A stretch of 64,000 nucleotides of DNA from Ignavibacteriota bacterium (GTDB taxonomy: Bacteria; Bacteroidota; Ignavibacteria; Palsa-1295). The position numbers and the translations under genes are program-made. This document shows, in pieces, positions 1-64,000 of the stretch. Numbering within the stretch: position 1 is the first letter of the stretch; each line of letters opens with the position of its first letter. The stretch spans positions 130,180-194,179 of the forward strand of contig PLYO01000029.1 of NCBI GenBank assembly GCA_003151825.1, given 5' to 3'. Under the pieces are notes generated by a model. That model saw nothing but the letters and a program-made list of their open reading frames with translations, did no database searches and was not told the origin of the DNA.

Positions 1-198
1 CAGTTCTACTTCCGCACGACGGACGTAACGGGCGTTGCAACATTGCCGGAAGGCGTCGAGATGGTCATGCCGGGCGATAATGTCAATATGAAGATCGAGC
101 TTATCAGCCCGATCGCCATGGAACAAGGACTTCGCTTCGCTATCCGCGAAGGCGGTCGCACGGTCGGAGCAGGAGTGGTAGATAAGATCACGAAGTAA
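1..198 (+). CDS. tuf: Elongation factor Tu, C-terminal fragment (cut by window edge)
   Basis: The window opens in frame inside EF-Tu, the GTPase that delivers aminoacyl-tRNA to the ribosomal A site. The 65 visible residues are the end of domain 3, with the characteristic segments [18 protein letters not shown] and [16 protein letters not shown] before a TAA stop. The GTP-binding domain lies outside the window. A terminator-like hairpin separates it from rpsJ, the tuf-rpsJ order found in many bacteria where the str operon abuts the S10 operon. Confidence 0.97.
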
Positions 199-206
199 TT
201 TATAAG

Positions 207-240
207 AAGCGCGCACTTTCAAAAGGTGCGCGCTTCGTTT
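207..240 (+). terminator. Hairpin between tuf and rpsJ
   Basis: A stem of about 11-13 bp (AAGCGCGCAC paired with a GTGCGCGCTT arm, one mismatch) encloses a short A-rich loop and is followed by a T-rich stretch that runs into the rpsJ start. It looks like an intrinsic terminator or attenuator that separates tuf expression from the S10 operon. The rpsJ ATG lies only about 10 nt beyond the stem, so partial read-through is likely. Confidence 0.55.
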
Positions 241-246
241 GTTTTA

Positions 247-549
247 ATGCAGAAGATCCGAATCAAACTGAAATCTTACGATCATAACCTGATCGATAAG
301 AGCGCGGAAAAGATCATACGGACGGTGAAACCGACGGGCTGCGTCGTCTCGGGTCCGATCCCGCTGCCGACGAAGAAATCCATCTTCACGGTGAACCGCT
401 CTCCTCACGTGGATAAGAAGAGCCGCGAGCAGTTTGAGATCCGCGCCCACAAGCGCCTGATCGATATTCTGAATTCGAACAGCCGCACCGTCGATTCGCT
501 GATGAAGCTGGAATTGCCGGCGGGCGTGGAAGTAGAAATTAAAGTTTGA
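247..549 (+). CDS. rpsJ: 30S ribosomal protein S10
   Basis: S10 of the 30S head (also the NusE transcription factor), 100 residues, usual length. Diagnostic segments are [33 protein letters not shown] and [11 protein letters not shown] at the C-terminus. An in-frame GTG at 226 would add seven residues, but ATG 247 gives the family's normal N-terminus MQKIRIKL and is preferred. It is the first gene of the S10 ribosomal operon. Confidence 0.97.
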
Positions 550-552
550 AGA

Positions 553-624
553 AGTGCTTAGTGCTAAGTGCTGAGTGCTTAGTCACTCAGGATTTTTAGC
601 ACTCAGCACTTAGCATTAAGCACT
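553..624. repeat. 27-bp inverted repeat between rpsJ and rplC
   Basis: Arms 553-579 and 598-624 match with one mismatch around an 18-nt centre. They are built from iterations of AGTGCT(T/A)A. The right arm ends just before the rplC start at 633, so the mRNA leader of rplC would fold into a long hairpin. A related run of TAGCACTTT units lies upstream of rpsN near 7550-7575. It looks like a non-autonomous palindromic repeat rather than a terminator, since it has no T-tract and sits inside an essential operon. Confidence 0.75.
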
Positions 625-632
625 CTTTTAAG

Positions 633-1268
633 ATGAGCGCACTATTAGGAAAAAAAGTTGGCATGACCGGCATCTTTGACGATCAGGGGCAATATGTTCC
701 CGTGACCGTCATTCAGGCTGGGCCGTGCTATGTGACGCAGCTAAAGACGAAAGCCGCCGATGGCTACGATGCCGTGCAGCTTGGTTTCGAGGACATCGAG
801 GAGCGTAAGCTGAATAAGCCGGAAAAAGGTCATTTCGCAAAAAGCGGCACGGCGGCGAAGCGGTATCTGAGGGAATTTCGGTCGTTTCCGGAAAGTGAGC
901 TTGCGGAGATGACGCCCGGCAAAGCGATCAATGCGGCGGATCTTTTTCATGAAGGCGATACCGTGCATGTATCCTCGACCTCGAAAGGCCGCGGATTCCA
1001 GGGTGTCGTGAAGCGCCACCATTTTGGTGGCGTGGGGCAGCAGACGCACGGTCAATCGGATCGTCAGCGCCATCCGGGATCGATCGGTTCATCGAGCTAT
1101 CCTTCGCGCGTATTTAAGGGGCAGCGCATGGGTGGTCGCATGGGCGGCACACGAATCACCACGCGAAATCTTCGTGTGATGAAAGTGCTACCCGAACAAA
1201 ATTTAGTACTCGTGAGTGGATCGTTCGCGGGCGCGAAAAACCAGGTAGTGGAGATCGTAAAAGCTTAA
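633..1268 (+). CDS. rplC: 50S ribosomal protein L3
   Basis: L3, an early 50S assembly protein reaching toward the peptidyl-transferase centre; 211 residues, normal length. The conserved loop GQQTHGQSDRQRHPGSIG lies near residues 135-152 and includes the glutamine region that is methylated by PrmB in other bacteria. The C-terminal FKGQRMGGRMGG segment is typical. It is followed after 4 nt by rplD. The start ATG is immediately preceded by the palindromic repeat. Confidence 0.97.
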   Translation: MSALLGKKVGMTGIFDDQGQYVPVTVIQAGPCYVTQLKTKAADGYDAVQLGFEDIEERKLNKPEKGHFAKSGTAAKRYLREFRSFPESELAEMTPGKAINAADLFHEGDTVHVSSTSKGRGFQGVVKRHHFGGVGQQTHGQSDRQRHPGSIGSSSYPSRVFKGQRMGGRMGGTRITTRNLRVMKVLPEQNLVLVSGSFAGAKNQVVEIVKA

Positions 1269-1272
1269 AAAG

Positions 1273-1947
1273 ATGGAAGTACAAGTTTTAAGTAAAAGCG
1301 GCATTGCGACCGGGCGCAGCATAACGCTCAAGGACGATATCTTTGGTATCGACCCCCACGAGCATGCGATGTGGCTCATGATCGAAACGCACCTTGCGAA
1401 TCAGCGGCAGGGCACGCATAGCACGTTGCCGAAAAGCGCGGTTTCGGGCTCGACGAGAAAGCTATTTCGCCAAAAAGGGACCGGCCGCGCGCGGCAGGGT
1501 TCGATCAAAAGCGGACTTCATCCGGGCGGCGCGACCATGCATGGTCCGCTTCCGCATAAATATACGAAGTCGCTTCCGAAAAAAGTGAAGCAGCTTGCCC
1601 GTAAAAGTGCGCTTTCGGAAAAAGTGAAGAACAACGCATTCGTCGTCGTTGAGGATTTGAATTTCGACAGCCCGCGCACGAAGCAAGTGCAGGAAGTTTT
1701 GAATGCTTTGAATCTGAACACGAAGCAAGCGTTGCTTCTTACCGCTGGCGACAATGCAATGGTGTATCTGAGCGGAAGGAACATTCCCACGCTTACGATC
1801 TCTGCGGCAGATAAGGCTTCGATGTACGAAATTTGGAAATCGCGCGCGGTTATTGCCGAGGAATCGGCTGTCGCTGCAATCGAGAAAAGCTTCGCCGGGC
1901 TTGCGCAGGAAAAGCCCGAAGTGGAAATGATTTCAATGCCGGCATAA
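1273..1947 (+). CDS. rplD: 50S ribosomal protein L4
   Basis: L4 (224 residues) lines the nascent peptide tunnel and in some bacteria regulates the S10 operon. The signature of the extended loop, RKLFRQKGTGRARQGSIKS, followed by GGATMHGPLPHKY, is at residues 62-100. ATG 1273 lies 4 nt after the rplC stop, so translational coupling is likely. A short C-terminal tail after residue 205 is not family-conserved. Confidence 0.97.
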   Translation: MEVQVLSKSGIATGRSITLKDDIFGIDPHEHAMWLMIETHLANQRQGTHSTLPKSAVSGSTRKLFRQKGTGRARQGSIKSGLHPGGATMHGPLPHKYTKSLPKKVKQLARKSALSEKVKNNAFVVVEDLNFDSPRTKQVQEVLNALNLNTKQALLLTAGDNAMVYLSGRNIPTLTISAADKASMYEIWKSRAVIAEESAVAAIEKSFAGLAQEKPEVEMISMPA

Positions 1948-1970
1948 GCAGCTTTAAGAAGAATTACGAA

Positions 1971-2288
1971 ATGGCACGAGAGGTATTAAAACGGCCGCTC
2001 CTTACGGAGAAGGCAACGCTGCAGGCTGAGAGGGGAATTTATCACTTCGAGGTCTTGCCGGATACGAATAAGATCGAAATTGCGGACGCGGTGCGCCGCC
2101 GTTTTGGCGTGGCGATCAAGAGCGTTCGCATTTCCTGGCAAAAACCGAAGCACAAAACGCAATTTACTCGCAAAGGCGCGCGGCACGGAGTGAAGCAAGG
2201 TTTTAAAAAAGCGATCGTGCAACTGAATCCGGGCCACACCATTGACGTCTTCGCGCCGATGGATGCGAAAGAGAAAGGCGCGCTATAA
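1971..2288 (+). CDS. rplW: 50S ribosomal protein L23
   Basis: L23 sits at the tunnel exit and docks trigger factor and SRP. The open frame extends upstream to 1833 inside rplD, but ATG 1971 gives the expected N-terminus MAREVLKRPLLTEK and a protein of 105 residues. Family segments are RPLLTEKA, FEVLPDTNKIEIADAVRRRFGV and KPKHKTQFTRKG. Located 23 nt after rplD and 3 nt before rplB. Confidence 0.96.
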   Translation: MAREVLKRPLLTEKATLQAERGIYHFEVLPDTNKIEIADAVRRRFGVAIKSVRISWQKPKHKTQFTRKGARHGVKQGFKKAIVQLNPGHTIDVFAPMDAKEKGAL

Positions 2289-2291
2289 ACC

Positions 2292-3128
2292 ATGGCAATC
2301 AGGAACTTAAAACCGAGAACGCCGGCCACGCGGTATTATTCGATCTCGACCTTCGACGAGATTACAAAGACGACGCCGGAAAAATCGCTGCTCGAACCGT
2401 TGCGCAAATCGGGCGGGCGCGGCAACACGGGGCGCATCACGTCGCGCCATCGCGGCGGCGGACACAAGCGCATGTACCGCGTGATCGACTTCAAGCGGGA
2501 TAAAATTGGCATTGCGGGCAAAGTTTCTTCGATCGAATACGATCCAAATCGCAATTGTCGTATTGCGCTCGTGCAATATACCGACGGTGAGAAGCGATAC
2601 ATTATCGTTCCCGAAGGTCTGGCCGTTGGCGCGACCATTACGTCGGGGCCGGATTCGGAAATCAACGTGGGCAATACCTTGCCGCTCAAGAATATGCCGC
2701 TCGGCACGTTCGTGCATAATGTTGAACTCGTTGCCGGACGCGGCGGGCAGATTGCGCGGTCGGCGGGCAATGCTTGTCAGGTGATGGCGAAAGAGGGAGA
2801 ATATGCTACGCTGAAAATGCCCTCTGGCGAAGCGCGCAAAATTCGGCTCGAATGCTTTGCAACGATCGGGCAAGTCGGGAATTCCGATTATTTCAATATT
2901 AGCTGGGGTAAAGCGGGACGCTCGCGGTGGCTCGGCATTCGTCCGCAGACGCGCGGCATGGCAATGAACCCTGTCGATCATCCGATGGGCGGCGGCGAAG
3001 GCAAATCGAAATCGGGTGGCGGGCGCAGGCATCCGAAATCGCCGTGGGGCCAGCTTTCAAAGGGGTTTAAGACGCGTAAGCGTAAGAACGCATCGAGTAA
3101 GTACATCGTTAAGCGCCGCTCGAAATAA
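2292..3128 (+). CDS. rplB: 50S ribosomal protein L2
   Basis: L2, a core 50S protein needed for subunit association and peptidyl transfer; 278 residues, the usual length. The universal C-terminal signature [18 protein letters not shown] begins at about residue 226, with the functionally important histidine at 230. The N-terminal [20 protein letters not shown] is also diagnostic. ATG 2292 is 3 nt after rplW. Confidence 0.98.
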
Positions 3129-3133
3129 ATTTT

Positions 3134-3424
3134 ATGTCACGATCGCTAAAAAAAGGACCGTTCATCGACGAGAAGCTGCTCCGTAAAGTGGAGACGCTGA
3201 ATTCATCTCGTCAGAAAAAAGTGATCAAGACGTGGTCGCGCGCGAGCACGATCTCGCCCGATTTCGTCGGGCACACGTTCACGGTCCACAACGGGAATAA
3301 GTTTATTCCGGTCTATGTCACGGAGAACATGGTGGGTCACAAGCTCGGCGAGTTCGCGCCGACGCGCCAATTCCGAGGCCACTCCGGAACGAAAACTGAA
3401 GCAGCGACGAAAGCGGCAGCATAG
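3134..3424 (+). CDS. rpsS: 30S ribosomal protein S19
   Basis: S19, which forms a complex with S13 in the 30S head; 96 residues. [16 protein letters not shown] at the start and [16 protein letters not shown] near the C-terminus are diagnostic. It lies 5 nt after rplB in the normal rplB-rpsS-rplV order. Confidence 0.97.
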
Positions 3425-3435
3425 GAATTTTTATC

Positions 3436-3945
3436 ATGGCAAAGAACGCACACGCGATTAAACGCGGAATTCAAAGTTCGCCCGTCAAGATGCGGATCGT
3501 GCTCGATCTGATTCGTGGCAAGCGGGTGCCGGAGGCGCTTTCGATCCTCCATTTTACGCCGAACCATGCATCGATCGTGGCGGAAAAAACGCTTCGGAGC
3601 GCGATCGCAAATTTCCAGATGGATACGGAGAACGCCCGCGTAGATGTGGACGACCTTTTCGTTCGAGAATGCTCTTCCGATGGCGGCGCGATGTTGAAGC
3701 GCATTCTTCCGGCGCCGATGGGCCGGGCCTTTCGTGTGCGAAAGCGCTCCAACCATTTGACAATCGTCGTCGGCGATGAGCCGATGTCCGGGATGCCGAA
3801 GAAAACACGCAAGAAATCGAGCGGTTCGCGCCCCGCAGTTGCGCGCGTGAGAACGAACACGAATGCCAATGCAAAGCAAGCAGCGCCAGCAGAACAAGTC
3901 GCTCCGGCAGCGCCGGTGGCAGAAGAATTAACAACAAGCGAGTAA
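3436..3945 (+). CDS. rplV: 50S ribosomal protein L22 with C-terminal tail
   Basis: L22 contacts all 23S domains and narrows the exit tunnel. The core (residues 1-118) shows the SPVKMRIVLDLIRGKRVPEAL helix and the beta-hairpin RILPAPMGRAFRVRKRSNHLTIVV. The protein is 169 residues, about 50 longer than a minimal L22. The extra tail is low-complexity, rich in Ala, Pro, Asn and Val (ANAKQAAPAEQVAPAAPV), and is probably disordered. Confidence 0.96.
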   Translation: MAKNAHAIKRGIQSSPVKMRIVLDLIRGKRVPEALSILHFTPNHASIVAEKTLRSAIANFQMDTENARVDVDDLFVRECSSDGGAMLKRILPAPMGRAFRVRKRSNHLTIVVGDEPMSGMPKKTRKKSSGSRPAVARVRTNTNANAKQAAPAEQVAPAAPVAEELTTSE

Positions 3946-3960
3946 CGAGTAGATAATCTT

Positions 3961-4887
3961 TTGGGACAAAAAACAAACCCGATCGGCTTCCGAGTCGCGG
4001 TCACGCGCCCATGGGATGCGCGCTGGTACGACGATAAAAATTTCGCGCAGAAGCTCGAAGAGGATAACCTCATTCGCTCTTATGTGAAGAACCGTTTGAA
4101 GCGCGCGGGTCTCTCGAAGCTGACGATCGACCGCACGACGAAGCGCATCGTGGTGACCATTTATACTTCGCGCCCCGGCGTGGTGATCGGCAAGAGCGGA
4201 AAAGAAATTGCTCAGATCGAGGAAGAACTGAAGAATGTAACGGGCGGCAAGGAAGTGAAAATTTTGATCACCGAGGTGAAGCGGCCCGAGACGGACGCGC
4301 AACTCATTGGGGATCAAATCGCGCAGCAGCTCGAAGGCCGCATCGGATTTCGGCGCGCGATGAAAGGTGCGATTTCCGCCGCAATGCGCGCTGGCGCGGA
4401 GGGCGTGCGTATTAAGTGCGGCGGACGGCTGGGCGGCTCCGAAATCGCGCGCACGGAGCAGTATAAAGATGGGCGCATTCCGCTGCATACGCTGCGGGCC
4501 GACATCGACTTTGCGCGGAGCACCGCGAACACGATTTATGGGACAATCGGCGTGAAAGTTTGGGTCTGCCACGGTGACATCATCGGGCAAACGCCGCTTC
4601 AGCTTGCGGCGGAAGTAGCCGTCAACGGAGTGGAGCAGCAAGACAAGCGGCCAATCGTTTCGGCGGCGGGCGGCGAACGGCGGCGCAGAGGCGGCGGGCG
4701 CGGACGCTCCGACCGTGATGAGCGTGGAGGTAGTGAGCGCGGCGGAGATCGTGGCGATCGGCGCTCCGAGCCACGAGGCGAATCCGGCAGCACCGAGCCG
4801 GCGGTTCTGAAACCTCGCAGGCCGCGAGCAACGTCACGGCCGGAAACAAGCACGACCTCAGGGCCTATTATTCGACAAAAAGTTTAA
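3961..4887 (+). CDS. rpsC: 30S ribosomal protein S3 with RGG/Asp-rich tail
   Basis: S3 forms part of the mRNA entry channel and has helicase activity with S4. The first codon is TTG at 3961, giving the family start MGQKTNPIGFRVAVTRPWDARWY. A KH domain with VIGKSGKEI lies near residues 78-86, and the S3 C-terminal domain follows (RRAMKGAISAAMRAGAEGVRI). At 308 residues it is about 90 longer than average: beyond residue ~235 is a low-complexity Arg/Gly/Asp/Ser tail of unknown function, probably RNA-binding or disordered. No ATG gives a full-length N-terminus. Confidence 0.95.
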   Translation: MGQKTNPIGFRVAVTRPWDARWYDDKNFAQKLEEDNLIRSYVKNRLKRAGLSKLTIDRTTKRIVVTIYTSRPGVVIGKSGKEIAQIEEELKNVTGGKEVKILITEVKRPETDAQLIGDQIAQQLEGRIGFRRAMKGAISAAMRAGAEGVRIKCGGRLGGSEIARTEQYKDGRIPLHTLRADIDFARSTANTIYGTIGVKVWVCHGDIIGQTPLQLAAEVAVNGVEQQDKRPIVSAAGGERRRRGGGRGRSDRDERGGSERGGDRGDRRSEPRGESGSTEPAVLKPRRPRATSRPETSTTSGPIIRQKV

Positions 4888-4899
4888 CGTAAGAAGAGC

Positions 4900-5319
4900 A
4901 TGCTTCTTCCAAAAAGAGTAAAATATCGCAAAGCGATGCGCGGCAAGGTCAAGGGTAATGAGACCCGTGGGACCGACGTTGCATTTGGCTCCTTCGGCCT
5001 GAAGGCATTGGAATCCGGCTGGATTACCAGCCGCCAGATCGAGGCCGTCCGCGTCACGCTTTCGCGCACGATGAAGCGCGATGGAAAAATCTGGATTCGG
5101 ATTTTTCCCGATAAGCCGGTCACGAAAAAGCCGGCGGAAACCCGCATGGGTTCCGGCAAAGGCTCGCCGGAATTTTGGGTTTCGGTCGTAAAGCCGGGCC
5201 GCATTATGTTCGAGGTCGGCGGCATCACAAAGGAGCTTGCAACCGAAGCATTGCGCCTGGCAGGTCACAAGCTGCCGGTCAAGACGAAGATGGTCACGCG
5301 ACCCGATTACGTGGAATAA
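4900..5319 (+). CDS. rplP: 50S ribosomal protein L16
   Basis: L16 (139 residues) binds near the A-site tRNA and is a late assembly protein. Diagnostic parts: [49 protein letters not shown] and the C-terminal [16 protein letters not shown]. It lies 12 nt after rpsC. Confidence 0.97.
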
Positions 5320-5326
5320 AATGTAG

Positions 5327-5346
5327 CCGTGACCTTTAGGTCACGG
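5327..5346. repeat. Short palindrome between rplP and rpmC
   Basis: CCGTGACC-TTTA-GGTCACGG, an 8-bp perfect stem with a TTTA loop, lies 7 nt after the rplP stop inside the ribosomal operon. There is no following T-run, so it is more likely a small repetitive palindrome or mRNA stability hairpin than a terminator. Confidence 0.6.
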
Positions 5347-5371
5347 TGTGAAAAAGCTTTAGAGAAATACG

Positions 5372-5578
5372 ATGAAAGGCTTAAAATACGCGGAGCTTAC
5401 GAACCTCACGGAGGCGCAGCTCCAAAAGCAAATCGGCGAGAACCACGCGCGGCTGACGGCGCTCAGGTTCCAAAAGACCGTCGGCCAGCTCGATAATCAC
5501 GCGCAGATTTCGACGCTGCGGCAGGATATTGCGCGCATGCAAACGGCGCTCACCGTGAGAAAACCCGAAGGAAAATAA
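5372..5578 (+). CDS. rpmC: 50S ribosomal protein L29
   Basis: L29 (68 residues) at the tunnel exit next to L23. [34 protein letters not shown] and the IRTLR-like [14 protein letters not shown] motif identify it. It follows rplP in normal order and ends 2 nt before rpsQ. Confidence 0.95.
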
Positions 5579-5580
5579 CG

Positions 5581-5892
5581 ATGGCAGAAAACGAAAGTAT
5601 AGTGGCGGAAAGCGTAGCGACGGAAGATGTTGCGATGGAAGCTCGGGGCCGGCGCAAAGAGCGAGTCGGAAAAGTCGTGAGCGATAAGATGGAAAAGACG
5701 GTCATCGTGACGCTCACGCGGCAGGTGCCGCATCCGCTTTACAAAAAGTATTTTAAGAAGACGACGAAATTCGTTGCGCACGATGAAAGAAACGATGCAA
5801 AGACCGGCGACACCGTCCGCATCATGGAAACGCGGCCGCTTTCAAAGACGAAGCGCTGGCGCGTTGTGGAAGTATTAGAGCGAGCGAAATAA
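5581..5892 (+). CDS. rpsQ: 30S ribosomal protein S17 with N-terminal extension
   Basis: S17 binds the 5' domain of 16S rRNA and nucleates 30S assembly. The core begins around residue 24 with [21 protein letters not shown] and includes [23 protein letters not shown] and [19 protein letters not shown]. The protein is 103 residues because of an acidic N-terminal extension of about 20 residues ([16 protein letters not shown]). ATG 5581 follows rpmC by 2 nt, so that start is likely genuine. Confidence 0.95.
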
Positions 5893-5898
5893 AATACT

Positions 5899-5986
5899 CC
5901 CCTCTCCTTACCAAGGAGAGGGGCCGGGGGAGAGGTTTTTTATGGACGACCTCTCCCCAAACCCCTCTCCTTGGTAAGGAGAGGGG
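5899..5986. repeat. Composite palindromic repeat between rpsQ and rplN
   Basis: Two 25-nt self-complementary units (5899-5923 and 5962-5986, core CTCTCCTT-ACC/GGT-AAGGAGAG) flank a shorter GAGGT/ACCTC pair, so the whole block is also an inverted repeat. A shortened copy lies between rpsE and rpmD (9759-9797). This is a non-autonomous intergenic palindrome inserted in an essential operon. It could act as a processing or attenuation hairpin. Confidence 0.8.
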
Positions 5987-6000
5987 CTTAACAAAAGCTT

Positions 6001-6369
6001 ATGGTACAGGAAGAGACGAACTTAATAGTAGCCGATAATTCGGGCGCAAAGCGCGTACGGTGCATTCGTGTGCTCGGCGGGCACGAGCGCCGCTATGCCG
6101 GTCTGGGCGATGTCGTGGTCGTCAGCGTTAAGGCTGCGATTCCGAACGGGCAGGTGAAAAAAGGCGAAGTTTCGAAGGCCGTAATCGTGCGGACGAAAAA
6201 AGAGTATCGCCGGAAGGACGGCAGCTACATCCGGTTCGACGAGAACGCGGTCGTGCTTCTGAACGACCAGGGCGAGCCGCGAGGCACACGCATTTTTGGG
6301 CCGGTCGCGCGCGAACTCCGCGAGCGGCAGTACATGAAGATCGTTTCGCTGGCGCCGGAAGTAATTTAA
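6001..6369 (+). CDS. rplN: 50S ribosomal protein L14
   Basis: L14 (122 residues) forms the inter-subunit bridge with 16S helix 14 and binds RsfS. Family segments: [66 protein letters not shown] and the C-terminal [14 protein letters not shown] 6001 begins 14 nt after the palindromic repeat. Confidence 0.98.
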
Positions 6370-6448
6370 TGAATAAAAGGCGCTGAGTTCATGAAGCACA
6401 AATGCGCGCGTCTAGAAAAAGTATCGAAAACGGAAAGATTTTAGCAAT

Positions 6449-6772
6449 ATGCGGGTCAAGAAGAACGACATCGTCGAAGTCATCACGGGCAAGAATCGCG
6501 GCAAGCAGGGGAAGGTTCTGCGCGTCTATCCGGAGACGAACAAGGTGCTTGTCGAAGGCGTGAACAATCAGTTCAAGCACGAGCGTCCGAGCGCGAAAAA
6601 CCAAAAGGGCGGCATCACCACGCGCGAAGCGCCGGTGGATGCATCGAACGTGATGGTCGTCGATCCAAAGACGAACCTTCGGACGCGGGTCGGCAAGCGC
6701 GAGCTGATCGGAACCGAGGGTAAAGTTCGCTTCGAGCGATTTTCAAAACGCTCAGGAGACGTTTTAGCGTAA
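6449..6772 (+). CDS. rplX: 50S ribosomal protein L24
   Basis: L24 initiates 50S assembly. The KOW motif KKNDIVEVITGKNRGKQGKVL is at residues 4-24, followed by VEGVNNQFKH and the Lys/Gly-rich QKGGITTREAPVDASNVMVV; 107 residues, normal. A 79-nt untranslated gap separates it from rplN, with nothing recognisable in it. Confidence 0.96.
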   Translation: MRVKKNDIVEVITGKNRGKQGKVLRVYPETNKVLVEGVNNQFKHERPSAKNQKGGITTREAPVDASNVMVVDPKTNLRTRVGKRELIGTEGKVRFERFSKRSGDVLA

Positions 6773-6814
6773 TTTTTTTTACGACGGCCAATATCGTCGT
6801 GAGCAAGTAAGAAG

Positions 6815-7543
6815 ATGGCAGAAGAAAAAGAAAAGAAACCGAAAGCGGAAGGCAAACCGAAAGCGGAAGGCAAGCCTAAATCCGAGGGCAAGCCCAAAGC
6901 GGATGGCAAGCCGAAAGGCGAGAAAAAAGCGAAGGGCGGAGATGGCGCTGCTGAAAAAGCTCCCGTTTCCAATCGGCCCGTGCCGCCCGCGCGACTGTTC
7001 GGGATTTATCGTGAGCGCGTCGTGCCCGCGATGATGAAGCGATTCAATTACAGCAATGTAAATGAAGTGCCGCGCATCGATAAGATTGCCGTGAATATCG
7101 GCGTTGGCGTGGCCGCGAGCGATCCGAAATTATTAGAGGCCGCCGTGCGCGATTTGGAAGGAATCTCCGGGCAGAAGCCAGCGATCACGAAGGCAAAAAA
7201 GTCGATCTCGAATTTCAAGCTCCGCGAAAACCAGGCGATCGGCTGCCGCGTCACGCTGCGCCGGGCGAGAATGTACGAATTTTTGGACCGGCTCATGACA
7301 ACGGCTATCCCGCGTATCCGCGATTTTCGCGGCATCCCGGATAAGTCGTTCGATGGCCGGGGAAATTACACGCTTGGCATTCGCGAGCAGATCATTTTCC
7401 CGGAAATCGATGTCGATAAGGTCTCGCGCATTACCGGCATGGACATCACATTCGCAACAAGCGCAAAAACGGACGAAGAAGCATTGGAACTATTGAAGGC
7501 ATTCGGCCTTCCTTTCCGCAAACGGGAAGATGTAACAGCGTAA
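6815..7543 (+). CDS. rplE: 50S ribosomal protein L5 with Lys-rich repetitive N-terminus
   Basis: L5 binds 5S rRNA in the central protuberance. The typical L5 domain starts near residue 60 ([20 protein letters not shown]) and includes [43 protein letters not shown] and [20 protein letters not shown]. The protein is 242 residues against about 180 for the family. The excess is an N-terminal extension of about 55 residues made of tandem KPKAEG-type hexapeptides, encoded by an 18-bp tandem repeat. ATG 6815 has an AAGAAG element 4 nt upstream. Confidence 0.95.
6836..6922 (+). repeat. 18-bp tandem repeat inside rplE
   Basis: Four consecutive 18-bp units (start positions 6836, 6854, 6872, 6890) and a partial fifth encode [24 protein letters not shown] and KPKGE. 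The first two units are identical in DNA; later ones have mostly synonymous changes. This suggests expansion by slippage followed by drift. Confidence 0.9.
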
Positions 7544-7581
7544 CGCAGATTTTAGCATTTTAGCACTTTAGCACTTTTTGA

Positions 7582-7767
7582 ATGGCACGATTAGCCTTAC
7601 GAGTAAAAGCCAAGCGGACGCCGAAGTTCGCGACACGCAAGCATAACCGGTGCAACCGTTGCGGGCGGTCGCGCTCGTTTTATCGAAAATTCGGCTTGTG
7701 CCGAATCTGCTTCCGCGAACTCGCGCTCGAAGGAAAAATTCCCGGCGTGCGTAAATCAAGCTGGTGA
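7582..7767 (+). CDS. rpsN: 30S ribosomal protein S14, zinc-binding type
   Basis: Short S14 (type Z, 61 residues) of the 30S head. The zinc ribbon is intact: CNRC and CRIC with the usual spacing, in the context [20 protein letters not shown], ending [10 protein letters not shown]. Placed between rplE and rpsH as expected. The 38 nt upstream contain repeated TAGCACTTT units related to the 553-624 repeat. Confidence 0.97.
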
Positions 7768-7794
7768 TCTTGGCAAGGACGTAATTTTTTAGAG

Positions 7795-8181
7795 ATGGAC
7801 ACAATCGGAGATTTTTTAACCAGACTGCGTAACGCGCTCGGAGCGCGGCATAAATACGTGGATGTGCCGGCCTCGAAGCTGAAACTTGCGATGGGTGAAA
7901 TCCTGCGCGAGCAAGGGTATGTCGAATCCGTCGAGCGCATCGAGGACGATAAGCAGGGTATGTTGCGCGTAACGCTGAAGTACACCAACGGCGCGCCGGC
8001 CATCATGGGCTTGAAGCGTATTTCGACTCCGGGGCTGCGCAAGTACACCTCGGCCACACAAACGCCGCGTGTGCTTTCCGGTCTCGGCATCGCGATCCTT
8101 TCCACACCGAAGGGACTCATGACCGATAAGCAAGCACGCCAGGCGAATGTCGGTGGGGAAGTTTTATGTTACGTATGGTAA
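7795..8181 (+). CDS. rpsH: 30S ribosomal protein S8
   Basis: S8 (128 residues) binds the 16S central domain and is a translational regulator of the spc operon in E. coli. Signature: IGDFLTRLRNALGARHKYVDVPASKLK near the N-terminus, and VLSGLGIAILSTPKGLMTDKQARQANVGGEVLCYVW at the C-terminus. Confidence 0.97.
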   Translation: MDTIGDFLTRLRNALGARHKYVDVPASKLKLAMGEILREQGYVESVERIEDDKQGMLRVTLKYTNGAPAIMGLKRISTPGLRKYTSATQTPRVLSGLGIAILSTPKGLMTDKQARQANVGGEVLCYVW

Positions 8182-8183
8182 CG

Positions 8184-8331
8184 GTCTGAACCGTGATTTA
8201 TGGGATGAATGAGATTTTTGGGATTTTTATTACCGGGATTGAGATTCATCTATCGCGAAAGTTTTGAAAATGCTGCAGCGTCCGAATAAGCATTAAGCTT
8301 GTCGGATTAGCGTAAGCGAAGAAAAAAAGAT
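8184..8331. other. Intergenic spacer between rpsH and rplF
   Basis: About 150 nt with no open frame. It begins with a degenerate copy of the GTCTGAACCATGATTT repeat family (better copies at 12758, 50729-50820 and 60871-60971). A GATTNNNGGGATT-like continuation follows, but no clear second arm. A weak internal promoter cannot be excluded. Confidence 0.4.
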
Positions 8332-8871
8332 ATGTCGAGAATAGGAAGAAAAGTTATTGCGATTCCGAAAGGCGTGACGATCACGACCACGGATGGTCTG
8401 CTTTCCGTCAAGGGACCCAAAGGCCAGCTCGCGCAGCAGATACCGAGCGAAATCGGCGTGAAGATCGAGGGTGAAACGCTTTCGTTCACGCGATCGGGCG
8501 ACGAGGCGCGCCTTCGCGCGCTGCATGGACTTTCGCGCGCGCTCGCAAATAATATGGTCGTAGGCGTGACGGCGGGCTATCAGAAAAAGCTCGAGCTTGT
8601 CGGAGTCGGCTACAAGGCCGAAAAAAAGGGTAAGTGGGTGCAGTTCGCGTTAGGCTATTCGCATCCCGTGGTTTTTGTAGCGCCGCCGGAAATCACGATC
8701 GACATTCCGCTCCCTACGCAAGTGACGGTTAGCGGCATTGACAAGCAACTCGTCGGAGCAGTAGCAGCGAAGATCCGTTCCATTCGTCCGCCGGAGCCCT
8801 ATAAAGGCAAGGGCGTGAAATATTCGGACGAGAAAATTCGTAGAAAAGCTGGAAAGACCGCAGGTAAATAG
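8332..8871 (+). CDS. rplF: 50S ribosomal protein L6
   Basis: L6 (179 residues) near the GTPase-associated region. MSRIGRKVIAIPKGVTI at the start, GVGYKAEKKGKWVQFALGYSHPV in the middle and the universal PPEPYKGKGVKYSDEKIRRKAGKTAGK at the end. It lies 3 nt before rplR. Confidence 0.97.
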   Translation: MSRIGRKVIAIPKGVTITTTDGLLSVKGPKGQLAQQIPSEIGVKIEGETLSFTRSGDEARLRALHGLSRALANNMVVGVTAGYQKKLELVGVGYKAEKKGKWVQFALGYSHPVVFVAPPEITIDIPLPTQVTVSGIDKQLVGAVAAKIRSIRPPEPYKGKGVKYSDEKIRRKAGKTAGK

Positions 8872-8874
8872 TTT

Positions 8875-9231
8875 ATGGCATCGAAACTGAAATTAAAGGA
8901 CAGAGAGCTTCGGCGTGAGCGTCGCAAGCATAAGATTCGCAAGACCGTGCAGGGCACGAGCGCTCGGCCGCGGCTGGTGGTTTTTCGCAGCAACACGGGC
9001 GTCTATGCGCAGCTTGTCGATGATGCACAGGGCTTTACGCTCGCCGCCGCAAGCAGCAAGGGGCTGATCGGCAAGAAGAGCGAACGCGCAAAGCAGACCG
9101 GCGCTGCGCTCGCCGGGATTGCCACGGAGAAGGGAATTAAGTCGGTCGTGTTCGATCGCAATGGTTATCTCTATCATGGCCGAGTGAAAGCACTCGCCGA
9201 AGGCGCGCGCGAAGGCGGCTTGGCATTTTGA
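8875..9231 (+). CDS. rplR: 50S ribosomal protein L18
   Basis: L18 (118 residues) is a 5S rRNA-binding protein. Diagnostic: [42 protein letters not shown] and the C-terminal [26 protein letters not shown]. Confidence 0.97.
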
Positions 9232-9248
9232 TTTTATAAAAAAGCACT

Positions 9249-9752
9249 GTGGCAAAAATTCGATCAGCCGAACTCAATCTCAAGGACAAACTCGTCGCCG
9301 TCAACCGCGTGGCGAAGGTGGTGAAGGGCGGACGCCGCTTTAGTTTTAATGCGATTGTCGCCGTGGGCGATGGCGGCGGGCATGTGGGCATTGGCCTGGG
9401 AAAATCCAACGAAGTGGCGGACGCGGTGTCCAAAGCGACGGAAGACGCGAAACGCAACGTGCGTTCTATTCCGCTGCGTCGCGGAACGATTCCCCATACC
9501 ACGATGGGTAAATTTGGTGCTGGTAAAGTATTTTTGAAACCCGCTTCGCCCGGTACGGGACTTATCGCTGGCGGCGGCGTTCGTGCCGTTTTGGAACTCG
9601 CCGGCGTGCAGGACATTCTGACGAAATCGCAAGGCTCGTCGAATCCCCACAATCTCGTCAAGGCTACGATGGCCGCGCTCGAAAGCTTGAACGACGCCGC
9701 GATGGTCTCCGAGCGCAGAGGCGTTTCGCTCACAAAAGTTTTTAATGGATAG
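9249..9752 (+). CDS. rpsE: 30S ribosomal protein S5
   Basis: S5 (167 residues) contributes to decoding fidelity and the mRNA channel. GTG 9249 is the start ([20 protein letters not shown]). The double-stranded RNA-binding domain shows [21 protein letters not shown] and [43 protein letters not shown] follows. It ends before a shortened copy of the CTCTCCTT palindromic repeat. Confidence 0.97.
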
Positions 9753-9758
9753 AAAGAA

Positions 9759-9797
9759 CCCCTCCCCTTACCAAGGAGAGGGGCAGGGGAGAGGTTT
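9759..9797. repeat. Second, shortened CTCTCCTT palindromic repeat
   Basis: The 25-nt self-complementary unit (9759-9783) and the following GGGGAGAGGT motif match the left half of the element at 5899-5986, with one base change in the first arm. It lies 7 nt after the rpsE stop and ahead of rpmD. Confidence 0.75.
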
Positions 9798-9824
9798 TTA
9801 AAAAGGACGTAAGGGGCGGTGACA

Positions 9825-10013
9825 ATGGTAGCTAAAAAAATTCTCGTAAAACAGACACGTTCGATCAACGATACGCTCGAAAACCAGAAACGCACCATCA
9901 AGGCGCTCGGACTCGGACGCCCGAATTACGTTGCCATCCACAACGATACCCCCGCCATCCGCGGCATGATCCGCACCGTGCAGCATCTCGTCGTGGTCGA
10001 AGACGCGAAGTAA
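9825..10013 (+). CDS. rpmD: 50S ribosomal protein L30
   Basis: L30 (62 residues from ATG 9825; a GTG at 9819 would add two). Signature KILVKQTRSINDTLENQKRTIKALGLGRPNYVAIHNDTPAIRGMI is characteristic. A GGGGCGGT sequence just upstream of ATG 9825 could serve as ribosome-binding site. It is the last ribosomal gene here: rplO, secY, adk, map, infA, rpmJ and the alpha-operon genes that normally follow are absent. Confidence 0.93.
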   Translation: MVAKKILVKQTRSINDTLENQKRTIKALGLGRPNYVAIHNDTPAIRGMIRTVQHLVVVEDAK

Positions 10014-10159
10014 GGCGTGTAGCACAGGCTTTCAGCCTGTCCCCGGGCTTTTGCCCGTCGTATGTCCCTAACGAGCACAACTACTTCACGTCTTCGATTG
10101 GTGCATTCAACGATTGAGTGAGCATGAACTAAAACGGCTCTTTCACGCTTAGTTATTTT
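10014..10159. other. Spacer after rpmD with a small hairpin
   Basis: It contains ACAGGCT-TTC-AGCCTGT (about 10023-10041), a 7-bp stem with a 3-nt loop of the kind found as scattered repetitive palindromes in many genomes. It marks the end of the ribosomal cluster. No strong T-run follows. Confidence 0.45.
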
Positions 10160-10414
10160 ATGGACGATCTTGAAAAAAGAGTAAACACGCTGGAAATGGA
10201 ATTCAAGGACTACATGGCCATTTTTTACAAGTGGCTCGATGAGACGCGCCAGGAAATGAAAGAATTCCGGCGTGTGCATGAAGAACGCATGGAAAAGCTC
10301 GAAGCACAAGACGCGAAAATTGTGGAGACCCAGGGGATGCTCGTTGACATCCTTCGAGCAATGGACAATAAACTCGATAACCACGAAGGTCGGTTGAATC
10401 GAGCGGGAATTTAA
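10160..10414 (+). CDS. Small coiled-coil protein, function unknown
   Basis: 84 residues, highly charged, with heptad-like hydrophobic spacing almost throughout (DLEKRVNTLEMEFKDYM, RVHEERMEKLEAQDAKI, ILRAMDNKLDNHEGRL). No signal peptide, membrane segment or catalytic motif is visible. It lies 146 nt after rpmD in the same direction and only 8 nt from the end of the convergent T9SS gene. A real gene is plausible because the composition is coherent and the start is clean, but no family is recognised. Confidence 0.6.
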   Translation: MDDLEKRVNTLEMEFKDYMAIFYKWLDETRQEMKEFRRVHEERMEKLEAQDAKIVETQGMLVDILRAMDNKLDNHEGRLNRAGI

Positions 10415-10422
10415 GTATTTTA

Positions 10423-11700
10423 CTACTTTGCCACCACAAGCGGCACGCGCAACACCTGCCCATTCATCCTCACCACGCACATATACGCGCCAGACATAGC
10501 GCTACTTGCATCCCACGTGAAGGAATGATTTCCAGCATCCAATGTCCCATCGTATAGCCGCGCAACCTCGCTGCCCAAGAGATTATAAATGCTCACATTC
10601 GCTGGTGAAGCGGCATCTGACGAAAAACTTATCGTTGCCTCATGCGAGACAGGGTTGGGGTAGAGGCTTAATGTTTGTGATTGCTGAGGTGCAGTTGCCA
10701 CGCTGCTTGATCCGAGCATTTCCGAAAGCGGGCGGCGCCAAACACCTGAGTTAGTCATTCCTGCGAAGAGGTATCCTCCAAAGATTGCAAAAGACTGGAT
10801 ACAGGGGTTTGCAGAGAATCCGCTGTTTACTGGAATCCAGCTGGCACCACTGTCCTTGGAAAGGAATACACCACTATCCTCAGTTCCCGCAAAAATATTC
10901 GTTCCGGAAACCTCAAAAGCATCAATATATAAATATGTCAAGCCATTGTTAATCTGGTTCCAAGATTCCCCTTTATTAGTAGAAAGAAATACACCACTTC
11001 CTTCCGTCCCGACGTAGAGATTCGTGCCGTTAATAGCTATTGCATTTACACTCAGATTGGTCAATTCATTATTTCGCTGCGCCCATTCCGCTCCGCTATC
11101 CGATGAAAAAAAAACACCTAGCCCATTTTCGGCTGCAAATAGATCACTACCGTTTACCGCAAAATCACGAACAACAGCACTTGGGAAGCCAGTATCAACA
11201 TCAACCCAGGTGGTGCCGCTATTCGATGAACGAAATAAGCCCTGGATATAGTCAGAAGCAGCAAAAATATTTCCATCCATGATTCCAAAACATGAAACTC
11301 CGCTCTTGGGAGCGAATCCGCTATCAGAAATAGACCAGCTTTTTCCGTTATTCGTTGAAATATAAATACCCCCATTTACACTGCCATAGACCGCTCCTAC
11401 CAAAAGATTTGTGCCTATGTCCACCATAGTGCTAAGATACAAGCTCGTTAACCCGAGTGAAGTCCAGCTTTCACCGCTGTCCGTTGAAAGAAGTACACCG
11501 CTGCCGTCTGTTGTTTCAGCGAAAAGGTTTTGACCATTTGCGATTATGCATGAAATGCCCATTTCTGGCCCTGGATTAGGAACGTTTAAATTCGGAACGT
11601 TCATGTTGACCCACTGCCCGTCAACATCACTTACTTGAACGAACAGCAAAGCCGCCAAAATGACGACTGTGAATTTGAATTTCATAATCGGCTTTTTCAT
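10423..11700 (-). CDS. Secreted T9SS protein with BNR/YCF48-type beta-propeller repeats
   Basis: Start taken at ATG 11700 (MKKPIMKFKFTVVILAAL), which begins a signal peptide; the open frame upstream to 11760 is not protein-like, and ATG 11685 is an alternative. The body has about seven repeats of the form LF[AV]ET..GSGVLLSTDSGESWTSLG and LYVGTEGSGVFLSTNKGESWNQ, i.e. Asp-box (BNR) propeller blades. The C-terminal ~80 residues (LSLYPNPVSHEATISFSSD ... MNGQVLRVPLVVAK) are a type A T9SS sorting domain. Predicted extracellular; substrate unknown. Related to the pair at 34072-36507. Confidence 0.85.
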   Translation of the reverse strand: MKKPIMKFKFTVVILAALLFVQVSDVDGQWVNMNVPNLNVPNPGPEMGISCIIANGQNLFAETTDGSGVLLSTDSGESWTSLGLTSLYLSTMVDIGTNLLVGAVYGSVNGGIYISTNNGKSWSISDSGFAPKSGVSCFGIMDGNIFAASDYIQGLFRSSNSGTTWVDVDTGFPSAVVRDFAVNGSDLFAAENGLGVFFSSDSGAEWAQRNNELTNLSVNAIAINGTNLYVGTEGSGVFLSTNKGESWNQINNGLTYLYIDAFEVSGTNIFAGTEDSGVFLSKDSGASWIPVNSGFSANPCIQSFAIFGGYLFAGMTNSGVWRRPLSEMLGSSSVATAPQQSQTLSLYPNPVSHEATISFSSDAASPANVSIYNLLGSEVARLYDGTLDAGNHSFTWDASSAMSGAYMCVVRMNGQVLRVPLVVAK

Positions 11701-11757
11701 TGTGAGTCCCATATTAAGAAGACCAACGAAATGGCAAAAGGTAACCGATTTTTCTAA

Positions 11758-11765
11758 CAAAAATA
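11758..11765 (-). promoter_or_regulatory. TAnnTTTG -7 element
   Basis: On the minus strand TATTTTTG matches the Bacteroidota -7 consensus TAnnTTTG. It lies 57 nt upstream of the preferred start of the BNR/T9SS gene, giving a leader of about 50 nt. No convincing TTTG -33 box is seen. Confidence 0.45.
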
Positions 11766-11820
11766 CAATTATTTAGGAATATGCCCTTTTTTGAGCGGAA
11801 TACGCGAAAAAATCTCTAAC

Positions 11821-12768
11821 TCATGCCGCCGCTCGTCTCAACCGATCATTAATCGCGCGTCCCAATCCCGTTTCGGGAAATTCTTCGGCGAGGATTACCT
11901 TCAAATTCAGCGAATCGAGGTAACGCATGGCGGCGAAAAGATATTTGCTGGCCTTCCGCAAGTCGCCAGATGTCGAAAGCACCACTTGGTGCTCCGGCGG
12001 AATTCCAGGATAGCGCGTTTGGTAGCTGAGAATGCCGGTGGAACTTAGATCGTGTTGAGTGATGTCGATTGGTCCAAGCTTTAGCGGCGTGCGCGTGGCA
12101 TAATGCTGGAGCAGACTGCCAGGGCTGTGGCCCTCCGAAGCTCCGCCAATTTTCACCGGACCGATGATGCTTTCGATTTCCTCGACCGCAATGCCGCCTA
12201 AGCGAAGGACGTGTAACTTACCATTCTCTTCCGCCACAATGGTGGATTCGAGACCGACTTCGCATTCGCCGCCATCGAGAATATAGGGAATTTTCCCGCC
12301 AAGCTGATCCTGCACATGCTGCGCGGTTGTCGGGCTGACAAAGCCAAATGGATTTGCGCTCGGCGCGGCCAGCGGAAAATCAAGCTGCGTTAAAAGCTCG
12401 TGGGTGAGGGGTGAAAGTGGAACTCGTACCGCGACGGTATCCATTCCGGATGTGACAATATCGGGAATGATCTCGCGTTTTGGGAGCACGAGCGTAAGCG
12501 GCCCCGGCCAAAACCGATCTGCAAGCGTTTGCGCCCACTCAGGAAACGATGTTACATATTCGGAAAGCCGCTCGCGATCCGCGCCATGCACGATAAGCGG
12601 ATCGAAGCGCGGGCGATTTTTTACCTCGAAAATTTGCAGAACGGCATCCTCGTCGAGCGCATTCGCGGCGAGGCCATAGACCGTCTCCGTCGGAATGGCG
12701 ACGAGCAAGCGATGCTCCAAAAGCGCGCGGGCTTTGGCGATGTCTTTGCCGATGTCAGTCTGAACCAT
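11821..12768 (-). CDS. sua5: Threonylcarbamoyl-AMP synthase (Sua5/YrdC family, long form)
   Basis: It makes L-threonylcarbamoyl-AMP from Thr, bicarbonate and ATP for the t6A37 modification of ANN-decoding tRNAs. 315 residues: an N-terminal YrdC domain (PTETVYGLAANALDEDAV, VKNRPRFDPLIVH, SANPFGFVSPTTAQHV) and a C-terminal Sua5 domain (from about residue 200, with SPGSLLQHYATRTPL), so it is the two-domain Sua5 form rather than short TsaC. The first codons (MVQTD) lie within a copy of the GTCTGAACCATGATTT repeat. Confidence 0.93.
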   Translation of the reverse strand: MVQTDIGKDIAKARALLEHRLLVAIPTETVYGLAANALDEDAVLQIFEVKNRPRFDPLIVHGADRERLSEYVTSFPEWAQTLADRFWPGPLTLVLPKREIIPDIVTSGMDTVAVRVPLSPLTHELLTQLDFPLAAPSANPFGFVSPTTAQHVQDQLGGKIPYILDGGECEVGLESTIVAEENGKLHVLRLGGIAVEEIESIIGPVKIGGASEGHSPGSLLQHYATRTPLKLGPIDITQHDLSSTGILSYQTRYPGIPPEHQVVLSTSGDLRKASKYLFAAMRYLDSLNLKVILAEEFPETGLGRAINDRLRRAAA

Positions 12769-12814
12769 GATTTGGGGCGATTACTGGGATTAAGAAGATG
12801 GGGAAATCAGTGGC

Positions 12815-12891
12815 TGTCATTCCCGCGAACGCGGGAATCCATAATTTGATGGAAACGCCGCTTATGGATTCCCGCGTTCGCGGGAATGACA
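12815..12891. repeat. 30-bp perfect inverted repeat
   Basis: Arms 12815-12844 and 12862-12891 are perfectly complementary around a 17-nt centre. Each arm is itself a palindrome (TTCCCGCG-AA/TT-CGCGGGAA core), so the element can fold either as one long hairpin or as two small ones. It lies between the divergently positioned repeat at the sua5 start and the end of the DUF1446 gene. It looks like a dispersed non-autonomous palindromic element. Confidence 0.85.
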
Positions 12892-12932
12892 ATTCTTAAA
12901 AAATCTATGTAATCAGAAATAAATCCGCGTAA

Positions 12933-14306
12933 TCATGGTTCTGATACTATTACGCGTGGCGTCACTGCCTTCTTATCCAGCAGCGCCGGCCAATAGGCGA
13001 CGACTTCGCTTGGCTTTGGCCTTCCGCCTGCAAATCCGGTGACGCTTGGCGGGCCAGTCAGAATCATCGGCGCGATTTCCTTCCCAAATCGCTCGATGGA
13101 ATTTTTATTCTGTCCACGTACACCCCATTTCACGACGACCTCCTGAACCTCGTCCATGTTAACAGGTGTGAGCGGCCCGTGGCAGGAATTCACACCAAGA
13201 TATTCCGTTCGCATTTCTTCGAAAGTGCAACCGGCGTCTTTGAGTCTCGTTCGTAAAATCTTGTCGGCTAAATAAGCTTTCTCCATCGCGTCCGGCCAGG
13301 TATAGGTGAGCGTGCCTTGCGCGGAAAAACCATCGCGGTAGGACATGGATACTTTGTAGGAGTCCGTTGCGGCGCGGCCCTTGATGCCGCTTACTTTCAC
13401 TCGATCGCGGCCCAGATCTTCGAGATTAATGGTCGTGAAATCGGCGATGCAATCCGGAGTAATGTAATCTTTCGGATCGCCGATCTCATAAAGGCATTGC
13501 TCGGCTAAGGTCTGCCTTGACACGCGCCCGCCGGTTTTCGGATGTTTGGTAATGATAAAATCACCTGTCGGATACGCTTCCGCGATTGGGAACCCAACGT
13601 GGGCCAAATCTTTGACCGATTTCCAGTCGGCGGAAAAATTCCCTCCGGAAGATTGCGCACCGCATTCGAGAATGTGCCCAGCAATGGTTCCTGAAGCCAG
13701 CAGATTCCAATCGTCCTTTTTCCATCCGAATTCGTGAATCATGGGAGCGAGCGTCAGGCCGGTGTCGGTGGTGCGTCCCGTCACGACGATCTGCGCGCCT
13801 TGCCTGAGCGCCTCAACAATAGGCCAGGCGCCGAAATATACATTCGCGGAAAGAATGCGATCCCGAATGTCTTTCACCGGCTCGCCCGTCTCCATATTTT
13901 TCAATGTATGGCCCTGTGCGAGAAGCGGGTCGAGCGAATCCAAGATATTATCGCCCAGCGCCACTCCGACGCGAATAGGAATGCCACGCCTCCGGGCAAC
14001 TTCAAAAATGGCATCGCGGCACGCTTCGGGATTCACGCCGCCGCCATTGGTGATGACCTTGATGTTCTTTTGAACAAGGTCGGGAAGGATTGCGTCGATG
14101 ACTTCGACGAGATCGCGCGCATATCCCATGCGCGGATCGCGAAGCTTTTGCTTTTGCAGGATGGACATGGTCACCTCGGCGAGGTAATCCATCATCATGT
14201 AATCGAGGGGCGATTCGGCGGATGCGCGGCGAATCTGCTCGATCGGCGCCGACGGCAAATCGCCCCAGAAACCCTGACCCGATGCTATGCGTATGCGTTC
14301 TTTCAC
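12933..14306 (-). CDS. DUF1446 / AtuA-like protein
   Basis: 457 residues matching the acyclic terpene utilisation AtuA family (DUF1446). N-terminal IRIASGQGFWGDLPSAPIEQI and MMDYLAEVTMSILQKQ, then VITNGGGVNPEACRDAIFEVARR, GDNILDSLDPLL and GRTTDTGLTLAPMIHEFGW are typical. AtuA acts in citronellol/geraniol catabolism in Pseudomonas but its biochemical role is unsettled; here no other atu gene is nearby, so the substrate is unknown. Cytoplasmic. The gene stands alone on this strand. Confidence 0.85.
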   Translation of the reverse strand: MKERIRIASGQGFWGDLPSAPIEQIRRASAESPLDYMMMDYLAEVTMSILQKQKLRDPRMGYARDLVEVIDAILPDLVQKNIKVITNGGGVNPEACRDAIFEVARRRGIPIRVGVALGDNILDSLDPLLAQGHTLKNMETGEPVKDIRDRILSANVYFGAWPIVEALRQGAQIVVTGRTTDTGLTLAPMIHEFGWKKDDWNLLASGTIAGHILECGAQSSGGNFSADWKSVKDLAHVGFPIAEAYPTGDFIITKHPKTGGRVSRQTLAEQCLYEIGDPKDYITPDCIADFTTINLEDLGRDRVKVSGIKGRAATDSYKVSMSYRDGFSAQGTLTYTWPDAMEKAYLADKILRTRLKDAGCTFEEMRTEYLGVNSCHGPLTPVNMDEVQEVVVKWGVRGQNKNSIERFGKEIAPMILTGPPSVTGFAGGRPKPSEVVAYWPALLDKKAVTPRVIVSEP

Positions 14307-14360
14307 GTGTGATTTTGGATTAGAATTGAAGTAAACAACGAACTCGCGCTCATTTCTCCG

Positions 14361-14368
14361 TATTTTTG
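14361..14368 (+). promoter_or_regulatory. Possible TAnnTTTG -7 element
   Basis: TATTTTTG on the plus strand matches TAnnTTTG. The next plus-strand gene starts at 14564, with the large inverted repeat at 14395-14522 in between, so any transcript would begin with that hairpin. Weak evidence. Confidence 0.3.
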
Positions 14369-14394
14369 CAGAAATTATTTGTTAAGCTTTTTAA

Positions 14395-14522
14395 TGTCAT
14401 CCTGAGCGGAGTTCATCCCGACGAAGGAGGGATGAACGGAGTCGAAGGATCTTTGGAAATCTCATGAGATCCTTCGACTCCGCAATTCTCCCTTTGGTCG
14501 AATTGCTTCGCTCAGGATGACA
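14395..14522. repeat. Large inverted repeat, TGTCATCCTGAGCGGAG family, copy 1
   Basis: The termini TGTCATCCTGAGCGGAG and its complement bound a 128-bp element whose inner part contains a second inverted pair (GAGTCGAAGGATCT and AGATCCTTCGACTC around CATGAG). Copies 2 and 3 lie at 16184-16312 and 59536-59665. No open frame; a non-autonomous palindromic element in the 5' region of the oxidoreductase gene. Confidence 0.9.
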
Positions 14523-14563
14523 TTGATTTGAGCCGTCATCAGCACTTGATATTTACTTGAACT

Positions 14564-15217
14564 ATGAACATAGCAGTATTAGGCACCGGTATGGTCGGTC
14601 AAACGATCGGGACGAAACTTGTGGAACTCGGTCATTCGGTGCGATTAGGTTCGCGCTCGGCCACGAATGAAAAGGCGGAGGAATGGAGCAAGAAGCTTGG
14701 TAAGAATGCTTCCCACTCTACCTTCGCGGACGCAGCGAAGTTTGGAGAAATTGTTTTTAATTGCACGAGCGGCATGGTTGCGCTCGACGCGCTTCGCATG
14801 GCCGGCGCGGAGAATCTTGCGAGAAAAATTTTGATCGATGTTTCGAATCCACTCGATTTTTCGAAAGGATTCCCGCCCACGCTCTCGGTCTGCAACGACG
14901 ATTCGCTCGCGGAGCAAATTCAGCGCGAGTTCCCGGACGCCAAAGTCGTGAAGACGCTGAACACCGTCAATGCGATGCTCATGGTGAATCCTTCGCTCGT
15001 TCCTGGCGAGCACGATCTTTTTATGAGCGGCAACGACGCCGATGCGAAAGTGATGGTCCGAACGATTCTTACCGAATGGTTCGGCTGGAAGAACGTCATT
15101 GACTTAGGCGATATTACGACCGCTCGGGGAACGGAGCAATTACTGCCGATTTGGGTGCGTCTAATGGGTTTATTCAAATCGCCGCAGTTTAATTTCCACA
15201 TCGCACGGGCGGCGTAG
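14564..15217 (+). CDS. NAD(P)-binding oxidoreductase, F420-dependent NADP reductase-like
   Basis: 217 residues with an N-terminal Rossmann fold: GTGMVGQTIG at residues 7-16 and the arginine-bearing LGSRSATNEKAEEW after the second strand, which suggests NADP(H). IDVSNPLDFSKGFPPTLSV and VKTLNTVNAMLMVNPS are typical of the F420-type NADP oxidoreductase family (PF03807). Many such proteins occur in organisms without F420, so the true substrate is open. It lies 5 nt upstream of the PfkB kinase, suggesting one transcript. Confidence 0.8.
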   Translation: MNIAVLGTGMVGQTIGTKLVELGHSVRLGSRSATNEKAEEWSKKLGKNASHSTFADAAKFGEIVFNCTSGMVALDALRMAGAENLARKILIDVSNPLDFSKGFPPTLSVCNDDSLAEQIQREFPDAKVVKTLNTVNAMLMVNPSLVPGEHDLFMSGNDADAKVMVRTILTEWFGWKNVIDLGDITTARGTEQLLPIWVRLMGLFKSPQFNFHIARAA

Positions 15218-15222
15218 CTTTG

Positions 15223-16194
15223 ATGCGCATCGGAATTTTGGGTCAGCCGTGCATTGACGAGATCGTTCATCCGAGCCGCGATACTATGCGTCTTGCGTTG
15301 GGTGGCATACTCTATTCCTTCACGGCAATGGAACGACTCATGCGCGAAGCAGGCGATGGAAGTTTTGTGCCGATGAGCTGGCTTTCGGTTCCCGACCGTC
15401 TGTTGCTCGATCCACTCATTTCTCAGTTTCGTTTCATGGACCGTGCATCCGGCTTTTGGCCAATTGAATCGAAAACGAATCGCGTGCAGCTTGTTTATCG
15501 AGAGGGTGGCAGCCGCACGGAACATTGTTCTCATATTTTGCCGGCTCTGACAACCGCTGAAATTTCTCCGGAACTGCTCGATTCGCTCGATGGACTTTTC
15601 ATCAATATGATTTCGGGTTACGACGTCTCGCTCGATACGCTCGAGCACGCTCTGAATCACGCTTCGAAACGCCCATTGGTGCATCTCGATATTCACGCGC
15701 TGGCGCTTGGGCCGCTTTCCACTGCAAATGAAAATTCGCCGTTTGGCGGAGGGCGCGAGCCGCGCGGAGTGAAGGAATGGAAGCGCTGGGTTGCGCTCGC
15801 GGACACCGTGCAAATGAACGAACTCGAAGCGCGTTGGTTTGCCGATCCGGAAATTCAATCCGAAAAACAGTTATTGAAGCATATCGCGGAAAGTAAAAAT
15901 TATTCGAAATTGCGCTATCTCATTCTGACACGTGCCGAGCGCGGTGCAAGCTTGTTCGATTTCAAGAACGAGATCGTGTATCACGGCGCCGCTCCGCCAG
16001 TGCAAACAATTGACACGACTGGTTCTGGCGATGTGTTCGGCTCCGCACTCATCTTTTTTATGTTAGATGGGAAACGACCGGAGGACGCATTGGAACGTTC
16101 GGTGCAATGGGCCTCGTGGAATACGACGTTAAGGACGATCAATCAAATACTTGAAGCAGATTTATTCACCCAATATGATGATTTGTCATCCTGA
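15223..16194 (+). CDS. PfkB-family carbohydrate/nucleoside kinase
   Basis: 323 residues from ATG 15223 (a TTG at 15220 is possible). The ribokinase-fold C-terminal motif DTTGSGDVFGSAL at about residues 264-276 contains the catalytic Asp and anion hole; the N-terminal part is divergent and lacks a clean GGA signature (ALGGILYSF at 25-33). QMNELEARWFAD and YLILTRAERGASLFD are typical of the family. The sugar substrate cannot be assigned. Its last codons and stop lie inside copy 2 of the TGTCATCCTGAGCGGAG repeat. Confidence 0.8.
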   Translation: MRIGILGQPCIDEIVHPSRDTMRLALGGILYSFTAMERLMREAGDGSFVPMSWLSVPDRLLLDPLISQFRFMDRASGFWPIESKTNRVQLVYREGGSRTEHCSHILPALTTAEISPELLDSLDGLFINMISGYDVSLDTLEHALNHASKRPLVHLDIHALALGPLSTANENSPFGGGREPRGVKEWKRWVALADTVQMNELEARWFADPEIQSEKQLLKHIAESKNYSKLRYLILTRAERGASLFDFKNEIVYHGAAPPVQTIDTTGSGDVFGSALIFFMLDGKRPEDALERSVQWASWNTTLRTINQILEADLFTQYDDLSS

Positions 16195-16312
16195 GCGGAG
16201 TTCTTGCGACGAAGGAGCAAGAACGGAGTCGAAGGATCTCGTGAGATTTCCAAAGATCCTTCGACTCCGCAAGACTACGCTGGCGCTTCGTCTTGCCCCG
16301 CTCAGGATGACA
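16184..16312. repeat. TGTCATCCTGAGCGGAG family, copy 2
   Basis: A 129-bp element with the same termini and internal GTCGAAGGATCT pair as copy 1. Its left end overlaps the 3' end of the PfkB kinase and supplies the last residues (LSS) and the TGA stop. The right end lies 30 nt before the proline iminopeptidase start. Confidence 0.9.
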
Positions 16313-16341
16313 ATTTTAAAATTTGTTTGAAAGCACCTACT

Positions 16342-17283
16342 ATGAGAGAATTCTACCCACCTATTGAACCATATAACCACGGCCATCTCGAAGTATCGGA
16401 GCTGCATTCGATGTATTTCGAGGAAAGCGGCAACCCGAATGGACAGCCGGCCATCTTCCTGCATGGCGGGCCGGGCGGTGGAACGCAGCCGGAGCAACGG
16501 CGATTTTTCGATCCCAAGCATTACCGCATCATTCTCTTCGATCAACGGGGATGTGGCAAGAGCACGCCGAACGCTTCGCTCGAGGAGAACACCACGTGGG
16601 AGTTGGTCCGCGATATGGAACGCCTGCGCGAACACCTCGGAATTGAGAAATGGCTCGTTTTCGGCGGCTCGTGGGGATCGACGCTCTCGCTTGCGTATGC
16701 CGAGACGCATCCCGAGCGGGTCACGCATCTCGTGCTTCGCGGAATTTTTCTGCTTCGAAAATGGGAGATCGAGTGGCTTTACCAGAAAGGTGCGGATGCG
16801 ATTTTCCCCGATCGCTGGGAGGAATACGTAAAGCCGATTCCCTTGGCGGAGCGGGGCGACATTCTTTCCGCCTATCACAAACAGCTCACGGGCCAGGATC
16901 CTGCTCGTCAGCTCGAAGCCGCGCGCGCATGGAGTAAGTGGGAAGGTTCGACTTCGAAGCTTATCATCGATCCTAATATGGTTGCGCATTACGGATCGGA
17001 CGACTTTGCCATTGCTTTCTCGCGGATCGAATGCCATTACTTCGTAAATAAAGGATTTATGGAAGAAGGGCAGTTATTACGGGATGTTGACCGCATTCGG
17101 CACATTCCAACCGTCATTGTGCAGGGGCGGTATGACGTTGTTTGTCCAACGCGGAGCGCGTGGGACCTTCACCGCGCATTCCCGGAAGCCCGGTTTGTTA
17201 TCACCCCCGCCTCTGGCCACTCGGCCTTCGAGCCGGAAAACCGTTCCGCGTTAATCGAGGCAACGGATGCGTTTAGAAAATAG
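16342..17283 (+). CDS. pip: Proline iminopeptidase
   Basis: Alpha/beta-hydrolase that removes N-terminal proline from peptides (peptidase family S33). 313 residues from ATG 16342, the family's normal length; the frame continues upstream through the palindromic repeat but that part is not protein-like. The oxyanion motif HGGPGGG is at 41-47, the nucleophile elbow GGSWGS at 108-113 (Ser110), the acid Asp265 in GRYDVVCP and the base His293 in SGHSAFEP. FDQRGCGKSTPNA is also diagnostic. No signal peptide, so cytoplasmic. Confidence 0.94.
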   Translation: MREFYPPIEPYNHGHLEVSELHSMYFEESGNPNGQPAIFLHGGPGGGTQPEQRRFFDPKHYRIILFDQRGCGKSTPNASLEENTTWELVRDMERLREHLGIEKWLVFGGSWGSTLSLAYAETHPERVTHLVLRGIFLLRKWEIEWLYQKGADAIFPDRWEEYVKPIPLAERGDILSAYHKQLTGQDPARQLEAARAWSKWEGSTSKLIIDPNMVAHYGSDDFAIAFSRIECHYFVNKGFMEEGQLLRDVDRIRHIPTVIVQGRYDVVCPTRSAWDLHRAFPEARFVITPASGHSAFEPENRSALIEATDAFRK

Positions 17284-17325
17284 CTTGGCAACGGGACGAA
17301 TGATCGGTATACTAAGGAACTATTT

Positions 17326-17388
17326 ATGACATCGGCACGATTTCTTCAACCTGGCGTTGACTATGTAATGACGACCTTTTCCAGATGA
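17326..17388 (+). CDS. Possible 20-aa leader ORF
   Basis: ATG 17326 opens a 20-codon frame (MTSARFLQPGVDYVMTTFSR) whose TGA stop overlaps the ATG of the DMFA2_C-type gene in an ATGA arrangement. Such a layout would couple translation of the two. There is no homology to support it, and it may be fortuitous. Confidence 0.3.
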   Translation: MTSARFLQPGVDYVMTTFSR

Positions 17389-18761
17389 GCCTTATTGCGG
17401 TTCTTTTGAGTTTCCTCGCTCTTGCCACGGTACTCGCGTGCGTGACGATCTTTGTTTGGTACTATCGTTACCGGTTTATCTCGCTCGTGCGCCATGAGCA
17501 TACGGCGGATATGGATTCTCACAGCCCGGAGGGATATTCGGACAAGCCTTTCTATTATCCAGGCGAGACGATTACTTTCTTTCTACGGTCGGATGCGGAG
17601 CGGAACACGCTCTCACTCAGAAGAATAAGCGGGCCGTTCGAATATCAGGAACTTTACACCGCATCGTTCGGACGCGAGGAGCAAACGACCGCTCCAAATG
17701 CTTCGGAACAAGGCTGTTCGTGGAGACCAAGCTTGACCGTTCCGATCGGTGACGAGTTCAAGAGCGGATACTATCAGGCGCTTCTGACGAGCGAAGCAAC
17801 TGGTAACACGTTCGATATTTACTTTATTATCGGTGACCGGAAACCGGGGGCGATTGTCATTGTCGCGCCAATTTCTACCTGGACGGCCTATAATGCGTGG
17901 GGAGGCAAGTCGCTCTATCAAAATAAGTTCGAGAACAAGACCGTCTATTACGTCTCGACGGAGCGCCCTAATACCGCGTTCGAGGTGAATCACGCAATCC
18001 ATGTCGAAGCGAATATCTTCCGTTGGTTTTCGGAGACGTATCCGGACGTTTCGATCGTTCCGGACTATCTGCTCGAAGAGCCCGGCATCTTAGACGGCTG
18101 CAAGCTGCTGGTGTTGGCCTATCATTGCGAGTACATTTCGAGCGCGATGCACCGCGCAGTGAGGGACACGCTCGCGCGCCGTGTTTCGCTCATTTCGCTG
18201 GGTGGAAACCAACTCTATTGGGTTGTCCGGTGGAATGCCAACCATACGCGCATGGAATGCCGAAAGGACTTTACGCTTTTCCGCAATACCAAGTCGTTCG
18301 GCGGAATGTGGAAGCATCATTTCCGTCCCCCACAAAAATATTTAGGAGGACGTTACAACGGTCTTGGGATGTTCACCTTTGCACCCTACCGGCTTGCGGC
18401 CAAGCCAGACCATTGGGTACTTGGAGGCTTGAATGTCAAGTCCGGCGATTTATTTGGAATGAAGGGTATCGATGGAAAGCCGATCAGCGGGGCAGAAACG
18501 GATAAAGCCATTCCGAAAAGAAACCACATCGAAATTATCGCGCATGGAATGAATTGCAAATCCGCGTCCATTGGTATCATTTACGATGCCAGCGACCCCC
18601 GATGGGATGGCTCCGGCGGCGGAGATATGACGATTTCGTATCATTCGAACGGAGCCGCCGTTCTGAATACCGCTTCGATACAGAGCGGCGCGGGCCTCGG
18701 CATGGACCCGGTCTTTACGGGAATTATTAAGAATTTCGTAGGCCGGTACTTTAGTGAATAG
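17385..18761 (+). CDS. Membrane-anchored N,N-dimethylformamidase beta-subunit-like (DMFA2_C) protein
   Basis: 458 residues. Residues 4-28 form one N-terminal membrane helix; the rest should face the periplasm. The C-terminal ~300 residues resemble the C-terminal domain of the large DMFase subunit: IVIVAPISTWTAYNAWGGKS (157-176), YYVSTERPN, ILDGCKLLVLAYHCEYISSAM with an HxE pair (H247, E249) matching the GHDEYW-type motif, and ISLGGNQLYWVVRW. DMFase hydrolyses dimethylformamide with a Tyr/carboxylate-ligated iron; Y169 and E249 are candidate ligands (inference). The usual small subunit gene is absent, so the substrate is probably different. Followed after 38 nt by a radical SAM gene. Confidence 0.75.
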   Translation: MSLIAVLLSFLALATVLACVTIFVWYYRYRFISLVRHEHTADMDSHSPEGYSDKPFYYPGETITFFLRSDAERNTLSLRRISGPFEYQELYTASFGREEQTTAPNASEQGCSWRPSLTVPIGDEFKSGYYQALLTSEATGNTFDIYFIIGDRKPGAIVIVAPISTWTAYNAWGGKSLYQNKFENKTVYYVSTERPNTAFEVNHAIHVEANIFRWFSETYPDVSIVPDYLLEEPGILDGCKLLVLAYHCEYISSAMHRAVRDTLARRVSLISLGGNQLYWVVRWNANHTRMECRKDFTLFRNTKSFGGMWKHHFRPPQKYLGGRYNGLGMFTFAPYRLAAKPDHWVLGGLNVKSGDLFGMKGIDGKPISGAETDKAIPKRNHIEIIAHGMNCKSASIGIIYDASDPRWDGSGGGDMTISYHSNGAAVLNTASIQSGAGLGMDPVFTGIIKNFVGRYFSE

Positions 18762-18799
18762 GGCTTAAATATGGTGAAAATCGCAAAACGGCGAACGAA

Positions 18800-19942
18800 T
18801 TGAGCGTATCTATTGTCCTTATCAATTCGCCATATACATCTCAGCCAATGAAGTTCGACCTTCCTTTAATTGTCACAAAGATAAGCACTACTCCAATCAG
18901 CGCGCTGCCCCAGAAGGTGCCGCGCGGCATTCGCCACATGCTGATGGAATATCCCGTTCATATTATCGTCAATACGGTCACGGCATGCAATCTTGCCTGC
19001 GAGCATTGCTTCATCACCAACTATGGCGTTGAAATTCCCGATGCGCATAATAATATCATGCATTGGGACTTCTTTCTTAAAATTTTAGACAGGATTTCGC
19101 CTGCGGTCAAACACGCGGAGTATTTCCAGTTCTCGACATTCGAAGAGCTGATGCACAAGCGCATCTTCGACATGATGGACGCGGTGCTAAAGATCAATCC
19201 GAAAATTCAGTTTCCGATTCATTCGAACACCATGCTGATCGACGACGCGAAGCTCGGCCGCCTTGCGACCTATCCAATCTCCGAACTTACCATCTCGCTC
19301 GACGGAATGAAGAAAGAGACCGTGGAGCGATTCAAGACCGGCGCAAGCTACGATCAGATCATCGCAACCATCCGAAAGGCTGCGGCGCTCGATTGGAACG
19401 CGCGGCTTGGGGTTGTATTTGTCGCGCATAAGGATAATATTGCGGAGCTTCCGGACTATGTGGATTTCGTCCGTGGCCTTGGGGTAAACACGATCTATGT
19501 AAACAATCTTCTTTCGTTCACCCCAAAATTCAGGGAGAAGTATCTTTATACTCCCACCGGCAATCCGGAGGCGGAACTTATTTTTCAGGAAGCGATCGCC
19601 CGCGTGGAGCGAAATAACATGTCGATTTACATTCCGCGTCTGACGCCTGCGCCGATGGGATGCAGCATCGTCGAGGCCGTCTATATCGATCAGCAGGGGA
19701 ACATTTCGCCATGCGATTTCCTGAATGAAAGCACGCCGTTCGAGTATTTTGGAGAAACAAAACAAGGGCCTCCTGTTAGATTCGGCAATGTGCTGACCGA
19801 GAACATATTGGACATTTATCGCTCGCCCGAAGTCCGCGCGTTCCGCAATCATCATCGTCACGGAGAAGTCCCCGAACCCTGCACCCACTGTATCGACGCC
19901 TACGGTCTCATGTGCAGCAAGCGAACGAAGTACGGAGTGTGA
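18800..19942 (+). CDS. Radical SAM/SPASM domain protein
   Basis: Counted from TTG 18800 the protein has 380 residues; ATG 18848 (MKFDLPLIV) is an alternative and no strong Shine-Dalgarno decides. The radical SAM cluster motif CNLACEHC gives C63, C67 and C70. ISELTISLDGMKKETVERFK is the usual second strand region. A C-terminal SPASM-type domain has Cys in GCSIVEAVYIDQQGNISPC and in EPCTHCIDAYGLMC, so one or two auxiliary 4Fe-4S clusters are expected. Related proteins modify peptides or make cofactors; no precursor peptide is evident. Co-directional with the DMFA2_C gene (38-nt gap) and pheS (14 nt). Confidence 0.85.
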   Translation: MSVSIVLINSPYTSQPMKFDLPLIVTKISTTPISALPQKVPRGIRHMLMEYPVHIIVNTVTACNLACEHCFITNYGVEIPDAHNNIMHWDFFLKILDRISPAVKHAEYFQFSTFEELMHKRIFDMMDAVLKINPKIQFPIHSNTMLIDDAKLGRLATYPISELTISLDGMKKETVERFKTGASYDQIIATIRKAAALDWNARLGVVFVAHKDNIAELPDYVDFVRGLGVNTIYVNNLLSFTPKFREKYLYTPTGNPEAELIFQEAIARVERNNMSIYIPRLTPAPMGCSIVEAVYIDQQGNISPCDFLNESTPFEYFGETKQGPPVRFGNVLTENILDIYRSPEVRAFRNHHRHGEVPEPCTHCIDAYGLMCSKRTKYGV

Positions 19943-19956
19943 AGCTTGGTTCAGCC

Positions 19957-21057
19957 ATGACACTCAACGAAATCCTCATCGTCCGCGAAAAGCTGTTGGC
20001 CGATCTCGATGCGATGACCGGCGCGGGTGAGCTTGATGCGTTCAAGCTGGCCCACCTTACCCGCAAAGGGACGATCGCTGCGATGTTCGATAATCTCCGC
20101 GCTGTTTCGAAAGAGGAGAAGCCTCTGGCCGGAAAAGAGTTGAACCTGCTTCGGCAATCCGTTGAAGAACGCTTTGCCGAGAAGGAACAATTACTCGGTG
20201 CGCGCAGGCAGGAAGGGTTGTCCCATATTGATTTAACCATGCCGGCCCGAACGGTGCCCGTCACCGCGCCCGGCCATGAGCACCCGCTGATGAAAACGCT
20301 GAACGAAATGATCTCGATTTTCGAGCGCATGGGATTTGCCGTCGAATACGGCCCCGAAACCGAAGACGATGAGCATAACTTCGGAAAGCTGAATTTCCCG
20401 CCCGATCATCCCGCGCGCGATATGCAAGATACGTTTTTTGTCAAGCCCTCCGCCGATTGGGGCGCCGCAGTGGGCGCCCACCACGCAGGGGAAGGCACGG
20501 GCGCATCGTCGTCGATGCTTACCGCGCCGCTACTTTTGAGGACACACACTTCCCCGGTTCAAATTCGACTCATGGAAAAGCAGAAGCCGCCCATTCGAGC
20601 AATCATGCCGGGGCGGGTGTATCGCAATGAGGCGGCGAGCGCGCGGAGCTCCGCGGCATTTTTTCAGATCGAAGGATTGGTGGTCGATCGGGGCGTGACG
20701 ATGGCCGATCTCAAAGGCGTGCTGCTTTCGTTCGCACGGCATTTTTTTGGGAGCGATGCGAAGATTCGACTGCGCCCGAGTTTCTTTCCATTTACGGAGC
20801 CGAGCGCGGAAATGGATGTAAGCTGCTACATTTGCGGCGGCAAAGGCTGCCGCGTGTGCCAAAATTCCGGCTGGCTTGAAATTATGGGAGCGGGGATGGT
20901 CCATCCGAATGTGCTCTCGGGCTGCGGCATTGATCCCGAAACCCATAGCGGCTATGCATTCGGCTTTGGCATCGACCGCACCACGATGATGCGCTATGGC
21001 GTCAGCGACATCCGCGATCTTTATGAGAACGATTACCGCTTTTTGGAGCAATTTTAG
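19957..21057 (+). CDS. pheS: Phenylalanine-tRNA ligase alpha subunit
   Basis: Catalytic subunit of the (alpha-beta)2 enzyme charging tRNA-Phe. ATG 19957 (MTLNEILIVREKLLADLD) gives 366 residues; the frame upstream overlaps the radical SAM gene and is unlikely. An N-terminal coiled-coil is followed by the class II core: PLMKTLNEMISIFERMGF, LLRTHTSPVQIRLM (motif 2 region), PGRVYRNEAASARSSAAFFQIEG and FGIDRTTMMRYGV (motif 3). The CYICGGKGCRVC...GWLEI element is family-typical. An alanine/glycine-rich stretch of about 20 residues (ADWGAAVGAHHAGEGTGASS) precedes motif 2. pheT is 4.5 kb downstream rather than adjacent. Confidence 0.95.
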   Translation: MTLNEILIVREKLLADLDAMTGAGELDAFKLAHLTRKGTIAAMFDNLRAVSKEEKPLAGKELNLLRQSVEERFAEKEQLLGARRQEGLSHIDLTMPARTVPVTAPGHEHPLMKTLNEMISIFERMGFAVEYGPETEDDEHNFGKLNFPPDHPARDMQDTFFVKPSADWGAAVGAHHAGEGTGASSSMLTAPLLLRTHTSPVQIRLMEKQKPPIRAIMPGRVYRNEAASARSSAAFFQIEGLVVDRGVTMADLKGVLLSFARHFFGSDAKIRLRPSFFPFTEPSAEMDVSCYICGGKGCRVCQNSGWLEIMGAGMVHPNVLSGCGIDPETHSGYAFGFGIDRTTMMRYGVSDIRDLYENDYRFLEQF

Positions 21058-21126
21058 GCTTTTTAAAGGGCGAACTAAACTTTCGGTTAAATTGCTATTC
21101 TAACCGTCATTTCAATCCGAAGTGTT

Positions 21127-22494
21127 ATGAGCTATTCCCGTTTTATTGCGTGTACATTGATTTTCGCCAGCCCGTTTGTTTGGTGGGGCTGCAAGTCGCC
21201 CACGACGCCGGCGTCATCGAGCGCGTCTCTTGTCATTTCGTCGTCGGCCATTGACTTCGGGCGCGTCGATGTTGGGAACGTCAAGGATATGAGCGTCCTC
21301 TTCACCAACACCGGCGTTGATACGCTCCTCATCACATCGCAGTCGTTTAGTTCATCGCTGTTCAAGCTTGCCGATTCGACCCAATCATCGCTCAAAATTG
21401 CGCCCGGCTCCTACCTGAGCGATACAATTCAATTCGATCCGAAGGATACGAGTTCAGTCGTTGCCTACGATACTGTTCGTTCTAATGCCGCGACGATGGT
21501 GATTACCCTTCATGGCGGCGGCATTGCGCTTACGAGAAGTATCACGATTCCCGCTTCAATTAATTTTGGAAATACTCGTTTGGGTTTATGCGGAGATTCC
21601 TTGCTCGGTGCGCCGCGCGACACGATTGTCTCCTTTCAAAATACCGGGAATGATACTTTGCGAGTCCATTCAGTGACTCCTCAGTCTTCCCTCTTTTCCG
21701 TTGTTTCGTATGACTCGCTCATTGCTCCGTCGGGATCGGGTTCCCTTTATGTACGCTTTTGTCCCATGCAAACAGGCATTGCGAGCGCGACGCTTATCGT
21801 GACGAGCAATGCCACGGTCGATTCCTCTCTGACGATCACGCTTTCTGGAAATGGGATACCTTATGCGCCAGGCGTTGGTTCCGTCTATACCTATGCTGCA
21901 CAGCAGCTCGATACCGCTGGAAAGCCGATTGGCAACCCTTACCAGGTCACGACAAATATTATTGCAACCGGTATTACCTATCAAGGGAAATCGAACGTTA
22001 TGGAAACTTCAGACTCCAATTATTTTGAGGTCGAGAGCGATGGTGACGTCAGTTTCTACGCTCCGGGTTTTCAAACCTATCCCGCTGGAACGGTTGCCGG
22101 AAGCGGCTGGCTTACGCTGCCGTTTGGGAGTCAGAATATTCAGAATATGAAGCTTCCTCTCATTTGGGATGACACGACCTACATTGACAGTGCCGGTATG
22201 TCTATTTCGCTGTCCGTTCGAGACACGGCAAGCTATATGGGAATGACGACGATTCCTGTGGGGAGCAATCCGTTTACAACTTCGCATGTTCACCTGATCG
22301 AGGATGCACTTTATACACTGCCTAAGCAAAAGGTTTATATAGCTGCCGTGCTCGATTTCTTTTTCAGCCAGGATCTTGGGTATCTTGCGACCCGTGTGGT
22401 CGTCATTAACAAACTTGTAACGACGAACACCACCCGAAAGCTTACAAACATTAACGGAGAGCGCAGGGTCTTGACGAGTTTCAATCTGCGTTAG
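21127..22494 (+). CDS. Lipoprotein with ASH/choice-of-anchor-D domains
   Basis: 455 residues. A short signal peptide ends in a lipobox at C22 (FVWWGC). Two ASPM-SPD-2-Hydin-like Ig domains follow (IDFGRVDVGNVKDMSVLFTNTG and INFGNTRLGLCG...TIVSFQNTGNDTL), then a ~210-residue C-terminal region starting GVGSVYTYAAQQLD that is shared with the next gene. Predicted to be anchored in the outer membrane; function unknown. It forms a tandem paralogous pair with 22515-23915. Confidence 0.8.
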   Translation: MSYSRFIACTLIFASPFVWWGCKSPTTPASSSASLVISSSAIDFGRVDVGNVKDMSVLFTNTGVDTLLITSQSFSSSLFKLADSTQSSLKIAPGSYLSDTIQFDPKDTSSVVAYDTVRSNAATMVITLHGGGIALTRSITIPASINFGNTRLGLCGDSLLGAPRDTIVSFQNTGNDTLRVHSVTPQSSLFSVVSYDSLIAPSGSGSLYVRFCPMQTGIASATLIVTSNATVDSSLTITLSGNGIPYAPGVGSVYTYAAQQLDTAGKPIGNPYQVTTNIIATGITYQGKSNVMETSDSNYFEVESDGDVSFYAPGFQTYPAGTVAGSGWLTLPFGSQNIQNMKLPLIWDDTTYIDSAGMSISLSVRDTASYMGMTTIPVGSNPFTTSHVHLIEDALYTLPKQKVYIAAVLDFFFSQDLGYLATRVVVINKLVTTNTTRKLTNINGERRVLTSFNLR

Positions 22495-22514
22495 AGAACG
22501 CTCATATTATCACA

Positions 22515-23915
22515 ATGAAAAAAACACACTTTCGTCCATTATTTCTTTATACCATACTCAGTACAATCGTGGTGCTGAGCGGTTGCTCGTCTTCGACTTC
22601 GCCGTCCTCGGGTGGCGGAAACGGGACGGGGGGCGGTGGACTGAAGCTTTCGACTACCGACACCGTCAATTTTGGCGCGATTCCTGTCGGTCAGACGAAA
22701 GATACCTCCATCCTCATTGTCAATACCGGAACCAATTCGCTGACGATTACGTCGAATGCGCTTTCTTCCTCCGAAGCGAGGGATACAAATTTTTCGCATT
22801 CGATCGGCCTCGCTTCCGGCGGGTTCGAAAACATTCACATTCAGTTCACTCCGTCAGCGCCGGGCGCGCAAACGGCGTATGACTCGATTCACTATCAATC
22901 GGGTGGCGCGAATTACGTGGCGGTGATGACGCTCGAAGCAAACATGGGCACTGGCGGCGGGACAGGCGCGGGCAGCCTCATTGCGATTCCTCCCAGCATT
23001 AATTTCGATTCGATTCCGATAGGGCAATGGCACGACACCACGGTAACTCTTTTCAACTCCGGATCGATACCGATCACAATCACCTCGGAGGGAATGTCTT
23101 CCGCCGAAGGACACGACACGAATTTTCATCAAACCGTACACATTGCTCCCCAGAACGATCTTATCATCCATGTACAATTCAATCCCTCGCAAGCCGGCCT
23201 TCGCATGGCAGTCGATTCCATTCATTACACGAGCGGCGGAACGAGCAGTGTGGTGCTGGTCACGCTTACCGCAACGGGCGTTACGGTTTCGACCTCGCCG
23301 GGCGCGGGAAGCACGTTTACGTATGCCGTTGATACGAACGGAGTGTCTCAAGGTGATTCGACTTATACGATCTTGAGCAATATGCTATCGTTTCAAGGAA
23401 AGACAAATGTTATTGAAGTGCTCGGTCCGACGGGAGACACGAATTATTACCACATCGAATCGAATGGCGATATTTCGATTTACTTCGACTTCAGTGCGTT
23501 GGCTTCGTTTGTAAGCATCCCGTCATCGTGGCTCGCAATTCCGATTGGCAGCAGGCAAGCGACTTCAACTACGTTGGTCAACAATCCTAATGGCTCGATC
23601 CAATATAACGGTCTCACTGTTCCAGGTAGTATTACCGTTACTGCGGTGGGTGCGTACATCGGTCCGGAGCAGGTAACGGCTACAGGAAAGACCTTTGCAA
23701 CAGAGAATGGTTCGATGACGATCAACTTCAATTTCCAGGGTACTTTTCAGAACATTCCTGTTAGCTATTCTCAGTCGAACTCCTTTGAGATGTGGTACTC
23801 CAAAGCTATTACGTTTTATCCCAAGCGTCAGGATGTTGCAACATCGACGAGCGCCATATTGGGGTCGTCTTTAACGACAACAAACTATTTGCTGCTGTCG
23901 GACAAAATAAAATAA
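22515..23915 (+). CDS. Lipoprotein with ASH/choice-of-anchor-D domains (paralogue)
   Basis: 466 residues, 20 nt after its paralogue. Lipobox at C24 (VVLSGC) followed by a Ser/Gly-rich linker. Two ASH-type domains (VNFGAIPVGQTKDTSILIVNTG, INFDSIPIGQWHDTTVTLFNSG) of about 100 residues each, more alike to each other than in the upstream protein. The C-terminal region begins GAGSTFTYAVDTNG and contains SFQGKTNVIEV, matching YQGKSNVME in the paralogue. Likely co-transcribed; role unknown. Confidence 0.8.
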   Translation: MKKTHFRPLFLYTILSTIVVLSGCSSSTSPSSGGGNGTGGGGLKLSTTDTVNFGAIPVGQTKDTSILIVNTGTNSLTITSNALSSSEARDTNFSHSIGLASGGFENIHIQFTPSAPGAQTAYDSIHYQSGGANYVAVMTLEANMGTGGGTGAGSLIAIPPSINFDSIPIGQWHDTTVTLFNSGSIPITITSEGMSSAEGHDTNFHQTVHIAPQNDLIIHVQFNPSQAGLRMAVDSIHYTSGGTSSVVLVTLTATGVTVSTSPGAGSTFTYAVDTNGVSQGDSTYTILSNMLSFQGKTNVIEVLGPTGDTNYYHIESNGDISIYFDFSALASFVSIPSSWLAIPIGSRQATSTTLVNNPNGSIQYNGLTVPGSITVTAVGAYIGPEQVTATGKTFATENGSMTINFNFQGTFQNIPVSYSQSNSFEMWYSKAITFYPKRQDVATSTSAILGSSLTTTNYLLLSDKIK

Positions 23916-23924
23916 AATTTCTTA

Positions 23925-25310
23925 TTAACTCGTCGCCAATGCATTCGCCACGGCGGGCGCTTTTGCATAAATTCCTTCGCGGACGATCTTGCCTAAAATG
24001 TCGATCACCGTATCGACTTCCTCCATCGTATTGTAAATATAGAAGCTCAAACGGCAGCTTGCGGGAATCATTAACTCGCGGTGCGCGAGATCGGCGCAGT
24101 GGCATCCCGCGCGGGATTCAACGCCAAATTCGTTCAGCGCATCCGCAAGCCCATGCGGGCTTCGGCCATCCACATTGAACGCCACGAGCGATGTGCGTTT
24201 CTTCGCATCTTTCGGTCCATAAATATGAATTCCCGGAATTTCTGAAATGCGTTCCAACGCTCGGCTGGTCAATAACCTGTTATAGGAAGTAATTCGGTCC
24301 ATTGCATCCCTGACGTCCTTTCGATCGATCTTTTTCTCTGTCATAAAATAGACGTCTTCGTTAGGCGAGAGCGCGAGATCGAGCAGAATGCGAAACGCCT
24401 GCGCGCTCACGATGGCGCCTAAGATATTGGGCGTGCCCGCGCTGAATTTCCACGGAAGATCGTTATAGAGCACAAGCTCTGCTCCGACCTGCCCTGAAGC
24501 CACCATATCTCCGCCATACAAAAATGGCCGCATGGATTGAAGTAAATGTTCTTTGCCATACAGCACTCCGATCCCAAAGGGCGCCAGCACTTTGTGGAAG
24601 GAGAACGAAAGAAAATCGACATCGAGCGCTTCCACATCGATGTAGGTGCTTGGCACCAATTGCGCGCCGTCCAGAAGCAAATAGGAGCGCCGCTCGCCGT
24701 TCGGTTGCACGTAACCGCTCGAGTTGGCGATCTCGCGGATTTTCGAGATGGGATTCTTTGTACCAAAAAAATTTGAGGCACCGCTCGCGCAAACAAACTT
24801 TGTCCGGCGATCGACAAGCGAGGCCATGTGCTCCAAATCGAGCTCGCCAGTATCCGCATCGAAATTAACAATGCGGTATTCGACGTTTACTCCAAAGTGC
24901 GGCAGGATTTCGCGGCACATTGCGTACCACGGGACGTAATTCGAGTTATGCTCCATCATGGTGACGACAACGTTATCGCCATCGCGGAACTCGGTCATCA
25001 TCGAATACATAACGGCGTTATGCGCTTCGGTGGTGTTGCGAAACAGGGCGATATTTTTGCGGCTCTTCGCGCCGATAAAATCCGCGATGGTGTCGTAGGA
25101 CTGCTCGAAGAGATTCGTCATCGCGCGCGAGGCATTGGACTGGCCCCGATGAACGTTCTCATAATCCGGCGAAAGCTCGCGGAAAAGATCGGCAAGCTTC
25201 TTCGGAGCCTGCGTGCTCGCCGCGTTGTTCGTAACGATGCGGCCCTTCGCGATTGCGGGGAAATGCCTGCGGATCGCGTGAACGTCGAGAGAACTTTCGG
25301 TCTCAACCAT
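23925..25310 (-). CDS. Aminotransferase class V, cysteine desulfurase (SufS/CsdA)-like
   Basis: 461 residues, PLP-dependent fold type I. The PLP lysine is K240 in SFSFHKVLAPFG; EHNSNYVPW (H121) is the ring-stacking histidine region; LLLDGAQLVPS holds the PLP-N1 aspartate. A cysteine-containing loop RAGCHCADL (C403, C405) corresponds to the RAGHHCA catalytic cysteine loop of SufS. The N-terminus is the typical IRRHFPAI...NNAASTQAPKKL. Most likely a group II cysteine desulfurase or related selenocysteine lyase. No other suf or isc gene is adjacent, so its role in Fe-S assembly versus amino-acid breakdown is open. Confidence 0.85.
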   Translation of the reverse strand: MVETESSLDVHAIRRHFPAIAKGRIVTNNAASTQAPKKLADLFRELSPDYENVHRGQSNASRAMTNLFEQSYDTIADFIGAKSRKNIALFRNTTEAHNAVMYSMMTEFRDGDNVVVTMMEHNSNYVPWYAMCREILPHFGVNVEYRIVNFDADTGELDLEHMASLVDRRTKFVCASGASNFFGTKNPISKIREIANSSGYVQPNGERRSYLLLDGAQLVPSTYIDVEALDVDFLSFSFHKVLAPFGIGVLYGKEHLLQSMRPFLYGGDMVASGQVGAELVLYNDLPWKFSAGTPNILGAIVSAQAFRILLDLALSPNEDVYFMTEKKIDRKDVRDAMDRITSYNRLLTSRALERISEIPGIHIYGPKDAKKRTSLVAFNVDGRSPHGLADALNEFGVESRAGCHCADLAHRELMIPASCRLSFYIYNTMEEVDTVIDILGKIVREGIYAKAPAVANALATS

Positions 25311-25368
25311 GATTCGTTAGCTTTATTAACAGGTAATTCGGGAATTTTGGATTAGATTATTTTTGTCG

Positions 25369-25500
25369 TCATTGCGAGGAGAAGGAATCGACCCGCATGA
25401 TCGGTCATGCGAGGGAGATTCCTTCGACGAAGCAATCCGTTCAAGTTCAGCACAATCTTCGGAGATTGCTTCGTCGTCCCTCCGGGACTCCTCGCAATGA
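25369..25500. repeat. TCATTGCGAGGAG inverted repeat element
   Basis: A 132-bp element bounded by TCATTGCGAGGAG and its complement, with an inner GGAGATTCCTTCGACGAAGC / GCTTCG...GGAGATTG pair. The left half contains an 18-nt hairpin (25394-25411, CGCATGATCGGTCATGCG) of the family found mostly at 43-59 kb. It lies between the divergent cysteine desulfurase-like gene and pheT and has no coding capacity. Confidence 0.85.
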
Positions 25501-25582
25501 TGTTCTAAGAAAGGCTTAAATCACAATAAAATTTCAACAGGCTTTTTTCAGCATTCATTTCACCTTCAACGTATTCCTGTCG

Positions 25583-25590
25583 TATTTTTG
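25583..25590 (+). promoter_or_regulatory. TAnnTTTG -7 element of pheT
   Basis: TATTTTTG matches TAnnTTTG and lies only 4 nt before the pheT ATG at 25595. If used, transcription would begin at or within a base or two of the start codon, giving a leaderless mRNA. There is no Shine-Dalgarno-like sequence before this ATG, which agrees. Confidence 0.45.
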
Positions 25591-25594
25591 AATA

Positions 25595-28033
25595 ATGCCC
25601 ATCTCACTCAATTGGCTTTCCGACTACATTCGCGTCCCCTTCACGCCGGAGGAGCTCGCGGACCGGCTGACCATGCTCGGCATCGAAATCGAGTCCGTGG
25701 AGCGCGTGGGCGAGCGGTGGGATAAGGTCGTCGTTGGCGAAGTGCTCGAAGTTTGGCCGCATCCGAATGCTGATAAACTAAGGCTTGCGCGGGTTTCCCT
25801 CGGGAGCGGTGAGCCGCTCCAGATTGTCTGTGGCGCGCCAAATGTGCGAGCGGGATTGCGCGTCGCCGTTGCGATGATTGGCGCGGATCTTGGCGAGGGG
25901 ATGGTAATTAAAAAGGCAAAAATTCGCGGCGAGGCAAGCGAAGGAATGATTTGCTCCGAACGAGAACTCGGAATTTCGCAAAACCATGAAGGCATTTGGG
26001 AATTGCCAGCCGAGACTGCTGTGGGTATGCCGGTTGCCGATGCGCTGGGCTTGCGCGATACTATTTTCGAAGTTGGAATTACGCCAAACCGCGCGGATTG
26101 CTTGAGCCATATCGGCATTGCCCGCGAAGTTCGTGCAATAACGGGCGAAGCGTTGCGCGAGCCAAAAGTTACGATTGATAAAGTTGGCGGCGAAATTGCA
26201 AAGCACGTTCGCATCTTGTTGCCGCAACCCGAACTATGCCCGCGTTATGTTGCGAAATTAGTGCGGGGTGTAACCATCGCTCCATCGCCGGACTGGCTCA
26301 AGCGGCGATTGGAAGCCGTCGGACTTCGTCCCATCAATAATGTCGTCGATGTCACGAATTTCGTGCTGATGGAATGCGGCCATCCACTCCACGCCTTCGA
26401 TTTCGACGTTGTCGAAAATGGCCGGATTGAAGTTCGAACAGCGGGTGGATTCGCCGAAGAATATGTAACGCTCGATGGCAAGCGCCGCAAAATGCCACCG
26501 GACGCGCTGCTCATCACCGATGGCAAAAAGCCTCTTGGAATTGCCGGGATCATGGGCGGCGAGAACTCAGAGATTCGGGAAACAACTCGTAACGTACTCA
26601 TCGAATCGGCCTATTTCAATCCCGCTTCCATTCGCCGAACGGCGAAGCAGCTATCGCTTTCGAGCGACGCGTCCTACCGATTCGAGCGCGGCACGGACTT
26701 CAATATTTTGGAACGTGCGGCGGAGCGGGCTGCGCACATGATTGTCGAACTTGCGGGAGGCGAGATTGTTCCGGGTCTGATCGACGAATATCCACTTCCG
26801 ATCCGGCGCAAAAAATTTCTATTTCGTCCGGCGCGCGCGAACGCACTACTCGGCATGTCGATTTTGCCCGAGCGAATACGCGAGATATTCGAGCGTCTCG
26901 AAATCGAGGTTGAGGATTCCGAATCGCCAGCATGGCAGCTCACGGGACCATCGTACCGCGTCGATCTCGAACGAGAAGAAGATGCTATCGAAGAAGTAGC
27001 GCGCATCATTGGGTACGAAGAAATCCCCACGAGCACATTCGAGCGCGCGCCGCTCACGGGACTGCGCGAGCCGCTCAAGCCGCGTGAGTTCGATGAACTC
27101 GTTCGCGCAACATTGCTTTCACTTGGCGCGAGCGAGTGTATTTCCGTCCCGCTCGTGAGCCAGAAGAATGCGCTGCAATTTCATCCGCAGCCCGTCGAGC
27201 TTATCAATCCGCTGAATGCCGAGCGCGACAGAATGCGGACGAGCGTAGCGATTAATTTGCTCGAAGCGGCGCGTGTCAGCGAACGCTTCGGCGCGCATGG
27301 CCAAAGGATTTTCGAAATGGGTCATGTGTTCCATTATTCCGATAAGCCGGAGATGCTTGGATGTATTAAAGAGGAGACGGAAATCGGCCTTCTGATTTCT
27401 GGCATTCAGGAACCAAAGACAGGGTATAATGCCGAAGCGCTCAAGGCCGATATTTTTTTACTCAAAGGAATTGCGGAATCGCTGTTGGCACGGCTGGGAA
27501 TTCGCAATTTCGATTGCGCTGTAGAAAGCGTGAAAGAGATAGCAAATTTTCTCGATCCTTCTCAAAGTCTTACCATCACTTCGGGCATTCGTCCGATCGG
27601 TCGTATGGGTCGCATCGCCCAGGAAATTACGAAAGCTTACGATCTTCGAACCGACGCATTCATCGCTCTCTTCGATTATTGGGCGCTCTACGATCTCGCG
27701 CGGCAACTACGCGAAAAGCCAACACCGGTCCAGCCATTGCCGAAATATCCTTCGATCGAACGCGACATTGCAATCGTGCTTGCGGAAGGAATTCTCGTGC
27801 GCGATATAATAACAGCAATTCGAAATTCTGCGCCGCCTGAGATTCTAAGACATGTTTCGCTATTCGATCAATTTCAATCGAAAGAGATGAAATTGGCGCA
27901 TGAACGAAGCCTTGCATTCCACCTTCTTTTTCGCTCGGATGAGCGCACATTGGAAGAACATGAGGTGGACGAGCTTATCATTCTGATAATAAAGCGGTTA
28001 GAAGGAGAACTTCACGCGCGACTTCGTGTTTAA
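25595..28033 (+). CDS. pheT: Phenylalanine-tRNA ligase beta subunit
   Basis: 812 residues, the full multi-domain form. MPISLNWLSDYIRVPFTPEEL start, EMAP-like tRNA-binding domain (VVVGEVLEVWPHPNADKLRLARV to EGMICSERELG), B3/B4 editing region (INNVVDVTNFVLMECGHPLHAFD, IAGIMGGENSEI), B5 domain, the inactive synthetase core and a C-terminal ferredoxin-fold anticodon-binding domain (YPSIERDIAIVL...LFDQFQSKEMKLAHERSLAFHLLFRSDERTL). Pairs with PheS encoded at 19957-21057. zapA and a coiled-coil gene follow, the usual pheT-zapA neighbourhood. Confidence 0.97.
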   Translation: MPISLNWLSDYIRVPFTPEELADRLTMLGIEIESVERVGERWDKVVVGEVLEVWPHPNADKLRLARVSLGSGEPLQIVCGAPNVRAGLRVAVAMIGADLGEGMVIKKAKIRGEASEGMICSERELGISQNHEGIWELPAETAVGMPVADALGLRDTIFEVGITPNRADCLSHIGIAREVRAITGEALREPKVTIDKVGGEIAKHVRILLPQPELCPRYVAKLVRGVTIAPSPDWLKRRLEAVGLRPINNVVDVTNFVLMECGHPLHAFDFDVVENGRIEVRTAGGFAEEYVTLDGKRRKMPPDALLITDGKKPLGIAGIMGGENSEIRETTRNVLIESAYFNPASIRRTAKQLSLSSDASYRFERGTDFNILERAAERAAHMIVELAGGEIVPGLIDEYPLPIRRKKFLFRPARANALLGMSILPERIREIFERLEIEVEDSESPAWQLTGPSYRVDLEREEDAIEEVARIIGYEEIPTSTFERAPLTGLREPLKPREFDELVRATLLSLGASECISVPLVSQKNALQFHPQPVELINPLNAERDRMRTSVAINLLEAARVSERFGAHGQRIFEMGHVFHYSDKPEMLGCIKEETEIGLLISGIQEPKTGYNAEALKADIFLLKGIAESLLARLGIRNFDCAVESVKEIANFLDPSQSLTITSGIRPIGRMGRIAQEITKAYDLRTDAFIALFDYWALYDLARQLREKPTPVQPLPKYPSIERDIAIVLAEGILVRDIITAIRNSAPPEILRHVSLFDQFQSKEMKLAHERSLAFHLLFRSDERTLEEHEVDELIILIIKRLEGELHARLRV

Positions 28034-28112
28034 TGGGGTGACGAGAAATGCGTAATGGGTAAAATTCGACTCATTTTTCTCGTTACTCATTTCTTTTTAC
28101 CCGATACTGATT

Positions 28113-28739
28113 GTGACCCCGACCGAATCCCGTGAAGTAGTTTTAGGACTCAGCCGCGAGCGGCTGGCCCGCGCGACCTCGCGTTTAGAGCGAATAGCTC
28201 GCGATGCTGCGGAGCGCATCCACCATTTGAAGCAGGAGAAGCAGGCGCTCGAACGGCGCCTTACCGATCTTGAAACGCTATTCGCCCAGGAGCGGCACAA
28301 CTTCGAGCAGCGTGCCACGCTACTCGCCAGCGTCGCCAGTGAAACCGAGGAACGCGCCGAGGCATTCACCGATCTCAATGCCCGGCTCGACGATCAGGAG
28401 CGGCTTCTCAGCGAACAAATCGAGACCATTTCACGCCTCGAATCGGAGCTTGCTGGCCGCGCGGTAGCATTGAAAGAACAGCAGGCCGTCGAAACGGCGT
28501 GGCAAGCAGAACTCGCCGAGTCGAAAGCAAAGACTGCGCAGCTCGAAGAGCACATCGAAAAAATTAGCGCGGAACGCGAAGCATTGCGAGCAAAAATTTA
28601 TGAAGGCGAGCGAGTGAACGCACACTATGTACTAAATTTGACTGCCGATGAGCGCGATCATGCCGCGAAAGCGATGGACGCCCTCATCGATCAGCTTTCC
28701 GCGATCGAATCGAAAGTGCTCGTGACAGAGGAGAAATAA
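28113..28739 (+). CDS. Coiled-coil protein between pheT and zapA
   Basis: 208 residues from GTG 28113, almost entirely Glu/Arg/Ala/Leu-rich heptads (RIHHLKQEKQALERRLTDLE, DQERLLSEQIETISRLESEL, KTAQLEEHIEKISAEREAL). No signal or membrane segment. It ends 3 nt before zapA, so the two are probably co-translated. A role with ZapA at the division ring, comparable to ZapB, would be a guess from position and structure only. Confidence 0.75.
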   Translation: MTPTESREVVLGLSRERLARATSRLERIARDAAERIHHLKQEKQALERRLTDLETLFAQERHNFEQRATLLASVASETEERAEAFTDLNARLDDQERLLSEQIETISRLESELAGRAVALKEQQAVETAWQAELAESKAKTAQLEEHIEKISAEREALRAKIYEGERVNAHYVLNLTADERDHAAKAMDALIDQLSAIESKVLVTEEK

Positions 28740-28742
28740 ATT

Positions 28743-29021
28743 ATGGCACAAACGGTAAAAGTTACCATTTTCGGTGCGGAATATCCGCTCCGCTCGAACG
28801 ACGAAGCGCTCACACAGCAACTCGCACAGGAGGTCGATGGTCAGCTTCGTGAACTCCAGACCAAGCTACCCGCCCAATCGACGACGACGCTCGCCGTACT
28901 CGCCGCGCTAAACTTCGCCGAGCAGGAAGCCCATACCAAAGAGAACGAGCGCCGCGAGCTCGACCGCATTGCGCTCGATCTTGAAACGCTCTCGACGGCG
29001 CTGGAACAGGCAATGGAATAA
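28743..29021 (+). CDS. zapA: Cell division protein ZapA
   Basis: 92 residues. ZapA stabilises FtsZ protofilaments. VKVTIFGAEYPLRSNDEALTQQLAQEVDGQLREL is the N-terminal ZapA domain and the C-terminal half is the family coiled-coil (LAALNFAEQEAHTKENERRELDRIALDLETL). Its position after pheT is conserved in many bacteria. It meets a convergent gene after 2 nt. Confidence 0.88.
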   Translation: MAQTVKVTIFGAEYPLRSNDEALTQQLAQEVDGQLRELQTKLPAQSTTTLAVLAALNFAEQEAHTKENERRELDRIALDLETLSTALEQAME

Positions 29022-29023
29022 TC

Positions 29024-29860
29024 CTATCCCACTTTCGACGTCAATGGGCTGCGAATGCCTTCATACTTCACAAGCTTCGCTTCGATCTCGCCGATCAACA
29101 CCTTCGAGGACATTTTAACGGGCATGTGATTGTAATCATCGGTCAGCCAAATTTTGATTGAGCCTTCGTTCTTGAAAAGACCACCCTGCACGACCATTGG
29201 CTCGATGACGGAACATTCAAAGGTGCCCACGTCCGTCTCGACTCGCTGATGCCCCAACACACGCACATCGAGCGGATGGGTTTGGCCGTCGTAAAAATTC
29301 TCTAAGTGGATCACATCGCCTTTGCGAGAGTGCGTCAGGTCGAGCGTGCGAACATAATAAAACGCGCTCACGATGTCGTGAACGTAGGCCGGAGTTTTGT
29401 ATTCATGTCTGTCGCTGGTTTCGGCGGTTTGCGCTTCGGGATCGAACATAGCATCGTAATCGTGAGCATAATGTCCTTCGCGGACGTGCTGCTCGAACCG
29501 CCAGGGAAACACGCCATCGACATCCAAAAAAGTCTCGTACCGGTCACGCACTTTAAAAATCCAATCGAAGGTCGGACTCGAAAAGGCTTCGACGCGCGTC
29601 TCGTAAGTTGCACGGTCATGGATGTACTTATAATCGGGAATGGACATGACAGCCTGACCCCCATTGACATAACCCCAATTAATATCGAAGGTAAGCCGCT
29701 CGCCGACCGTAAAAGCCTTATTCGGCAATTGCCGAAATGAGAATGTCGCAGGCCTTTTTTGCGTAACGGGAGTCTGGAATAAAGCGGTATCTTGCGGCGA
29801 ATGAAATCCCCACAGCCCCGCCGTAAACAGAGCAAGCGTAATAATAGAAGTATGCCTCAT
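29024..29860 (-). CDS. DUF3108 domain protein, exported
   Basis: 278 residues with an N-terminal signal peptide (IITLALFTAGLWGFHS). The body matches DUF3108: FTVGERLTFDINWGYVNGGQAVMSIPDY, FDWIFKVRDRYETFLD, FPWRFEQHVREGHYAHDYDAMFD and WLTDDYNHMPVKMSSKVLIGEIEAKL. Members are periplasmic or outer-membrane-facing beta-rich proteins of uncertain role. Monocistronic and convergent with zapA. Confidence 0.82.
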   Translation of the reverse strand: MRHTSIITLALFTAGLWGFHSPQDTALFQTPVTQKRPATFSFRQLPNKAFTVGERLTFDINWGYVNGGQAVMSIPDYKYIHDRATYETRVEAFSSPTFDWIFKVRDRYETFLDVDGVFPWRFEQHVREGHYAHDYDAMFDPEAQTAETSDRHEYKTPAYVHDIVSAFYYVRTLDLTHSRKGDVIHLENFYDGQTHPLDVRVLGHQRVETDVGTFECSVIEPMVVQGGLFKNEGSIKIWLTDDYNHMPVKMSSKVLIGEIEAKLVKYEGIRSPLTSKVG

Positions 29861-29939
29861 CTCTACTAATTATAACACCAGAACACCGGCGTTAAAACAT
29901 TCCAAAATTGAATTTTGACGAAACGTTAAGTTTCAGATA

Positions 29940-30998
29940 CTACAATGCAAACAGAGGCCTTGCGGCATTCATTACGTCTTCCAATCCGATACGTTCCATA
30001 CAGGTGCAATCCTTGCAATTGGGGCAACCAGAAATTGGTTTTGGCGAAAGATTATGGATGTGTGGTCCTCGAAATCCCCAGCGCTCTTTGCTAATAGGGC
30101 GTGGGAGTGGAAAAACTCCTATAGTAGGTGTGCCGAGCGCCGCAGCTAAGTGCCCCGGCCCCGTGCCGACCGTAATCACTATCGAGGCACGGTCGAGGAG
30201 CGCAGCTAACTCCAGGAGCGGATGGCCGATGAAAGGAAACGCCCGGTCCGTGCCAATCGAAGCTGCTGCCGCGTTGATTGTGGCGGCGTCCGAGTCCACT
30301 CCGGTGAGTAACATGCTCATTCCATGCTGCTTGGCGATTGCGCGACCCACTTCGACGAATTTCTGAACAGGCCACGGCTGCGTGGAACCACCACTCGTGA
30401 TATGCAGCACGACGAATGCTGCATCCGCTCTGCTCAAGTGCGCGCGGAGCCAGCGATCTACTTCTGTCTGTTCGGCTTTGTGAAGCTCGATTCGCGGCAA
30501 TACGCTCGGTTCCGGAACAATTCCCATCGGAGCTAACATGCGAAGATTATATTCAGCCTCATGCCGCTCGGCGGTGTGACGATGCTCGTAAATTCGGCTT
30601 GAAAATAAAAAGGAGTACCATCGGTAGCCCGTCCCAATCCGATCGGGAACGCGAGCGACGAATGCCGCCAGCGCAAGCCGAAACCGAGGACTTGGAAAGA
30701 ATGCAACTTCGAATCCACGAAATTGCCGGACCATTATCCAAAAGCTTGCATTAGCATCAATCGCCCGCACTTCGTCCACATCCGGGCAGCGTTCGATGAT
30801 GGGCCGCGTATATTCGCTCGCAAGAAAAGTTACGCTGGCATTCGGCATAGCGTTTTTGATTGCCCGAGCCATCGGCAATGTAAGGACAACATCTCCTAAA
30901 CGGTCGGTACGAACGATGAGAATTCGAGGGGATGAGGGTAAAACGGGAACAGGGGTTATTCTCGAAGCAGAGTGCTTCGATCCCATTTCATCTTTCAT
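29940..30998 (-). CDS. Glycosyltransferase family 9 (heptosyltransferase-like)
   Basis: 352 residues. RILIVRTDRLGDVVLTLPMARAIKNAMP is the GT9 N-terminal signature, followed by VTFLASEYTRPIIERCPDVDEV. The C-terminal nucleotide-sugar domain shows FVVLHITSGGSTQPWPVQKFVEVG, ASIVITVGTGPGHLAAALGTPTIGVFPLPRP (donor-binding) and CPNCKDC. It probably adds heptose or a related sugar to LPS core. The start is uncertain (M1 at 30998 or M5 at 30986), because the 5' end runs into a TTTCATCTTT microrepeat. Confidence 0.87.
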   Translation of the reverse strand: MKDEMGSKHSASRITPVPVLPSSPRILIVRTDRLGDVVLTLPMARAIKNAMPNASVTFLASEYTRPIIERCPDVDEVRAIDANASFWIMVRQFRGFEVAFFPSPRFRLALAAFVARVPDRIGTGYRWYSFLFSSRIYEHRHTAERHEAEYNLRMLAPMGIVPEPSVLPRIELHKAEQTEVDRWLRAHLSRADAAFVVLHITSGGSTQPWPVQKFVEVGRAIAKQHGMSMLLTGVDSDAATINAAAASIGTDRAFPFIGHPLLELAALLDRASIVITVGTGPGHLAAALGTPTIGVFPLPRPISKERWGFRGPHIHNLSPKPISGCPNCKDCTCMERIGLEDVMNAARPLFAL

Positions 30999-31022
30999 CT
31001 TTTATCTTTCATCTTTGCCCAG

Positions 31023-31094
<72 letters not shown>

Positions 31095-31293
31095 AACATC
31101 GCCTAAGCGATGATCGCGGCATGTAAAAGCAGTATCGCCGGGAAATGTTTCCGTAATGATAAGGAAGCTCTGATTAAGTCCATTTTCTGTTCATAGGCTC
31201 AGGATGACACGGAAACAGAATTTGCTTTAAACCGAACCCTCCTCATATTTTTAAGTTGCATCCAATTACATCCTCGAAGCGTTTGAAAAAACC

Positions 31294-31947
31294 TTGAATC
31301 GCGCAGTTCGAATCGGAGTAACGGGAAAACTCGGCAGCGGGAAATCGGTGCTCGTCCGTAGGATGGAGGCCGAAGGCTACACCGTGATCCGCACGGACGA
31401 CCTTGCGAAGGAACTAATGGAGCGGGATGCCGCGCTTCGCGGCGAGCTAATCGAAATACTCGGCCCGAACGCCTATTCCGGCGAGAAGTTGGATCGCGCT
31501 TTTGTAGCGTCCATGATTTTTCAGGATCGTTCGCTATTGGAGCGAGTGGACGCGGCTGTTCATCCGGCGGTTACGAAAGAAGTCGAAAAGATTTTCGAGG
31601 AGCATCCGACCGGCCCGGTCGCGGTGGAATCCGCGCTCATCTTGCAGACGAATTTTCGCGAGCATTTCGATTATATTGTCCTGATCGAAGCTCAGAGGGA
31701 AGCTTCTATCGAGCGCGTCGTGCTGGAAGGGCGTTTAACGCGCGGCCAAGCGGAAGCCCGGCTCGCCGAACAAGAAATCGACCCGCATTCCCGCGACGAA
31801 GCCGATTTTATTATCGAAAATTCAGGCAGCGAGCAAGACCCTTTAAAGGGTCTTGAGGCTTTCCAAGAAAAATGCCGGAGGCTCATCGCTATGCTCGATG
31901 CGCTCCGCAGCATAGAGCTTCCCGAGCAGCCGCTGCATGCCGCATGA
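31294..31947 (+). CDS. coaE: Dephospho-CoA kinase
   Basis: Final step of CoA synthesis, phosphorylating the ribose 3'-OH of dephospho-CoA. 217 residues from TTG 31294 (MNRAVRIGVTGKLGSGKS). The P-loop GKLGSGKS is at 11-18, TDDLAKELME is the CoaE acceptor-side motif, and VHPAVTKEVEKIF and VAVESALILQTN are typical. A 22-bp perfect palindrome (31834-31855) is translated in frame near the C-terminus as QDPLKGL. Confidence 0.9.
   Translation: MNRAVRIGVTGKLGSGKSVLVRRMEAEGYTVIRTDDLAKELMERDAALRGELIEILGPNAYSGEKLDRAFVASMIFQDRSLLERVDAAVHPAVTKEVEKIFEEHPTGPVAVESALILQTNFREHFDYIVLIEAQREASIERVVLEGRLTRGQAEARLAEQEIDPHSRDEADFIIENSGSEQDPLKGLEAFQEKCRRLIAMLDALRSIELPEQPLHAA
31834..31855. repeat. TTTAAA-centred palindrome within coaE
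   Basis: A perfect 22-bp palindrome, CAAGACCC-TTTAAA-GGGTCTTG, in the coding sequence. Similar structures lie at 45706-45728 (CCGAGACC...GGTCTCGG) and 51151-51172 (CCAGGCC...GGCCTGG). All keep (A/C)TTTAAAGG at the centre while the outer pairs differ in a compensated way. Confidence 0.7.
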
Positions 31948-31952
31948 GGATT

Positions 31953-34070
31953 TCAATGCGGATAATCCGGAATTTTTACGTCTTTTGGTACGTCCCAAAC
32001 TTTTACATAATCCAATAAGTGGTGTGCCGCGTGCTGCCCGTTCACATCCCAACAGCCCGGGTTGTGAGGATGCGTTTCGAAGTAGTGCCGCTCCTCGTAG
32101 GTGATAGAATTGTAGCCTAACCATCCCATCCAATAACCACTGGTATCATCCCCGCCAAATGGGTCGGCATTTTTTGAATTGTTATCCATGTCGAATTCGC
32201 CCGGATGAATCGTAAGCATCGAACGAGGCTGGGTAGTGATCCAGTCGTAATACGGGTTCCCAGGCGGAATCAAATGGTCGGGCCATCGCCGAACAACATT
32301 GCTATCGACCAAGAACCGTACTTCGTGTGGGAGAAACTCCATGGCGAAGGTATGGTACCTATACGGAGTGGAGTCAATACCCTCCTGGTCATTTGCGTTC
32401 GTGTCGCGGTCGATCTCTATGGGCGCGGAGGGATAACCATAGCTGCCGCTATACAGGTCGGGAATTGTGTATTGATATGCTTCCGTATTGGTGTGAAGGT
32501 CCGTGCTTAAAAGAGAATCTACGCTGCTGTCTGGATCAATGATCACTGAATTCAAGGCTTGATCCCATTGGCAGGGGAAGGTTTTTTTGTCGCCAGCGTG
32601 ATCGGTTGTTAATGTAATCGAAACCGGTTGATAATTTTTTGAAAAATAGAGCAGCGTGCCGCTTGAATCCGCATAAGGCGCGTTGAAGGTCCGTTTGCCA
32701 TCGGTCGAGACCGTCCATGTCACCGAATCCGCAATGGCCTTCGAGGAGTGCATGTAATAAAAGGTGAAGGGATTAGCCGAGTTAACGAGCGAGGATGGGA
32801 ACCCTCCCTGCAATATCGTCCGGCCCGTTGCCACAACGGTATCCTTCATGAGAGTATCATCGAACGGAGTTACCGGATAGATAAAATTATCGATAATGAG
32901 TTCCGTCGGTTGGTTATGAAGGCACCAACCGGCGTTAGAACTGATAAACAGGGTATCCGTCGCTTGTTTTACAAAATATCCTTGACAGGGCCCATACACA
33001 CGCTGGTGCGAAAAACCCGGGTCGATCATTCCCATTACCGCGTTATTGGTCTCTCCAAGATCCCATTCGGTTCCTTCGCCGCCGCCCCAGTTGTTCGTGT
33101 TATGTAGCACGTGGGGAACCTTATCCCGCATTTCATATTTGCCGTATGGCGCTTGTTGCCAGGCCGGCCTGAGCGGAAGGCTGGCTGACTGGTTCGGGAA
33201 CGGGCACGCGCGAAGAATCGCAGAATAAAAGAAAGACTTGTGAATTGATTGGTTTGTATCGATGTGCTGGACGCAACTATCTGAATATTGGTTATATACT
33301 TGTCCGCAGTTGCAGGTATCGACCGTGTCTTCGCGGAGCATAATGTCGAGCGCGTAGCCATCGTGGGCGTCGGAGTCATGCACGATCCGCACGTCGGTAT
33401 CCTTCGAGCATTCGTTAAACGCTGGATAATCGTCCTGCCAGGCGTTGGTGACGTACCATTGGCTGTTAAAGATTGCCGTGTCGCTGAACTCATCGCTAAA
33501 GAGAATGGAATCGTATTTGGGCTCGATATAGGCGTGAACAAAAGCTCCCGGCATCCCGTGGACTCCCGGCTCGAACTTTATCGTTCCCGACGCGCGGAAA
33601 TCGACGTCCTCGTTCTTACTAATCGTTACCATGCCAACGCTTACCGAATGTGTTGTATCGACATTACTTCCCACGATAATATCCGATGGGGAACCATCGG
33701 GCTTATTGCGTGCCGTGAACAGGCGCTGCCAGACAACGTTTGGGCCGAGTACCCTGCCGGAGCCACAAGGGTGCGCGCCCGAAAGAACAGAATCGTGCCA
33801 CACGGCGGTGTCGCGTAGCACTGGCGTATAGATTCGCCAAAAATTCCCAACGCCGTTGGGATCGAGAATCTGATCGGCTTCGGCGCAGAGGCCTTCGCGC
33901 GTTTCCATCGAGTCCGGCGGAGCGAACGGGCAGTAATACACATCCGTGTTCTGCAAAATAATATTCCCGGACTGGTAAATCGTATCGGGATTGACGTAGC
34001 TCTGCCCGAATGCTAAAGCCGGCAGCAGCATCGTAACCCATAAGCAAAGTATTGTAAGCTTTTTCATCAT
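31953..34070 (-). CDS. Secreted GH16-like protein with a large internal insertion
   Basis: 705 residues with a signal peptide (LTILCLWVTMLLPALAFGQ). From about residue 188 it has GH16-type features: ILFSDEFSDTAIFNSQWYV, YGKYEMRDKVP (309-319) and the catalytic-type motif EWDLGE (E335, D337, E340), matching ExDxxE of laminarinase/lichenase-type enzymes. The late strands (YRYHTFAMEFLPHEVRFLVD, HHLLDYVKVWDVP at the C-terminus) are also present. About 190 residues (roughly 370-560) are inserted between them. The first ~185 residues are unassigned. No T9SS tail. Last gene of the 37960-31953 operon; probably binds or cleaves a beta-glucan-like polymer, unproven. Confidence 0.65.
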   Translation of the reverse strand: MMKKLTILCLWVTMLLPALAFGQSYVNPDTIYQSGNIILQNTDVYYCPFAPPDSMETREGLCAEADQILDPNGVGNFWRIYTPVLRDTAVWHDSVLSGAHPCGSGRVLGPNVVWQRLFTARNKPDGSPSDIIVGSNVDTTHSVSVGMVTISKNEDVDFRASGTIKFEPGVHGMPGAFVHAYIEPKYDSILFSDEFSDTAIFNSQWYVTNAWQDDYPAFNECSKDTDVRIVHDSDAHDGYALDIMLREDTVDTCNCGQVYNQYSDSCVQHIDTNQSIHKSFFYSAILRACPFPNQSASLPLRPAWQQAPYGKYEMRDKVPHVLHNTNNWGGGEGTEWDLGETNNAVMGMIDPGFSHQRVYGPCQGYFVKQATDTLFISSNAGWCLHNQPTELIIDNFIYPVTPFDDTLMKDTVVATGRTILQGGFPSSLVNSANPFTFYYMHSSKAIADSVTWTVSTDGKRTFNAPYADSSGTLLYFSKNYQPVSITLTTDHAGDKKTFPCQWDQALNSVIIDPDSSVDSLLSTDLHTNTEAYQYTIPDLYSGSYGYPSAPIEIDRDTNANDQEGIDSTPYRYHTFAMEFLPHEVRFLVDSNVVRRWPDHLIPPGNPYYDWITTQPRSMLTIHPGEFDMDNNSKNADPFGGDDTSGYWMGWLGYNSITYEERHYFETHPHNPGCWDVNGQHAAHHLLDYVKVWDVPKDVKIPDYPH

Positions 34071-34071
34071 T

Positions 34072-35289
34072 TCACCTTACGATTGTAACTTTTTTAAGAA
34101 TTGTTCCCTTTTCCGTTCGAATGGCGACAAAATACGTTCCCGGCGGCACGTTCGAAAAATTTAAACTCATACCCTCTCCTTCTGGGAGTGGGAAGGATGA
34201 GGGCAATACAGTTACACCCAAAATATTCGTCACCTGAATCCCAAGAATCGGCTCCGAACTCATGATCGTAACCATCCTCGAAGCAGGATTAGGATACACC
34301 TCGATAGAATCGCCCGGTTGCAACGCTTGCACTACGCTTGCCGTGCCGGTATCCGCTATCATCTCCGGAATCGAGCGCATAGCGGTATAGTGAATAGAAC
34401 TTGCCGGAGTATTGACAAAAAGCAGTGTATCGCATACCCCCAGCACATCGACATTTAAGTACGTCAATCCCTCGTTTTTGGGAACCCATGTTTTCCCCGC
34501 GTCTCTCGAAAGATACACACCTTTCGTGGTACCCGCAAATAGGTTTTTTCCGTCTGTCGCAAGCGCGTTTACGTGTAATGGCGTTGTGCCGCTATCCACG
34601 GCAACTTGGTTCCACTGCGAGCCGCTGTCGGTGGATTCGATAACAGAACCATTCGTGGCCCCGGTTATGAAAATGATGGAATCCATCACCGTCATCGCAC
34701 CAACAAATTGTGGCGAAAGCTCTGACCAATGATTGCCCGTGTCTTCCGACTGCCAGAGCGCACTTCCAGTGTTTACAAAAACCCATGTCCCGATCGCTGC
34801 AAAGCTGCTGACCGCAAGTTCTTTCATTACATCCCACTTATTGCCCGAGTCGCCTGAGCGTACAATTTCAGAAGGGCCTGTGTATGTTGAGAAGAGGTAC
34901 GCGCCAGCAGTGAAAATTGGCCCCGCGGTCGTCCCGTGAGTCCACATCGATCCATTGTTGCTACTACTAAAGACTGGCCCATTGCTTCCATCAGAATGGG
35001 TAATTCCCGCAAAAAAATACCGTCCCAGCGACGCAAACGACGTTACGTTTCCTTGCGTGAAGTCGATGCCGGAATCGGCTTCAACCCAATGGTCAGCAGG
35101 GGCAGCGTTTGGCACAAAGCGTAAAACGCTGCCGGGTGAACTGGGGAATGGCGGTGCACTAATAAAAAGAGTTGTATCATGGACACCAAATGCAAGGATT
35201 TGATCGTCATAGACAGCCGTTTTCCACTGCGCGGCGCACGGTGCTACGGCGAATGTGACGAGGATGATGGAAATGAGTGAGTGTTTCAT
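34072..35289 (-). CDS. Secreted T9SS protein with BNR-like propeller repeats (copy B)
   Basis: 405 residues: signal peptide (MKHSLISIILVTFAVAPCAAQ), five or more propeller-type repeats (VFSSSNNGSMWTHG, ALWQSEDTGNHWSEL, VIESTDSGSQWNQVAV, GVYLSRDAGKTWVPKN) and a type A T9SS sorting domain (DSIEVYPNPASRMVTIMSS ... GTILKKVTIVR). It is a tandem paralogue of the gene just upstream. In the sorting domain the segment FPLPEGEG comes from a short CCCTCTCC-type palindrome inserted in frame. Extracellular; ligand unknown. Confidence 0.85.
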   Translation of the reverse strand: MKHSLISIILVTFAVAPCAAQWKTAVYDDQILAFGVHDTTLFISAPPFPSSPGSVLRFVPNAAPADHWVEADSGIDFTQGNVTSFASLGRYFFAGITHSDGSNGPVFSSSNNGSMWTHGTTAGPIFTAGAYLFSTYTGPSEIVRSGDSGNKWDVMKELAVSSFAAIGTWVFVNTGSALWQSEDTGNHWSELSPQFVGAMTVMDSIIFITGATNGSVIESTDSGSQWNQVAVDSGTTPLHVNALATDGKNLFAGTTKGVYLSRDAGKTWVPKNEGLTYLNVDVLGVCDTLLFVNTPASSIHYTAMRSIPEMIADTGTASVVQALQPGDSIEVYPNPASRMVTIMSSEPILGIQVTNILGVTVLPSSFPLPEGEGMSLNFSNVPPGTYFVAIRTEKGTILKKVTIVR

Positions 35290-35307
35290 GTTAGTTCTCC
35301 TAAAAAA

Positions 35308-36507
35308 TTATCGTTCCAATGTGATTTTCCTAAGCACGGAACCCGCTGCCGTTTGAATATGAATAAAGTAAGTCCCAGAAGGATGCTTTGAAAGATCGAT
35401 TGCGATTTCTGGCGTGCATTGGTTTGTCAGATCGAGCACATCCGATCCCATAATGTTTAACACTTGAACGTCAAGGATAGGCGCGACGCCCGCGCGAATG
35501 GTAACCGTTCCCGTTGCCGGGTTCGGATAGACCTCGATCGAATCCAGCATTGGAGTTGTTTGCACTACGCTTGCTGGCCCGGTATCCGCTATCATCTCCG
35601 GAATCGACCGCATCGCGGTATAGTGAATAGAACTTGCCGGAGTGTTGACGAAAAGCAGTGTATCGAACACCCCCAGCACATCGACATTTAAATACGTCAA
35701 TCCCTCGTTCTTGGGAATCCATGTTTTTCCCGCGTCTCTCGAAAGATACACACCTTTCGTGGTACCCGCAAAAAGATTTTTACCGTCTGTGGCCAGCACG
35801 TTGACGGTTAAGGGCATCGTGCTGCTATCGACGGCAACTTGGTTCCATTGCGAGCCGCTATCGGCCGATTCGGCCAGCTCGCCATTGCCCACGATGAACA
35901 GAAGCGAATCCATCGGAGTCACTATTCCCGCAACTGGCGGGGCAATTTGAGACCAGTTGTTGCCTGTGTCCTTCGAGCGCCAAACCCCGTTCGCGGTTGT
36001 GGCGAAAATGCAGACGCCGATAGCGGCGTAACTCGTCACTGGGAGTACTGTTGAGAGATGCACCCAGGACTTGCCACTATCGCGGGAAAGAGCAACATTC
36101 GATCCGAACGTTCCGAACAGATACGTTCCATTCGTTCCAATGGGCGCGCCGATGTTTTCCGACCAATTGGAACCATTGTTCGTTGAACGGTAGGCTGTGC
36201 CGCTGCCACCTCGGGAAAGTGTCATCCCTGCGAAAAAATACTTGCCCAGTGAAGCGAACGAAGTAACGTTCCCTTGCGTGAAGTCGATGCCGGAATCGGC
36301 TTCAACCCAATGGTCAGCCGGTGCAGCGTTTGGCACAAAGCGTAACACACTGGCGGGAGAACTGGGGAATGGCGGTACACTAATAAAAAGAGTTGTATCG
36401 TGGGCTCCAAATGCAAGGATTTGATCGTCATAGACCGCCGTTTTCCACTGCGCGGCGCATGGCAGTGCGACGGCAATGAGGAGGATGGAAATGAGTGTGT
36501 GTTTCAT
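35308..36507 (-). CDS. Secreted T9SS protein with BNR-like propeller repeats (copy A)
   Basis: 399 residues from ATG 36507 (MKHTLISILLIAVALPCAAQ), which lies 1 nt beyond the stop of the upstream gene; a longer frame to 36552 overlaps that gene and lacks a signal sequence. The first ~115 residues and the segment VYLSRDAGKTW to PASSIHYTAMRSIPEMIADTG are nearly identical to copy B, while the middle blades and the sorting domain (DSIEVYPNPATGTVTIRAG ... GSVLRKITLER) have diverged. Predicted T9SS cargo. Confidence 0.85.
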   Translation of the reverse strand: MKHTLISILLIAVALPCAAQWKTAVYDDQILAFGAHDTTLFISVPPFPSSPASVLRFVPNAAPADHWVEADSGIDFTQGNVTSFASLGKYFFAGMTLSRGGSGTAYRSTNNGSNWSENIGAPIGTNGTYLFGTFGSNVALSRDSGKSWVHLSTVLPVTSYAAIGVCIFATTANGVWRSKDTGNNWSQIAPPVAGIVTPMDSLLFIVGNGELAESADSGSQWNQVAVDSSTMPLTVNVLATDGKNLFAGTTKGVYLSRDAGKTWIPKNEGLTYLNVDVLGVFDTLLFVNTPASSIHYTAMRSIPEMIADTGPASVVQTTPMLDSIEVYPNPATGTVTIRAGVAPILDVQVLNIMGSDVLDLTNQCTPEIAIDLSKHPSGTYFIHIQTAAGSVLRKITLER

Positions 36508-36508
36508 A

Positions 36509-37960
36509 TTAATTTTCTCCTTTCTTTGCTGGCAGTTCTTTTTTAAGTGCATCGATCTCGTCCTGAAGTTGGAGTATATAGCGTGTCAACTCTTCAACTT
36601 TTTGCGCTAATGCCGCTTCGGTTTTGCCGATGGGCATTCCGGTGGAATCGATTTGCTTTGCCGAAAGCATACCCGGCAAATGATGGTTTTCGGTAATAAA
36701 TTCCTTGAGATCGCCGAGCGGCATCAGCGTATAGCTTGGATCGAAAACATAATCGGGAAAATCAACACTCATGTAAAATTCCTTTGCGAGCATCGGGCCA
36801 TTGACGGCGAGCGTCCACGTTAATCCATCACCGTAGGCGGGATGCACACTCGGAAAATTCATAAAATTGGCGGAAGGCGTTGAAGTGCTGTCCGACGTGA
36901 TATAAACCGGCGTATGAAAAATGCTGGCGCCATTAAGGTTGCGGTACAGCGGCCAAGCAGTATCCCCCGGTGGCATAATATCGAGCAGGTGATGGTACTG
37001 ATTGGCTGCCGCCGAATCATAGACCCACAGTGCAAGCCCTCCGCTGCCAGTTAGATTCATCGTAATATTTTTGCTGAAGCTATTCAGGCCGCGTGTTGCA
37101 TCATAGGGAGAGACGCTGAGTTGCAGCTGGCCCTGATTCACCTCCGAAAAATACACGCCACAGGAAGCCATGCGAGCTATGCGCATGTGGCGGCGATAAC
37201 TGCTGTCCGCGTGGTTGGTTACATTGTTGAAAGCGATATAGCGATAATCGAGCGGAAACATTCCTCCCGATTTCATCATGCCTTCGAATGGGTTCCCTCC
37301 GTAAATCGAAAGGCCGGGAATAGGATCGAGATATCCGGGATCGATAAGCGGCGGTGGAATCGTGGAACCGCCTCCGATTTGAATCTGGTCCTGCGGGTTC
37401 CCAAGACCCAGATCGGATACCGCAGTATCCGGCGGCAGATCGAAGCCGATGTTGCCATTTTTGAGAATGGTTTCGTGTTCAAGATCGGGACCCACCGGCG
37501 GCGGAATCGGAAGAGAGGTTGTGTCGGGCGTGGTGGCGAAGCGGATCGCGCCTCCTAAGATGTGCGTCAAGACTCGATGTGAAAAATTCGTGATGATGAT
37601 GTCGCCATCCTGATGGTCGTGCAGGATGAGGTCGTATCCTCTCGAAAGCGAGGAGAAGGTGGTTGAGGAGAAGGTGGTATCGCCGAGGGAAGGCATGAGG
37701 CCGAGCAGACCGAAGACAACGGTTGTATCGGCCGCTCCATCGGAGAGCCGCACCATGGCAGGCAGCGTGAACCCGTTCGTCGGGTTGTGATGAATTTGTA
37801 AGGCGTTCTGCGGCGAACCACTGCCCACCGTGCCGATGCCAACTGGCGGGTTTATGGGCATCGGCGCCGTGTTCGTCTGAGCGTGAAGCCCGCCCGCGAT
37901 GAGAAGCAGAAGAACGCAAGCGGCGGTCGCTCGCGCGAAAGAACACACAGAATAATTCAT
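36509..37960 (-). CDS. Secreted fibre-like protein with C-terminal coiled-coil
   Basis: 483 residues with a signal peptide (ATAACVLLLLIAGGLHAQ). The start of the mature protein (NPPVGIGTVGSGSPQNALQIH) and the C-terminal DYVFDPSYTLMPLGDLKEFITENHHLPGMLSAKQI, followed by a coiled-coil (LAQKVEELTRYILQLQDEIDAL), resemble a widespread Bacteroidota family whose C-terminus looks like a phage tail-fibre chaperone region. It is the first gene of a four-gene operon. Exported, possibly trimeric fibre-like; function unknown. Confidence 0.75.
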   Translation of the reverse strand: MNYSVCSFARATAACVLLLLIAGGLHAQTNTAPMPINPPVGIGTVGSGSPQNALQIHHNPTNGFTLPAMVRLSDGAADTTVVFGLLGLMPSLGDTTFSSTTFSSLSRGYDLILHDHQDGDIIITNFSHRVLTHILGGAIRFATTPDTTSLPIPPPVGPDLEHETILKNGNIGFDLPPDTAVSDLGLGNPQDQIQIGGGSTIPPPLIDPGYLDPIPGLSIYGGNPFEGMMKSGGMFPLDYRYIAFNNVTNHADSSYRRHMRIARMASCGVYFSEVNQGQLQLSVSPYDATRGLNSFSKNITMNLTGSGGLALWVYDSAAANQYHHLLDIMPPGDTAWPLYRNLNGASIFHTPVYITSDSTSTPSANFMNFPSVHPAYGDGLTWTLAVNGPMLAKEFYMSVDFPDYVFDPSYTLMPLGDLKEFITENHHLPGMLSAKQIDSTGMPIGKTEAALAQKVEELTRYILQLQDEIDALKKELPAKKGEN

Positions 37961-38023
37961 GTTTAACTCTTTTTTTTGAAGGTTCTCGGTAGTAATAACC
38001 TCTGAAATGGTGAAAAGTTACAC

Positions 38024-38048
38024 GTCTCAGAAAGATTTTCCCTGAGAC
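38024..38048. promoter_or_regulatory. Inverted repeat in the divergent promoter region
   Basis: GTCTCAG (38024-38030) and CTGAGAC (38042-38048) form a 7-bp inverted pair separated by 11 nt between the secreted-protein operon and the XRE regulator. It may be an operator or leader hairpin of the operon. Confidence 0.4.
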
Positions 38049-38054
38049 CGGGTA

Positions 38055-38062
38055 CAAAAATA
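38055..38062 (-). promoter_or_regulatory. TAnnTTTG -7 element of the secreted-protein operon
   Basis: On the minus strand TATTTTTG matches TAnnTTTG about 95 nt upstream of the operon's first start at 37960. The transcript leader would contain the GTCTCAG inverted repeat. Confidence 0.45.
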
Positions 38063-38083
38063 CGAAAAAAAAGAGACTGCGCG

Positions 38084-38124
38084 ACCATTTAAGGTCAGTA
38101 ACCATTTAAGATTACCTCTTAAAT
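38084..38124. promoter_or_regulatory. Repeated ACCATTTAAG sites upstream of the XRE gene
   Basis: ACCATTTAAG occurs at 38084-38093 and 38101-38110 (17-nt spacing), followed by CTTAAAT at 38118-38124 in the opposite orientation. This arrangement, 7 nt before the GTG of a small XRE repressor and next to the divergent promoter, suggests an operator through which the regulator controls itself and possibly the secreted-protein operon. Confidence 0.5.
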
Positions 38125-38130
38125 TGTTGT

Positions 38131-38343
38131 GTGACTCCGAAAATCCGGTTAATCCTCGCAGCCAATGTGCGCCATTTTAGAACTCAAAAAGGTCTTTCAC
38201 AGGAAGCTCTTGGTTTCAAGTGTAAGATGCCCGATGTCTATATTTCCAAGATTGAGCGCGCCGTTCTGAATGTGGGAATCGATAATCTCGAAAAAATCGC
38301 CAAAGCCCTTGGCGTGAAACCGAGCACTTTGCTCGAACCATAA
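38131..38343 (+). CDS. Small XRE-family HTH regulator
   Basis: 70 residues from GTG 38131, essentially one Cro/C1-type helix-turn-helix: LILAANVRHFRTQKGLSQEALGFKCKMPDVYISKIERAVLNVGIDNLEKIAKALGV is the five-helix fold, with Q-E-A-L and Y-I-S-K-I-E-R in the HTH positions. No effector domain. It is divergent from the 37960-31953 operon, so it may regulate that operon. Small solo regulators of this kind also occur in restriction-modification or mobile contexts, but no such genes are here. Confidence 0.9.
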   Translation: MTPKIRLILAANVRHFRTQKGLSQEALGFKCKMPDVYISKIERAVLNVGIDNLEKIAKALGVKPSTLLEP

Positions 38344-38440
38344 ATTTCGGACGATTTGCCGCACTTTTCCCCTACCGGTTGCTGTTAACCGCCTTTTTAT
38401 TACGCACATCTCAACTAATTACGACGGAAAGATTTAGCCT

Positions 38441-40588
38441 ATGCCAGTAATGACCAAGATGCGGGATTCGATGCCGGTGGTGTTCGCCGTGCTCGCGGGC
38501 ATCTTCCTGCTTATGATTATCTTCCAATGGGGCGGCCAGGGGACTATTTTTGAGCCCAAAGGCGAAGCCGGGACCTTAGGTCTCGTCAATGGCTACCCGA
38601 TCACGCAGAAGGATTACAACAAAATCTATGAGACGGTGACGAATGAGATGAAGACGAAGAACAAGGAGACAAACCTGAACGAGAGCGATGAAGACGATGC
38701 TTCGGACAAAGCGTGGGACCAAGCCGTTTCGCAGGCCATCGAGGACCACAGCATCGAGCAGATGGGCCTCACGGTGACCGATCAGGAAATTCGCGACGTT
38801 CTTTTCTATAACCCGCCGGCCGACGTCAAGAAGACCTTTACGGACTCGATGGGCCATTACCATCAGGACTGGTACATCAAAGCCCTGCGAGATCCACGCA
38901 ATGACTCCATTACCCGTAGTATGGAAGCGGACGCCCGCGGCCAAATCCGCCACATGAAGTGGCAGCAGGCCATGGCTGCCACGATTCGCGTCACCGACAC
39001 CGAGGCATTCCTTCACTATATGACCGACAGCGCGAAAGCGATCCTACAGGTCATCAAAATCCCTGCGCCGGAAGTGACTCCTCAAATGGAGCATCAAGTG
39101 TCCGAAAAGGACATTCAGTCCTATTACGATTCACACACATGGCTGTACCATCAGGACGAGCAGCGAAAATTGCAGTTCGTCCGATTTCCGCTCGTGCCCA
39201 ATGGGCGCGATACCGCGCTCGTCATGGAGACGGCCAATGGACTCAAGGCCCGGCTCGCGGAAGTGCCTTACTCTAAGACCGATACTGCTACCATCGACAC
39301 GGTAGCGAAGGAACTTGCCCAGGACTATAGCGATGCACCGTATTCGCCGCACCGTCTCGTTACTATGCGCGAGTTAGGAAACGACACATCGTTGCTAAGT
39401 GCAAAAGCCGGAGATGCCGCCGTTGTGACGATCCAAGGAAAGATCACCGTACTCCGAGTGCTCGATGTCTTCGATACTTCCAGTCACACGCTGTTTCGGG
39501 TACGCCACATCTCAATCGGTTATCCCTTGGGTGTCGCTGTTCCGACTCCTCAAATGAAGGACAGTGTGCTCGCTGTCGCCAACCAAGTATTGCAACAACT
39601 AAAAAATGGAGCAGACTTCGCCGAGCTGGCGCGGACTCGCTCCATGGATCCTCGCACTGCGGGGAAGGGCGGCGATATGGGCTGGGAGGACACCGCTATT
39701 TTTCCATTGACGTTCCGGCCGCTCATTGGCTCTGCCACAAATGGGGAGTTGATCGGTCCTCTGGAATCACCCCGAGGCTTCGATATTCTGCAAGTTATGA
39801 TGCATACGCGAACGGTCTGGGGGATCGTTAGCCTTTCCTTAGTCGTCAAACCGAGCCATCAAACGCTCGAGCTCGAATCTCAGATGGCTAACATTTTCCG
39901 CGAGCAGGCCCAGAAAATTGGCTTTGACAAAGCCGCCTCGGCTGCCGGGTATCATGTCATTGCGAACGCTCCCCCTGTAAGCCGAAAAGGCGCCCCCATT
40001 TTTAGCAGCCATCTCTTTGTCGATTGGGTTTTCGAAGCGAACAAAGACGACATTTCCACCCCCCTCAAATTGTTAAAGAGCGGATCTATTATCGTCTCGC
40101 AGCTCACGCAGATTATCCCGGCAGGACCGAAACCCTTAGCCGATGTAAAGTCCCAGATTGCCCAGGATCTCGCGCTTCGCAAGGCCGTCGATGCCTTGGC
40201 GCCGCGTGCCCAGCAGGTGCGCGCGGCCATTGGGTCGGGCGATCTTTCGGTTGCCGCCACCTCGATGGCAGATCCGTCACTCGCCCCGATTACCGTGCTG
40301 ATGGGACCGGCGGAATCGGTCAATGGCCTTCCCACCTCCGAGTATGCGATAAATAATTGGGCCTTCTCCGCCGAGCCTGGCACTGTCAGTCCGCCGCTCA
40401 AAGGCGAACATGGATATTACATCGTTAAACTTATGGGACGGACTATTCCTACGGAGAAAGAATTTGAAGCCGCGAAACCCCAAATCGTGAAGCAGGTTCT
40501 GCAGGAAAAAGAGCAACGGGTTCTGATGGACTGGATCGATAATCAGAAACAACATGCCACGATCGAAGACTACCGCTTCAAGCGGTAG
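38441..40588 (+). CDS. PpiD/SurA-type peptidyl-prolyl isomerase and periplasmic chaperone
   Basis: 715 residues. One N-terminal membrane helix (VVFAVLAGIFLLMIIFQW, residues 12-29) followed by a SurA_N-like domain (VNGYPITQKDYNKIYETV). A parvulin domain lies in the centre (FRVRHISIGYPLGVAVP ... FAELARTRSMDPRTAGKGGDMGW ... LESPRGFDILQV). A second, degenerate one near the C-terminus ends LKGEHGYYIVKLMGR. This is the layout of PpiD, which assists newly secreted proteins at the Sec translocon; it fits the many secreted proteins here. Confidence 0.85.
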   Translation: MPVMTKMRDSMPVVFAVLAGIFLLMIIFQWGGQGTIFEPKGEAGTLGLVNGYPITQKDYNKIYETVTNEMKTKNKETNLNESDEDDASDKAWDQAVSQAIEDHSIEQMGLTVTDQEIRDVLFYNPPADVKKTFTDSMGHYHQDWYIKALRDPRNDSITRSMEADARGQIRHMKWQQAMAATIRVTDTEAFLHYMTDSAKAILQVIKIPAPEVTPQMEHQVSEKDIQSYYDSHTWLYHQDEQRKLQFVRFPLVPNGRDTALVMETANGLKARLAEVPYSKTDTATIDTVAKELAQDYSDAPYSPHRLVTMRELGNDTSLLSAKAGDAAVVTIQGKITVLRVLDVFDTSSHTLFRVRHISIGYPLGVAVPTPQMKDSVLAVANQVLQQLKNGADFAELARTRSMDPRTAGKGGDMGWEDTAIFPLTFRPLIGSATNGELIGPLESPRGFDILQVMMHTRTVWGIVSLSLVVKPSHQTLELESQMANIFREQAQKIGFDKAASAAGYHVIANAPPVSRKGAPIFSSHLFVDWVFEANKDDISTPLKLLKSGSIIVSQLTQIIPAGPKPLADVKSQIAQDLALRKAVDALAPRAQQVRAAIGSGDLSVAATSMADPSLAPITVLMGPAESVNGLPTSEYAINNWAFSAEPGTVSPPLKGEHGYYIVKLMGRTIPTEKEFEAAKPQIVKQVLQEKEQRVLMDWIDNQKQHATIEDYRFKR

Positions 40589-40861
40589 CCGATGTGCATT
40601 CCACGCGCCGTTCCCAGCAGCCAGATCGCACTTTTTTACCCTGATAGCTCTCCGGTATCAGCAACGGGTGTTTTAGAAAACGGGCATAACACAAATTTGT
40701 TTTTACAGCAAAGGGAGCAGAGAACTCTTCGAAAAGTTTCACCTTGCAGGGATGTAATAAATCAGAGGGATTCGTTTTTTAAACATTTTACAAGGAGAAC
40801 ATTTTATGAACGGCAATGTACAATCCTGGTTCGATCGTTTATGCTGTAACGACGATGGAAT

Positions 40862-40951
40862 CGTAGGGACGTGCTGCGCACGTCCGCCCGTTGGCGTGAA
40901 AGGTGAATTCATAGTCAACCCCAGCGAGGACGTGCGCAGCACGTCCCTACG
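40862..40951. repeat. 24-bp perfect inverted repeat
   Basis: Arms 40862-40885 and 40928-40951 are perfectly complementary around 42 nt. Each arm is internally palindromic (GGACGTGC/GCACGTCC type). A single arm is found again at 60544-60567 in the other repeat-rich region. Confidence 0.85.
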
Positions 40952-41065
40952 GCCGGACCGACCGACATGTGTACACCAAAATTCCGTTTGGCGTGGCAAG
41001 AGGGACTACGGCCGGACCGACCGACATGTGTACACCAAAATTCCGTTTGGCGTGGCAAGAGGGAC
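40948..41065 (+). repeat. 59-bp tandem duplication
   Basis: Two adjacent, essentially identical 59-bp units (40948-41006 and 41007-41065). The first unit begins in the right arm of the inverted repeat, so the duplication arose after that element was in place. Only two units and no spacer, hence not CRISPR. Confidence 0.9.
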
Positions 41066-41080
41066 TTCGGGAGGAATCGG

Positions 41081-42411
41081 ATGAATTCTTTTCAAAAAGT
41101 ATTACGACTTACATTATTCATATCCTGCATTTTTATTCTGCTTTTTCAGGGAAATGCGGATGCCCAGGGTGTTTGGACCACGGATTCAACATTCCCTTTA
41201 CTACCGCACAGCAATTTTACAGCTCCGGCGGTTAATGGAAAAATCTATGTGATTGGTGGTGGACTTGGTCGTAGTGTTTATATTGACTCACTTCAAATTT
41301 TCGATCCCATTGCAAACGCGTGGAGTACACCAGCTGATGGTAGCACAATTGCTCCCATGGGGTACGAGAACGTTGGGTCTTCGGCTACATCTGTTGTTGG
41401 TGGCAAGATCTACCTGATCGGAGGCACCGAATGGGACAAATACCCGAATAGTAATTTCACCGACACAATATATGTGTACGACCCTTCCACAAACACATGG
41501 AGCACACCTGCAACATCGGGCTGGTTCATTGCTCGTGAAAGCCATACAGCCAGCGTGGTTAATGGGAAAATTTACGTTATCGGAGGGGATTCCAGCTTTG
41601 AAAATTTGCAGTCAACCTACATCGATGCAGGCTCGCTGCAGGTCTTCGATCCTTCCAGCAACACGTGGAGCACACCAGGAACGATTGGTGCACTTATCCC
41701 TCGATCGGGTCATACGGCCGCAGTTGTGAACGGGAAGATATACATAATAGGTGGTGCTGCTGTCAGTTCAAATTCCGTTTCAAGGCCCCCCCGCAGATAT
41801 TCGATCCCTCAACCAATACATGGAGCACTTTTAGCTCGGTTGGTTTTGTCGACCGATCATATTTTACGTCGGACGTTATCGGTGACAAAATATATGTTTT
41901 CGGTGGTTCTGATGGTGGCCCAGCAGGGCGATTGAAAGGGGACAGTGTGGTTCAGGTTTACGACCCGTCCACAGATTCCTGGAGCACGCCGGTTACTGTC
42001 GGTAAAATGACTCCCCGCTCAGAACTTTCATCTGCCGTCGTCGATAACAAGGTTTACGTAATGGGTGGCTACATTCCTGACGGGGATGTAGGTATAGTAG
42101 AAGTATTCGATCCGAACGGAACTTCTGGAGTCAATGCAGTTTCTGCTTCATCCGAAGTCTTGCTTTCTCTTTCTCCCGACCCCATCACCTCTAACACCAC
42201 CATCTCCTTCACGCTTCCCGAAGCGAGCGTTGCAACGCTCACCCTCACCGATGCCGCCGGCCGGGAGACGCTGCTTTTGCCTTTAGATCTGTTAGATGCC
42301 GGGCAGCATGAAGTAACATGGGATGCGAGCAATTATCCGAGCGGCGTGTACCTTTGCCGGCTCTCGGCGTGCGGCGTGAGCGTAACGCGGCGGGTGGTGG
42401 TGCTGCATTGA
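41081..42411 (+). pseudogene. Kelch-repeat T9SS protein interrupted by a -1 frameshift at a C7 tract
   Basis: From ATG 41081 (MNSFQKVLRLTLFISCIFIL signal peptide) Kelch blades follow: AVNGKIYVIGG...VYDPSTNTWSTPAT, VVNGKIYVIGGDSS, VVNGKIYIIGG. At the run of seven C at 41786-41792 the frame is lost. Reading continues in another frame with QIFDPSTNTWSTFSSVG, DKIYVFGGSDGG, NKVYVMGGY and a T9SS sorting domain ending SVTRRVVVLH at 42411. Adding one C restores one ~444-residue protein. This may be a real frameshift, phase variation or a sequencing/assembly error. The intact protein would be a secreted Kelch propeller. Confidence 0.85.
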
Positions 42412-42494
42412 CCACGATTAACAGGATTTTCGTCCAAGATTACCACGATTTTCAGGATAATTGTGGAATTTCTTGCGCGGGCGGAAATGTTGCC

Positions 42495-42655
42495 GTATAT
42501 TAGTGTGTACTTTGATGGGCACCCATGTCGGGCAAAGATGAAATAGGAAAGATGAAAGATGAGGGGACGGAATGGAATTAGATGGCTGTGGATAACTTTT
42601 TAAACAAATGGGGAAATTGACTCAGAAACGCCACAGTTCATGAACTATAAATGTA
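42495..42655. repeat. Diverged intergenic element, copy 1
   Basis: Begins GTATATTAG, then GATGGGCACC 23 nt later, a GATGAAAGATGA-type microrepeat, and near its end AAACAAATGGGGAAATTG followed by GAAACGCCACAGTTCATGAA. The same order occurs at 61301-61510, and the first part also at 60479-60530. Noncoding. It may be a dispersed element or a small RNA/promoter unit. Confidence 0.5.
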
Positions 42656-42708
42656 AAAAAAAATAATCTGAAAGACAACTATCGAAATTAAGCGGCAAAA
42701 CGCCATCC

Positions 42709-43404
42709 CTAAGGATTTGGGGTCAGGCTTGCGGATGGCGGGCGACCGAGGTTTTTTTCGGCTTGCATCTCGAAACGGAGGCCATCGGCATTGGCGTGAA
42801 CGTCACGCGGGTCGCGGGCGTCGCCAATGACGAACAAGCTCTCCCCTGCTTCGACGGCTTCGCCCGCGAGATGCACAAGCCAGTCCATGCCGAGTATGGA
42901 TTTGAGCCACGCGCTGGCAAAAAAATGCTGAATTTTATCACGGTCATCCTCCGGGATGCGATACAGGTGCGCCGGAAGATGCGATACGCGCAAAAGAAAA
43001 CGGTCGTGATCCTCGCTCGTCAGCGGAAGATCAACTTCCGCTCCGAAAAAATCAAGTGGAATGTATTCATGCTCGAACGATCCAAACGAGGCCGCGAGGA
43101 GTGCATCGGTAAGATTCCCATGCGCCATCGTAACCGCTTCGTAATAAATTTCGTTGAACGCCGCTTCTGGAGAAACGGTGGAATCGAAGGTTCCGAACTC
43201 TTGGCTTGCAATGAATTCGCGCATATCGTAGCCCAGCCGAATTCCTTCCGGAACGAAAAGCGAGAACGGCAGCGAAATCGTGTGGCGCGCATCCCGATCC
43301 GCGAGCGTGAGGCCCGAAACGGTATTTTTTGGATCGACCTGTGCGGAGACAGGATCACTCAAGAGAAGCGCGCTCACAAACGCGGCAACAAGCGCGCTAC
43401 GCAC
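42709..43404 (-). CDS. Exported protein with a YfiM/DUF2279-like C-terminal signature
   Basis: 231 residues from GTG 43404, which opens a signal peptide (VRSALVAAFVSALLLSDPVSAQ) and overlaps the end of the upstream gene by 8 nt; the frame to 43557 lies inside that gene and is not favoured. The C-terminal part DKIQHFFASAWLKSILGM ... AGEAVEAGESL ... DPRDVHANADGLRF follows the DKxxHF...DxxDxxANxxG pattern of the YfiM/DUF2279 group. The first half is unassigned. Periplasmic or membrane-associated; role unknown. Confidence 0.65.
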   Translation of the reverse strand: MRSALVAAFVSALLLSDPVSAQVDPKNTVSGLTLADRDARHTISLPFSLFVPEGIRLGYDMREFIASQEFGTFDSTVSPEAAFNEIYYEAVTMAHGNLTDALLAASFGSFEHEYIPLDFFGAEVDLPLTSEDHDRFLLRVSHLPAHLYRIPEDDRDKIQHFFASAWLKSILGMDWLVHLAGEAVEAGESLFVIGDARDPRDVHANADGLRFEMQAEKNLGRPPSASLTPNP

Positions 43405-44584
43405 GGCTTCCTTTCGCCACGATTTCTTTAGCCGAAGACGTGCGCCGCAAATCTTCGAGGACTGTGGGAACGAGTTTTTCGAGGCGCGCCGTAAAGTCCC
43501 GTCGTTTTTCGTCGATGCTCGAACGCTCATCGACCGGCGCCTGAAACAGCGGGACATCCTTCAGATAAAAGTGCGGCTCCGCATCGTCGGCGATGCGGCC
43601 TTTCGATTTAGCGCCGGGCATCCTTTCGCCAGCCACGACGATGGCGCGATGCTTCACCTTCTCGCGCACGAGTTTAAGCATCGCCGGAAGGGAATCATGC
43701 TCGAGTGCTTCCAGCGAAGGGGTCAAAAAAATAAATTCCGAGAACTCGCCGCGCGTAATAGCCTCGTTAATTCCGGACGCTTCGAGCACGAGCGCGGCGC
43801 CATCGCGAATTTCCGCGCCAAGAAAAGCCGAGAGGCCAAATTCAATGGCGCTCGGGCTTAAATCTTTGAGAGAAGGATGGATGCCGGTATCGCGTCGGAT
43901 GATTTCGGCGAGTTTTGCAAGATCGTTGTCAGGTTTCTGGTTTTCAATGCTTTCGCCGGCGCGTGCGATAAAAATTCTGGAACTTAGTAATGAAAAACTT
44001 CGGGTCGAAGCGTCAACTTTTGCTATACGTGAAATATCCGCGTATGACCGATCATGCGCGGTGCCAGGCAGAATGAAATCCATCTCCTTATCGGATGCGT
44101 CGAAAAACTTTACTCCGAGCGCGGCAGCCGCGCCAAGTCCTGCATCGCATGCCAGAGGTTCTTCGAGTCCGAGAAGGATAGAGAATGCTCCTTCATCCAA
44201 AGCGTCTTGAATTAGTTCACCGATACCGGCGGTTGTTCCGGAATCTCCAGCGTGTTGCACACGGGCCACACGGGACATCTCGATCACGGCAAGTTTTCCA
44301 TCTTCCCCGGCGAATCCTATCGGAACGACGATGTCCTTTCCCCGTGCATCCTTCGCCTCGACTTCGAGAAAGGAGCCGAGCGTGTGCGTGACGAGGAAAT
44401 CAATCGTTCCAACGCCGCCATCCACGATGGGGAGTTGAATCAGGTCGGAACTTTTAAGCGAGCGATCATGCGTGCGAATGCTTCGCGCGAGTTGCGATAC
44501 CGCCTCGGTTGCATCCCATATTCCGGGGATGGGCAGGGCGGCTGCGAGAATTTTTCCGTGCAGAATGCGCGTATGATCGGTCAT
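43397..44584 (-). CDS. Glycerate kinase-like protein (GlxK/GarK family, divergent)
   Basis: 395 residues. The frame resembles type I glycerate 2-kinases: VSQLARSIR...IQLPIVDGGVGTIDFL, a central GIGELIQDALDEGAFSILLGLEEPLACDAGLGAAAALGVKFFD corresponding to the GLGGSATNDGGAGMLQALG region, and C-terminal helices. The highly conserved GGSATND is replaced by LEEPLACD, so kinase activity is doubtful. The start codon itself lies in an 18-nt hairpin (44570-44587), and two more copies lie in the coding sequence (44041-44058, 43580-43597). It precedes the GTG of the YfiM-like gene with an 8-nt overlap. Confidence 0.65.
   Translation of the reverse strand: MTDHTRILHGKILAAALPIPGIWDATEAVSQLARSIRTHDRSLKSSDLIQLPIVDGGVGTIDFLVTHTLGSFLEVEAKDARGKDIVVPIGFAGEDGKLAVIEMSRVARVQHAGDSGTTAGIGELIQDALDEGAFSILLGLEEPLACDAGLGAAAALGVKFFDASDKEMDFILPGTAHDRSYADISRIAKVDASTRSFSLLSSRIFIARAGESIENQKPDNDLAKLAEIIRRDTGIHPSLKDLSPSAIEFGLSAFLGAEIRDGAALVLEASGINEAITRGEFSEFIFLTPSLEALEHDSLPAMLKLVREKVKHRAIVVAGERMPGAKSKGRIADDAEPHFYLKDVPLFQAPVDERSSIDEKRRDFTARLEKLVPTVLEDLRRTSSAKEIVAKGSRA
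43580..43597. repeat. 18-nt hairpin, B type (CG core)
   Basis: CGCATCG-TCGG-CGATGCG, perfect 7-bp stem, extended by flanking C/G pairs to 43579-43598. It lies in the glycerate kinase-like gene, translated as RIADDAEP. Confidence 0.8.
44041..44058. repeat. 18-nt hairpin, A type (GA core)
   Basis: CGTATGA-CCGA-TCATGCG: a 7-bp stem with one wobble-type change (T opposite G). In the glycerate kinase-like gene, translated as AHDRSYA. Confidence 0.75.
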
Positions 44585-44587
44585 GCG
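44570..44587. repeat. 18-nt hairpin, A type, containing a start codon
   Basis: CGTATGA-TCGG-TCATGCG. The minus-strand ATG of the glycerate kinase-like gene (44582-44584) is inside the stem, and the element encodes MTDHTR. It also covers the gap to the GWxTD gene, which ends at 44591. Confidence 0.8.
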
Positions 44588-44590
44588 TTT

Positions 44591-46216
44591 TCAGCGATCC
44601 CAGATAAAAGTCCCCGGCGCGGGAAAAGCTCCCTGAAGACGGTAATCGCCGAGCATGTATTCATCCACAAAAGTATATCGTGCGCCGAGGCCGGAATATT
44701 CCCAAACTTCATACGGCCGCTGCATCGATTCGGACGTATGGCTATCGATGGCATCGGGTGCGCCGAGCGCAAGGTACACGCGCCCACGATCGCTCTTCCA
44801 ACCGGGTTGAAAGCTCGTGCCAAAATGGGCGTTGGCATATTCTACTCTGGCATAAAATACGCCCATCGGCCGGCTTGCATTGCTAAAAGCATCGTGGTCG
44901 ATGCGGTTTTCGCTTTGCACTTTTGCCGCAAGCAATTTTTGGTTCCAAAACTCGACGACGGCATTATGCTTTTCTTTCGGTGTTTGGGCATTCGAAAGCG
45001 AATCCCACTCGGCGCCCGTTGCAATGAATCGCAATTGCGCGATAGCCTGATCGAGATCGGTCACGGAAGCAGGAATTCCTCTGGCGATGCGAACGAAAAT
45101 CTTGCGCTCGGACCACGCGAGTGCGCGCTGGGCAAGCATCGCCGGATCGGTAATACTGGTATCGCTCGAGGCCGGGAGCACATAAGTGGTAAGGGTGTAA
45201 TGTCCGGACCATAAGCCGTCAAATTGCAATGGAATAAAGAGCGGCATTTCGGGAATCGCCGCCGGAGCCATCAGTCCCACGCCATTGACGTGAGTCGTCC
45301 GCAGCACGGAGGTGACTCGCATCGGTATAATTCGTTCGGTATCCGATGCATCCTTTTTAGGTTCGATGATTTCCGTCACGACGCTCAGCGTGGAATCGGG
45401 CGGCATGTTATAGAGCGCGGCAAAAATACCACCTTGACGAACATTGTCAACGATGCGGCTCATCCCCGCATTCTCGTTCGTGTTCCCCACCAGTTCCGAA
45501 ACGTCCGGCCCGATGGAGGGAACGATATTCATTCCCGCATGATCGGTCATGCGGCGCTCGCCATAAAGGAGAAGGTCGCTCATCATGGGTCCGGCGCCTG
45601 AGAAGCTTTTGACATGGAAGGCAATGCTCGTATCGTATTCATTCCGCGACGAGAGATCGCGTATGCTCAAACGCAATTGGTAATCCCTTCCCGAATGACC
45701 CGCATCCGAGACCTTTAAAGGGTCTCGGCCGACGATGCTCATCATGCGCGCCGTATCGCCGGTGATGCGGCTCATACTTGGCGCCATGAGAAACGAAATT
45801 TGTTGTGCATCCGCGCGGCCCGCATCGTCAACAATGCGGGTGTGTCCGCGAGCGCTGCGGTCTTCATGTTCACCGGCTGTTTCGAGCGTGGTAAAGCTCT
45901 CGTAATGATCGAGAAGAATTACATCGTCTGCGGTTACTTGGACTCCGACGGAATAATCGGCCACATATCGATCGACCGCATAAAGAAAATCGAGCGACGC
46001 ATACGGAACAGCGATATAGACATCCACCCGCGTGCTGTCCAAAGCATCGCCGACGATGCTCGGGCCTTGGAACTGTAGCACGTCGAATACCGCGCGCGGC
46101 GCTTTCGTAGTAATTTCTTCGCCGCGAGTTGCGCCAGGCATTCTTCGCTGCTGCCCCATGAGTACAGATGCGGAGCCAAAGGCAAGGAGGCAAACAACGA
46201 GGATCGTTCGGAGCAT
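44591..46216 (-). CDS. GWxTD domain protein, exported
   Basis: 541 residues from ATG 46216 (MLRTILVVCLLAFGSASVLMG, signal peptide), 13 nt after the rimO stop; the longer frame to 46315 overlaps rimO. The C-terminal ~160 residues carry the GWxTD hallmarks: WDSLSNAQTPKEKHNAVVEFWNQK, FYARVEYANAHFGTSFQPGWKSDRGRVYLALGAPDAID and YEVWEYSGLGARYTFVDEYMLGDYRL. The N-terminal part is beta-rich and unassigned. At least three hairpins of the 18-nt family (45536, 46043, degenerate 45821 and 45752) and one TTTAAA palindrome (45706) are translated within it. Confidence 0.8.
   Translation of the reverse strand: MLRTILVVCLLAFGSASVLMGQQRRMPGATRGEEITTKAPRAVFDVLQFQGPSIVGDALDSTRVDVYIAVPYASLDFLYAVDRYVADYSVGVQVTADDVILLDHYESFTTLETAGEHEDRSARGHTRIVDDAGRADAQQISFLMAPSMSRITGDTARMMSIVGRDPLKVSDAGHSGRDYQLRLSIRDLSSRNEYDTSIAFHVKSFSGAGPMMSDLLLYGERRMTDHAGMNIVPSIGPDVSELVGNTNENAGMSRIVDNVRQGGIFAALYNMPPDSTLSVVTEIIEPKKDASDTERIIPMRVTSVLRTTHVNGVGLMAPAAIPEMPLFIPLQFDGLWSGHYTLTTYVLPASSDTSITDPAMLAQRALAWSERKIFVRIARGIPASVTDLDQAIAQLRFIATGAEWDSLSNAQTPKEKHNAVVEFWNQKLLAAKVQSENRIDHDAFSNASRPMGVFYARVEYANAHFGTSFQPGWKSDRGRVYLALGAPDAIDSHTSESMQRPYEVWEYSGLGARYTFVDEYMLGDYRLQGAFPAPGTFIWDR
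45536..45553. repeat. 18-nt hairpin, A type
   Basis: CGCATGA-TCGG-TCATGCG, identical to the copy at 25394-25411. In the GWxTD gene, translated as RMTDHAGM. Confidence 0.85.
45706..45728. repeat. TTTAAA-centred palindrome in the GWxTD gene
   Basis: CCGAGACC-TTTAAAG-GGTCTCGG, an 8-bp perfect stem translated as GRDPLKV. Compare 31834-31855 (DPLKG) and 51151-51172 (GPLNG). Confidence 0.7.
46043..46060. repeat. 18-nt hairpin, B type
   Basis: AGCATCG-CCGA-CGATGCT, a perfect stem in which the outermost pair is A-T instead of C-G (a compensated change). In the GWxTD gene, translated as SIVGDAL. Confidence 0.85.
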
Positions 46217-46229
46217 GATAAGCAAAAAA

Positions 46230-47600
46230 TCAAACGATGGACGCATCGTCAACGACGCTTCCTTCCAGTTCGTATTCACTTGCATTTGTGATACGCGCGT
46301 GAACAAACTCGCCAATCCCTATTTCCTTCATGGAAGCAATGCGGACTTCACCATCGACTTCCGGCGCGTGGGAAGCAGTACGTCCGTAATAAAACTCGCC
46401 ATCCTCTCCGAATTCTTTTCGTTCGATCAAGACGCGCTCGACGGCCCCAATCTTAGCGAGATTCTTGGAGAGCGAAATCCCGGCCTGAATATCATATAGC
46501 CGCGTCTGTCGTTGGAATTTTTCTTCGGATGGAATCGGATCGCCGAGCGGGTGCGCCGTCGTGCCTTCTTCTTGGCTGTAAGTAAAAACGCCGAGGCGGT
46601 CGAACTGCATCTGCTCGACAAATTCCTCCAACTCTTCGAATTCACGCTCGCCTTCAGCGGGGTAGCCGGTGATAAGCGTTGTGCGGAGCGCGATGCCGGG
46701 TATGCGCTCGCGGATTTTTGAAATGAGGTCTTCCGTTGCGCGGCGCGTAATGCCACGGCGCATGGATTTTAGCACTTCGGTCGAGGCGTGTTGCACGGGA
46801 ATATCGAGATACGGAACGATTTTTCCTTCGTCGGCCATCACGTCCAACAGATCGAGCGGGAACTTGGCGGGATACGCATACATCAGACGAATCCATTCGA
46901 TGGATGGAATGCGCGCAAGCCGCGTGAGGAGTTTGGAGATGGAACGATTCCCATAGAGATCGAGGCCGTAATTGGTCGAGTCCTGCGCGATGAGCACAAG
47001 CTCTTTCGCGCCATTCGCCGCCAGCATCATCGCTTCGAACTCCAACTCTTCCATTCCACGCGAGCGATGTCCGCCGCGCATGATCGGAATCGCGCAAAAC
47101 GAGCAGGGATGGTCGCAGCCCTCGGAAATTTTGAGATAGGAAAAATGCTTCGGAGTCGTTGGGAGGCGTTCGCCAAGCAGATTGTACTTTAAATCGAATT
47201 TTGATTCGGGAATAATAGCGGTGAGGATTTGCTCGAAATCCTGTGTGCCAAAGAAACGATCCACTTCCGGCATTTCCGCTTCTAATTCTGAACGGTAACG
47301 CTCGGAAAGACAACCCGCGACAAACACTTTCCGAATCATGCCCCGCTTCTTCAGTTCTATCGCCTCCAATATCGCGCCGATGGATTCCTTCTTCGCATGG
47401 TCTATGAAACCGCAGGTATTGATTATGACCGTCTCGGCGCGCTCCGCATCTTCTTCCAATCGAACTCCCCGGCGTGCAAGCATGCCGCCGATTACCTCCG
47501 AATCGACGGTGTTTTTCTCGCATCCTAAGGTAATAACCGCGACGCTCCGCGCATGACCGATCATGCGAGGCGGCGATGGATTAGAGCTGGTTTCTGACAT
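46230..47600 (-). CDS. rimO: Ribosomal protein S12 methylthiotransferase RimO
   Basis: Radical SAM enzyme that adds a methylthio group to the conserved Asp of S12. 456 residues. The N-terminal cluster cysteines lie in TLGCEKN, INTCGFID and VAGCLSERY; the radical SAM cluster is CDHPCSFC; the C-terminal TRAM domain ends near ARITNASEYELEG. EVDRFFGTQDF and LIAQDSTNYGLDLYG separate RimO from MiaB. Residues 12-18 (RMIGHAR), just before the conserved SVAVITLGCEKN, are encoded by an 18-nt hairpin, and the last residues VVDDASIV by a degenerate one. Confidence 0.94.
   Translation of the reverse strand: MSETSSNPSPPRMIGHARSVAVITLGCEKNTVDSEVIGGMLARRGVRLEEDAERAETVIINTCGFIDHAKKESIGAILEAIELKKRGMIRKVFVAGCLSERYRSELEAEMPEVDRFFGTQDFEQILTAIIPESKFDLKYNLLGERLPTTPKHFSYLKISEGCDHPCSFCAIPIMRGGHRSRGMEELEFEAMMLAANGAKELVLIAQDSTNYGLDLYGNRSISKLLTRLARIPSIEWIRLMYAYPAKFPLDLLDVMADEGKIVPYLDIPVQHASTEVLKSMRRGITRRATEDLISKIRERIPGIALRTTLITGYPAEGEREFEELEEFVEQMQFDRLGVFTYSQEEGTTAHPLGDPIPSEEKFQRQTRLYDIQAGISLSKNLAKIGAVERVLIERKEFGEDGEFYYGRTASHAPEVDGEVRIASMKEIGIGEFVHARITNASEYELEGSVVDDASIV
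47550..47567. repeat. 18-nt hairpin, A type, in the rimO N-terminus
   Basis: CGCATGA-CCGA-TCATGCG, perfect 7-bp stem, in frame in rimO as RMIGHAR between a variable N-terminal tail and the first conserved strand. Confidence 0.85.
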
Positions 47601-47711
47601 TACTTCGTCTTAACACGAGGTCACGCGCTCCGTTCCAAAATCAGGATTTTGCGGCCCGGCCACCAAAAATTACGTAATTTGCATTACGGATGACCCAGCG
47701 CCCCTGACTTT

Positions 47712-50700
47712 ATGCTCAAAAAAATCGCTTTTCTCGCTATTGGGATTGCTTTACTTGCGCCGTATCAACTTGCCGCGCAATCTGGCGTCGTCATCAATGA
47801 GATCATGTACGCGCCGCACAGCTCCGAGCCGGAATGGATCGAGCTGTTCAGTGCCGACACATCGAATTTCAATATAGCGCAATGGCAGATTTCTACAAGT
47901 ACGATGTCGGTAACATTGCCCATCAACTCGATTACCGCCGATCAAAATAAGCAATACATTGTAATCACGAATGATTCGATTATGCTTCGCGCAAAGAGGC
48001 CTGGCGACTACCCGATCGTGCAATGTGCGCTGCCCGCCTTAGATAGTACGGGCGATGAAATTGTGTTGAAGAATACGTCGCCTCAAACAGTCGATAGTCT
48101 TTATTACCTGCCATCCTGGGGTGGTTCAACCGGGGCATCGCTCGAACGAAGAAATGTTCTGAAAGCTTCTACGGACTCAACCAATTGGGGCACATGCATA
48201 GCGCCTTCGGGCGCGACACCGGGTGTGCGTAACAGCATCGCGACGCCGGACACCACACCAACGGTCACTGCTGCCCATCCGCTCGACATCGTGATAAACG
48301 AGATCATGGTCGAAGTCGTAAGCCCCGAACCGCAGTGGATAGAACTGCTGAACACCACGCCGGACACGATCAATATAGCTGGATGGACTCTGACGGTAAA
48401 AGGCCATGCGCCTGTCGTAATTCCACACACGAACACAATCATTCCCCCGGATTCCATGCAAATTCTTTCGAGCAACGATACCGTGCTGGCGCAATACCGA
48501 AAAATTCCCATCCCGCGTATCGTTCAATTGAGCCTTCCACATATGGATTATGGCGGCTCGACGCTCGCGCTTCGCGACGCGTTTGGGAATCTTATTGATA
48601 GCGTTTATTACGATGGTACCTGGATAAAGGCGGATGGTATTTCCCTCGAGCGGATCGATCCTGCGACCGTGGGATATGATTCAACCAATTGGGGTGCTTG
48701 TGTAGATTCAAGCGGCTCGACCATCCTCCGGCCCAATTCCGACCGCATACGGGATTACGATCTCGCACTCTCCAGCGCGCGGCTGACCGATACCTCTGTT
48801 ACAATTACCATTGTGAATATGGGCCGTGATACGATCCAGCATACGGCAGTAGCGCTTCAAATTGGGACGTTCGATACCATCGTTCAGCAAGTATCGATTC
48901 TTTTGCCGAGCCATGATTCGCAGGTAGTTCAGTTCCCGCTGCCCGATAATTTCTATGGCTTGTTCCCTGCCACGGCTTACCTCATAGATTCTTTAGACAA
49001 GAACCCCGCGAACGATACGCTGCGATTTAGTGTCGCGCCGCCCATCCCACCCGACAGCATCGTCATCAATGAGATCATGTTCGGTCCGAAACCCACCGGA
49101 TGCCAGTGGTTGGAACTTTATAATCTTTCGGCCAAATGGATTTCGATGGATTCGGTGCGGCTCATTACCGGCGAGTCGCGCCCTGGAGAATATTCGCACA
49201 TTATTCCACAGCTCGTAATCCCTCCCGATTCGTTTGCCCTTATCACGGCCAATGATTCCATTTACACCACCTATCCATCCCTCGTGGGACGAAGTGGCAT
49301 CGCGTCCCTTAGTATCTCCTCGCTCGATTTTGGGAAGGACTCGTGCTTTGTCGTCCTGCACAATGAGGATTCTACGACCATTGACTCAGTCCATTACTTT
49401 AAAACCTGGCAGCAAAGCCTGCTCACAAAGACGTTCGTGGGAATTTCTTTAGAACGCAAGGATCCACGTGGCGCAAGCAACGATCCCGGGAATTGGCAAG
49501 CCTCGCTCGACACGTTGGGGGCAACGCCGCTTGCTAAAAATTCGGTTGGGGTAGGGAACTATGATCTTGCGCTTACGACCGCGCGCCTAACGGACACAAC
49601 CGTCATCATTACCATGGAGAATGTGGGCAGCGATACGGTACGGCATACGGCGCTCGCGCTTCACATTGGGACGTTCGATACCATCGTTCAGCACGTATCG
49701 ACTCTTCTGCCGAGCCATGATTCGCTCGTGGTTCAGTTCCCGCTGCCCGATAATTTCTATGGCTTATTTCCCGCAACGGCTTACCTCATAGATTCTTTAG
49801 ACAAGAACCCTGCGAACGATACGCTGCGCTTTAGCATTGCGCCACCTATTCCGGCAGATAGCCTCGTCCTCAACGAAATCATGTTCGATCCGCAGCCAAC
49901 CGGGTGTGAATGGCTGGAACTTTACAATCTTTCAAACAAATGGGTTTCGATGGATTCCACGCGGCTTATTACCGGCGAGACGCGTCCGGGTGAATATACG
50001 CACGTCATTCCACCGCTCGTGATCGCTCCCGATTCGTTTGGCCTCATCACGGCAAACGATTCGATCTATCGTACGTATCCCACGCTCGTGGGCCGAAGTG
50101 GCATTGCGTCGCTTCGTATCTCCTCGCTCAATTTGGGCAAGGACTCGTGCTTTGTCGTTTTGCACAATTTGGATTTGTCCACGATAGACTCCGTCCATTA
50201 TTTTAAAACCTGGCAACAGAGCATGCTGAAAAAGACTTTCGCGGGAATTTCTTTAGAGCGCAAGGACCCACGCGGCGAGAGCAACGATCCCAGCAATTGG
50301 CGCGCCTCGCTGGAAGACAGCGCAACACCACTCGCGCCAAACTTAGGCGATACTTCTTCCACCCCCTCTACTCCGCCAGCCGGGACGGTATTCGCGGCGA
50401 GCTTTTCTCCCAATCCATTTTCGCCGGATGGCGACGGCTTCCAGGACACGAGCACGCTCACCGTCCAAACCCCATCGTCGGCGATGGGTGGAAACAGCAC
50501 GGCGTGGTCGATGCGCGTCCGAATTTATGACGCGCATGGAAGAATGGTCCGCTTGTTAACGGATGCAGCAACGATTCTCGGCTCGGCGAAACTTCCGTTC
50601 AATGGAAAACGAGACAACGGGCAGACCCTCCCGCCGGGGCTTTACACCGTCCTCATCGAACTTACGTCCCAAAGCCCGCTTCAGACATTGAAGCAAGAGA

Positions 50701-50732
50701 CGGGAGTCGTGATTGCGGGAAAACGTCGCTGA
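47712..50732 (+). CDS. Secreted lamin-tail (LTD) repeat protein with FlgD-like C-terminus
   Basis: 1006 residues with a signal peptide (IAFLAIGIALLAPYQLAAQ). Four lamin-tail domains, each opening with VINEIM-type motifs (VVINEIMYAPHSSEPEWIEL, IVINEIMVEVVSPEPQWIEL, IVINEIMFGPKPTGCQWLEL, LVLNEIMFDPQPTGCEWLEL), with CARDB-like segments (YDLALSSARLTDTSVTI) between. Residues ~349-616 and ~617-876 are a recent internal duplication. The C-terminus (FSPNPFSPDGDGFQDTSTL ... YDAHGRMVRLL ... FNGKRDNGQTLPPGLYTV) is a FlgD-like/gliding-associated domain that may serve as a T9SS export signal. Extracellular, possibly DNA- or polymer-associated; unproven. Confidence 0.85.
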   Translation: MLKKIAFLAIGIALLAPYQLAAQSGVVINEIMYAPHSSEPEWIELFSADTSNFNIAQWQISTSTMSVTLPINSITADQNKQYIVITNDSIMLRAKRPGDYPIVQCALPALDSTGDEIVLKNTSPQTVDSLYYLPSWGGSTGASLERRNVLKASTDSTNWGTCIAPSGATPGVRNSIATPDTTPTVTAAHPLDIVINEIMVEVVSPEPQWIELLNTTPDTINIAGWTLTVKGHAPVVIPHTNTIIPPDSMQILSSNDTVLAQYRKIPIPRIVQLSLPHMDYGGSTLALRDAFGNLIDSVYYDGTWIKADGISLERIDPATVGYDSTNWGACVDSSGSTILRPNSDRIRDYDLALSSARLTDTSVTITIVNMGRDTIQHTAVALQIGTFDTIVQQVSILLPSHDSQVVQFPLPDNFYGLFPATAYLIDSLDKNPANDTLRFSVAPPIPPDSIVINEIMFGPKPTGCQWLELYNLSAKWISMDSVRLITGESRPGEYSHIIPQLVIPPDSFALITANDSIYTTYPSLVGRSGIASLSISSLDFGKDSCFVVLHNEDSTTIDSVHYFKTWQQSLLTKTFVGISLERKDPRGASNDPGNWQASLDTLGATPLAKNSVGVGNYDLALTTARLTDTTVIITMENVGSDTVRHTALALHIGTFDTIVQHVSTLLPSHDSLVVQFPLPDNFYGLFPATAYLIDSLDKNPANDTLRFSIAPPIPADSLVLNEIMFDPQPTGCEWLELYNLSNKWVSMDSTRLITGETRPGEYTHVIPPLVIAPDSFGLITANDSIYRTYPTLVGRSGIASLRISSLNLGKDSCFVVLHNLDLSTIDSVHYFKTWQQSMLKKTFAGISLERKDPRGESNDPSNWRASLEDSATPLAPNLGDTSSTPSTPPAGTVFAASFSPNPFSPDGDGFQDTSTLTVQTPSSAMGGNSTAWSMRVRIYDAHGRMVRLLTDAATILGSAKLPFNGKRDNGQTLPPGLYTVLIELTSQSPLQTLKQETGVVIAGKRR
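48756..50340 (+). repeat. ~800-bp direct duplication inside the LTD gene
   Basis: Units 48756-49559 and 49560 to about 50340 encode homologous blocks of about 265 residues, with long stretches of near-identical DNA (for example around 48940-49015 and 49744-49819). The offset is 804 bp, an exact number of codons. A recent tandem duplication within the gene. Confidence 0.9.
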
Positions 50733-50820
50733 ACCATGATTTGGGGCGATTTTAGAGATTAAGGAGATGATTTCTATCCAATCTCTTTAATCTCTAAAAT
50801 CGCCCCAAATCATGGTTCAG
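50729..50820. terminator. Bidirectional terminator-like inverted repeat (GAACCATGATTT family)
   Basis: Arms of about 38 nt: CTGAACCATGATTTGGGG... from 50729 and its complement ending at 50820. The left arm contains the TGA stop of the LTD gene, and the right arm ends 4 nt before the stop of the convergent T9SS gene, so it is placed to terminate both. The sequence belongs to a dispersed family (8184, 12758, 60871-60971). Confidence 0.75.
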
Positions 50821-50824
50821 ATTT

Positions 50825-53800
50825 TCAATGCGCCAGAATCAACTCCTGCGAGAAAACATTGCCGCCGGAGGCAAGGCGCAGGAAATAGGTTCCGGCCGGC
50901 AGCGTGCTTACGTCGAGTGAAACTTGATAATCGCCCTGCTTTTGTACTTCGGCGACTAAGGTCCGTACTTTTTGGCCCAGCTCGTTATAGAGTTCGAGCA
51001 TGACCGGTGCTTCGGTGGGAACTGTATAATTGACGATCGCGGAACTCGATGCTGGATTGGGAATGAGCGGTTCGATCGAAAGGTACGTCGGCTTAAATGG
51101 ATTCACCCCTACGATTGTCGCGCAGGAATCCATAAAGACGACCTCGCCGCCCAGGCCATTTAAAGGGCCTGGATTCAGCCGTCCCGAAGGTGCGGGCAGT
51201 GTTGCGCTGTAGTTCGCGCCGGAATTAATAGAATCGTTACCGCCGTTATAAATCACCGCTGCGCCGCATTGGTCGGTATCGATGACGATCTGTGCTTCCT
51301 CCACGTCCGTGCTTCTTGCGCCGGAAAAACGCAAGTAAACTAGCGTGTCTCCCTTATCCAAATCCGTAAGCGCAGGGCCTTGTCCCGTTATCGTATAACC
51401 TCTAGGTAATCCACTTGGCGCCGACGCGACCGTCCAACCCGCGAGCATCGGCGGATTGACTGTTCCCGCAAAACTCAGAAGATTGCTGCCCGTCAAGTGG
51501 AAAGTAAATTGATATTGGTAAAGACCCTTCGTGCTAAGCGCGAAGGTATCCGTTGGAATGAGATAGACGGGCACCTTCCAGGTCTTTGGAGTCGTATCGA
51601 TGCCGGAAGCTTTCATCGCAAGATCCTGCTTATAGAGCCATACGTTCAGCGAATCGGTATGGATGGTCTTCGTCAAGGGATTCGGCGACTGCCAGCCAAA
51701 GACATCCAATGCAAACAGACGCCCGCGCGCCGATTGATTCGGGTCGACGAGTGGCAAATGGAAGGAAAGCGAAGACGCGCCCGAATCTTTTTCATAAAAC
51801 GGCTTGAAGTTGGCCGTGTTGGCGGTATCTAACCATACAGAATAAATTCCGCGGTCATGCAGACGAATATCCGTCACCGTAACGGCCAGTGAATCGCAGG
51901 TTGGCGAAACGGTTACGATCGCTGGCGTAGTATCCACCTCGAGGGGATACGTCCAGCAGAACGTATCGTTGGCAATGGGGGGGGGGCAAAGAGAATTACC
52001 GGCTCCATCGATGGCGTTCCAGCATATCGTGGGCACCGAGTCTTCCGACAAGGTGTCCGTCACGAAAAATATCACGGTATCCCGGATCGGGAACATTGGC
52101 GGGCCTTTTCCGAGAGTACCTTCCTTGATGAATGCAGGGACTGGCTTATTTTTGCCGTGATAATTCATCGTCATATTACTCACGTTGGAGAACCAGATGG
52201 AGTCGATGCCCTCATCGTAGTGAATAAGGGGATGAAAATCCGAAAAGACCACCATGATGGAGTCGGGGGTCAATTGGAAGAGCGTGTCCGTTGGGCAGTA
52301 GATATCCACCAGAGCGGTCGTGGAGTTCTGTCCTGCTACGTCAGCGTTACCCGCGCAATCGAATGCCTGGATAGTGAAACTGGCTGCTGCGAAGGTGTCG
52401 ATGATCTGAATATCGAAATAGAACGTGTCCGAGCATGTGCTGGACGGATGAAGGCCCCAGGTGTTATTGTCGATTTTAGTAATTTTCACCGACGCATCTC
52501 CAACAGGCATGCAATTCGTGACAAGCGTGAGCAGCACGGAGTCTATGCCACGGTCCCACGGCCGCTTTTCGCTCACGCCGACCTGCCATTCCTTGCGGAG
52601 CGAATCCACGAAGACCGTGACCAGAGGTGGGTTCGTATCGGGTACCGTGCAATAGGCGATCGTGTCGAGCGAGCTATGTCCCACGGAATCCACCGCGCGA
52701 ATGATGATAGTGCCATCCAGCATCGAATCGTGGACGCAGACGGTGAAAGAATCCTCCTTCATGCCATGCTGTATGGGCGCGAGCAGCGTGAACGTCATGT
52801 TGACCGAATCAACCACGATGAGAGAGTCCAGTCCGCTATCGTGCTGGCGGCCAGGAGGTGGTTCCACCACAGAATCCGTCACCGACCATTTGCTGCATTG
52901 GAATTCGCACGGGGCTTTCGTCGTATCGCCGAAATTATGATTGGTGCTGTCTAAGAGATGGAAACGGGGCGGAAGGGTATCGAAAATGCCCGGCGGCAGG
53001 CACGCATCGAAGCAGAGAGTATCGTAGCTGATATTGGATGGGCTGGCGCAATCCTTATAGATAAGATAGACGCAGGACGAAATAAGCGTATCGACCTGCG
53101 TGATGCTCACCTGCACGCTATCTTTGTTGTCGCATGGGGTAAATGTCCCAATGGTGACTTTATCCGCATTCGCGGGGACGATCTGCGAGATTATAATGGA
53201 ATCCACCCCCAGATCGTGCGGGCGATTATCATAGACGGAATCGATGTAGGTCGAGTAACGGCCGCAAGAATTCAATACTCCTACGCCCACGTGTGGCGTA
53301 TGGCCCGGCGCCAATACGTCCTTCTCTTGACAATCGATAACGATGGGGCAGGAACAGGCGCCGGTGAAGAAAATAGGGGTTCCCACGCCGGATGCTGTAA
53401 CGTTCAGCGTGATATCGTAGCTCGAATCGGTCGAGCAATTGACGAGAACGCCCTGGAGAATCGTGTCCTCCCACGAAATGGAAGAAGACGCATGCGGCTG
53501 AATCGTCCCCGCGTTGGTCAATTTATGGGTCTGCGTGTCGCCACTCGCGCTAACAGGCAGAGGAGAAACAATTCTGGCAGGCCCGGACAATCCAGAAATA
53601 CTATTCGCAATTATCTGCGTGCCGGTAGCAGGGTTCGCCTCGGTGTTTTCCGGATTCCAAACGATGGCATCGACCGGAAAGTGATTTGGAATATAGGTGT
53701 TAAGAGGCGGGCCACTCCAGATAATGTGGTCTGGATGAAACATCATCGCATCGAGAAATCCAAGGCACAACGGAGTGCATGCCGGCGTACCATAGCTGCC

Positions 53801-54730
53801 GCGGCCAAGCTCCAGGGTATCGCCGGCACCCACCCCGCTGCCGGACCACTGGATGAGCAGGGCTTCATCCGTAGCCGCACTTGGTGGCGAGGCCGGAAAT
53901 CCCCATGTATAATCGGGAGTGCCAATCAAGATCGTCGGCAAGTCAACGAAGGTAAAGGTTGCGGGCTGCATAAGGCCCATCGGCTCGGGCGCGAGACTGT
54001 CGTTATTATATCCTACCCCCATTCCGCCGGGAAGGCCTCCATCGTACCCAGGGAAATTTTTATTGCCAAGGGGGTACAAGGTCGCTATATAATACGGCGG
54101 GATAACCGGGAACGAATACCAATTGTTGACGTACCCATACCGGGTGGTTATCGGCGCATTATCATTCCCAGTGTCCGGTGTAGAAATCTCTACATCGAGC
54201 AGGTATTGCGCCTGTGCCGGCAAAAAGGTATTCTCGTGATTGCGAATGCTGAACTTAAAAACAATCTGTCCGGAGTTGGCAAGTGTGAACGCGACCGGAT
54301 AAATATCCTGAACGATATCGAAAGCAGTCGGTCCTGCGGGCTGCCAAACGGTTTCGATGGTATCCGCGATTTTTTTCGTGCGACCTCCCTGCAAATAGGC
54401 GGTCGGGTTCGTTGGCAGCGGGCCGGGACCGGTAAGCGGAAGATACGTATTGTTGGTATAATACTTGCCATTCACGAGAACGGTGAGGTAGGACGTATTC
54501 GCGGGGTGGGTGAGAGTGGCCGCGTGCCTGTTGAGAGGTCCGTAAAAAATACGAACCAAGCCCTGCCCATCGCCCGAAACGTCCGCCTCGACGTAGGCAT
54601 TGCTCGTTTCCAAGCTCTGCGCGTGCGCGGGGATCGAGCAGGCAAGAAGGGCCAGGGCAAGCCCTATCCGCCGACCTCGGAAAGAGCGAGCGATCCGTCC
54701 ATCGAACGAAGAAAGAAACGTAAGGAGCAT
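50825..54730 (-). CDS. Very large T9SS surface protein with repeated Ig-like domains
   Basis: 1301 residues with a signal peptide (RIGLALALLACSIPAHAQ). The N-terminal ~330 residues (SNAYVEADVSGDGQGLVRIFYG) are a unique module. The middle has at least five copies of a ~130-residue domain marked by D-x-G-[IVL]-(D)S: HDLGVDSIII, HDSGLDSLIV, WDRGIDSVLL, YDEGIDSIWF and HDRGIYSVWL. A cohesin-like stretch (QYQFTFHLTGSNLLSFAG...DTLVYLRFSG) and a T9SS sorting domain (LIPNPASSSAIVNYTV ... NVFSQELILAH) follow. The coding strand has a C10 tract (51977-51986). Last gene of the operon with 55625-57601 and 54776-55609. Confidence 0.85.
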   Translation of the reverse strand: MLLTFLSSFDGRIARSFRGRRIGLALALLACSIPAHAQSLETSNAYVEADVSGDGQGLVRIFYGPLNRHAATLTHPANTSYLTVLVNGKYYTNNTYLPLTGPGPLPTNPTAYLQGGRTKKIADTIETVWQPAGPTAFDIVQDIYPVAFTLANSGQIVFKFSIRNHENTFLPAQAQYLLDVEISTPDTGNDNAPITTRYGYVNNWYSFPVIPPYYIATLYPLGNKNFPGYDGGLPGGMGVGYNNDSLAPEPMGLMQPATFTFVDLPTILIGTPDYTWGFPASPPSAATDEALLIQWSGSGVGAGDTLELGRGSYGTPACTPLCLGFLDAMMFHPDHIIWSGPPLNTYIPNHFPVDAIVWNPENTEANPATGTQIIANSISGLSGPARIVSPLPVSASGDTQTHKLTNAGTIQPHASSSISWEDTILQGVLVNCSTDSSYDITLNVTASGVGTPIFFTGACSCPIVIDCQEKDVLAPGHTPHVGVGVLNSCGRYSTYIDSVYDNRPHDLGVDSIIISQIVPANADKVTIGTFTPCDNKDSVQVSITQVDTLISSCVYLIYKDCASPSNISYDTLCFDACLPPGIFDTLPPRFHLLDSTNHNFGDTTKAPCEFQCSKWSVTDSVVEPPPGRQHDSGLDSLIVVDSVNMTFTLLAPIQHGMKEDSFTVCVHDSMLDGTIIIRAVDSVGHSSLDTIAYCTVPDTNPPLVTVFVDSLRKEWQVGVSEKRPWDRGIDSVLLTLVTNCMPVGDASVKITKIDNNTWGLHPSSTCSDTFYFDIQIIDTFAAASFTIQAFDCAGNADVAGQNSTTALVDIYCPTDTLFQLTPDSIMVVFSDFHPLIHYDEGIDSIWFSNVSNMTMNYHGKNKPVPAFIKEGTLGKGPPMFPIRDTVIFFVTDTLSEDSVPTICWNAIDGAGNSLCPPPIANDTFCWTYPLEVDTTPAIVTVSPTCDSLAVTVTDIRLHDRGIYSVWLDTANTANFKPFYEKDSGASSLSFHLPLVDPNQSARGRLFALDVFGWQSPNPLTKTIHTDSLNVWLYKQDLAMKASGIDTTPKTWKVPVYLIPTDTFALSTKGLYQYQFTFHLTGSNLLSFAGTVNPPMLAGWTVASAPSGLPRGYTITGQGPALTDLDKGDTLVYLRFSGARSTDVEEAQIVIDTDQCGAAVIYNGGNDSINSGANYSATLPAPSGRLNPGPLNGLGGEVVFMDSCATIVGVNPFKPTYLSIEPLIPNPASSSAIVNYTVPTEAPVMLELYNELGQKVRTLVAEVQKQGDYQVSLDVSTLPAGTYFLRLASGGNVFSQELILAH
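51151..51172. repeat. TTTAAA-centred palindrome in the 1301-aa gene
   Basis: CCAGGCC-ATTTAAAG-GGCCTGG, 7-bp stem, translated as NPGPLNGL. Third member of the TTTAAA family. Confidence 0.65.
51977..51986. repeat. G10 homopolymer in a surface-protein gene
   Basis: Ten consecutive G on the plus strand (C10 in the coding direction) encode the proline run in LCPPPIAND. Tracts of this length are classic sites for slipped-strand mispairing. Confidence 0.9.
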
Positions 54731-54754
54731 CAGAGAATATCGAGGAGCGCGCGG

Positions 54755-54772
54755 AGCATCGTCGGCGATACG
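54755..54772. repeat. 18-nt hairpin, B type, intergenic
   Basis: AGCATCG-TCGG-CGATACG, with two decayed outer pairs, in the 45-nt gap between the beta-barrel gene and the 1301-aa gene. Confidence 0.7.
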
Positions 54773-54775
54773 TGA

Positions 54776-55609
54776 TTAATTTAGCTGAAATTTGATGAGG
54801 GCCGATGCGTACAGCGACCCGATTTTCCAATTCGAACCCGGCACATTACCGGCTGCCGTGAGCGGGAAATCGTATGTCAGAAGCGGAGAAAATATCGAGC
54901 GTTCGGAAACTTGAATATTATACCCCGCCGAAAGCAACAGCCCCAAACGGAGCGAACTTGCTTCGTTCGGCCCGGATTGAATTACCTGTGTGAGCGTACC
55001 GTTGGTGAAGGTTACGTTATTGATTGCAGGGTTGCCATTCTCTGCCGGAACGGTTGTACCCGATGGTAGTTCCCTGTTCTGAGTTAAGCTGTTAGCCGTT
55101 AAAAAACCAATATCGAGTCCTGCCTGTACAAACGGTCCCATACGGTAAAATTGATACTGAGCGTAGGGCGCAAAATCGATGTACGTCGCTTTGATGTTAG
55201 CGGTATTAAGATCGTAAACTCGAGCCGTTTCATTTCCGCTATCTGGAAGTTGTACATCGACCACTTCATTGTTCGAGGTGGTCGTCGAGAAATTTTTGAA
55301 GTCGATACCGCCTTTAATGCCGATAGCCCATTCGTAATCGAGCGGGAGTTCGAAGAAAATTTGGCCAAGGAATCCCTTGCCGGTCCCACCGGTAAACGTA
55401 GAGCCGCAATCGCAGAGGAGATTTCCCATCTCGGCATGCTGGCCAAGGCCAATTTCGATGCCGGCCATCGGTGGGGGGGCGCCAGGACCGAATAGATCGC
55501 CCCGGCTCAATATCTGCGCGTGGGCCGCAGGCAGGGATGCCTGCGCCACGACGACGAGGACAAGAGCGGAAAAACGCTTTATCATTTTATATTTCATACG
55601 TGCCCGCAT
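54776..55609 (-). CDS. Outer-membrane beta-barrel protein
   Basis: 277 residues. A signal peptide (MIKRFSALVLVVVAQASLPAAHAQ) is followed by alternating amphipathic strands typical of small porin-like barrels (WAIGIKGGIDFKNF, TYIDFAPYAQYQFYRMGPFVQAGLDIGF, LRLGLLLSAGYNIQV, IGSLYASALIKFQLN with a terminal aromatic-type strand). The N-terminus is uncertain: M1 at 55609 lies in an 18-nt hairpin; ATG 55597 or 55585 would give a cleaner signal peptide. It lies 16 nt after the OmpA/PD40 gene and before the giant T9SS protein, so the three are probably one envelope unit. Confidence 0.75.
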   Translation of the reverse strand: MRARMKYKMIKRFSALVLVVVAQASLPAAHAQILSRGDLFGPGAPPPMAGIEIGLGQHAEMGNLLCDCGSTFTGGTGKGFLGQIFFELPLDYEWAIGIKGGIDFKNFSTTTSNNEVVDVQLPDSGNETARVYDLNTANIKATYIDFAPYAQYQFYRMGPFVQAGLDIGFLTANSLTQNRELPSGTTVPAENGNPAINNVTFTNGTLTQVIQSGPNEASSLRLGLLLSAGYNIQVSERSIFSPLLTYDFPLTAAGNVPGSNWKIGSLYASALIKFQLN

Positions 55610-55622
55610 GATCGCTCATGCG
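55605..55622. repeat. 18-nt hairpin, A type, at the beta-barrel gene start
   Basis: CGCATGA-TCGC-TCATGCG, perfect stem with a variant loop. It covers the first annotated codons of the beta-barrel gene and most of the 15-nt gap to the upstream OmpA gene. Confidence 0.8.
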
Positions 55623-55624
55623 CG

Positions 55625-57601
55625 TTAGTCCTTTCTTCCAACGATTTGTACTTCCACGCGGCGGTTTTTCGCTAAATTATTCGGATCGAGCGGCTGTGAT
55701 TTTCCGAATCCCTGCACCACGGCAATCTGCTCGCGAGGAACGCCCTGATCGAGCAAGTAGTCCGCAACCGCTTTCGCGCGATTCTCGGAAAGCACCTGAT
55801 TGAGGCCTTCGGAGCCTGTTGAATCGGTATGGCCATTAATTTCGAAACGGACTTCGGGATTTTCTTTTACTTGCCGGATGAAGTCAGGAAATTTCGCAAG
55901 TTCTTCGGGCTTGATATCATATTTATCGACATCGAAAAAGATCATAAATCCCTGCACGGCCTCCGGCGTGAGCCGAATTTCTTTTTGGATCGAGATGAGC
56001 CGTTCTCGTGCAGCGGGAACGTCGATCTTATCTTCGTAGGGCTGGTAATCGGGAACCTTTGATGAAATGCGATAAGAGATCAATGGATTCACATTAAATG
56101 TGAACGCGCCGGTCGCGGGATCGGTCTGGACAGAAACTGGCGGCACGGCCCCGGCCAGTTGTTCAAGCACTACGGTAGCTTTGAGCGGAGCCTTGTTATA
56201 CGAATTTATCACGTGCCCAAAAATCCGCGCGTGCGATGGCGTAAGGGAAATATCCTGCGTGATGACAGGCTGAACGTCGGTAGGAGGCGCCTGAATTTCG
56301 AGCGAATTAGAAACGTAATTCTCTGCCCCAGCGCCGACATGCACGAGGCTTCCGGCAAGCACCTTCACGCTGTATGCAGGCCCCGTGGCATCGTTCGAAA
56401 GAAGCATCGTCGGCGATGCGGGCTGGCCGTTGTTCGAAAACGTAATGGCGATTTCCGGCTTTGTCGTGATCGGCTGGTTCGTCTCGGCATCGAGGATGCG
56501 TCCCGTGAGTGTTACATACTTTGGCTTTGGTGGCGCGGGCTGGACATAGAGGCGATAAAGATCGTAGCCGCCTTGCCCGCCCGGACGATCGCTCGAAAAA
56601 AAGACGGCATCCTCACCCTGGGGAATATAAAAGAACAGCTCGTTATCTTTCGAGTTTACCGCCGGACCAAGATTTTTCGGTTCGCTCCATTCATTTTCGC
56701 CGTTGCGGTGCGTAACGTAAATATCGTATCCGCCCATGCCGCCTGGAAGATGATCCGCCGCAAAATAGAGCGTTTGATTGTCGCGAGCGATGAAGGGCGA
56801 CGTCTCGTTGCCACCCGTATTGAAACTCAGGTTGACCGGCGTGCCCCATTTCCCGTCCACCGACTTCGAGCACATATAAATATCGACTCCGCCATGCCCG
56901 CCTTTACGATCACTCACGAAAAAGAGCAACTGCCCGTCCTGGCTGATGCAGGGCTGGGCATCCCACCATTCGGAATTGATTGGCGCAGCAAGTGGGGTGA
57001 GGTTATCGAGTTTGCCATCGATGATCTGACCTTGATAAATATCGCAGGACCCAAGGATGCCATCGGGCCGGTTGCATATTCCGACGACGGCAGTCACGCC
57101 ATCGCCGGCAATCGAGAGCGAACTGATGTTTTCCTTACCGGGCAGCTCCGAAAATACTTCCGGAGGACCGAAGTGCGCAGCGCGATCGTTCGCATTGGTC
57201 GGGGAAAGGCGCTTGGTTACGTAAAGAATTTGTTTGCCCGATCGCGAACTGGTAAAGTACATCGAGCCGTCCGCGGAAATAAACATCGTGGCGTCGTCGC
57301 CCTGCGAATTGAGGTCCGATAAATTTTCGAGACGGACATCATCCTTGGCGGCGCGAAGGACTTTGTTCGTGCTCGAATCGGGGATTGCCATTGCCGACGA
57401 TGGGGGTTGTGCTGCGAGCGGGCGCGCGGCAAGGAGCGCAACAAACGCCGGCGCCAAAAGCAATAAAACGCGCGCGAAAAAGCATCGTCGGCGATGCTGA
57501 AAAGAGTAGAGGTCAGGCCAAATAGCATCGGCGACGATGCGTGCGGCTCGTCGCGGGCTGCGTCTCGGAAGCGTCAGTTGTGGCATCGATTGCAATCGCA
57601 A
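55625..57601 (-). CDS. OmpA-family protein with PD40 repeats
   Basis: 658 residues. After a signal sequence (RVLLLLAPAFVALLAARPLAAQ, about residues 45-66) come PD40/WD40-like blades (GSMYFTSSRSGKQILYVT, GQLLFFVSDRKGGHGGVDIYM, QTLYFAADHLPGGMGGYDIYV, DAVFFSSDRPGGQGGYDLYRL), two carboxypeptidase-regulatory-like domains (YVTLTGRILDAETNQPI, RIFGHVINSYNKAPLKATVVL) and an OmpA peptidoglycan-binding domain (FDVDKYDIKPEEL ... INGHTDSTGSEGLNQVLSENRAKAVADYL). Resembles PorE/SprE-like proteins but lacks TPRs. The N-terminus is abnormally long because two 18-nt hairpins are translated ahead of the signal peptide. Confidence 0.88.
   Translation of the reverse strand: MRLQSMPQLTLPRRSPRRAARIVADAIWPDLYSFQHRRRCFFARVLLLLAPAFVALLAARPLAAQPPSSAMAIPDSSTNKVLRAAKDDVRLENLSDLNSQGDDATMFISADGSMYFTSSRSGKQILYVTKRLSPTNANDRAAHFGPPEVFSELPGKENISSLSIAGDGVTAVVGICNRPDGILGSCDIYQGQIIDGKLDNLTPLAAPINSEWWDAQPCISQDGQLLFFVSDRKGGHGGVDIYMCSKSVDGKWGTPVNLSFNTGGNETSPFIARDNQTLYFAADHLPGGMGGYDIYVTHRNGENEWSEPKNLGPAVNSKDNELFFYIPQGEDAVFFSSDRPGGQGGYDLYRLYVQPAPPKPKYVTLTGRILDAETNQPITTKPEIAITFSNNGQPASPTMLLSNDATGPAYSVKVLAGSLVHVGAGAENYVSNSLEIQAPPTDVQPVITQDISLTPSHARIFGHVINSYNKAPLKATVVLEQLAGAVPPVSVQTDPATGAFTFNVNPLISYRISSKVPDYQPYEDKIDVPAARERLISIQKEIRLTPEAVQGFMIFFDVDKYDIKPEELAKFPDFIRQVKENPEVRFEINGHTDSTGSEGLNQVLSENRAKAVADYLLDQGVPREQIAVVQGFGKSQPLDPNNLAKNRRVEVQIVGRKD
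56403..56420. repeat. 18-nt hairpin, B type
   Basis: AGCATCG-TCGG-CGATGCG in the OmpA/PD40 gene, translated as QPASPTM in a carboxypeptidase-regulatory-like domain loop. Confidence 0.8.
57481..57541. repeat. Two 18-nt hairpins in the OmpA/PD40 5' coding region
   Basis: AGCATCG-TCGG-CGATGCT at 57481-57498 and AGCATCG-GCGA-CGATGCG at 57524-57541 (variant loop). They are translated as QHRRRCF and IVADAI between the annotated start and the signal peptide. A third, partial hairpin (CATCG-TGGG-CGATG, 57642-57655) lies upstream of the gene. Confidence 0.8.
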
Positions 57602-57760
57602 TAGTCCATGAAGAACAATACTCAGCGTCCAAGGGGCGAATCATCGTGGGCGATGCGGCAGACGCTGAATGCAGCATTCGGGGCCTCGGACTTTCCGAAA
57701 CCTTGGGCAGTATAACAATGGAAAAGGAAAAGCGTTTCGGGCAAAATCGTCATTACGAAA

Positions 57761-58933
57761 TTATTGCCGGCATGCCGTCGTAAAGGTAAACGCATACGCG
57801 CCGAAGCTCGGCGTCGAAGCCGTGAGCTTGAGGGTATGACGCCCGAATCCCGCGTTATTCGTAATGCGGTACATGCGCGCCTCATGGACGGCGATAAATG
57901 TTTTTCCGTCCGATTCCTCGATGTCCGCGCCGCGATCCGCTTTGGGTACGGGCTTTCCATCTTGCGTTACCATCACTTTAAAGTCTGTCTCTGACAGCGG
58001 ATGAACAACAAGATTCGCTTCCTTGGCTTGATAATCGAAAACGAGGCTTGCATCGCCTTCCCCGCTCGGCTGCGCGTATTCGTTGCGCACGGTCCATTTG
58101 CCGGCCAGATAGAGCGCATCCTTTTTCAACGTGCCCGGAATGGTATACTCGTGAGCTTTATCGTTCGCGGATTTCATCTCATTTCCGAGATTATTCCGCG
58201 CGAATCCGATATACGTTTCTGGTGTCGGGCGGTAACAGACCGCGCCCGGCTTATCCGTCTCGCGGACAGGCGCGAGCGGGACGGGCACGTCGATCGAACT
58301 ATCGCGTTCGAGCAGAATTTTTTGGAGGAATGCTTCGAAGGCTTCGTAATCGCCTTCGCCGAAATGCTCGGCGCGAAGAACGCCGTTTTTATCGAAGAGA
58401 TATTTCGCCGGCCAGTATTGGTTTGCGAGCGAATTCCAAATCTCGTAATCGTTATCGGCAATGATTGGATAATCGAGACCGAATCCTTTCACGGCGCTGT
58501 CCAAGTTTTTCGAATCTTTTTCGAATTCAAATTCCGGCGCATGAACGCCGATCATTACCAATCCCTTGTCCTTATACCGGTCGTTCCACGCTTTAATATA
58601 AGGAAGCGTTTGAATGCAATTGACACAGGTATAGTCCCAAATATCAATGAGGACGACTTTGCCCTTCAGCGAATCGCGAAGATATTCGGGCGTGACGTTA
58701 ATATAACGATCGGGCGCATACGTGAGCGGCAGCGGCGGCATGTGAATATGCTGGCCGGAAACGTCCTCGATTTGTTTGGCAAGCGCAGCGCGCATCGCCG
58801 ACGATGCTCGCTCGGGTGGGAATTTATCGCTTGGCACGCTCTGGCCCTTTCCGCATGAGGTGATAACAAAACTACTTACGACGACGAGCAGCCACTGGCT
58901 TGCTCGGAACCGACGGTTTACCGCGAGAGACAT
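57761..58933 (-). CDS. DipZ-like thioredoxin-family lipoprotein
   Basis: 390 residues from ATG 58933, preceded by a good Shine-Dalgarno (AAGGAG) 6 nt upstream; the longer frame is not used. Lipobox at C27 (SFVITSC). A TlpA/redoxin domain has the active-site CVNC (C103, C106) in IWDYTCVNCIQTL and the cis-Pro region YWPAKYLFDKNG. The C-terminal ~170 residues (YIGFARNNLGN, LYLAGKWTVRNEYAQ, LVFDYQAKEANLVV) match the DipZ C-terminal carbohydrate-binding-like domain. Probably a cell-envelope thiol-disulfide reductase. An 18-nt hairpin is translated near residues 42-48 as ASSAMRA. Confidence 0.87.
   Translation of the reverse strand: MSLAVNRRFRASQWLLVVVSSFVITSCGKGQSVPSDKFPPERASSAMRAALAKQIEDVSGQHIHMPPLPLTYAPDRYINVTPEYLRDSLKGKVVLIDIWDYTCVNCIQTLPYIKAWNDRYKDKGLVMIGVHAPEFEFEKDSKNLDSAVKGFGLDYPIIADNDYEIWNSLANQYWPAKYLFDKNGVLRAEHFGEGDYEAFEAFLQKILLERDSSIDVPVPLAPVRETDKPGAVCYRPTPETYIGFARNNLGNEMKSANDKAHEYTIPGTLKKDALYLAGKWTVRNEYAQPSGEGDASLVFDYQAKEANLVVHPLSETDFKVMVTQDGKPVPKADRGADIEESDGKTFIAVHEARMYRITNNAGFGRHTLKLTASTPSFGAYAFTFTTACRQ
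58791..58808. repeat. 18-nt hairpin, B type
   Basis: CGCATCG-CCGA-CGATGCT in the DipZ-like gene, in the linker between the lipobox and the redoxin domain. Confidence 0.8.
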
Positions 58934-59516
58934 AATCGTTCTCCTTAATAAAAAATCTCCAGGGATGCTCCTGAGCGACATGGATGCCTATACGGGTGGA
59001 AACGCCGATATGATTCGCCGGGATGGGCTTCGCCGCTTGAGTGAGGAAAAGCATATCGCTTTCGATGAGATCAATTGCGTTCTCGTTTCGCGTGAGAGAC
59101 AAAGCCTGACAAAGCTTCCCAGGTCCATTGGTAAGCTCACGGTCGAGAATCCCTTTCGGGCGCAATGAACGCATGGTTTCGACGCCTTTTACCGGCTCGA
59201 TGGCACGCACGAGCACGGCTTCCGCAACGCCTTCTTCATTCGCCGCGATATTGAAGCAATGATGCATTCCATACGTGAAATAAATATACGAAAACCCTCC
59301 TTCGCCAAACATCACGGCGTTGCGCGGAGTCTTTCCGCGATAGGCGTGGCAGGCTTCATCACCCACGCAATAGGCTTCCGTCTCGACGATTTTGCCAATA
59401 AGTTCTTTACCATCCAAAACGCGATGCACATACGCGCCGAGAATGTCTTTGGCAACAATCGTGCTGGATTGACGAAAGAATGCGTGAGGGAAACGTTTTG
59501 ATGAAATTTTCATCAA
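58872..59516 (-). CDS. 3-methyladenine DNA glycosylase (AAG/MPG family)
   Basis: Excises alkylated purines. 214 residues: LAKDILGAYVHR-type N-terminus, IVETEAYCVGDEACHAYRGKTPRNAVMFG with the catalytic Glu in VETEAY, FSYIYFTYGMHHCFNI, AVLVRAIEPVKGVETM, ELTNGPGKLCQALSLTR and the C-terminal RIGIHVAQEHPWRFFI. The 3' end (SKPVAARRRK) overlaps the start of the DipZ-like gene by 62 nt in another frame. It probably has its promoter near the TGTCATCCTGAGCGGAG repeat upstream. Confidence 0.93.
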   Translation of the reverse strand: MMKISSKRFPHAFFRQSSTIVAKDILGAYVHRVLDGKELIGKIVETEAYCVGDEACHAYRGKTPRNAVMFGEGGFSYIYFTYGMHHCFNIAANEEGVAEAVLVRAIEPVKGVETMRSLRPKGILDRELTNGPGKLCQALSLTRNENAIDLIESDMLFLTQAAKPIPANHIGVSTRIGIHVAQEHPWRFFIKENDYVSRGKPSVPSKPVAARRRK

Positions 59517-59535
59517 TGACTAGTACTTATCAGCG

Positions 59536-59665
59536 TGTCATCCTGAGCGGAGCAAAACGAAGCGGCAACGGAGTTTTGCGGAGTCGAAGGATCTTTTTAA
59601 CTACATGAGATCCTTCGACTCCGTTTGTCTCTCCTTCGTCGAGCCAAACTCCGCTCAGGATGACA
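59536..59665. repeat. TGTCATCCTGAGCGGAG family, copy 3
   Basis: A 130-bp element with the same termini and the internal GTCGAAGGATCT pair. It lies between the glycosylase start and the downstream end of the orphan gene at 59703. Confidence 0.9.
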
Positions 59666-59702
59666 ATCTTAAAAAAGAAAGAAATAATGGAATGTTCTTT
59701 CA

Positions 59703-60365
59703 CTAATTCCTCCACGCCTTCACAAATTTATTCTTCTTCGAGTCCCATATCAACCCATACCAATAATCGCGGCTGTGAAACACGCTGAACATCACACGCG
59801 GCTCACTAAATATCTCCGATGCTTCCAAAGAATGCGGATGCACATCGGCTTCCGAAACCTGCTTCAGCATATTGTTGAAATCATTCGAATCGACGACTTC
59901 GAAATTCTCGTTCGCAAAAAAAACGGTGACGATGGTGCGCAGCCGTTTGAGTTTGATACTATCCGGCAAATGATCCGTCGTATCGAAATAGCCTTTTGCT
60001 GTCCAGGAATCTTCGAATAGCGTTTTGTTCTTCGATTTAATAGTGAATGTCAGCCGCGTATCATCAACTTTTCCTTTCACATACCCTTCTAATCGTAGCA
60101 CTTCGGGAGTGCTATCGCCGGTAAGATCGAGTTCCCGCTGGGTGGCAAGCTGTTTCGTCCTCTGGAAGCGGCGTTCATCTTCGAGTTGCAGCGCCCGGTT
60201 TATCGAATCGAGCTTGAGAAGAGAATCGATGTAATGTTCGGGAGCGTGAAGCGAATCGGAAACGCTTTGATGTTTCTCCTGAGCATTCGCTGGGAAGTAA
60301 GAAATAAAAAGTAAGAAGTAAGAGAGCGGAATGATCTCAGCGATCTTAAATTTTACATATTTCAT
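59703..60365 (-). CDS. Secreted protein of unknown function
   Basis: 220 residues from ATG 60365 (MKYVKFKIAEIIPLSYFLLF, signal peptide ending ...FPANAQ); an ATG six codons earlier at 60383 is possible. The mature part is charged, with a predicted helix (HYIDSLLKLDSINRALQLEDERRF) and a beta region (VLRLEGYVKGKVDDTRLTFTIKSKNKTLFEDSW) reading like a tail-anchored calcium/stress-type repeat, but no family is recognised. Monocistronic; upstream DNA is repeat-rich. Confidence 0.7.
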   Translation of the reverse strand: MKYVKFKIAEIIPLSYFLLFISYFPANAQEKHQSVSDSLHAPEHYIDSLLKLDSINRALQLEDERRFQRTKQLATQRELDLTGDSTPEVLRLEGYVKGKVDDTRLTFTIKSKNKTLFEDSWTAKGYFDTTDHLPDSIKLKRLRTIVTVFFANENFEVVDSNDFNNMLKQVSEADVHPHSLEASEIFSEPRVMFSVFHSRDYWYGLIWDSKKNKFVKAWRN

Positions 60366-60870
60366 ACTTCTTACTTTCCCCATTCCCCCCGCAACGTGCG
60401 ATGCGGACGATACAATCCGCTTGGACGGGAATAGGGAACGAGTTCTGTTAAGAAGGGCACAATTCGTCCGTTTTCTTCGTATATTACAGCCTTGATGATA
60501 GGCACCTTTTGGGCAAATGATGAATTATGAATGATGAATCAACCGTAGGGACGTGCTGCGCACGTCCTGCCGTGAGGAACCGTAACGTTTTCGGGCACAC
60601 CACCCTCTCTCTCTGTTGTGCAATTGGACAAAACCCATTCGATTTCATCACATTGGGTACAACGCCGTTATCCTCTGTGGTTCACTGCTACAATCCCCCT
60701 TATTGGGACAGCAAAGATGTTTATAAATACATCTCTGATAATTTATCGGCATGGGTTGAGGATGCGATTGCGATTCGAGGTCGATACTAATCCAAGCTTC
60801 CCGTCGCGCGGATTGTGTCGTCCCCCCCCCAGTCAAGCTGCGGGCAGGCTCTACGGCACAGTCGGGGAAT

Positions 60871-60971
60871 GTCTGAACTATGATTTATGTGATTCGTGTG
60901 AAGGCTCGATGATTAGCCCAGCATGGAAATCATGTCTCAATCAAAATAATCACACGAATCATAGTTCAGAC
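60871..60971. repeat. Inverted repeat, GAACCATGATTT family
   Basis: GTCTGAACTATGATTTATGT at 60871-60890 pairs with the complement ending at 60971, with GATTCGTGTG/CACACGAATC inner pairs. Same family as 50729-50820. Confidence 0.8.
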
Positions 60972-61054
60972 AGCGGATTGTGCCGTCCCCTCGTGCCTCT
61001 TGATTTTTTCTTACGTGCGGTGCGGGTTCCCAGTCCCAACGGGACGGTATGTCC

Positions 61055-61206
61055 GTAGCCGGTGACGTGAGTCATCGGACAGCGACAACCCCATAGCAAA
61101 AGTCACGGAGTGACGACATGTAATCGCGCGTTCAATACATGCCGTCCCTTGCGGGACTCCAAATCTCATTCCGTTTCCCATCCGGTGACTTACGTCACCG
61201 GCTACT
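61055..61206. repeat. 24-bp imperfect inverted repeat (GTAGCCGGTGAC)
   Basis: Arms 61055-61078 and 61183-61206 are complementary with few mismatches. The 104-nt centre contains further small palindromes (GTCACGGAGTGAC; GTCCCTTGCGGGAC). Confidence 0.7.
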
Positions 61207-61300
61207 GACATGGCGTGGCTCCGCCACTTGGTCGGGCTGGAAGCGCCGACCTACGCGAAAAAATAATTTTGGATTTCCTTGCTTTCGGGTTTTGGATGTG

Positions 61301-61510
61301 GTATATTAGGTGGTGAGATGATAGGCACCTATTGGCAATTACGAATTATGAATTATGAAAGGAGGCATGGTTTTCGGTATGAAAGATTATGCATAAGTTC
61401 ATGAAAAGCTGGATGAAAATTAACCGTGAAAACACATTTTGAGCACCTTTTCTTTAAGAACAAATGGCGAAATTGGCTTGGAAACGCCATAGTTCATGAA
61501 ATGACAATTC
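61301..61510. repeat. Diverged intergenic element, copy 3
   Basis: GTATATTAGG, then ATAGGCACC 23 nt on, AATTATGAATTATGAA microrepeats, and AACAAATGGCGAAATTGG...GAAACGCCATAGTTCATGAA near the end, in the same order as 42495-42655. Copy 2 (60479-60530) has only the first part. Confidence 0.5.
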
Positions 61511-61701
61511 AAAAAAGGAAATGGAGCACCCATTCGACAAGCTCAGGGCAGGCTCTGTTTCTTATAGAATTATGCAAGCGGCTTTCTTAAATTTGTTCGA
61601 ATTTTGCATAGAAGAATCGGAGGTATTTCGGCTCGTAAATTATTCGATAGAAAAGTTCTATAGCGAATTCTAATGTAATGCGTTTCGAAAGTACTCTGTT
61701 A

Positions 61702-61709
61702 TATCTTTG
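61702..61709 (+). promoter_or_regulatory. TAnnTTTG -7 element of ppk2
   Basis: TATCTTTG matches TAnnTTTG 53 nt before the ppk2 start. A leader of about 45 nt would follow. Confidence 0.45.
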
Positions 61710-61761
61710 TTAAAGGAATTACGATGGCTTCGACCGGATAGATAGTATCGAAACGACTAAG

Positions 61762-62628
61762 ATGAAAATAGACTCAAACGATTTCGGTGTAAAACCCGGA
61801 GAAAAGCTCAATCTCGGCAAGCGCCCGACGAACGTCACGCCTCTATGCAAGTCGAAGAAGGCATATCGAAAGCTGCTGGAAGAACACGTTGCCCAGTTGA
61901 GCGCGCTGCAACAACTTCAATATGCCTCGGGTCAGTACGCATTGCTCATCGTTTTTCAGGGCATGGACACTGCCGGCAAGGACGGCGCGATCCGGCACGT
62001 CATGTCCGGGGTCAATCCAATGGGGTGCGAGGTCTTCAGGTTCCAGGAGCCGAGCGCCGAAGAGCTACATCACGATTTTCTTTGGCTCGCCAACTGCCGT
62101 TTGCCGGAACGGGGGAAGATCGGCATCTTCAATCGTTCCTATTACGAGGAGGTGCTCGTCGTTCGCGTGCATCCGGAGATGCTTCGCGCGGAGGGGCTTC
62201 CCAAAGAATTGCTCGACGAGAAAAATATTTGGAAGGATCGGTATCGTTCCATCGTTGACTTGGAGGAACATCTCCATCGTAACGGCACGAAAATCGTCAA
62301 GGTCTTTCTTCACCTATCGAAGAACGAACAACGGAAACGGTTTCTCCATCGCCTCGAGGATCCGAACAGGAACTGGAAATTCAGCCTCGCGGACATTCAC
62401 GAACGGAGCTACTGGAAGGATTACATGGAGGCGTATGAGGAATGCCTGAGCGCGACGAGCACTACGCACGCGCCCTGGCACGTCGTACCGGCCGACGACA
62501 AAGAGAATGCGCGGCTGATTGTATCGCAAATCGTTCTCGACGCGTTGGATGGGCTTAAGATGGAATACCCCAAGACCACCGCAACGCGCCGGAAGGAATT
62601 GGATGCCATTCGTAAACGGCTCCGATAG
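61762..62628 (+). CDS. ppk2: Polyphosphate kinase 2 family protein
   Basis: Transfers phosphate between polyphosphate and nucleotides. 288 residues: Walker [15 protein letters not shown] (67-80), Walker B-type [16 protein letters not shown] (about 122-137), and lid/arginine region [49 protein letters not shown] is the family core, and [47 protein letters not shown] the C-terminal part. It fits the single-domain PPK2 group often annotated as polyphosphate:nucleotide phosphotransferase. NDP versus NMP preference cannot be read from sequence. Confidence 0.93.
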
Positions 62629-62640
62629 GACACATCGAGG

Positions 62641-62688
62641 ATTCAGAAATATTCACGCACGGAACGATGCCACGAGATCGTTCTGAAT
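62641..62688. other. Overlapping hairpins between ppk2 and the small membrane protein
   Basis: GAACGAT (62662-62668) pairs with ATCGTTC (62677-62683), while ATTCAGAA (62641-62648) pairs with TTCTGAAT (62681-62688). The two stems share bases, so they are mutually exclusive. No T-tract. May simply be an mRNA processing or stability element. Confidence 0.35.
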
Positions 62689-62710
62689 ACTATAAGGAAG
62701 TCAGCAACCA

Positions 62711-62935
62711 ATGGAAAATTCGAAACATCATCACAACGAGTTCGGAAGGCCGAGCAGCGACAGCACGATCGAGGCCCATCGGCCTCGCTGGAGACGCATA
62801 CACCACGATTGGCGCTTTTGGGTATTCTTAGTGCTCACGATTGCGGCCATGGTTATCTATATAGCGAGCGAAGATTTATCGGTGGGGCCTCGCGGCCAGC
62901 GGCGCCAGCCTGTGCCGGAAAATGTAGCTCCATAG
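62711..62935 (+). CDS. Small single-pass membrane protein
   Basis: 74 residues. A charged, His/Arg-rich N-terminus is followed by one membrane helix (WVFLVLTIAAMVIYIA, residues ~37-52) and a short tail. A Shine-Dalgarno-like AAGGAAG lies about 11 nt before ATG 62711. It follows ppk2 in the same direction after 82 nt. Function unknown. Confidence 0.7.
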   Translation: MENSKHHHNEFGRPSSDSTIEAHRPRWRRIHHDWRFWVFLVLTIAAMVIYIASEDLSVGPRGQRRQPVPENVAP

Positions 62936-63312
62936 CGGATCACGCAGGCAGACGATGGCTCTCATTCGTCCGATTGCAGAGTCCGCACCGTAATTGTAAA
63001 ATGTGTGAATGTTGTAACATTTTCCCAACGTTTTGTAACAATTCGTATTGCCCTTCTTCGTAATTTTGCATCGAAGAGGATATGACAAAATTCTAATTCA
63101 TCCGTAATAAATTCTTACGGCTGAAACCTGACCGGAAGCATGTCACCTTCGAAAACGAGCGAATTCAGGCGATTTGCACCTCTGGGTACGCCGTTTGATA
63201 CGCTTTGGACAAATCCGCCACAGCGGACTTAAAACCCGGCTTCTATCCGAGCCTTCATCGGCGACGATAAAGCACGGGATGTACGAAAAAAATCATAAAT
63301 CCAGAAAAGCCT
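62936..63312. other. Intergenic region with TTGTAACA direct repeats
   Basis: About 377 nt without a gene. TTGTAACA occurs at 63012-63019 and 63033-63040, exactly 21 bp apart (two helical turns), which is typical spacing for a regulator binding a direct repeat on one face. Near 63255 is a degenerate hairpin (ATCG-GCGA-CGAT) of the 18-nt family. Probably contains the promoter of the heme protein gene at 63313. Confidence 0.45.
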
Positions 63313-64000
63313 ATGCGTTCTTTTAGATTGAAACTCAGTACGATTGCCTTCCTGATTGCGGGATGGGCGATCAGCACACCATTGATACCAACGGCAAGCG
63401 CGATGCCGAATTTCGCTCGTAAATACAGCCTTGGCTGCTCGAGCTGCCATGCGGTTGTTCCCCGACTCAACGAATTCGGCTGGAAATTCCGTGCGGCGGG
63501 TTACCGGATGCCGGACGAAATCGGCCAAAAACAGCCCCAGTTCAATCTTGGCGATTATATTGCTGGCCGCATGAATTTCTCGATCGCGCAGACTTCAGCA
63601 ACGAAGGCCGCGCCCGGTTCTCCGACCGTAAACAACCTGAGCGAGCAATTTACGGGCGCTTCGCTCTACCCTATCTTCGGTGCTCTTACCAAGAACATTT
63701 CCTCCGAAATGGAACTCGGATTCAAAATAGCGAGCCCGACGAATAATGGTACGAACAAACTGACATTCCCGGTAAGTGTTTCTACTGCATCGGTCGGATA
63801 TTATTCAGGTAATGAGGACGCCTGGTTCTTGGGCCGCATCGGTATCATCAATATTCTTCAAGGTTACGGCGGATCGGATCGTGGATGGAGCGGCAGCCCT
63901 CTGATGAATACTGGCTATCCGATCAGTATCCCAGCTTATGAAGCCAATGATAATAAGCCGATACCTGGCTACACCGGACTTACTGGCTCGAATATGGGAA
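63313..64000 (+). CDS. c-type heme-binding, porin-like outer-membrane protein (truncated by window end)
   Basis: Open from ATG 63313 to the window edge (229 codons visible, no stop). A signal peptide (LKLSTIAFLIAGWAISTPLIPTASA) is followed by MPNFARKYSLGCSSCHAVVPRLNEFGWKFRAAGYRMP, with a CxxCH heme motif at C42-C45-H46. This N-terminus is shared by a family of cytochrome c/porin fusion-type proteins in Bacteroidota and Acidobacteriota. The remaining visible part is beta-rich (ASLYPIFGALTKNISSEMELGFKI, VSVGYYSGNED) as in a barrel. It may take part in extracellular electron exchange; this is inference from family and topology. Confidence 0.8.
   Translation, partial: MRSFRLKLSTIAFLIAGWAISTPLIPTASAMPNFARKYSLGCSSCHAVVPRLNEFGWKFRAAGYRMPDEIGQKQPQFNLGDYIAGRMNFSIAQTSATKAAPGSPTVNNLSEQFTGASLYPIFGALTKNISSEMELGFKIASPTNNGTNKLTFPVSVSTASVGYYSGNEDAWFLGRIGIINILQGYGGSDRGWSGSPLMNTGYPISIPAYEANDNKPIPGYTGLTGSNMG

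What the first reader, a model, noticed from the sequence alone, without database searches (positions are those of the whole stretch)
43580..58808. Family of 18-nt hairpins (CGCAT-NN-TCGG-NN-ATGCG) with covarying stems, mostly inside genes
At least 13 copies share a 7-bp stem and a 4-nt loop. A-type (stem ...GA/TC...): 25394, 44041, 44570, 45536, 47550, 55605. B-type (stem ...CG/CG...): 43580, 46043, 54755, 56403, 57481, 57524, 58791. The two innermost stem pairs differ between types in a fully compensated way, the outermost pair switches C-G/A-T in 46043 and 57481, and the loop is TCGG or its complement CCGA in nearly all. Degenerate copies lie at 45752, 45821, 57642 and 63255. Twelve of the 13 clear copies lie within 15 kb. 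Conservation of structure over sequence suggests that the folded DNA or RNA is the unit of selection or mobility. It recalls the Rickettsia palindromic elements that insert in reading frames, but is shorter.
Basis: partly seen in the sequence, partly recalled or inferred. Interest (0 to 1): 0.8.

Follow-up and report, generated by a model that had tools for sequence, protein, structure and literature searches.

The report
Tiny 18-letter hopping DNA hairpins
An 18-letter DNA hairpin, in two fixed versions, occurs well over a hundred times in this bacterium's genome, often inside genes at places where related species have nothing; it looks like one of the smallest kinds of mobile DNA, and what moves it is not known.

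Summary
The hairpins are real and far above chance. All 13 clear copies lie at the stated coordinates. The 3.59-Mb genome holds 61 copies of CATGANCGNTCATG and 66 of GCATCGNCGNCGATGC; reversed control patterns give 0 and 0. The B arms are spaced by 4 nt at least 66 times but by 5-16 nt only 25 times in all. Two stems dominate, GCATGA/TCATGC and GCATCG/CGATGC, so the 'covariation' is a difference between two fixed families. In B the outermost pair does not covary (17 of 64 paired).

The copies are insertions. At six of ten window sites aligned to syntenic orthologues, the hairpin lies in an in-frame insertion of 15, 18 or 21 nt absent from every aligned relative. Twelve filled/empty pairs inside the genome show net +15 to +21 nt without a consistent target duplication. 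About a fifth of copies (23 of 114) sit in larger REP-like hairpins. Same-genus species carry the same stems with other favoured loops.

Best reading: an ultra-short non-autonomous mobile hairpin, working like cyanobacterial small dispersed repeats. The mobiliser is unknown: Y1 transposases are present but not linked; no reverse transcriptase was found.

The parts
25394..25411 (.). A-type hairpin, intergenic, in the loop of a REP-like host hairpin upstream of pheT
   Evidence: empty paralogous host GACCGCAGGGAG vs filled, net +16
43580..43597 (.). B-type hairpin in glycerate kinase gene (reads RIADDA on the minus strand)
   Evidence: stretch of variable length in relatives, insertion not resolved
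44041..44058 (.). A-type hairpin (one stem position changed) in glycerate kinase gene (reads AHDRSYA)
   Evidence: 21-nt in-frame gap in 7 of 7 relatives (two of them one codon shorter still)
44570..44587 (.). A-type hairpin (one stem position changed) at the start of the glycerate kinase ORF
   Evidence: N-terminus not alignable, inconclusive
44888..44905 (.).
   Evidence: variable-length stretch, inconclusive
45440..45457 (.). degenerate B-like copy in the GWxTD gene
   Evidence: lies in a stretch longer than in relatives
45536..45553 (.). A-type hairpin in the GWxTD gene (RMTDHA)
   Evidence: +15 nt in frame versus 8 of 8 relatives
45752..45769 (.). degenerate copy (RITGDT) inside a stretch of about 29 residues absent from relatives
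   Evidence: absent from 8 of 8
45821..45838 (.). degenerate B copy (RIVDDA) in the GWxTD gene
   Evidence: +21 nt in frame versus 8 of 8 relatives
46043..46060 (.). B-type hairpin in the GWxTD gene (SIVGDA)
   Evidence: +15 nt versus G004, G005, G006; +6 to +12 versus the other five
47550..47567 (.). A-type hairpin in the N-terminus of the RimO-like radical-SAM gene (RMIGHA)
   Evidence: N-terminus not alignable, inconclusive
50471..50488 (.).
   Evidence: 18-nt in-frame gap in 7 of 7 relatives (wider net +15 against two)
54755..54772 (.). B-type hairpin with one stem position changed, intergenic
55605..55622 (.). A-type hairpin overlapping the start of the outer-membrane-protein ORF
   Evidence: inconclusive
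56403..56420 (.). B-type hairpin in the PD40/OmpA gene (reads ASPTML)
   Evidence: +18 nt in frame versus 3 of 3 relatives
57481..57498 (.). B-type hairpin near the 5' end of the PD40/OmpA ORF, possibly leader
   Evidence: not alignable, inconclusive
57524..57541 (.). B-type hairpin near the 5' end of the PD40/OmpA ORF, possibly leader
   Evidence: not alignable, inconclusive
57640..57657 (.). B-stem copy with loop TGGG and outer mismatches, between the PD40/OmpA and thioredoxin-like ORFs
58791..58808 (.). B-type hairpin in the thioredoxin-like gene (reads ASSAMR)
   Evidence: +18 nt in frame versus the single alignable relative (1 of 1)
   Evidence: not tested against relatives

Best explanation
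This is a family of ultra-short, non-autonomous mobile DNA elements. The unit is an 18-nt hairpin with a 7-bp (A) or 6-bp (B) core stem and a 4-nt loop, in two stem subfamilies. Copies are added at new sites as about 18 nt of DNA, without a consistent target-site duplication, often with a few target bases lost or changed. Frame-preserving insertions are tolerated in genes and read as whatever hexapeptide the frame gives; others lie between genes, and about a fifth of all copies examined lie in REP-like host repeats, typically in the host hairpin's loop. Shown here: repetition, insertion (filled and empty sites), lack of a consistent target duplication, copy-number and loop differences between species. 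Inferred: that the unit moves as a folded single strand (ssDNA hairpin), and that an enzyme acting in trans copies it. The best-known enzymes of this kind are HUH/Y1 transposases of the IS200/IS605 and RAYT type (recalled), but the link to them is only a guess (about 0.25).
For: Genome counts 61 and 66 with controls 0 and 0; B stem with any loop and up to one mismatch 198 against 3. Spacer fixed at 4: B arms with spacers 5-16 total 25 over twelve lengths (control 2) against at least 66 with spacer 4; in the window, GCATGA and GCATCG arms occur 4 and 8 times, all with spacer 4. Six of ten orthologue-tested window sites are clean in-frame insertions against every aligned relative, in syntenic loci. 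Twelve filled/empty pairs inside the genome, net +15 to +21, including a palindrome with a copy in one arm only and a nearby paralogous stretch, both +18. B in two reading frames among coding-scored copies (15 and 7) and a second A frame in glycerate kinase 44041, against a peptide motif. Same stems in same-genus genomes with other favoured loops, CCCA in G002 and GCGA in G005 and G006, and adjacent pairs 18-19 nt apart in G005 and G006. The five tested 18-mers fold as hairpins in single-stranded DNA, z -3.0 to -4.2.
Against: No movement was observed. The relatives are about 65-76% identical in RimO protein, so orthologous insertion edges are approximate, and four of the ten sites were not clean (46043 varies, 45752 sits in a larger insertion, 43580 and 44888 inconclusive). 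Most within-genome empty sites are paralogous repeat copies whose loops vary anyway. No mobiliser is linked. Flanking inverted repeats are enriched overall (10 of 113 above a cut that 2.5% of permuted pairs exceed) but not at coding sites (0 of 28), so targeting of hairpin loops is not general.
Confidence: 0.78

Rival explanations
1. Replication or repair errors, not a dedicated enzyme: short hairpins are copied by template switching or captured as single-stranded scraps at breaks, so they multiply passively wherever DNA is single-stranded.
For: No consistent target duplication, small losses at the junction, copies in hairpin loops, adjacent copies 18-21 nt apart.
Against: Essentially two stem sequences have spread, on at least 31 of 51 contigs, and the same two recur in other species; passive copying should spread many hairpins.
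Confidence: 0.3
2. Ordinary REP/REPIN repeats moved by RAYT transposases.
For: Short palindromes in many places, Y1 genes in the genome, presence inside REP-like host repeats (23 of 114 by word search).
Against: GTAG within 12 nt in 2 of 113 (background 0.028) and CGTC in 6 of 113 (background 0.084); most copies stand alone (11 gaps under 500 nt among 114 copies); no copy with a family loop in the fetched Y1 surroundings; shorter than the 20-40 bp of REPs (PMC3733652 abstract).
Confidence: 0.12
3. Binding sites for a chromosome-organising or regulatory protein that arose by selection, like other short palindromic genome motifs.
For: Palindromic, fixed arms and fixed spacer, many copies.
Against: Sites are inserted blocks at positions relatives lack; the syntenic relatives' stretches hold no copy at the window's positions; loops differ by species.
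Confidence: 0.06
4. Footprints or minimal deletion derivatives of a larger transposon whose inverted ends are GCATGA or GCATCG.
For: Two end types and a near-perfect palindrome would fit two fused inverted ends (inference; stems).
Against: Nearly constant 4-nt loop and no consistent target duplication. No larger element with such ends was looked for.
Confidence: 0.1
5. Chance, codon bias or a shared peptide motif.
For: Several copies read as IVGDA-like peptides.
Against: Controls 0 and 0; different frames and intergenic copies.
Confidence: 0.01

Closest known systems
Small dispersed repeats (SDRs) of Nostoc and other cyanobacteria (Elhai et al. 2008, Genome Res; paper not held; known from citing passages and recall)
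   Same: About 20 bp, dispersed, described by a citing paper as possibly mobile (PMC2884548, passage); one, SDR5, inserts precisely within a target (PMC4390886, passage); hairpin form recalled.
   Different: Other phylum (inference) and sequence not compared; no single target sequence seen here; two stem subfamilies; loops differ by species; in-frame gene insertions documented here.
Rickettsia palindromic elements (RPE) (recalled; RPE-1 in a Rickettsia gene mentioned in PMC3733652, passage)
   Same: Palindromic repeats inserted in frame in unrelated proteins as well as between genes (recalled).
   Different: RPEs are about 100-150 bp (recalled); these are 18 nt with no other sequence.
REP and REPIN repeats with RAYT transposases (PMC3116915 and PMC3733652, passages and abstracts)
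   Same: Short palindromes, high copy, some found inside genes (PMC3733652).
   Different: No GTAG or CGTC tag, mostly lone copies, not found beside the Y1 genes, smaller than 20-40 bp.
Bacterial MITEs (recalled)
   Same: Non-autonomous, palindromic.
   Different: MITEs have terminal repeats of a parent transposon and usually a target duplication; no consistent duplication here and no parent was looked for.

Membership tests
REP/REPIN | GTAG or CGTC tetranucleotide at one end of the palindrome | tested here: not met
   2 of 113 and 6 of 113, at or below background
REP/REPIN | Unit occurs predominantly as doublets | tested here: not met
   11 gaps under 500 nt among 114 copies; of these 18 and 21 nt are adjacent copies and 98 and 99 nt are copies in two neighbouring host REPs
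REP/REPIN | Copies flank a RAYT (Y1) gene | tested here: not met
   six Y1 matches in G000, no copy with a family loop in the five fetched stretches that hold them (one B-arm hairpin with loop GCTC about 2.4 kb from one)
Small dispersed repeats (cyanobacteria) | About 20-bp dispersed hairpin with evidence of insertion | tested here: met
   the family's definition is from recall and citing passages
Small dispersed repeats (cyanobacteria) | Sequence relation to the cyanobacterial SDR families | not tested
   SDR sequences not at hand; no cyanobacterium among the 50 stretches
Rickettsia palindromic elements | Palindromic insertions in frame inside protein genes | tested here: met
Rickettsia palindromic elements | Length around 100-150 bp (recalled) | tested here: not met
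   insertions of 15-21 nt
MITE | Target-site duplication | tested here: not met
   exact flanking repeats rare (for example 4 nt, 2 of 113 against 0.86 and 0.65 permuted); small excesses of 1-2 copies at 5 and 7 nt
Known RNA family (Rfam) | Match to a described RNA | tested here: not met
   two matches in the window at gathering score, neither at a copy

The most novel reading that the evidence does not exclude
The smallest self-contained mobile DNA unit described: an 18-nt single-strand hairpin that inserts into other DNA, in part into loops of other hairpins, through a dedicated but unidentified enzyme, and steadily adds hexapeptides to proteins. Its stem is the recognised part and its loop is free to diverge between species.
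Probability: 0.3. Interest if true: 0.85.

Novelty: new variant of a known kind. Interest (0 to 1): 0.62.

Why it matters
It is close to a lower size limit for a mobile DNA element and shows clear filled/empty sites, including in-frame gains of about six residues. The genus has species with high and low copy number, two stem types and different favoured loops, so the open question of what moves such tiny repeats becomes testable by comparing genomes and by changing stem or loop. It is also a route by which proteins gain short peptides.

Tried and rejected
Loose pattern scan with two mismatches: not discriminating. Chance and codon bias: rejected. Continuous stem covariation: rejected, essentially two stem types; my first figures for loop length and stem type came from stretches chosen around 4-nt-loop copies, so I repeated them on the window alone and genome-wide in part. 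RAYT link by flanking copies: not found. Reverse transcriptase: PF00078 gives 0 matches in G000 and in five of the other seven genomes searched, so it is not the mobiliser here unless missed in the incomplete assembly. Target duplication and REP tags: none consistent. Hairpin-loop targeting as a general rule: seen in host-repeat cases, not at coding sites. Other families of the class: 8 genomes with 1-7 matches each, mostly mixed arms. Taxonomic name: not obtained; the genome collection scan may leave out the own genome and near records; gene content (T9SS sorting domain, GWxTD) suggests the Bacteroidota/Chlorobiota side, which is inference. Literature: the listings showed no description of this family; they cover only the held open-licence library. 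Not done: search for a larger element bounded by these arms; comparison of strains of one species; G002 in-gene copies against their orthologues; the letters of the matches in G001 and G003 and of the unlisted tails in G002 and G006 were not seen.
Full report
What was checked. All are in the sequence at the given coordinates; three have one stem position off the consensus. In the whole genome (3,593,072 bases, 51 contigs; the window is C43:130180-194179) CATGANCGNTCATG occurs 61 times and GCATCGNCGNCGATGC 66 times; the reversed patterns occur 0 and 0 times. With one mismatch and any loop the B stem gives 198 places against 3.

Anatomy. In the window, GCATGA/TCATGC arms with spacer 0-14 occur 4 times and GCATCG/CGATGC arms 8 times, always with spacer 4. 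Genome-wide, B arms with spacers of 5 to 16 nt total 25 (control 2) against at least 66 with spacer 4. In 310 kb of this genome chosen around copies the spacer is 4 in 42 of 45 and 58 of 61 cases (biased by the choice). Favoured loops are CCGA/TCGG, then GCGA/TCGC and TCGA for A; CCGA/TCGG, then CCCA and GCGA for B. In 77 stretches (382 kb) I found 114 distinct exact copies, 50 A and 64 B, on 31 contigs. Inner two-pair types: only these two in the window and in the chosen stretches; genome-wide, the eight types beginning with A or T give 25 pattern matches (control 14), one of them fully paired by eye. Six further types were not searched genome-wide. The outermost pair is Watson-Crick in 34 of 50 A and 17 of 64 B copies, so B is a 6-bp hairpin with loosely chosen outer bases. 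Among hairpins with one changed pair, 28 lack a Watson-Crick pair and 6 have another one. The five tested 18-mers fold as hairpins as single-stranded DNA, four with 7 pairs and one with 6.

Insertion between species. The window's gene order is kept in other genomes of the genus and family. Codon-level alignment of ten sites (residue level): PD40/OmpA gene 56403, 18 nt extra versus 3 of 3 relatives; thioredoxin-like gene 58791, 18 nt versus 1 of 1; lamin-tail gene 50471, an 18-nt gap in 7 of 7 (a neighbouring one-codon difference makes the wider net +15 against two of them); glycerate kinase 44041, a 21-nt gap in 7 of 7 (two relatives are one codon shorter still); GWxTD gene 45536, 15 nt versus 8 of 8, and 45821, 21 nt versus 8 of 8. 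Site 46043 is +15 against three relatives and +6 to +12 against five. Site 45752 lies in a stretch of about 29 residues absent from 8 of 8. Sites 43580 and 44888 lie in variable stretches and are inconclusive, as are the N-terminal sites 44570, 47550, 55605, 57481 and 57524. Conversely, G006 has three A copies just after its lamin-tail gene, where the loose scan finds nothing in the window between 50568 and 51961.

Insertion within the genome. BLAST of joined flanks found an empty-looking site for 21 copies; some short matches there are weak. Twelve pairs were verified letter for letter: net +15, +16, +18, +18, +16, +15, +18, +18, +18, +16, +21, +17 (anchors chosen by eye). The clearest are C21:54266, where one arm of a large palindrome has the copy and the other does not (+18), and C25:75695, with a nearby paralogous stretch (+18). 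Three copies in one host-repeat type (C27:85481, C34:5414, C38:158104) are probably one insertion spread with its host. Exact flanking direct repeats are rare (4 nt: 2 of 113 at either boundary, permuted 0.86 and 0.65; 3 nt at the 18-nt boundary: 6 against 2.28, permuted maximum 7; one or two copies in excess at 5 and 7 nt), so there is no consistent target duplication; a few bases at the target are often lost or changed.

Where copies lie. 28 of 114 score as coding (soft threshold, an undercount), with B in two frames (15 and 7) and A in one (6); A has TGA in a third frame, and 44041 uses the remaining one. By a word search 23 of 114 lie inside REP-like host repeats, typically in the host's loop in the cases aligned. 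Inverted repeats directly flanking copies are enriched overall (10 of 113 against 2.5% of permuted pairs) but not in coding sites (0 of 28). Copies cluster: 9 strict copies in the finding's 15.2 kb against a maximum of 7 in 3000 random placements, and outside this contig four gaps under 100 nt against 0.2 expected and 32 under 10 kb against 20.8 (total contig length approximated).

Distribution. GCATNNNCGNNNATGC gives 142 in this genome against 10-32 in six same-genus genomes. With GCATSRNNNNYSATGC G001-G006 give 28, 50, 18, 10, 30 and 49 (controls 1-3). Listed matches show the same A and B stems with other loops: mainly CCCA on the B stem in G002, GCGA on the A stem in G005 and G006; G004 has three B-stem matches, two with CCCA. 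The letters for G001 and G003, and the tails of G002 and G006, were not listed. In other genera of the family counts are 3-20; G007's 20 include seven B-stem matches, all with different loops, more than the naive expectation, so a low level outside the genus is possible. Eight genomes of other families of the class have 1-7 matches, mostly mixed arms. An 18-mer A pattern over the collection of 84,980 species gives 50 stretches, one place each, in scattered taxa with a run of Xanthomonas (the list may be capped and own or near records left out). So the expansion is a feature of this genus, strongest in this genome among those examined.

What moves it. Y1 transposases (PF01797) number six here and 5-11 in each of the six same-genus genomes, so they do not track copy number; the five fetched stretches that hold the six matches contain no copy with a family loop (one B-arm hairpin with loop GCTC lies about 2.4 kb from one). 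GTAG and CGTC tags are not enriched. No reverse transcriptase (PF00078) was found in this genome. My reading is a non-autonomous single-strand hairpin copied in trans; the insertion is shown, the intermediate and the enzyme are inferred. Passive copying by replication or repair is the main rival.

Relation to known things. It works like small dispersed repeats of cyanobacteria, known to me from citing passages (PMC2884548; PMC4390886) and recall, and like Rickettsia palindromic elements in its in-frame insertions (recall; PMC3733652 passage). It fails three defining tests of REP/REPIN. I therefore call it a new variant of a known kind.

Noticed in passing
window 14397-14523, 16186-16309, 25369-25500, 59538-59662; many loci: REP-like host repeats with constant outer arms (GTCATTGCGAGGAG.../...GAAGCAATC and GTCATCCTGAGCG.../...TCGAAGGATC) whose middle stem differs from copy to copy yet stays largely complementary, often in inverted pairs.
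   Followed up: partly
window 61182-61228: Rfam match to Acido-Lenti-1 RNA (RF01687), 40.7 bits against a gathering score of 37.
   Followed up: no
window 45670-45790 (GWxTD gene): A stretch of about 29 residues absent from eight relatives that seems built of several decayed hairpin copies.
   Followed up: partly
L137 (G002) 1491 and 4707; own C25:75695, C22:65392, C5:37687: Several copies fall in or just after what look like signal peptides, perhaps a tolerant landing place (by eye).
   Followed up: no
L123 (own C43:47500-57000): Two short Y1 transposase-like genes within 2 kb of each other, with no family hairpins in the 9.5-kb stretch.
   Followed up: partly
L046, L048, L050, L052, L053, L055, L056: The order GWxTD gene then glycerate-kinase-family gene beside rimO is kept in seven relatives, so this gene order is old.
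   Followed up: no
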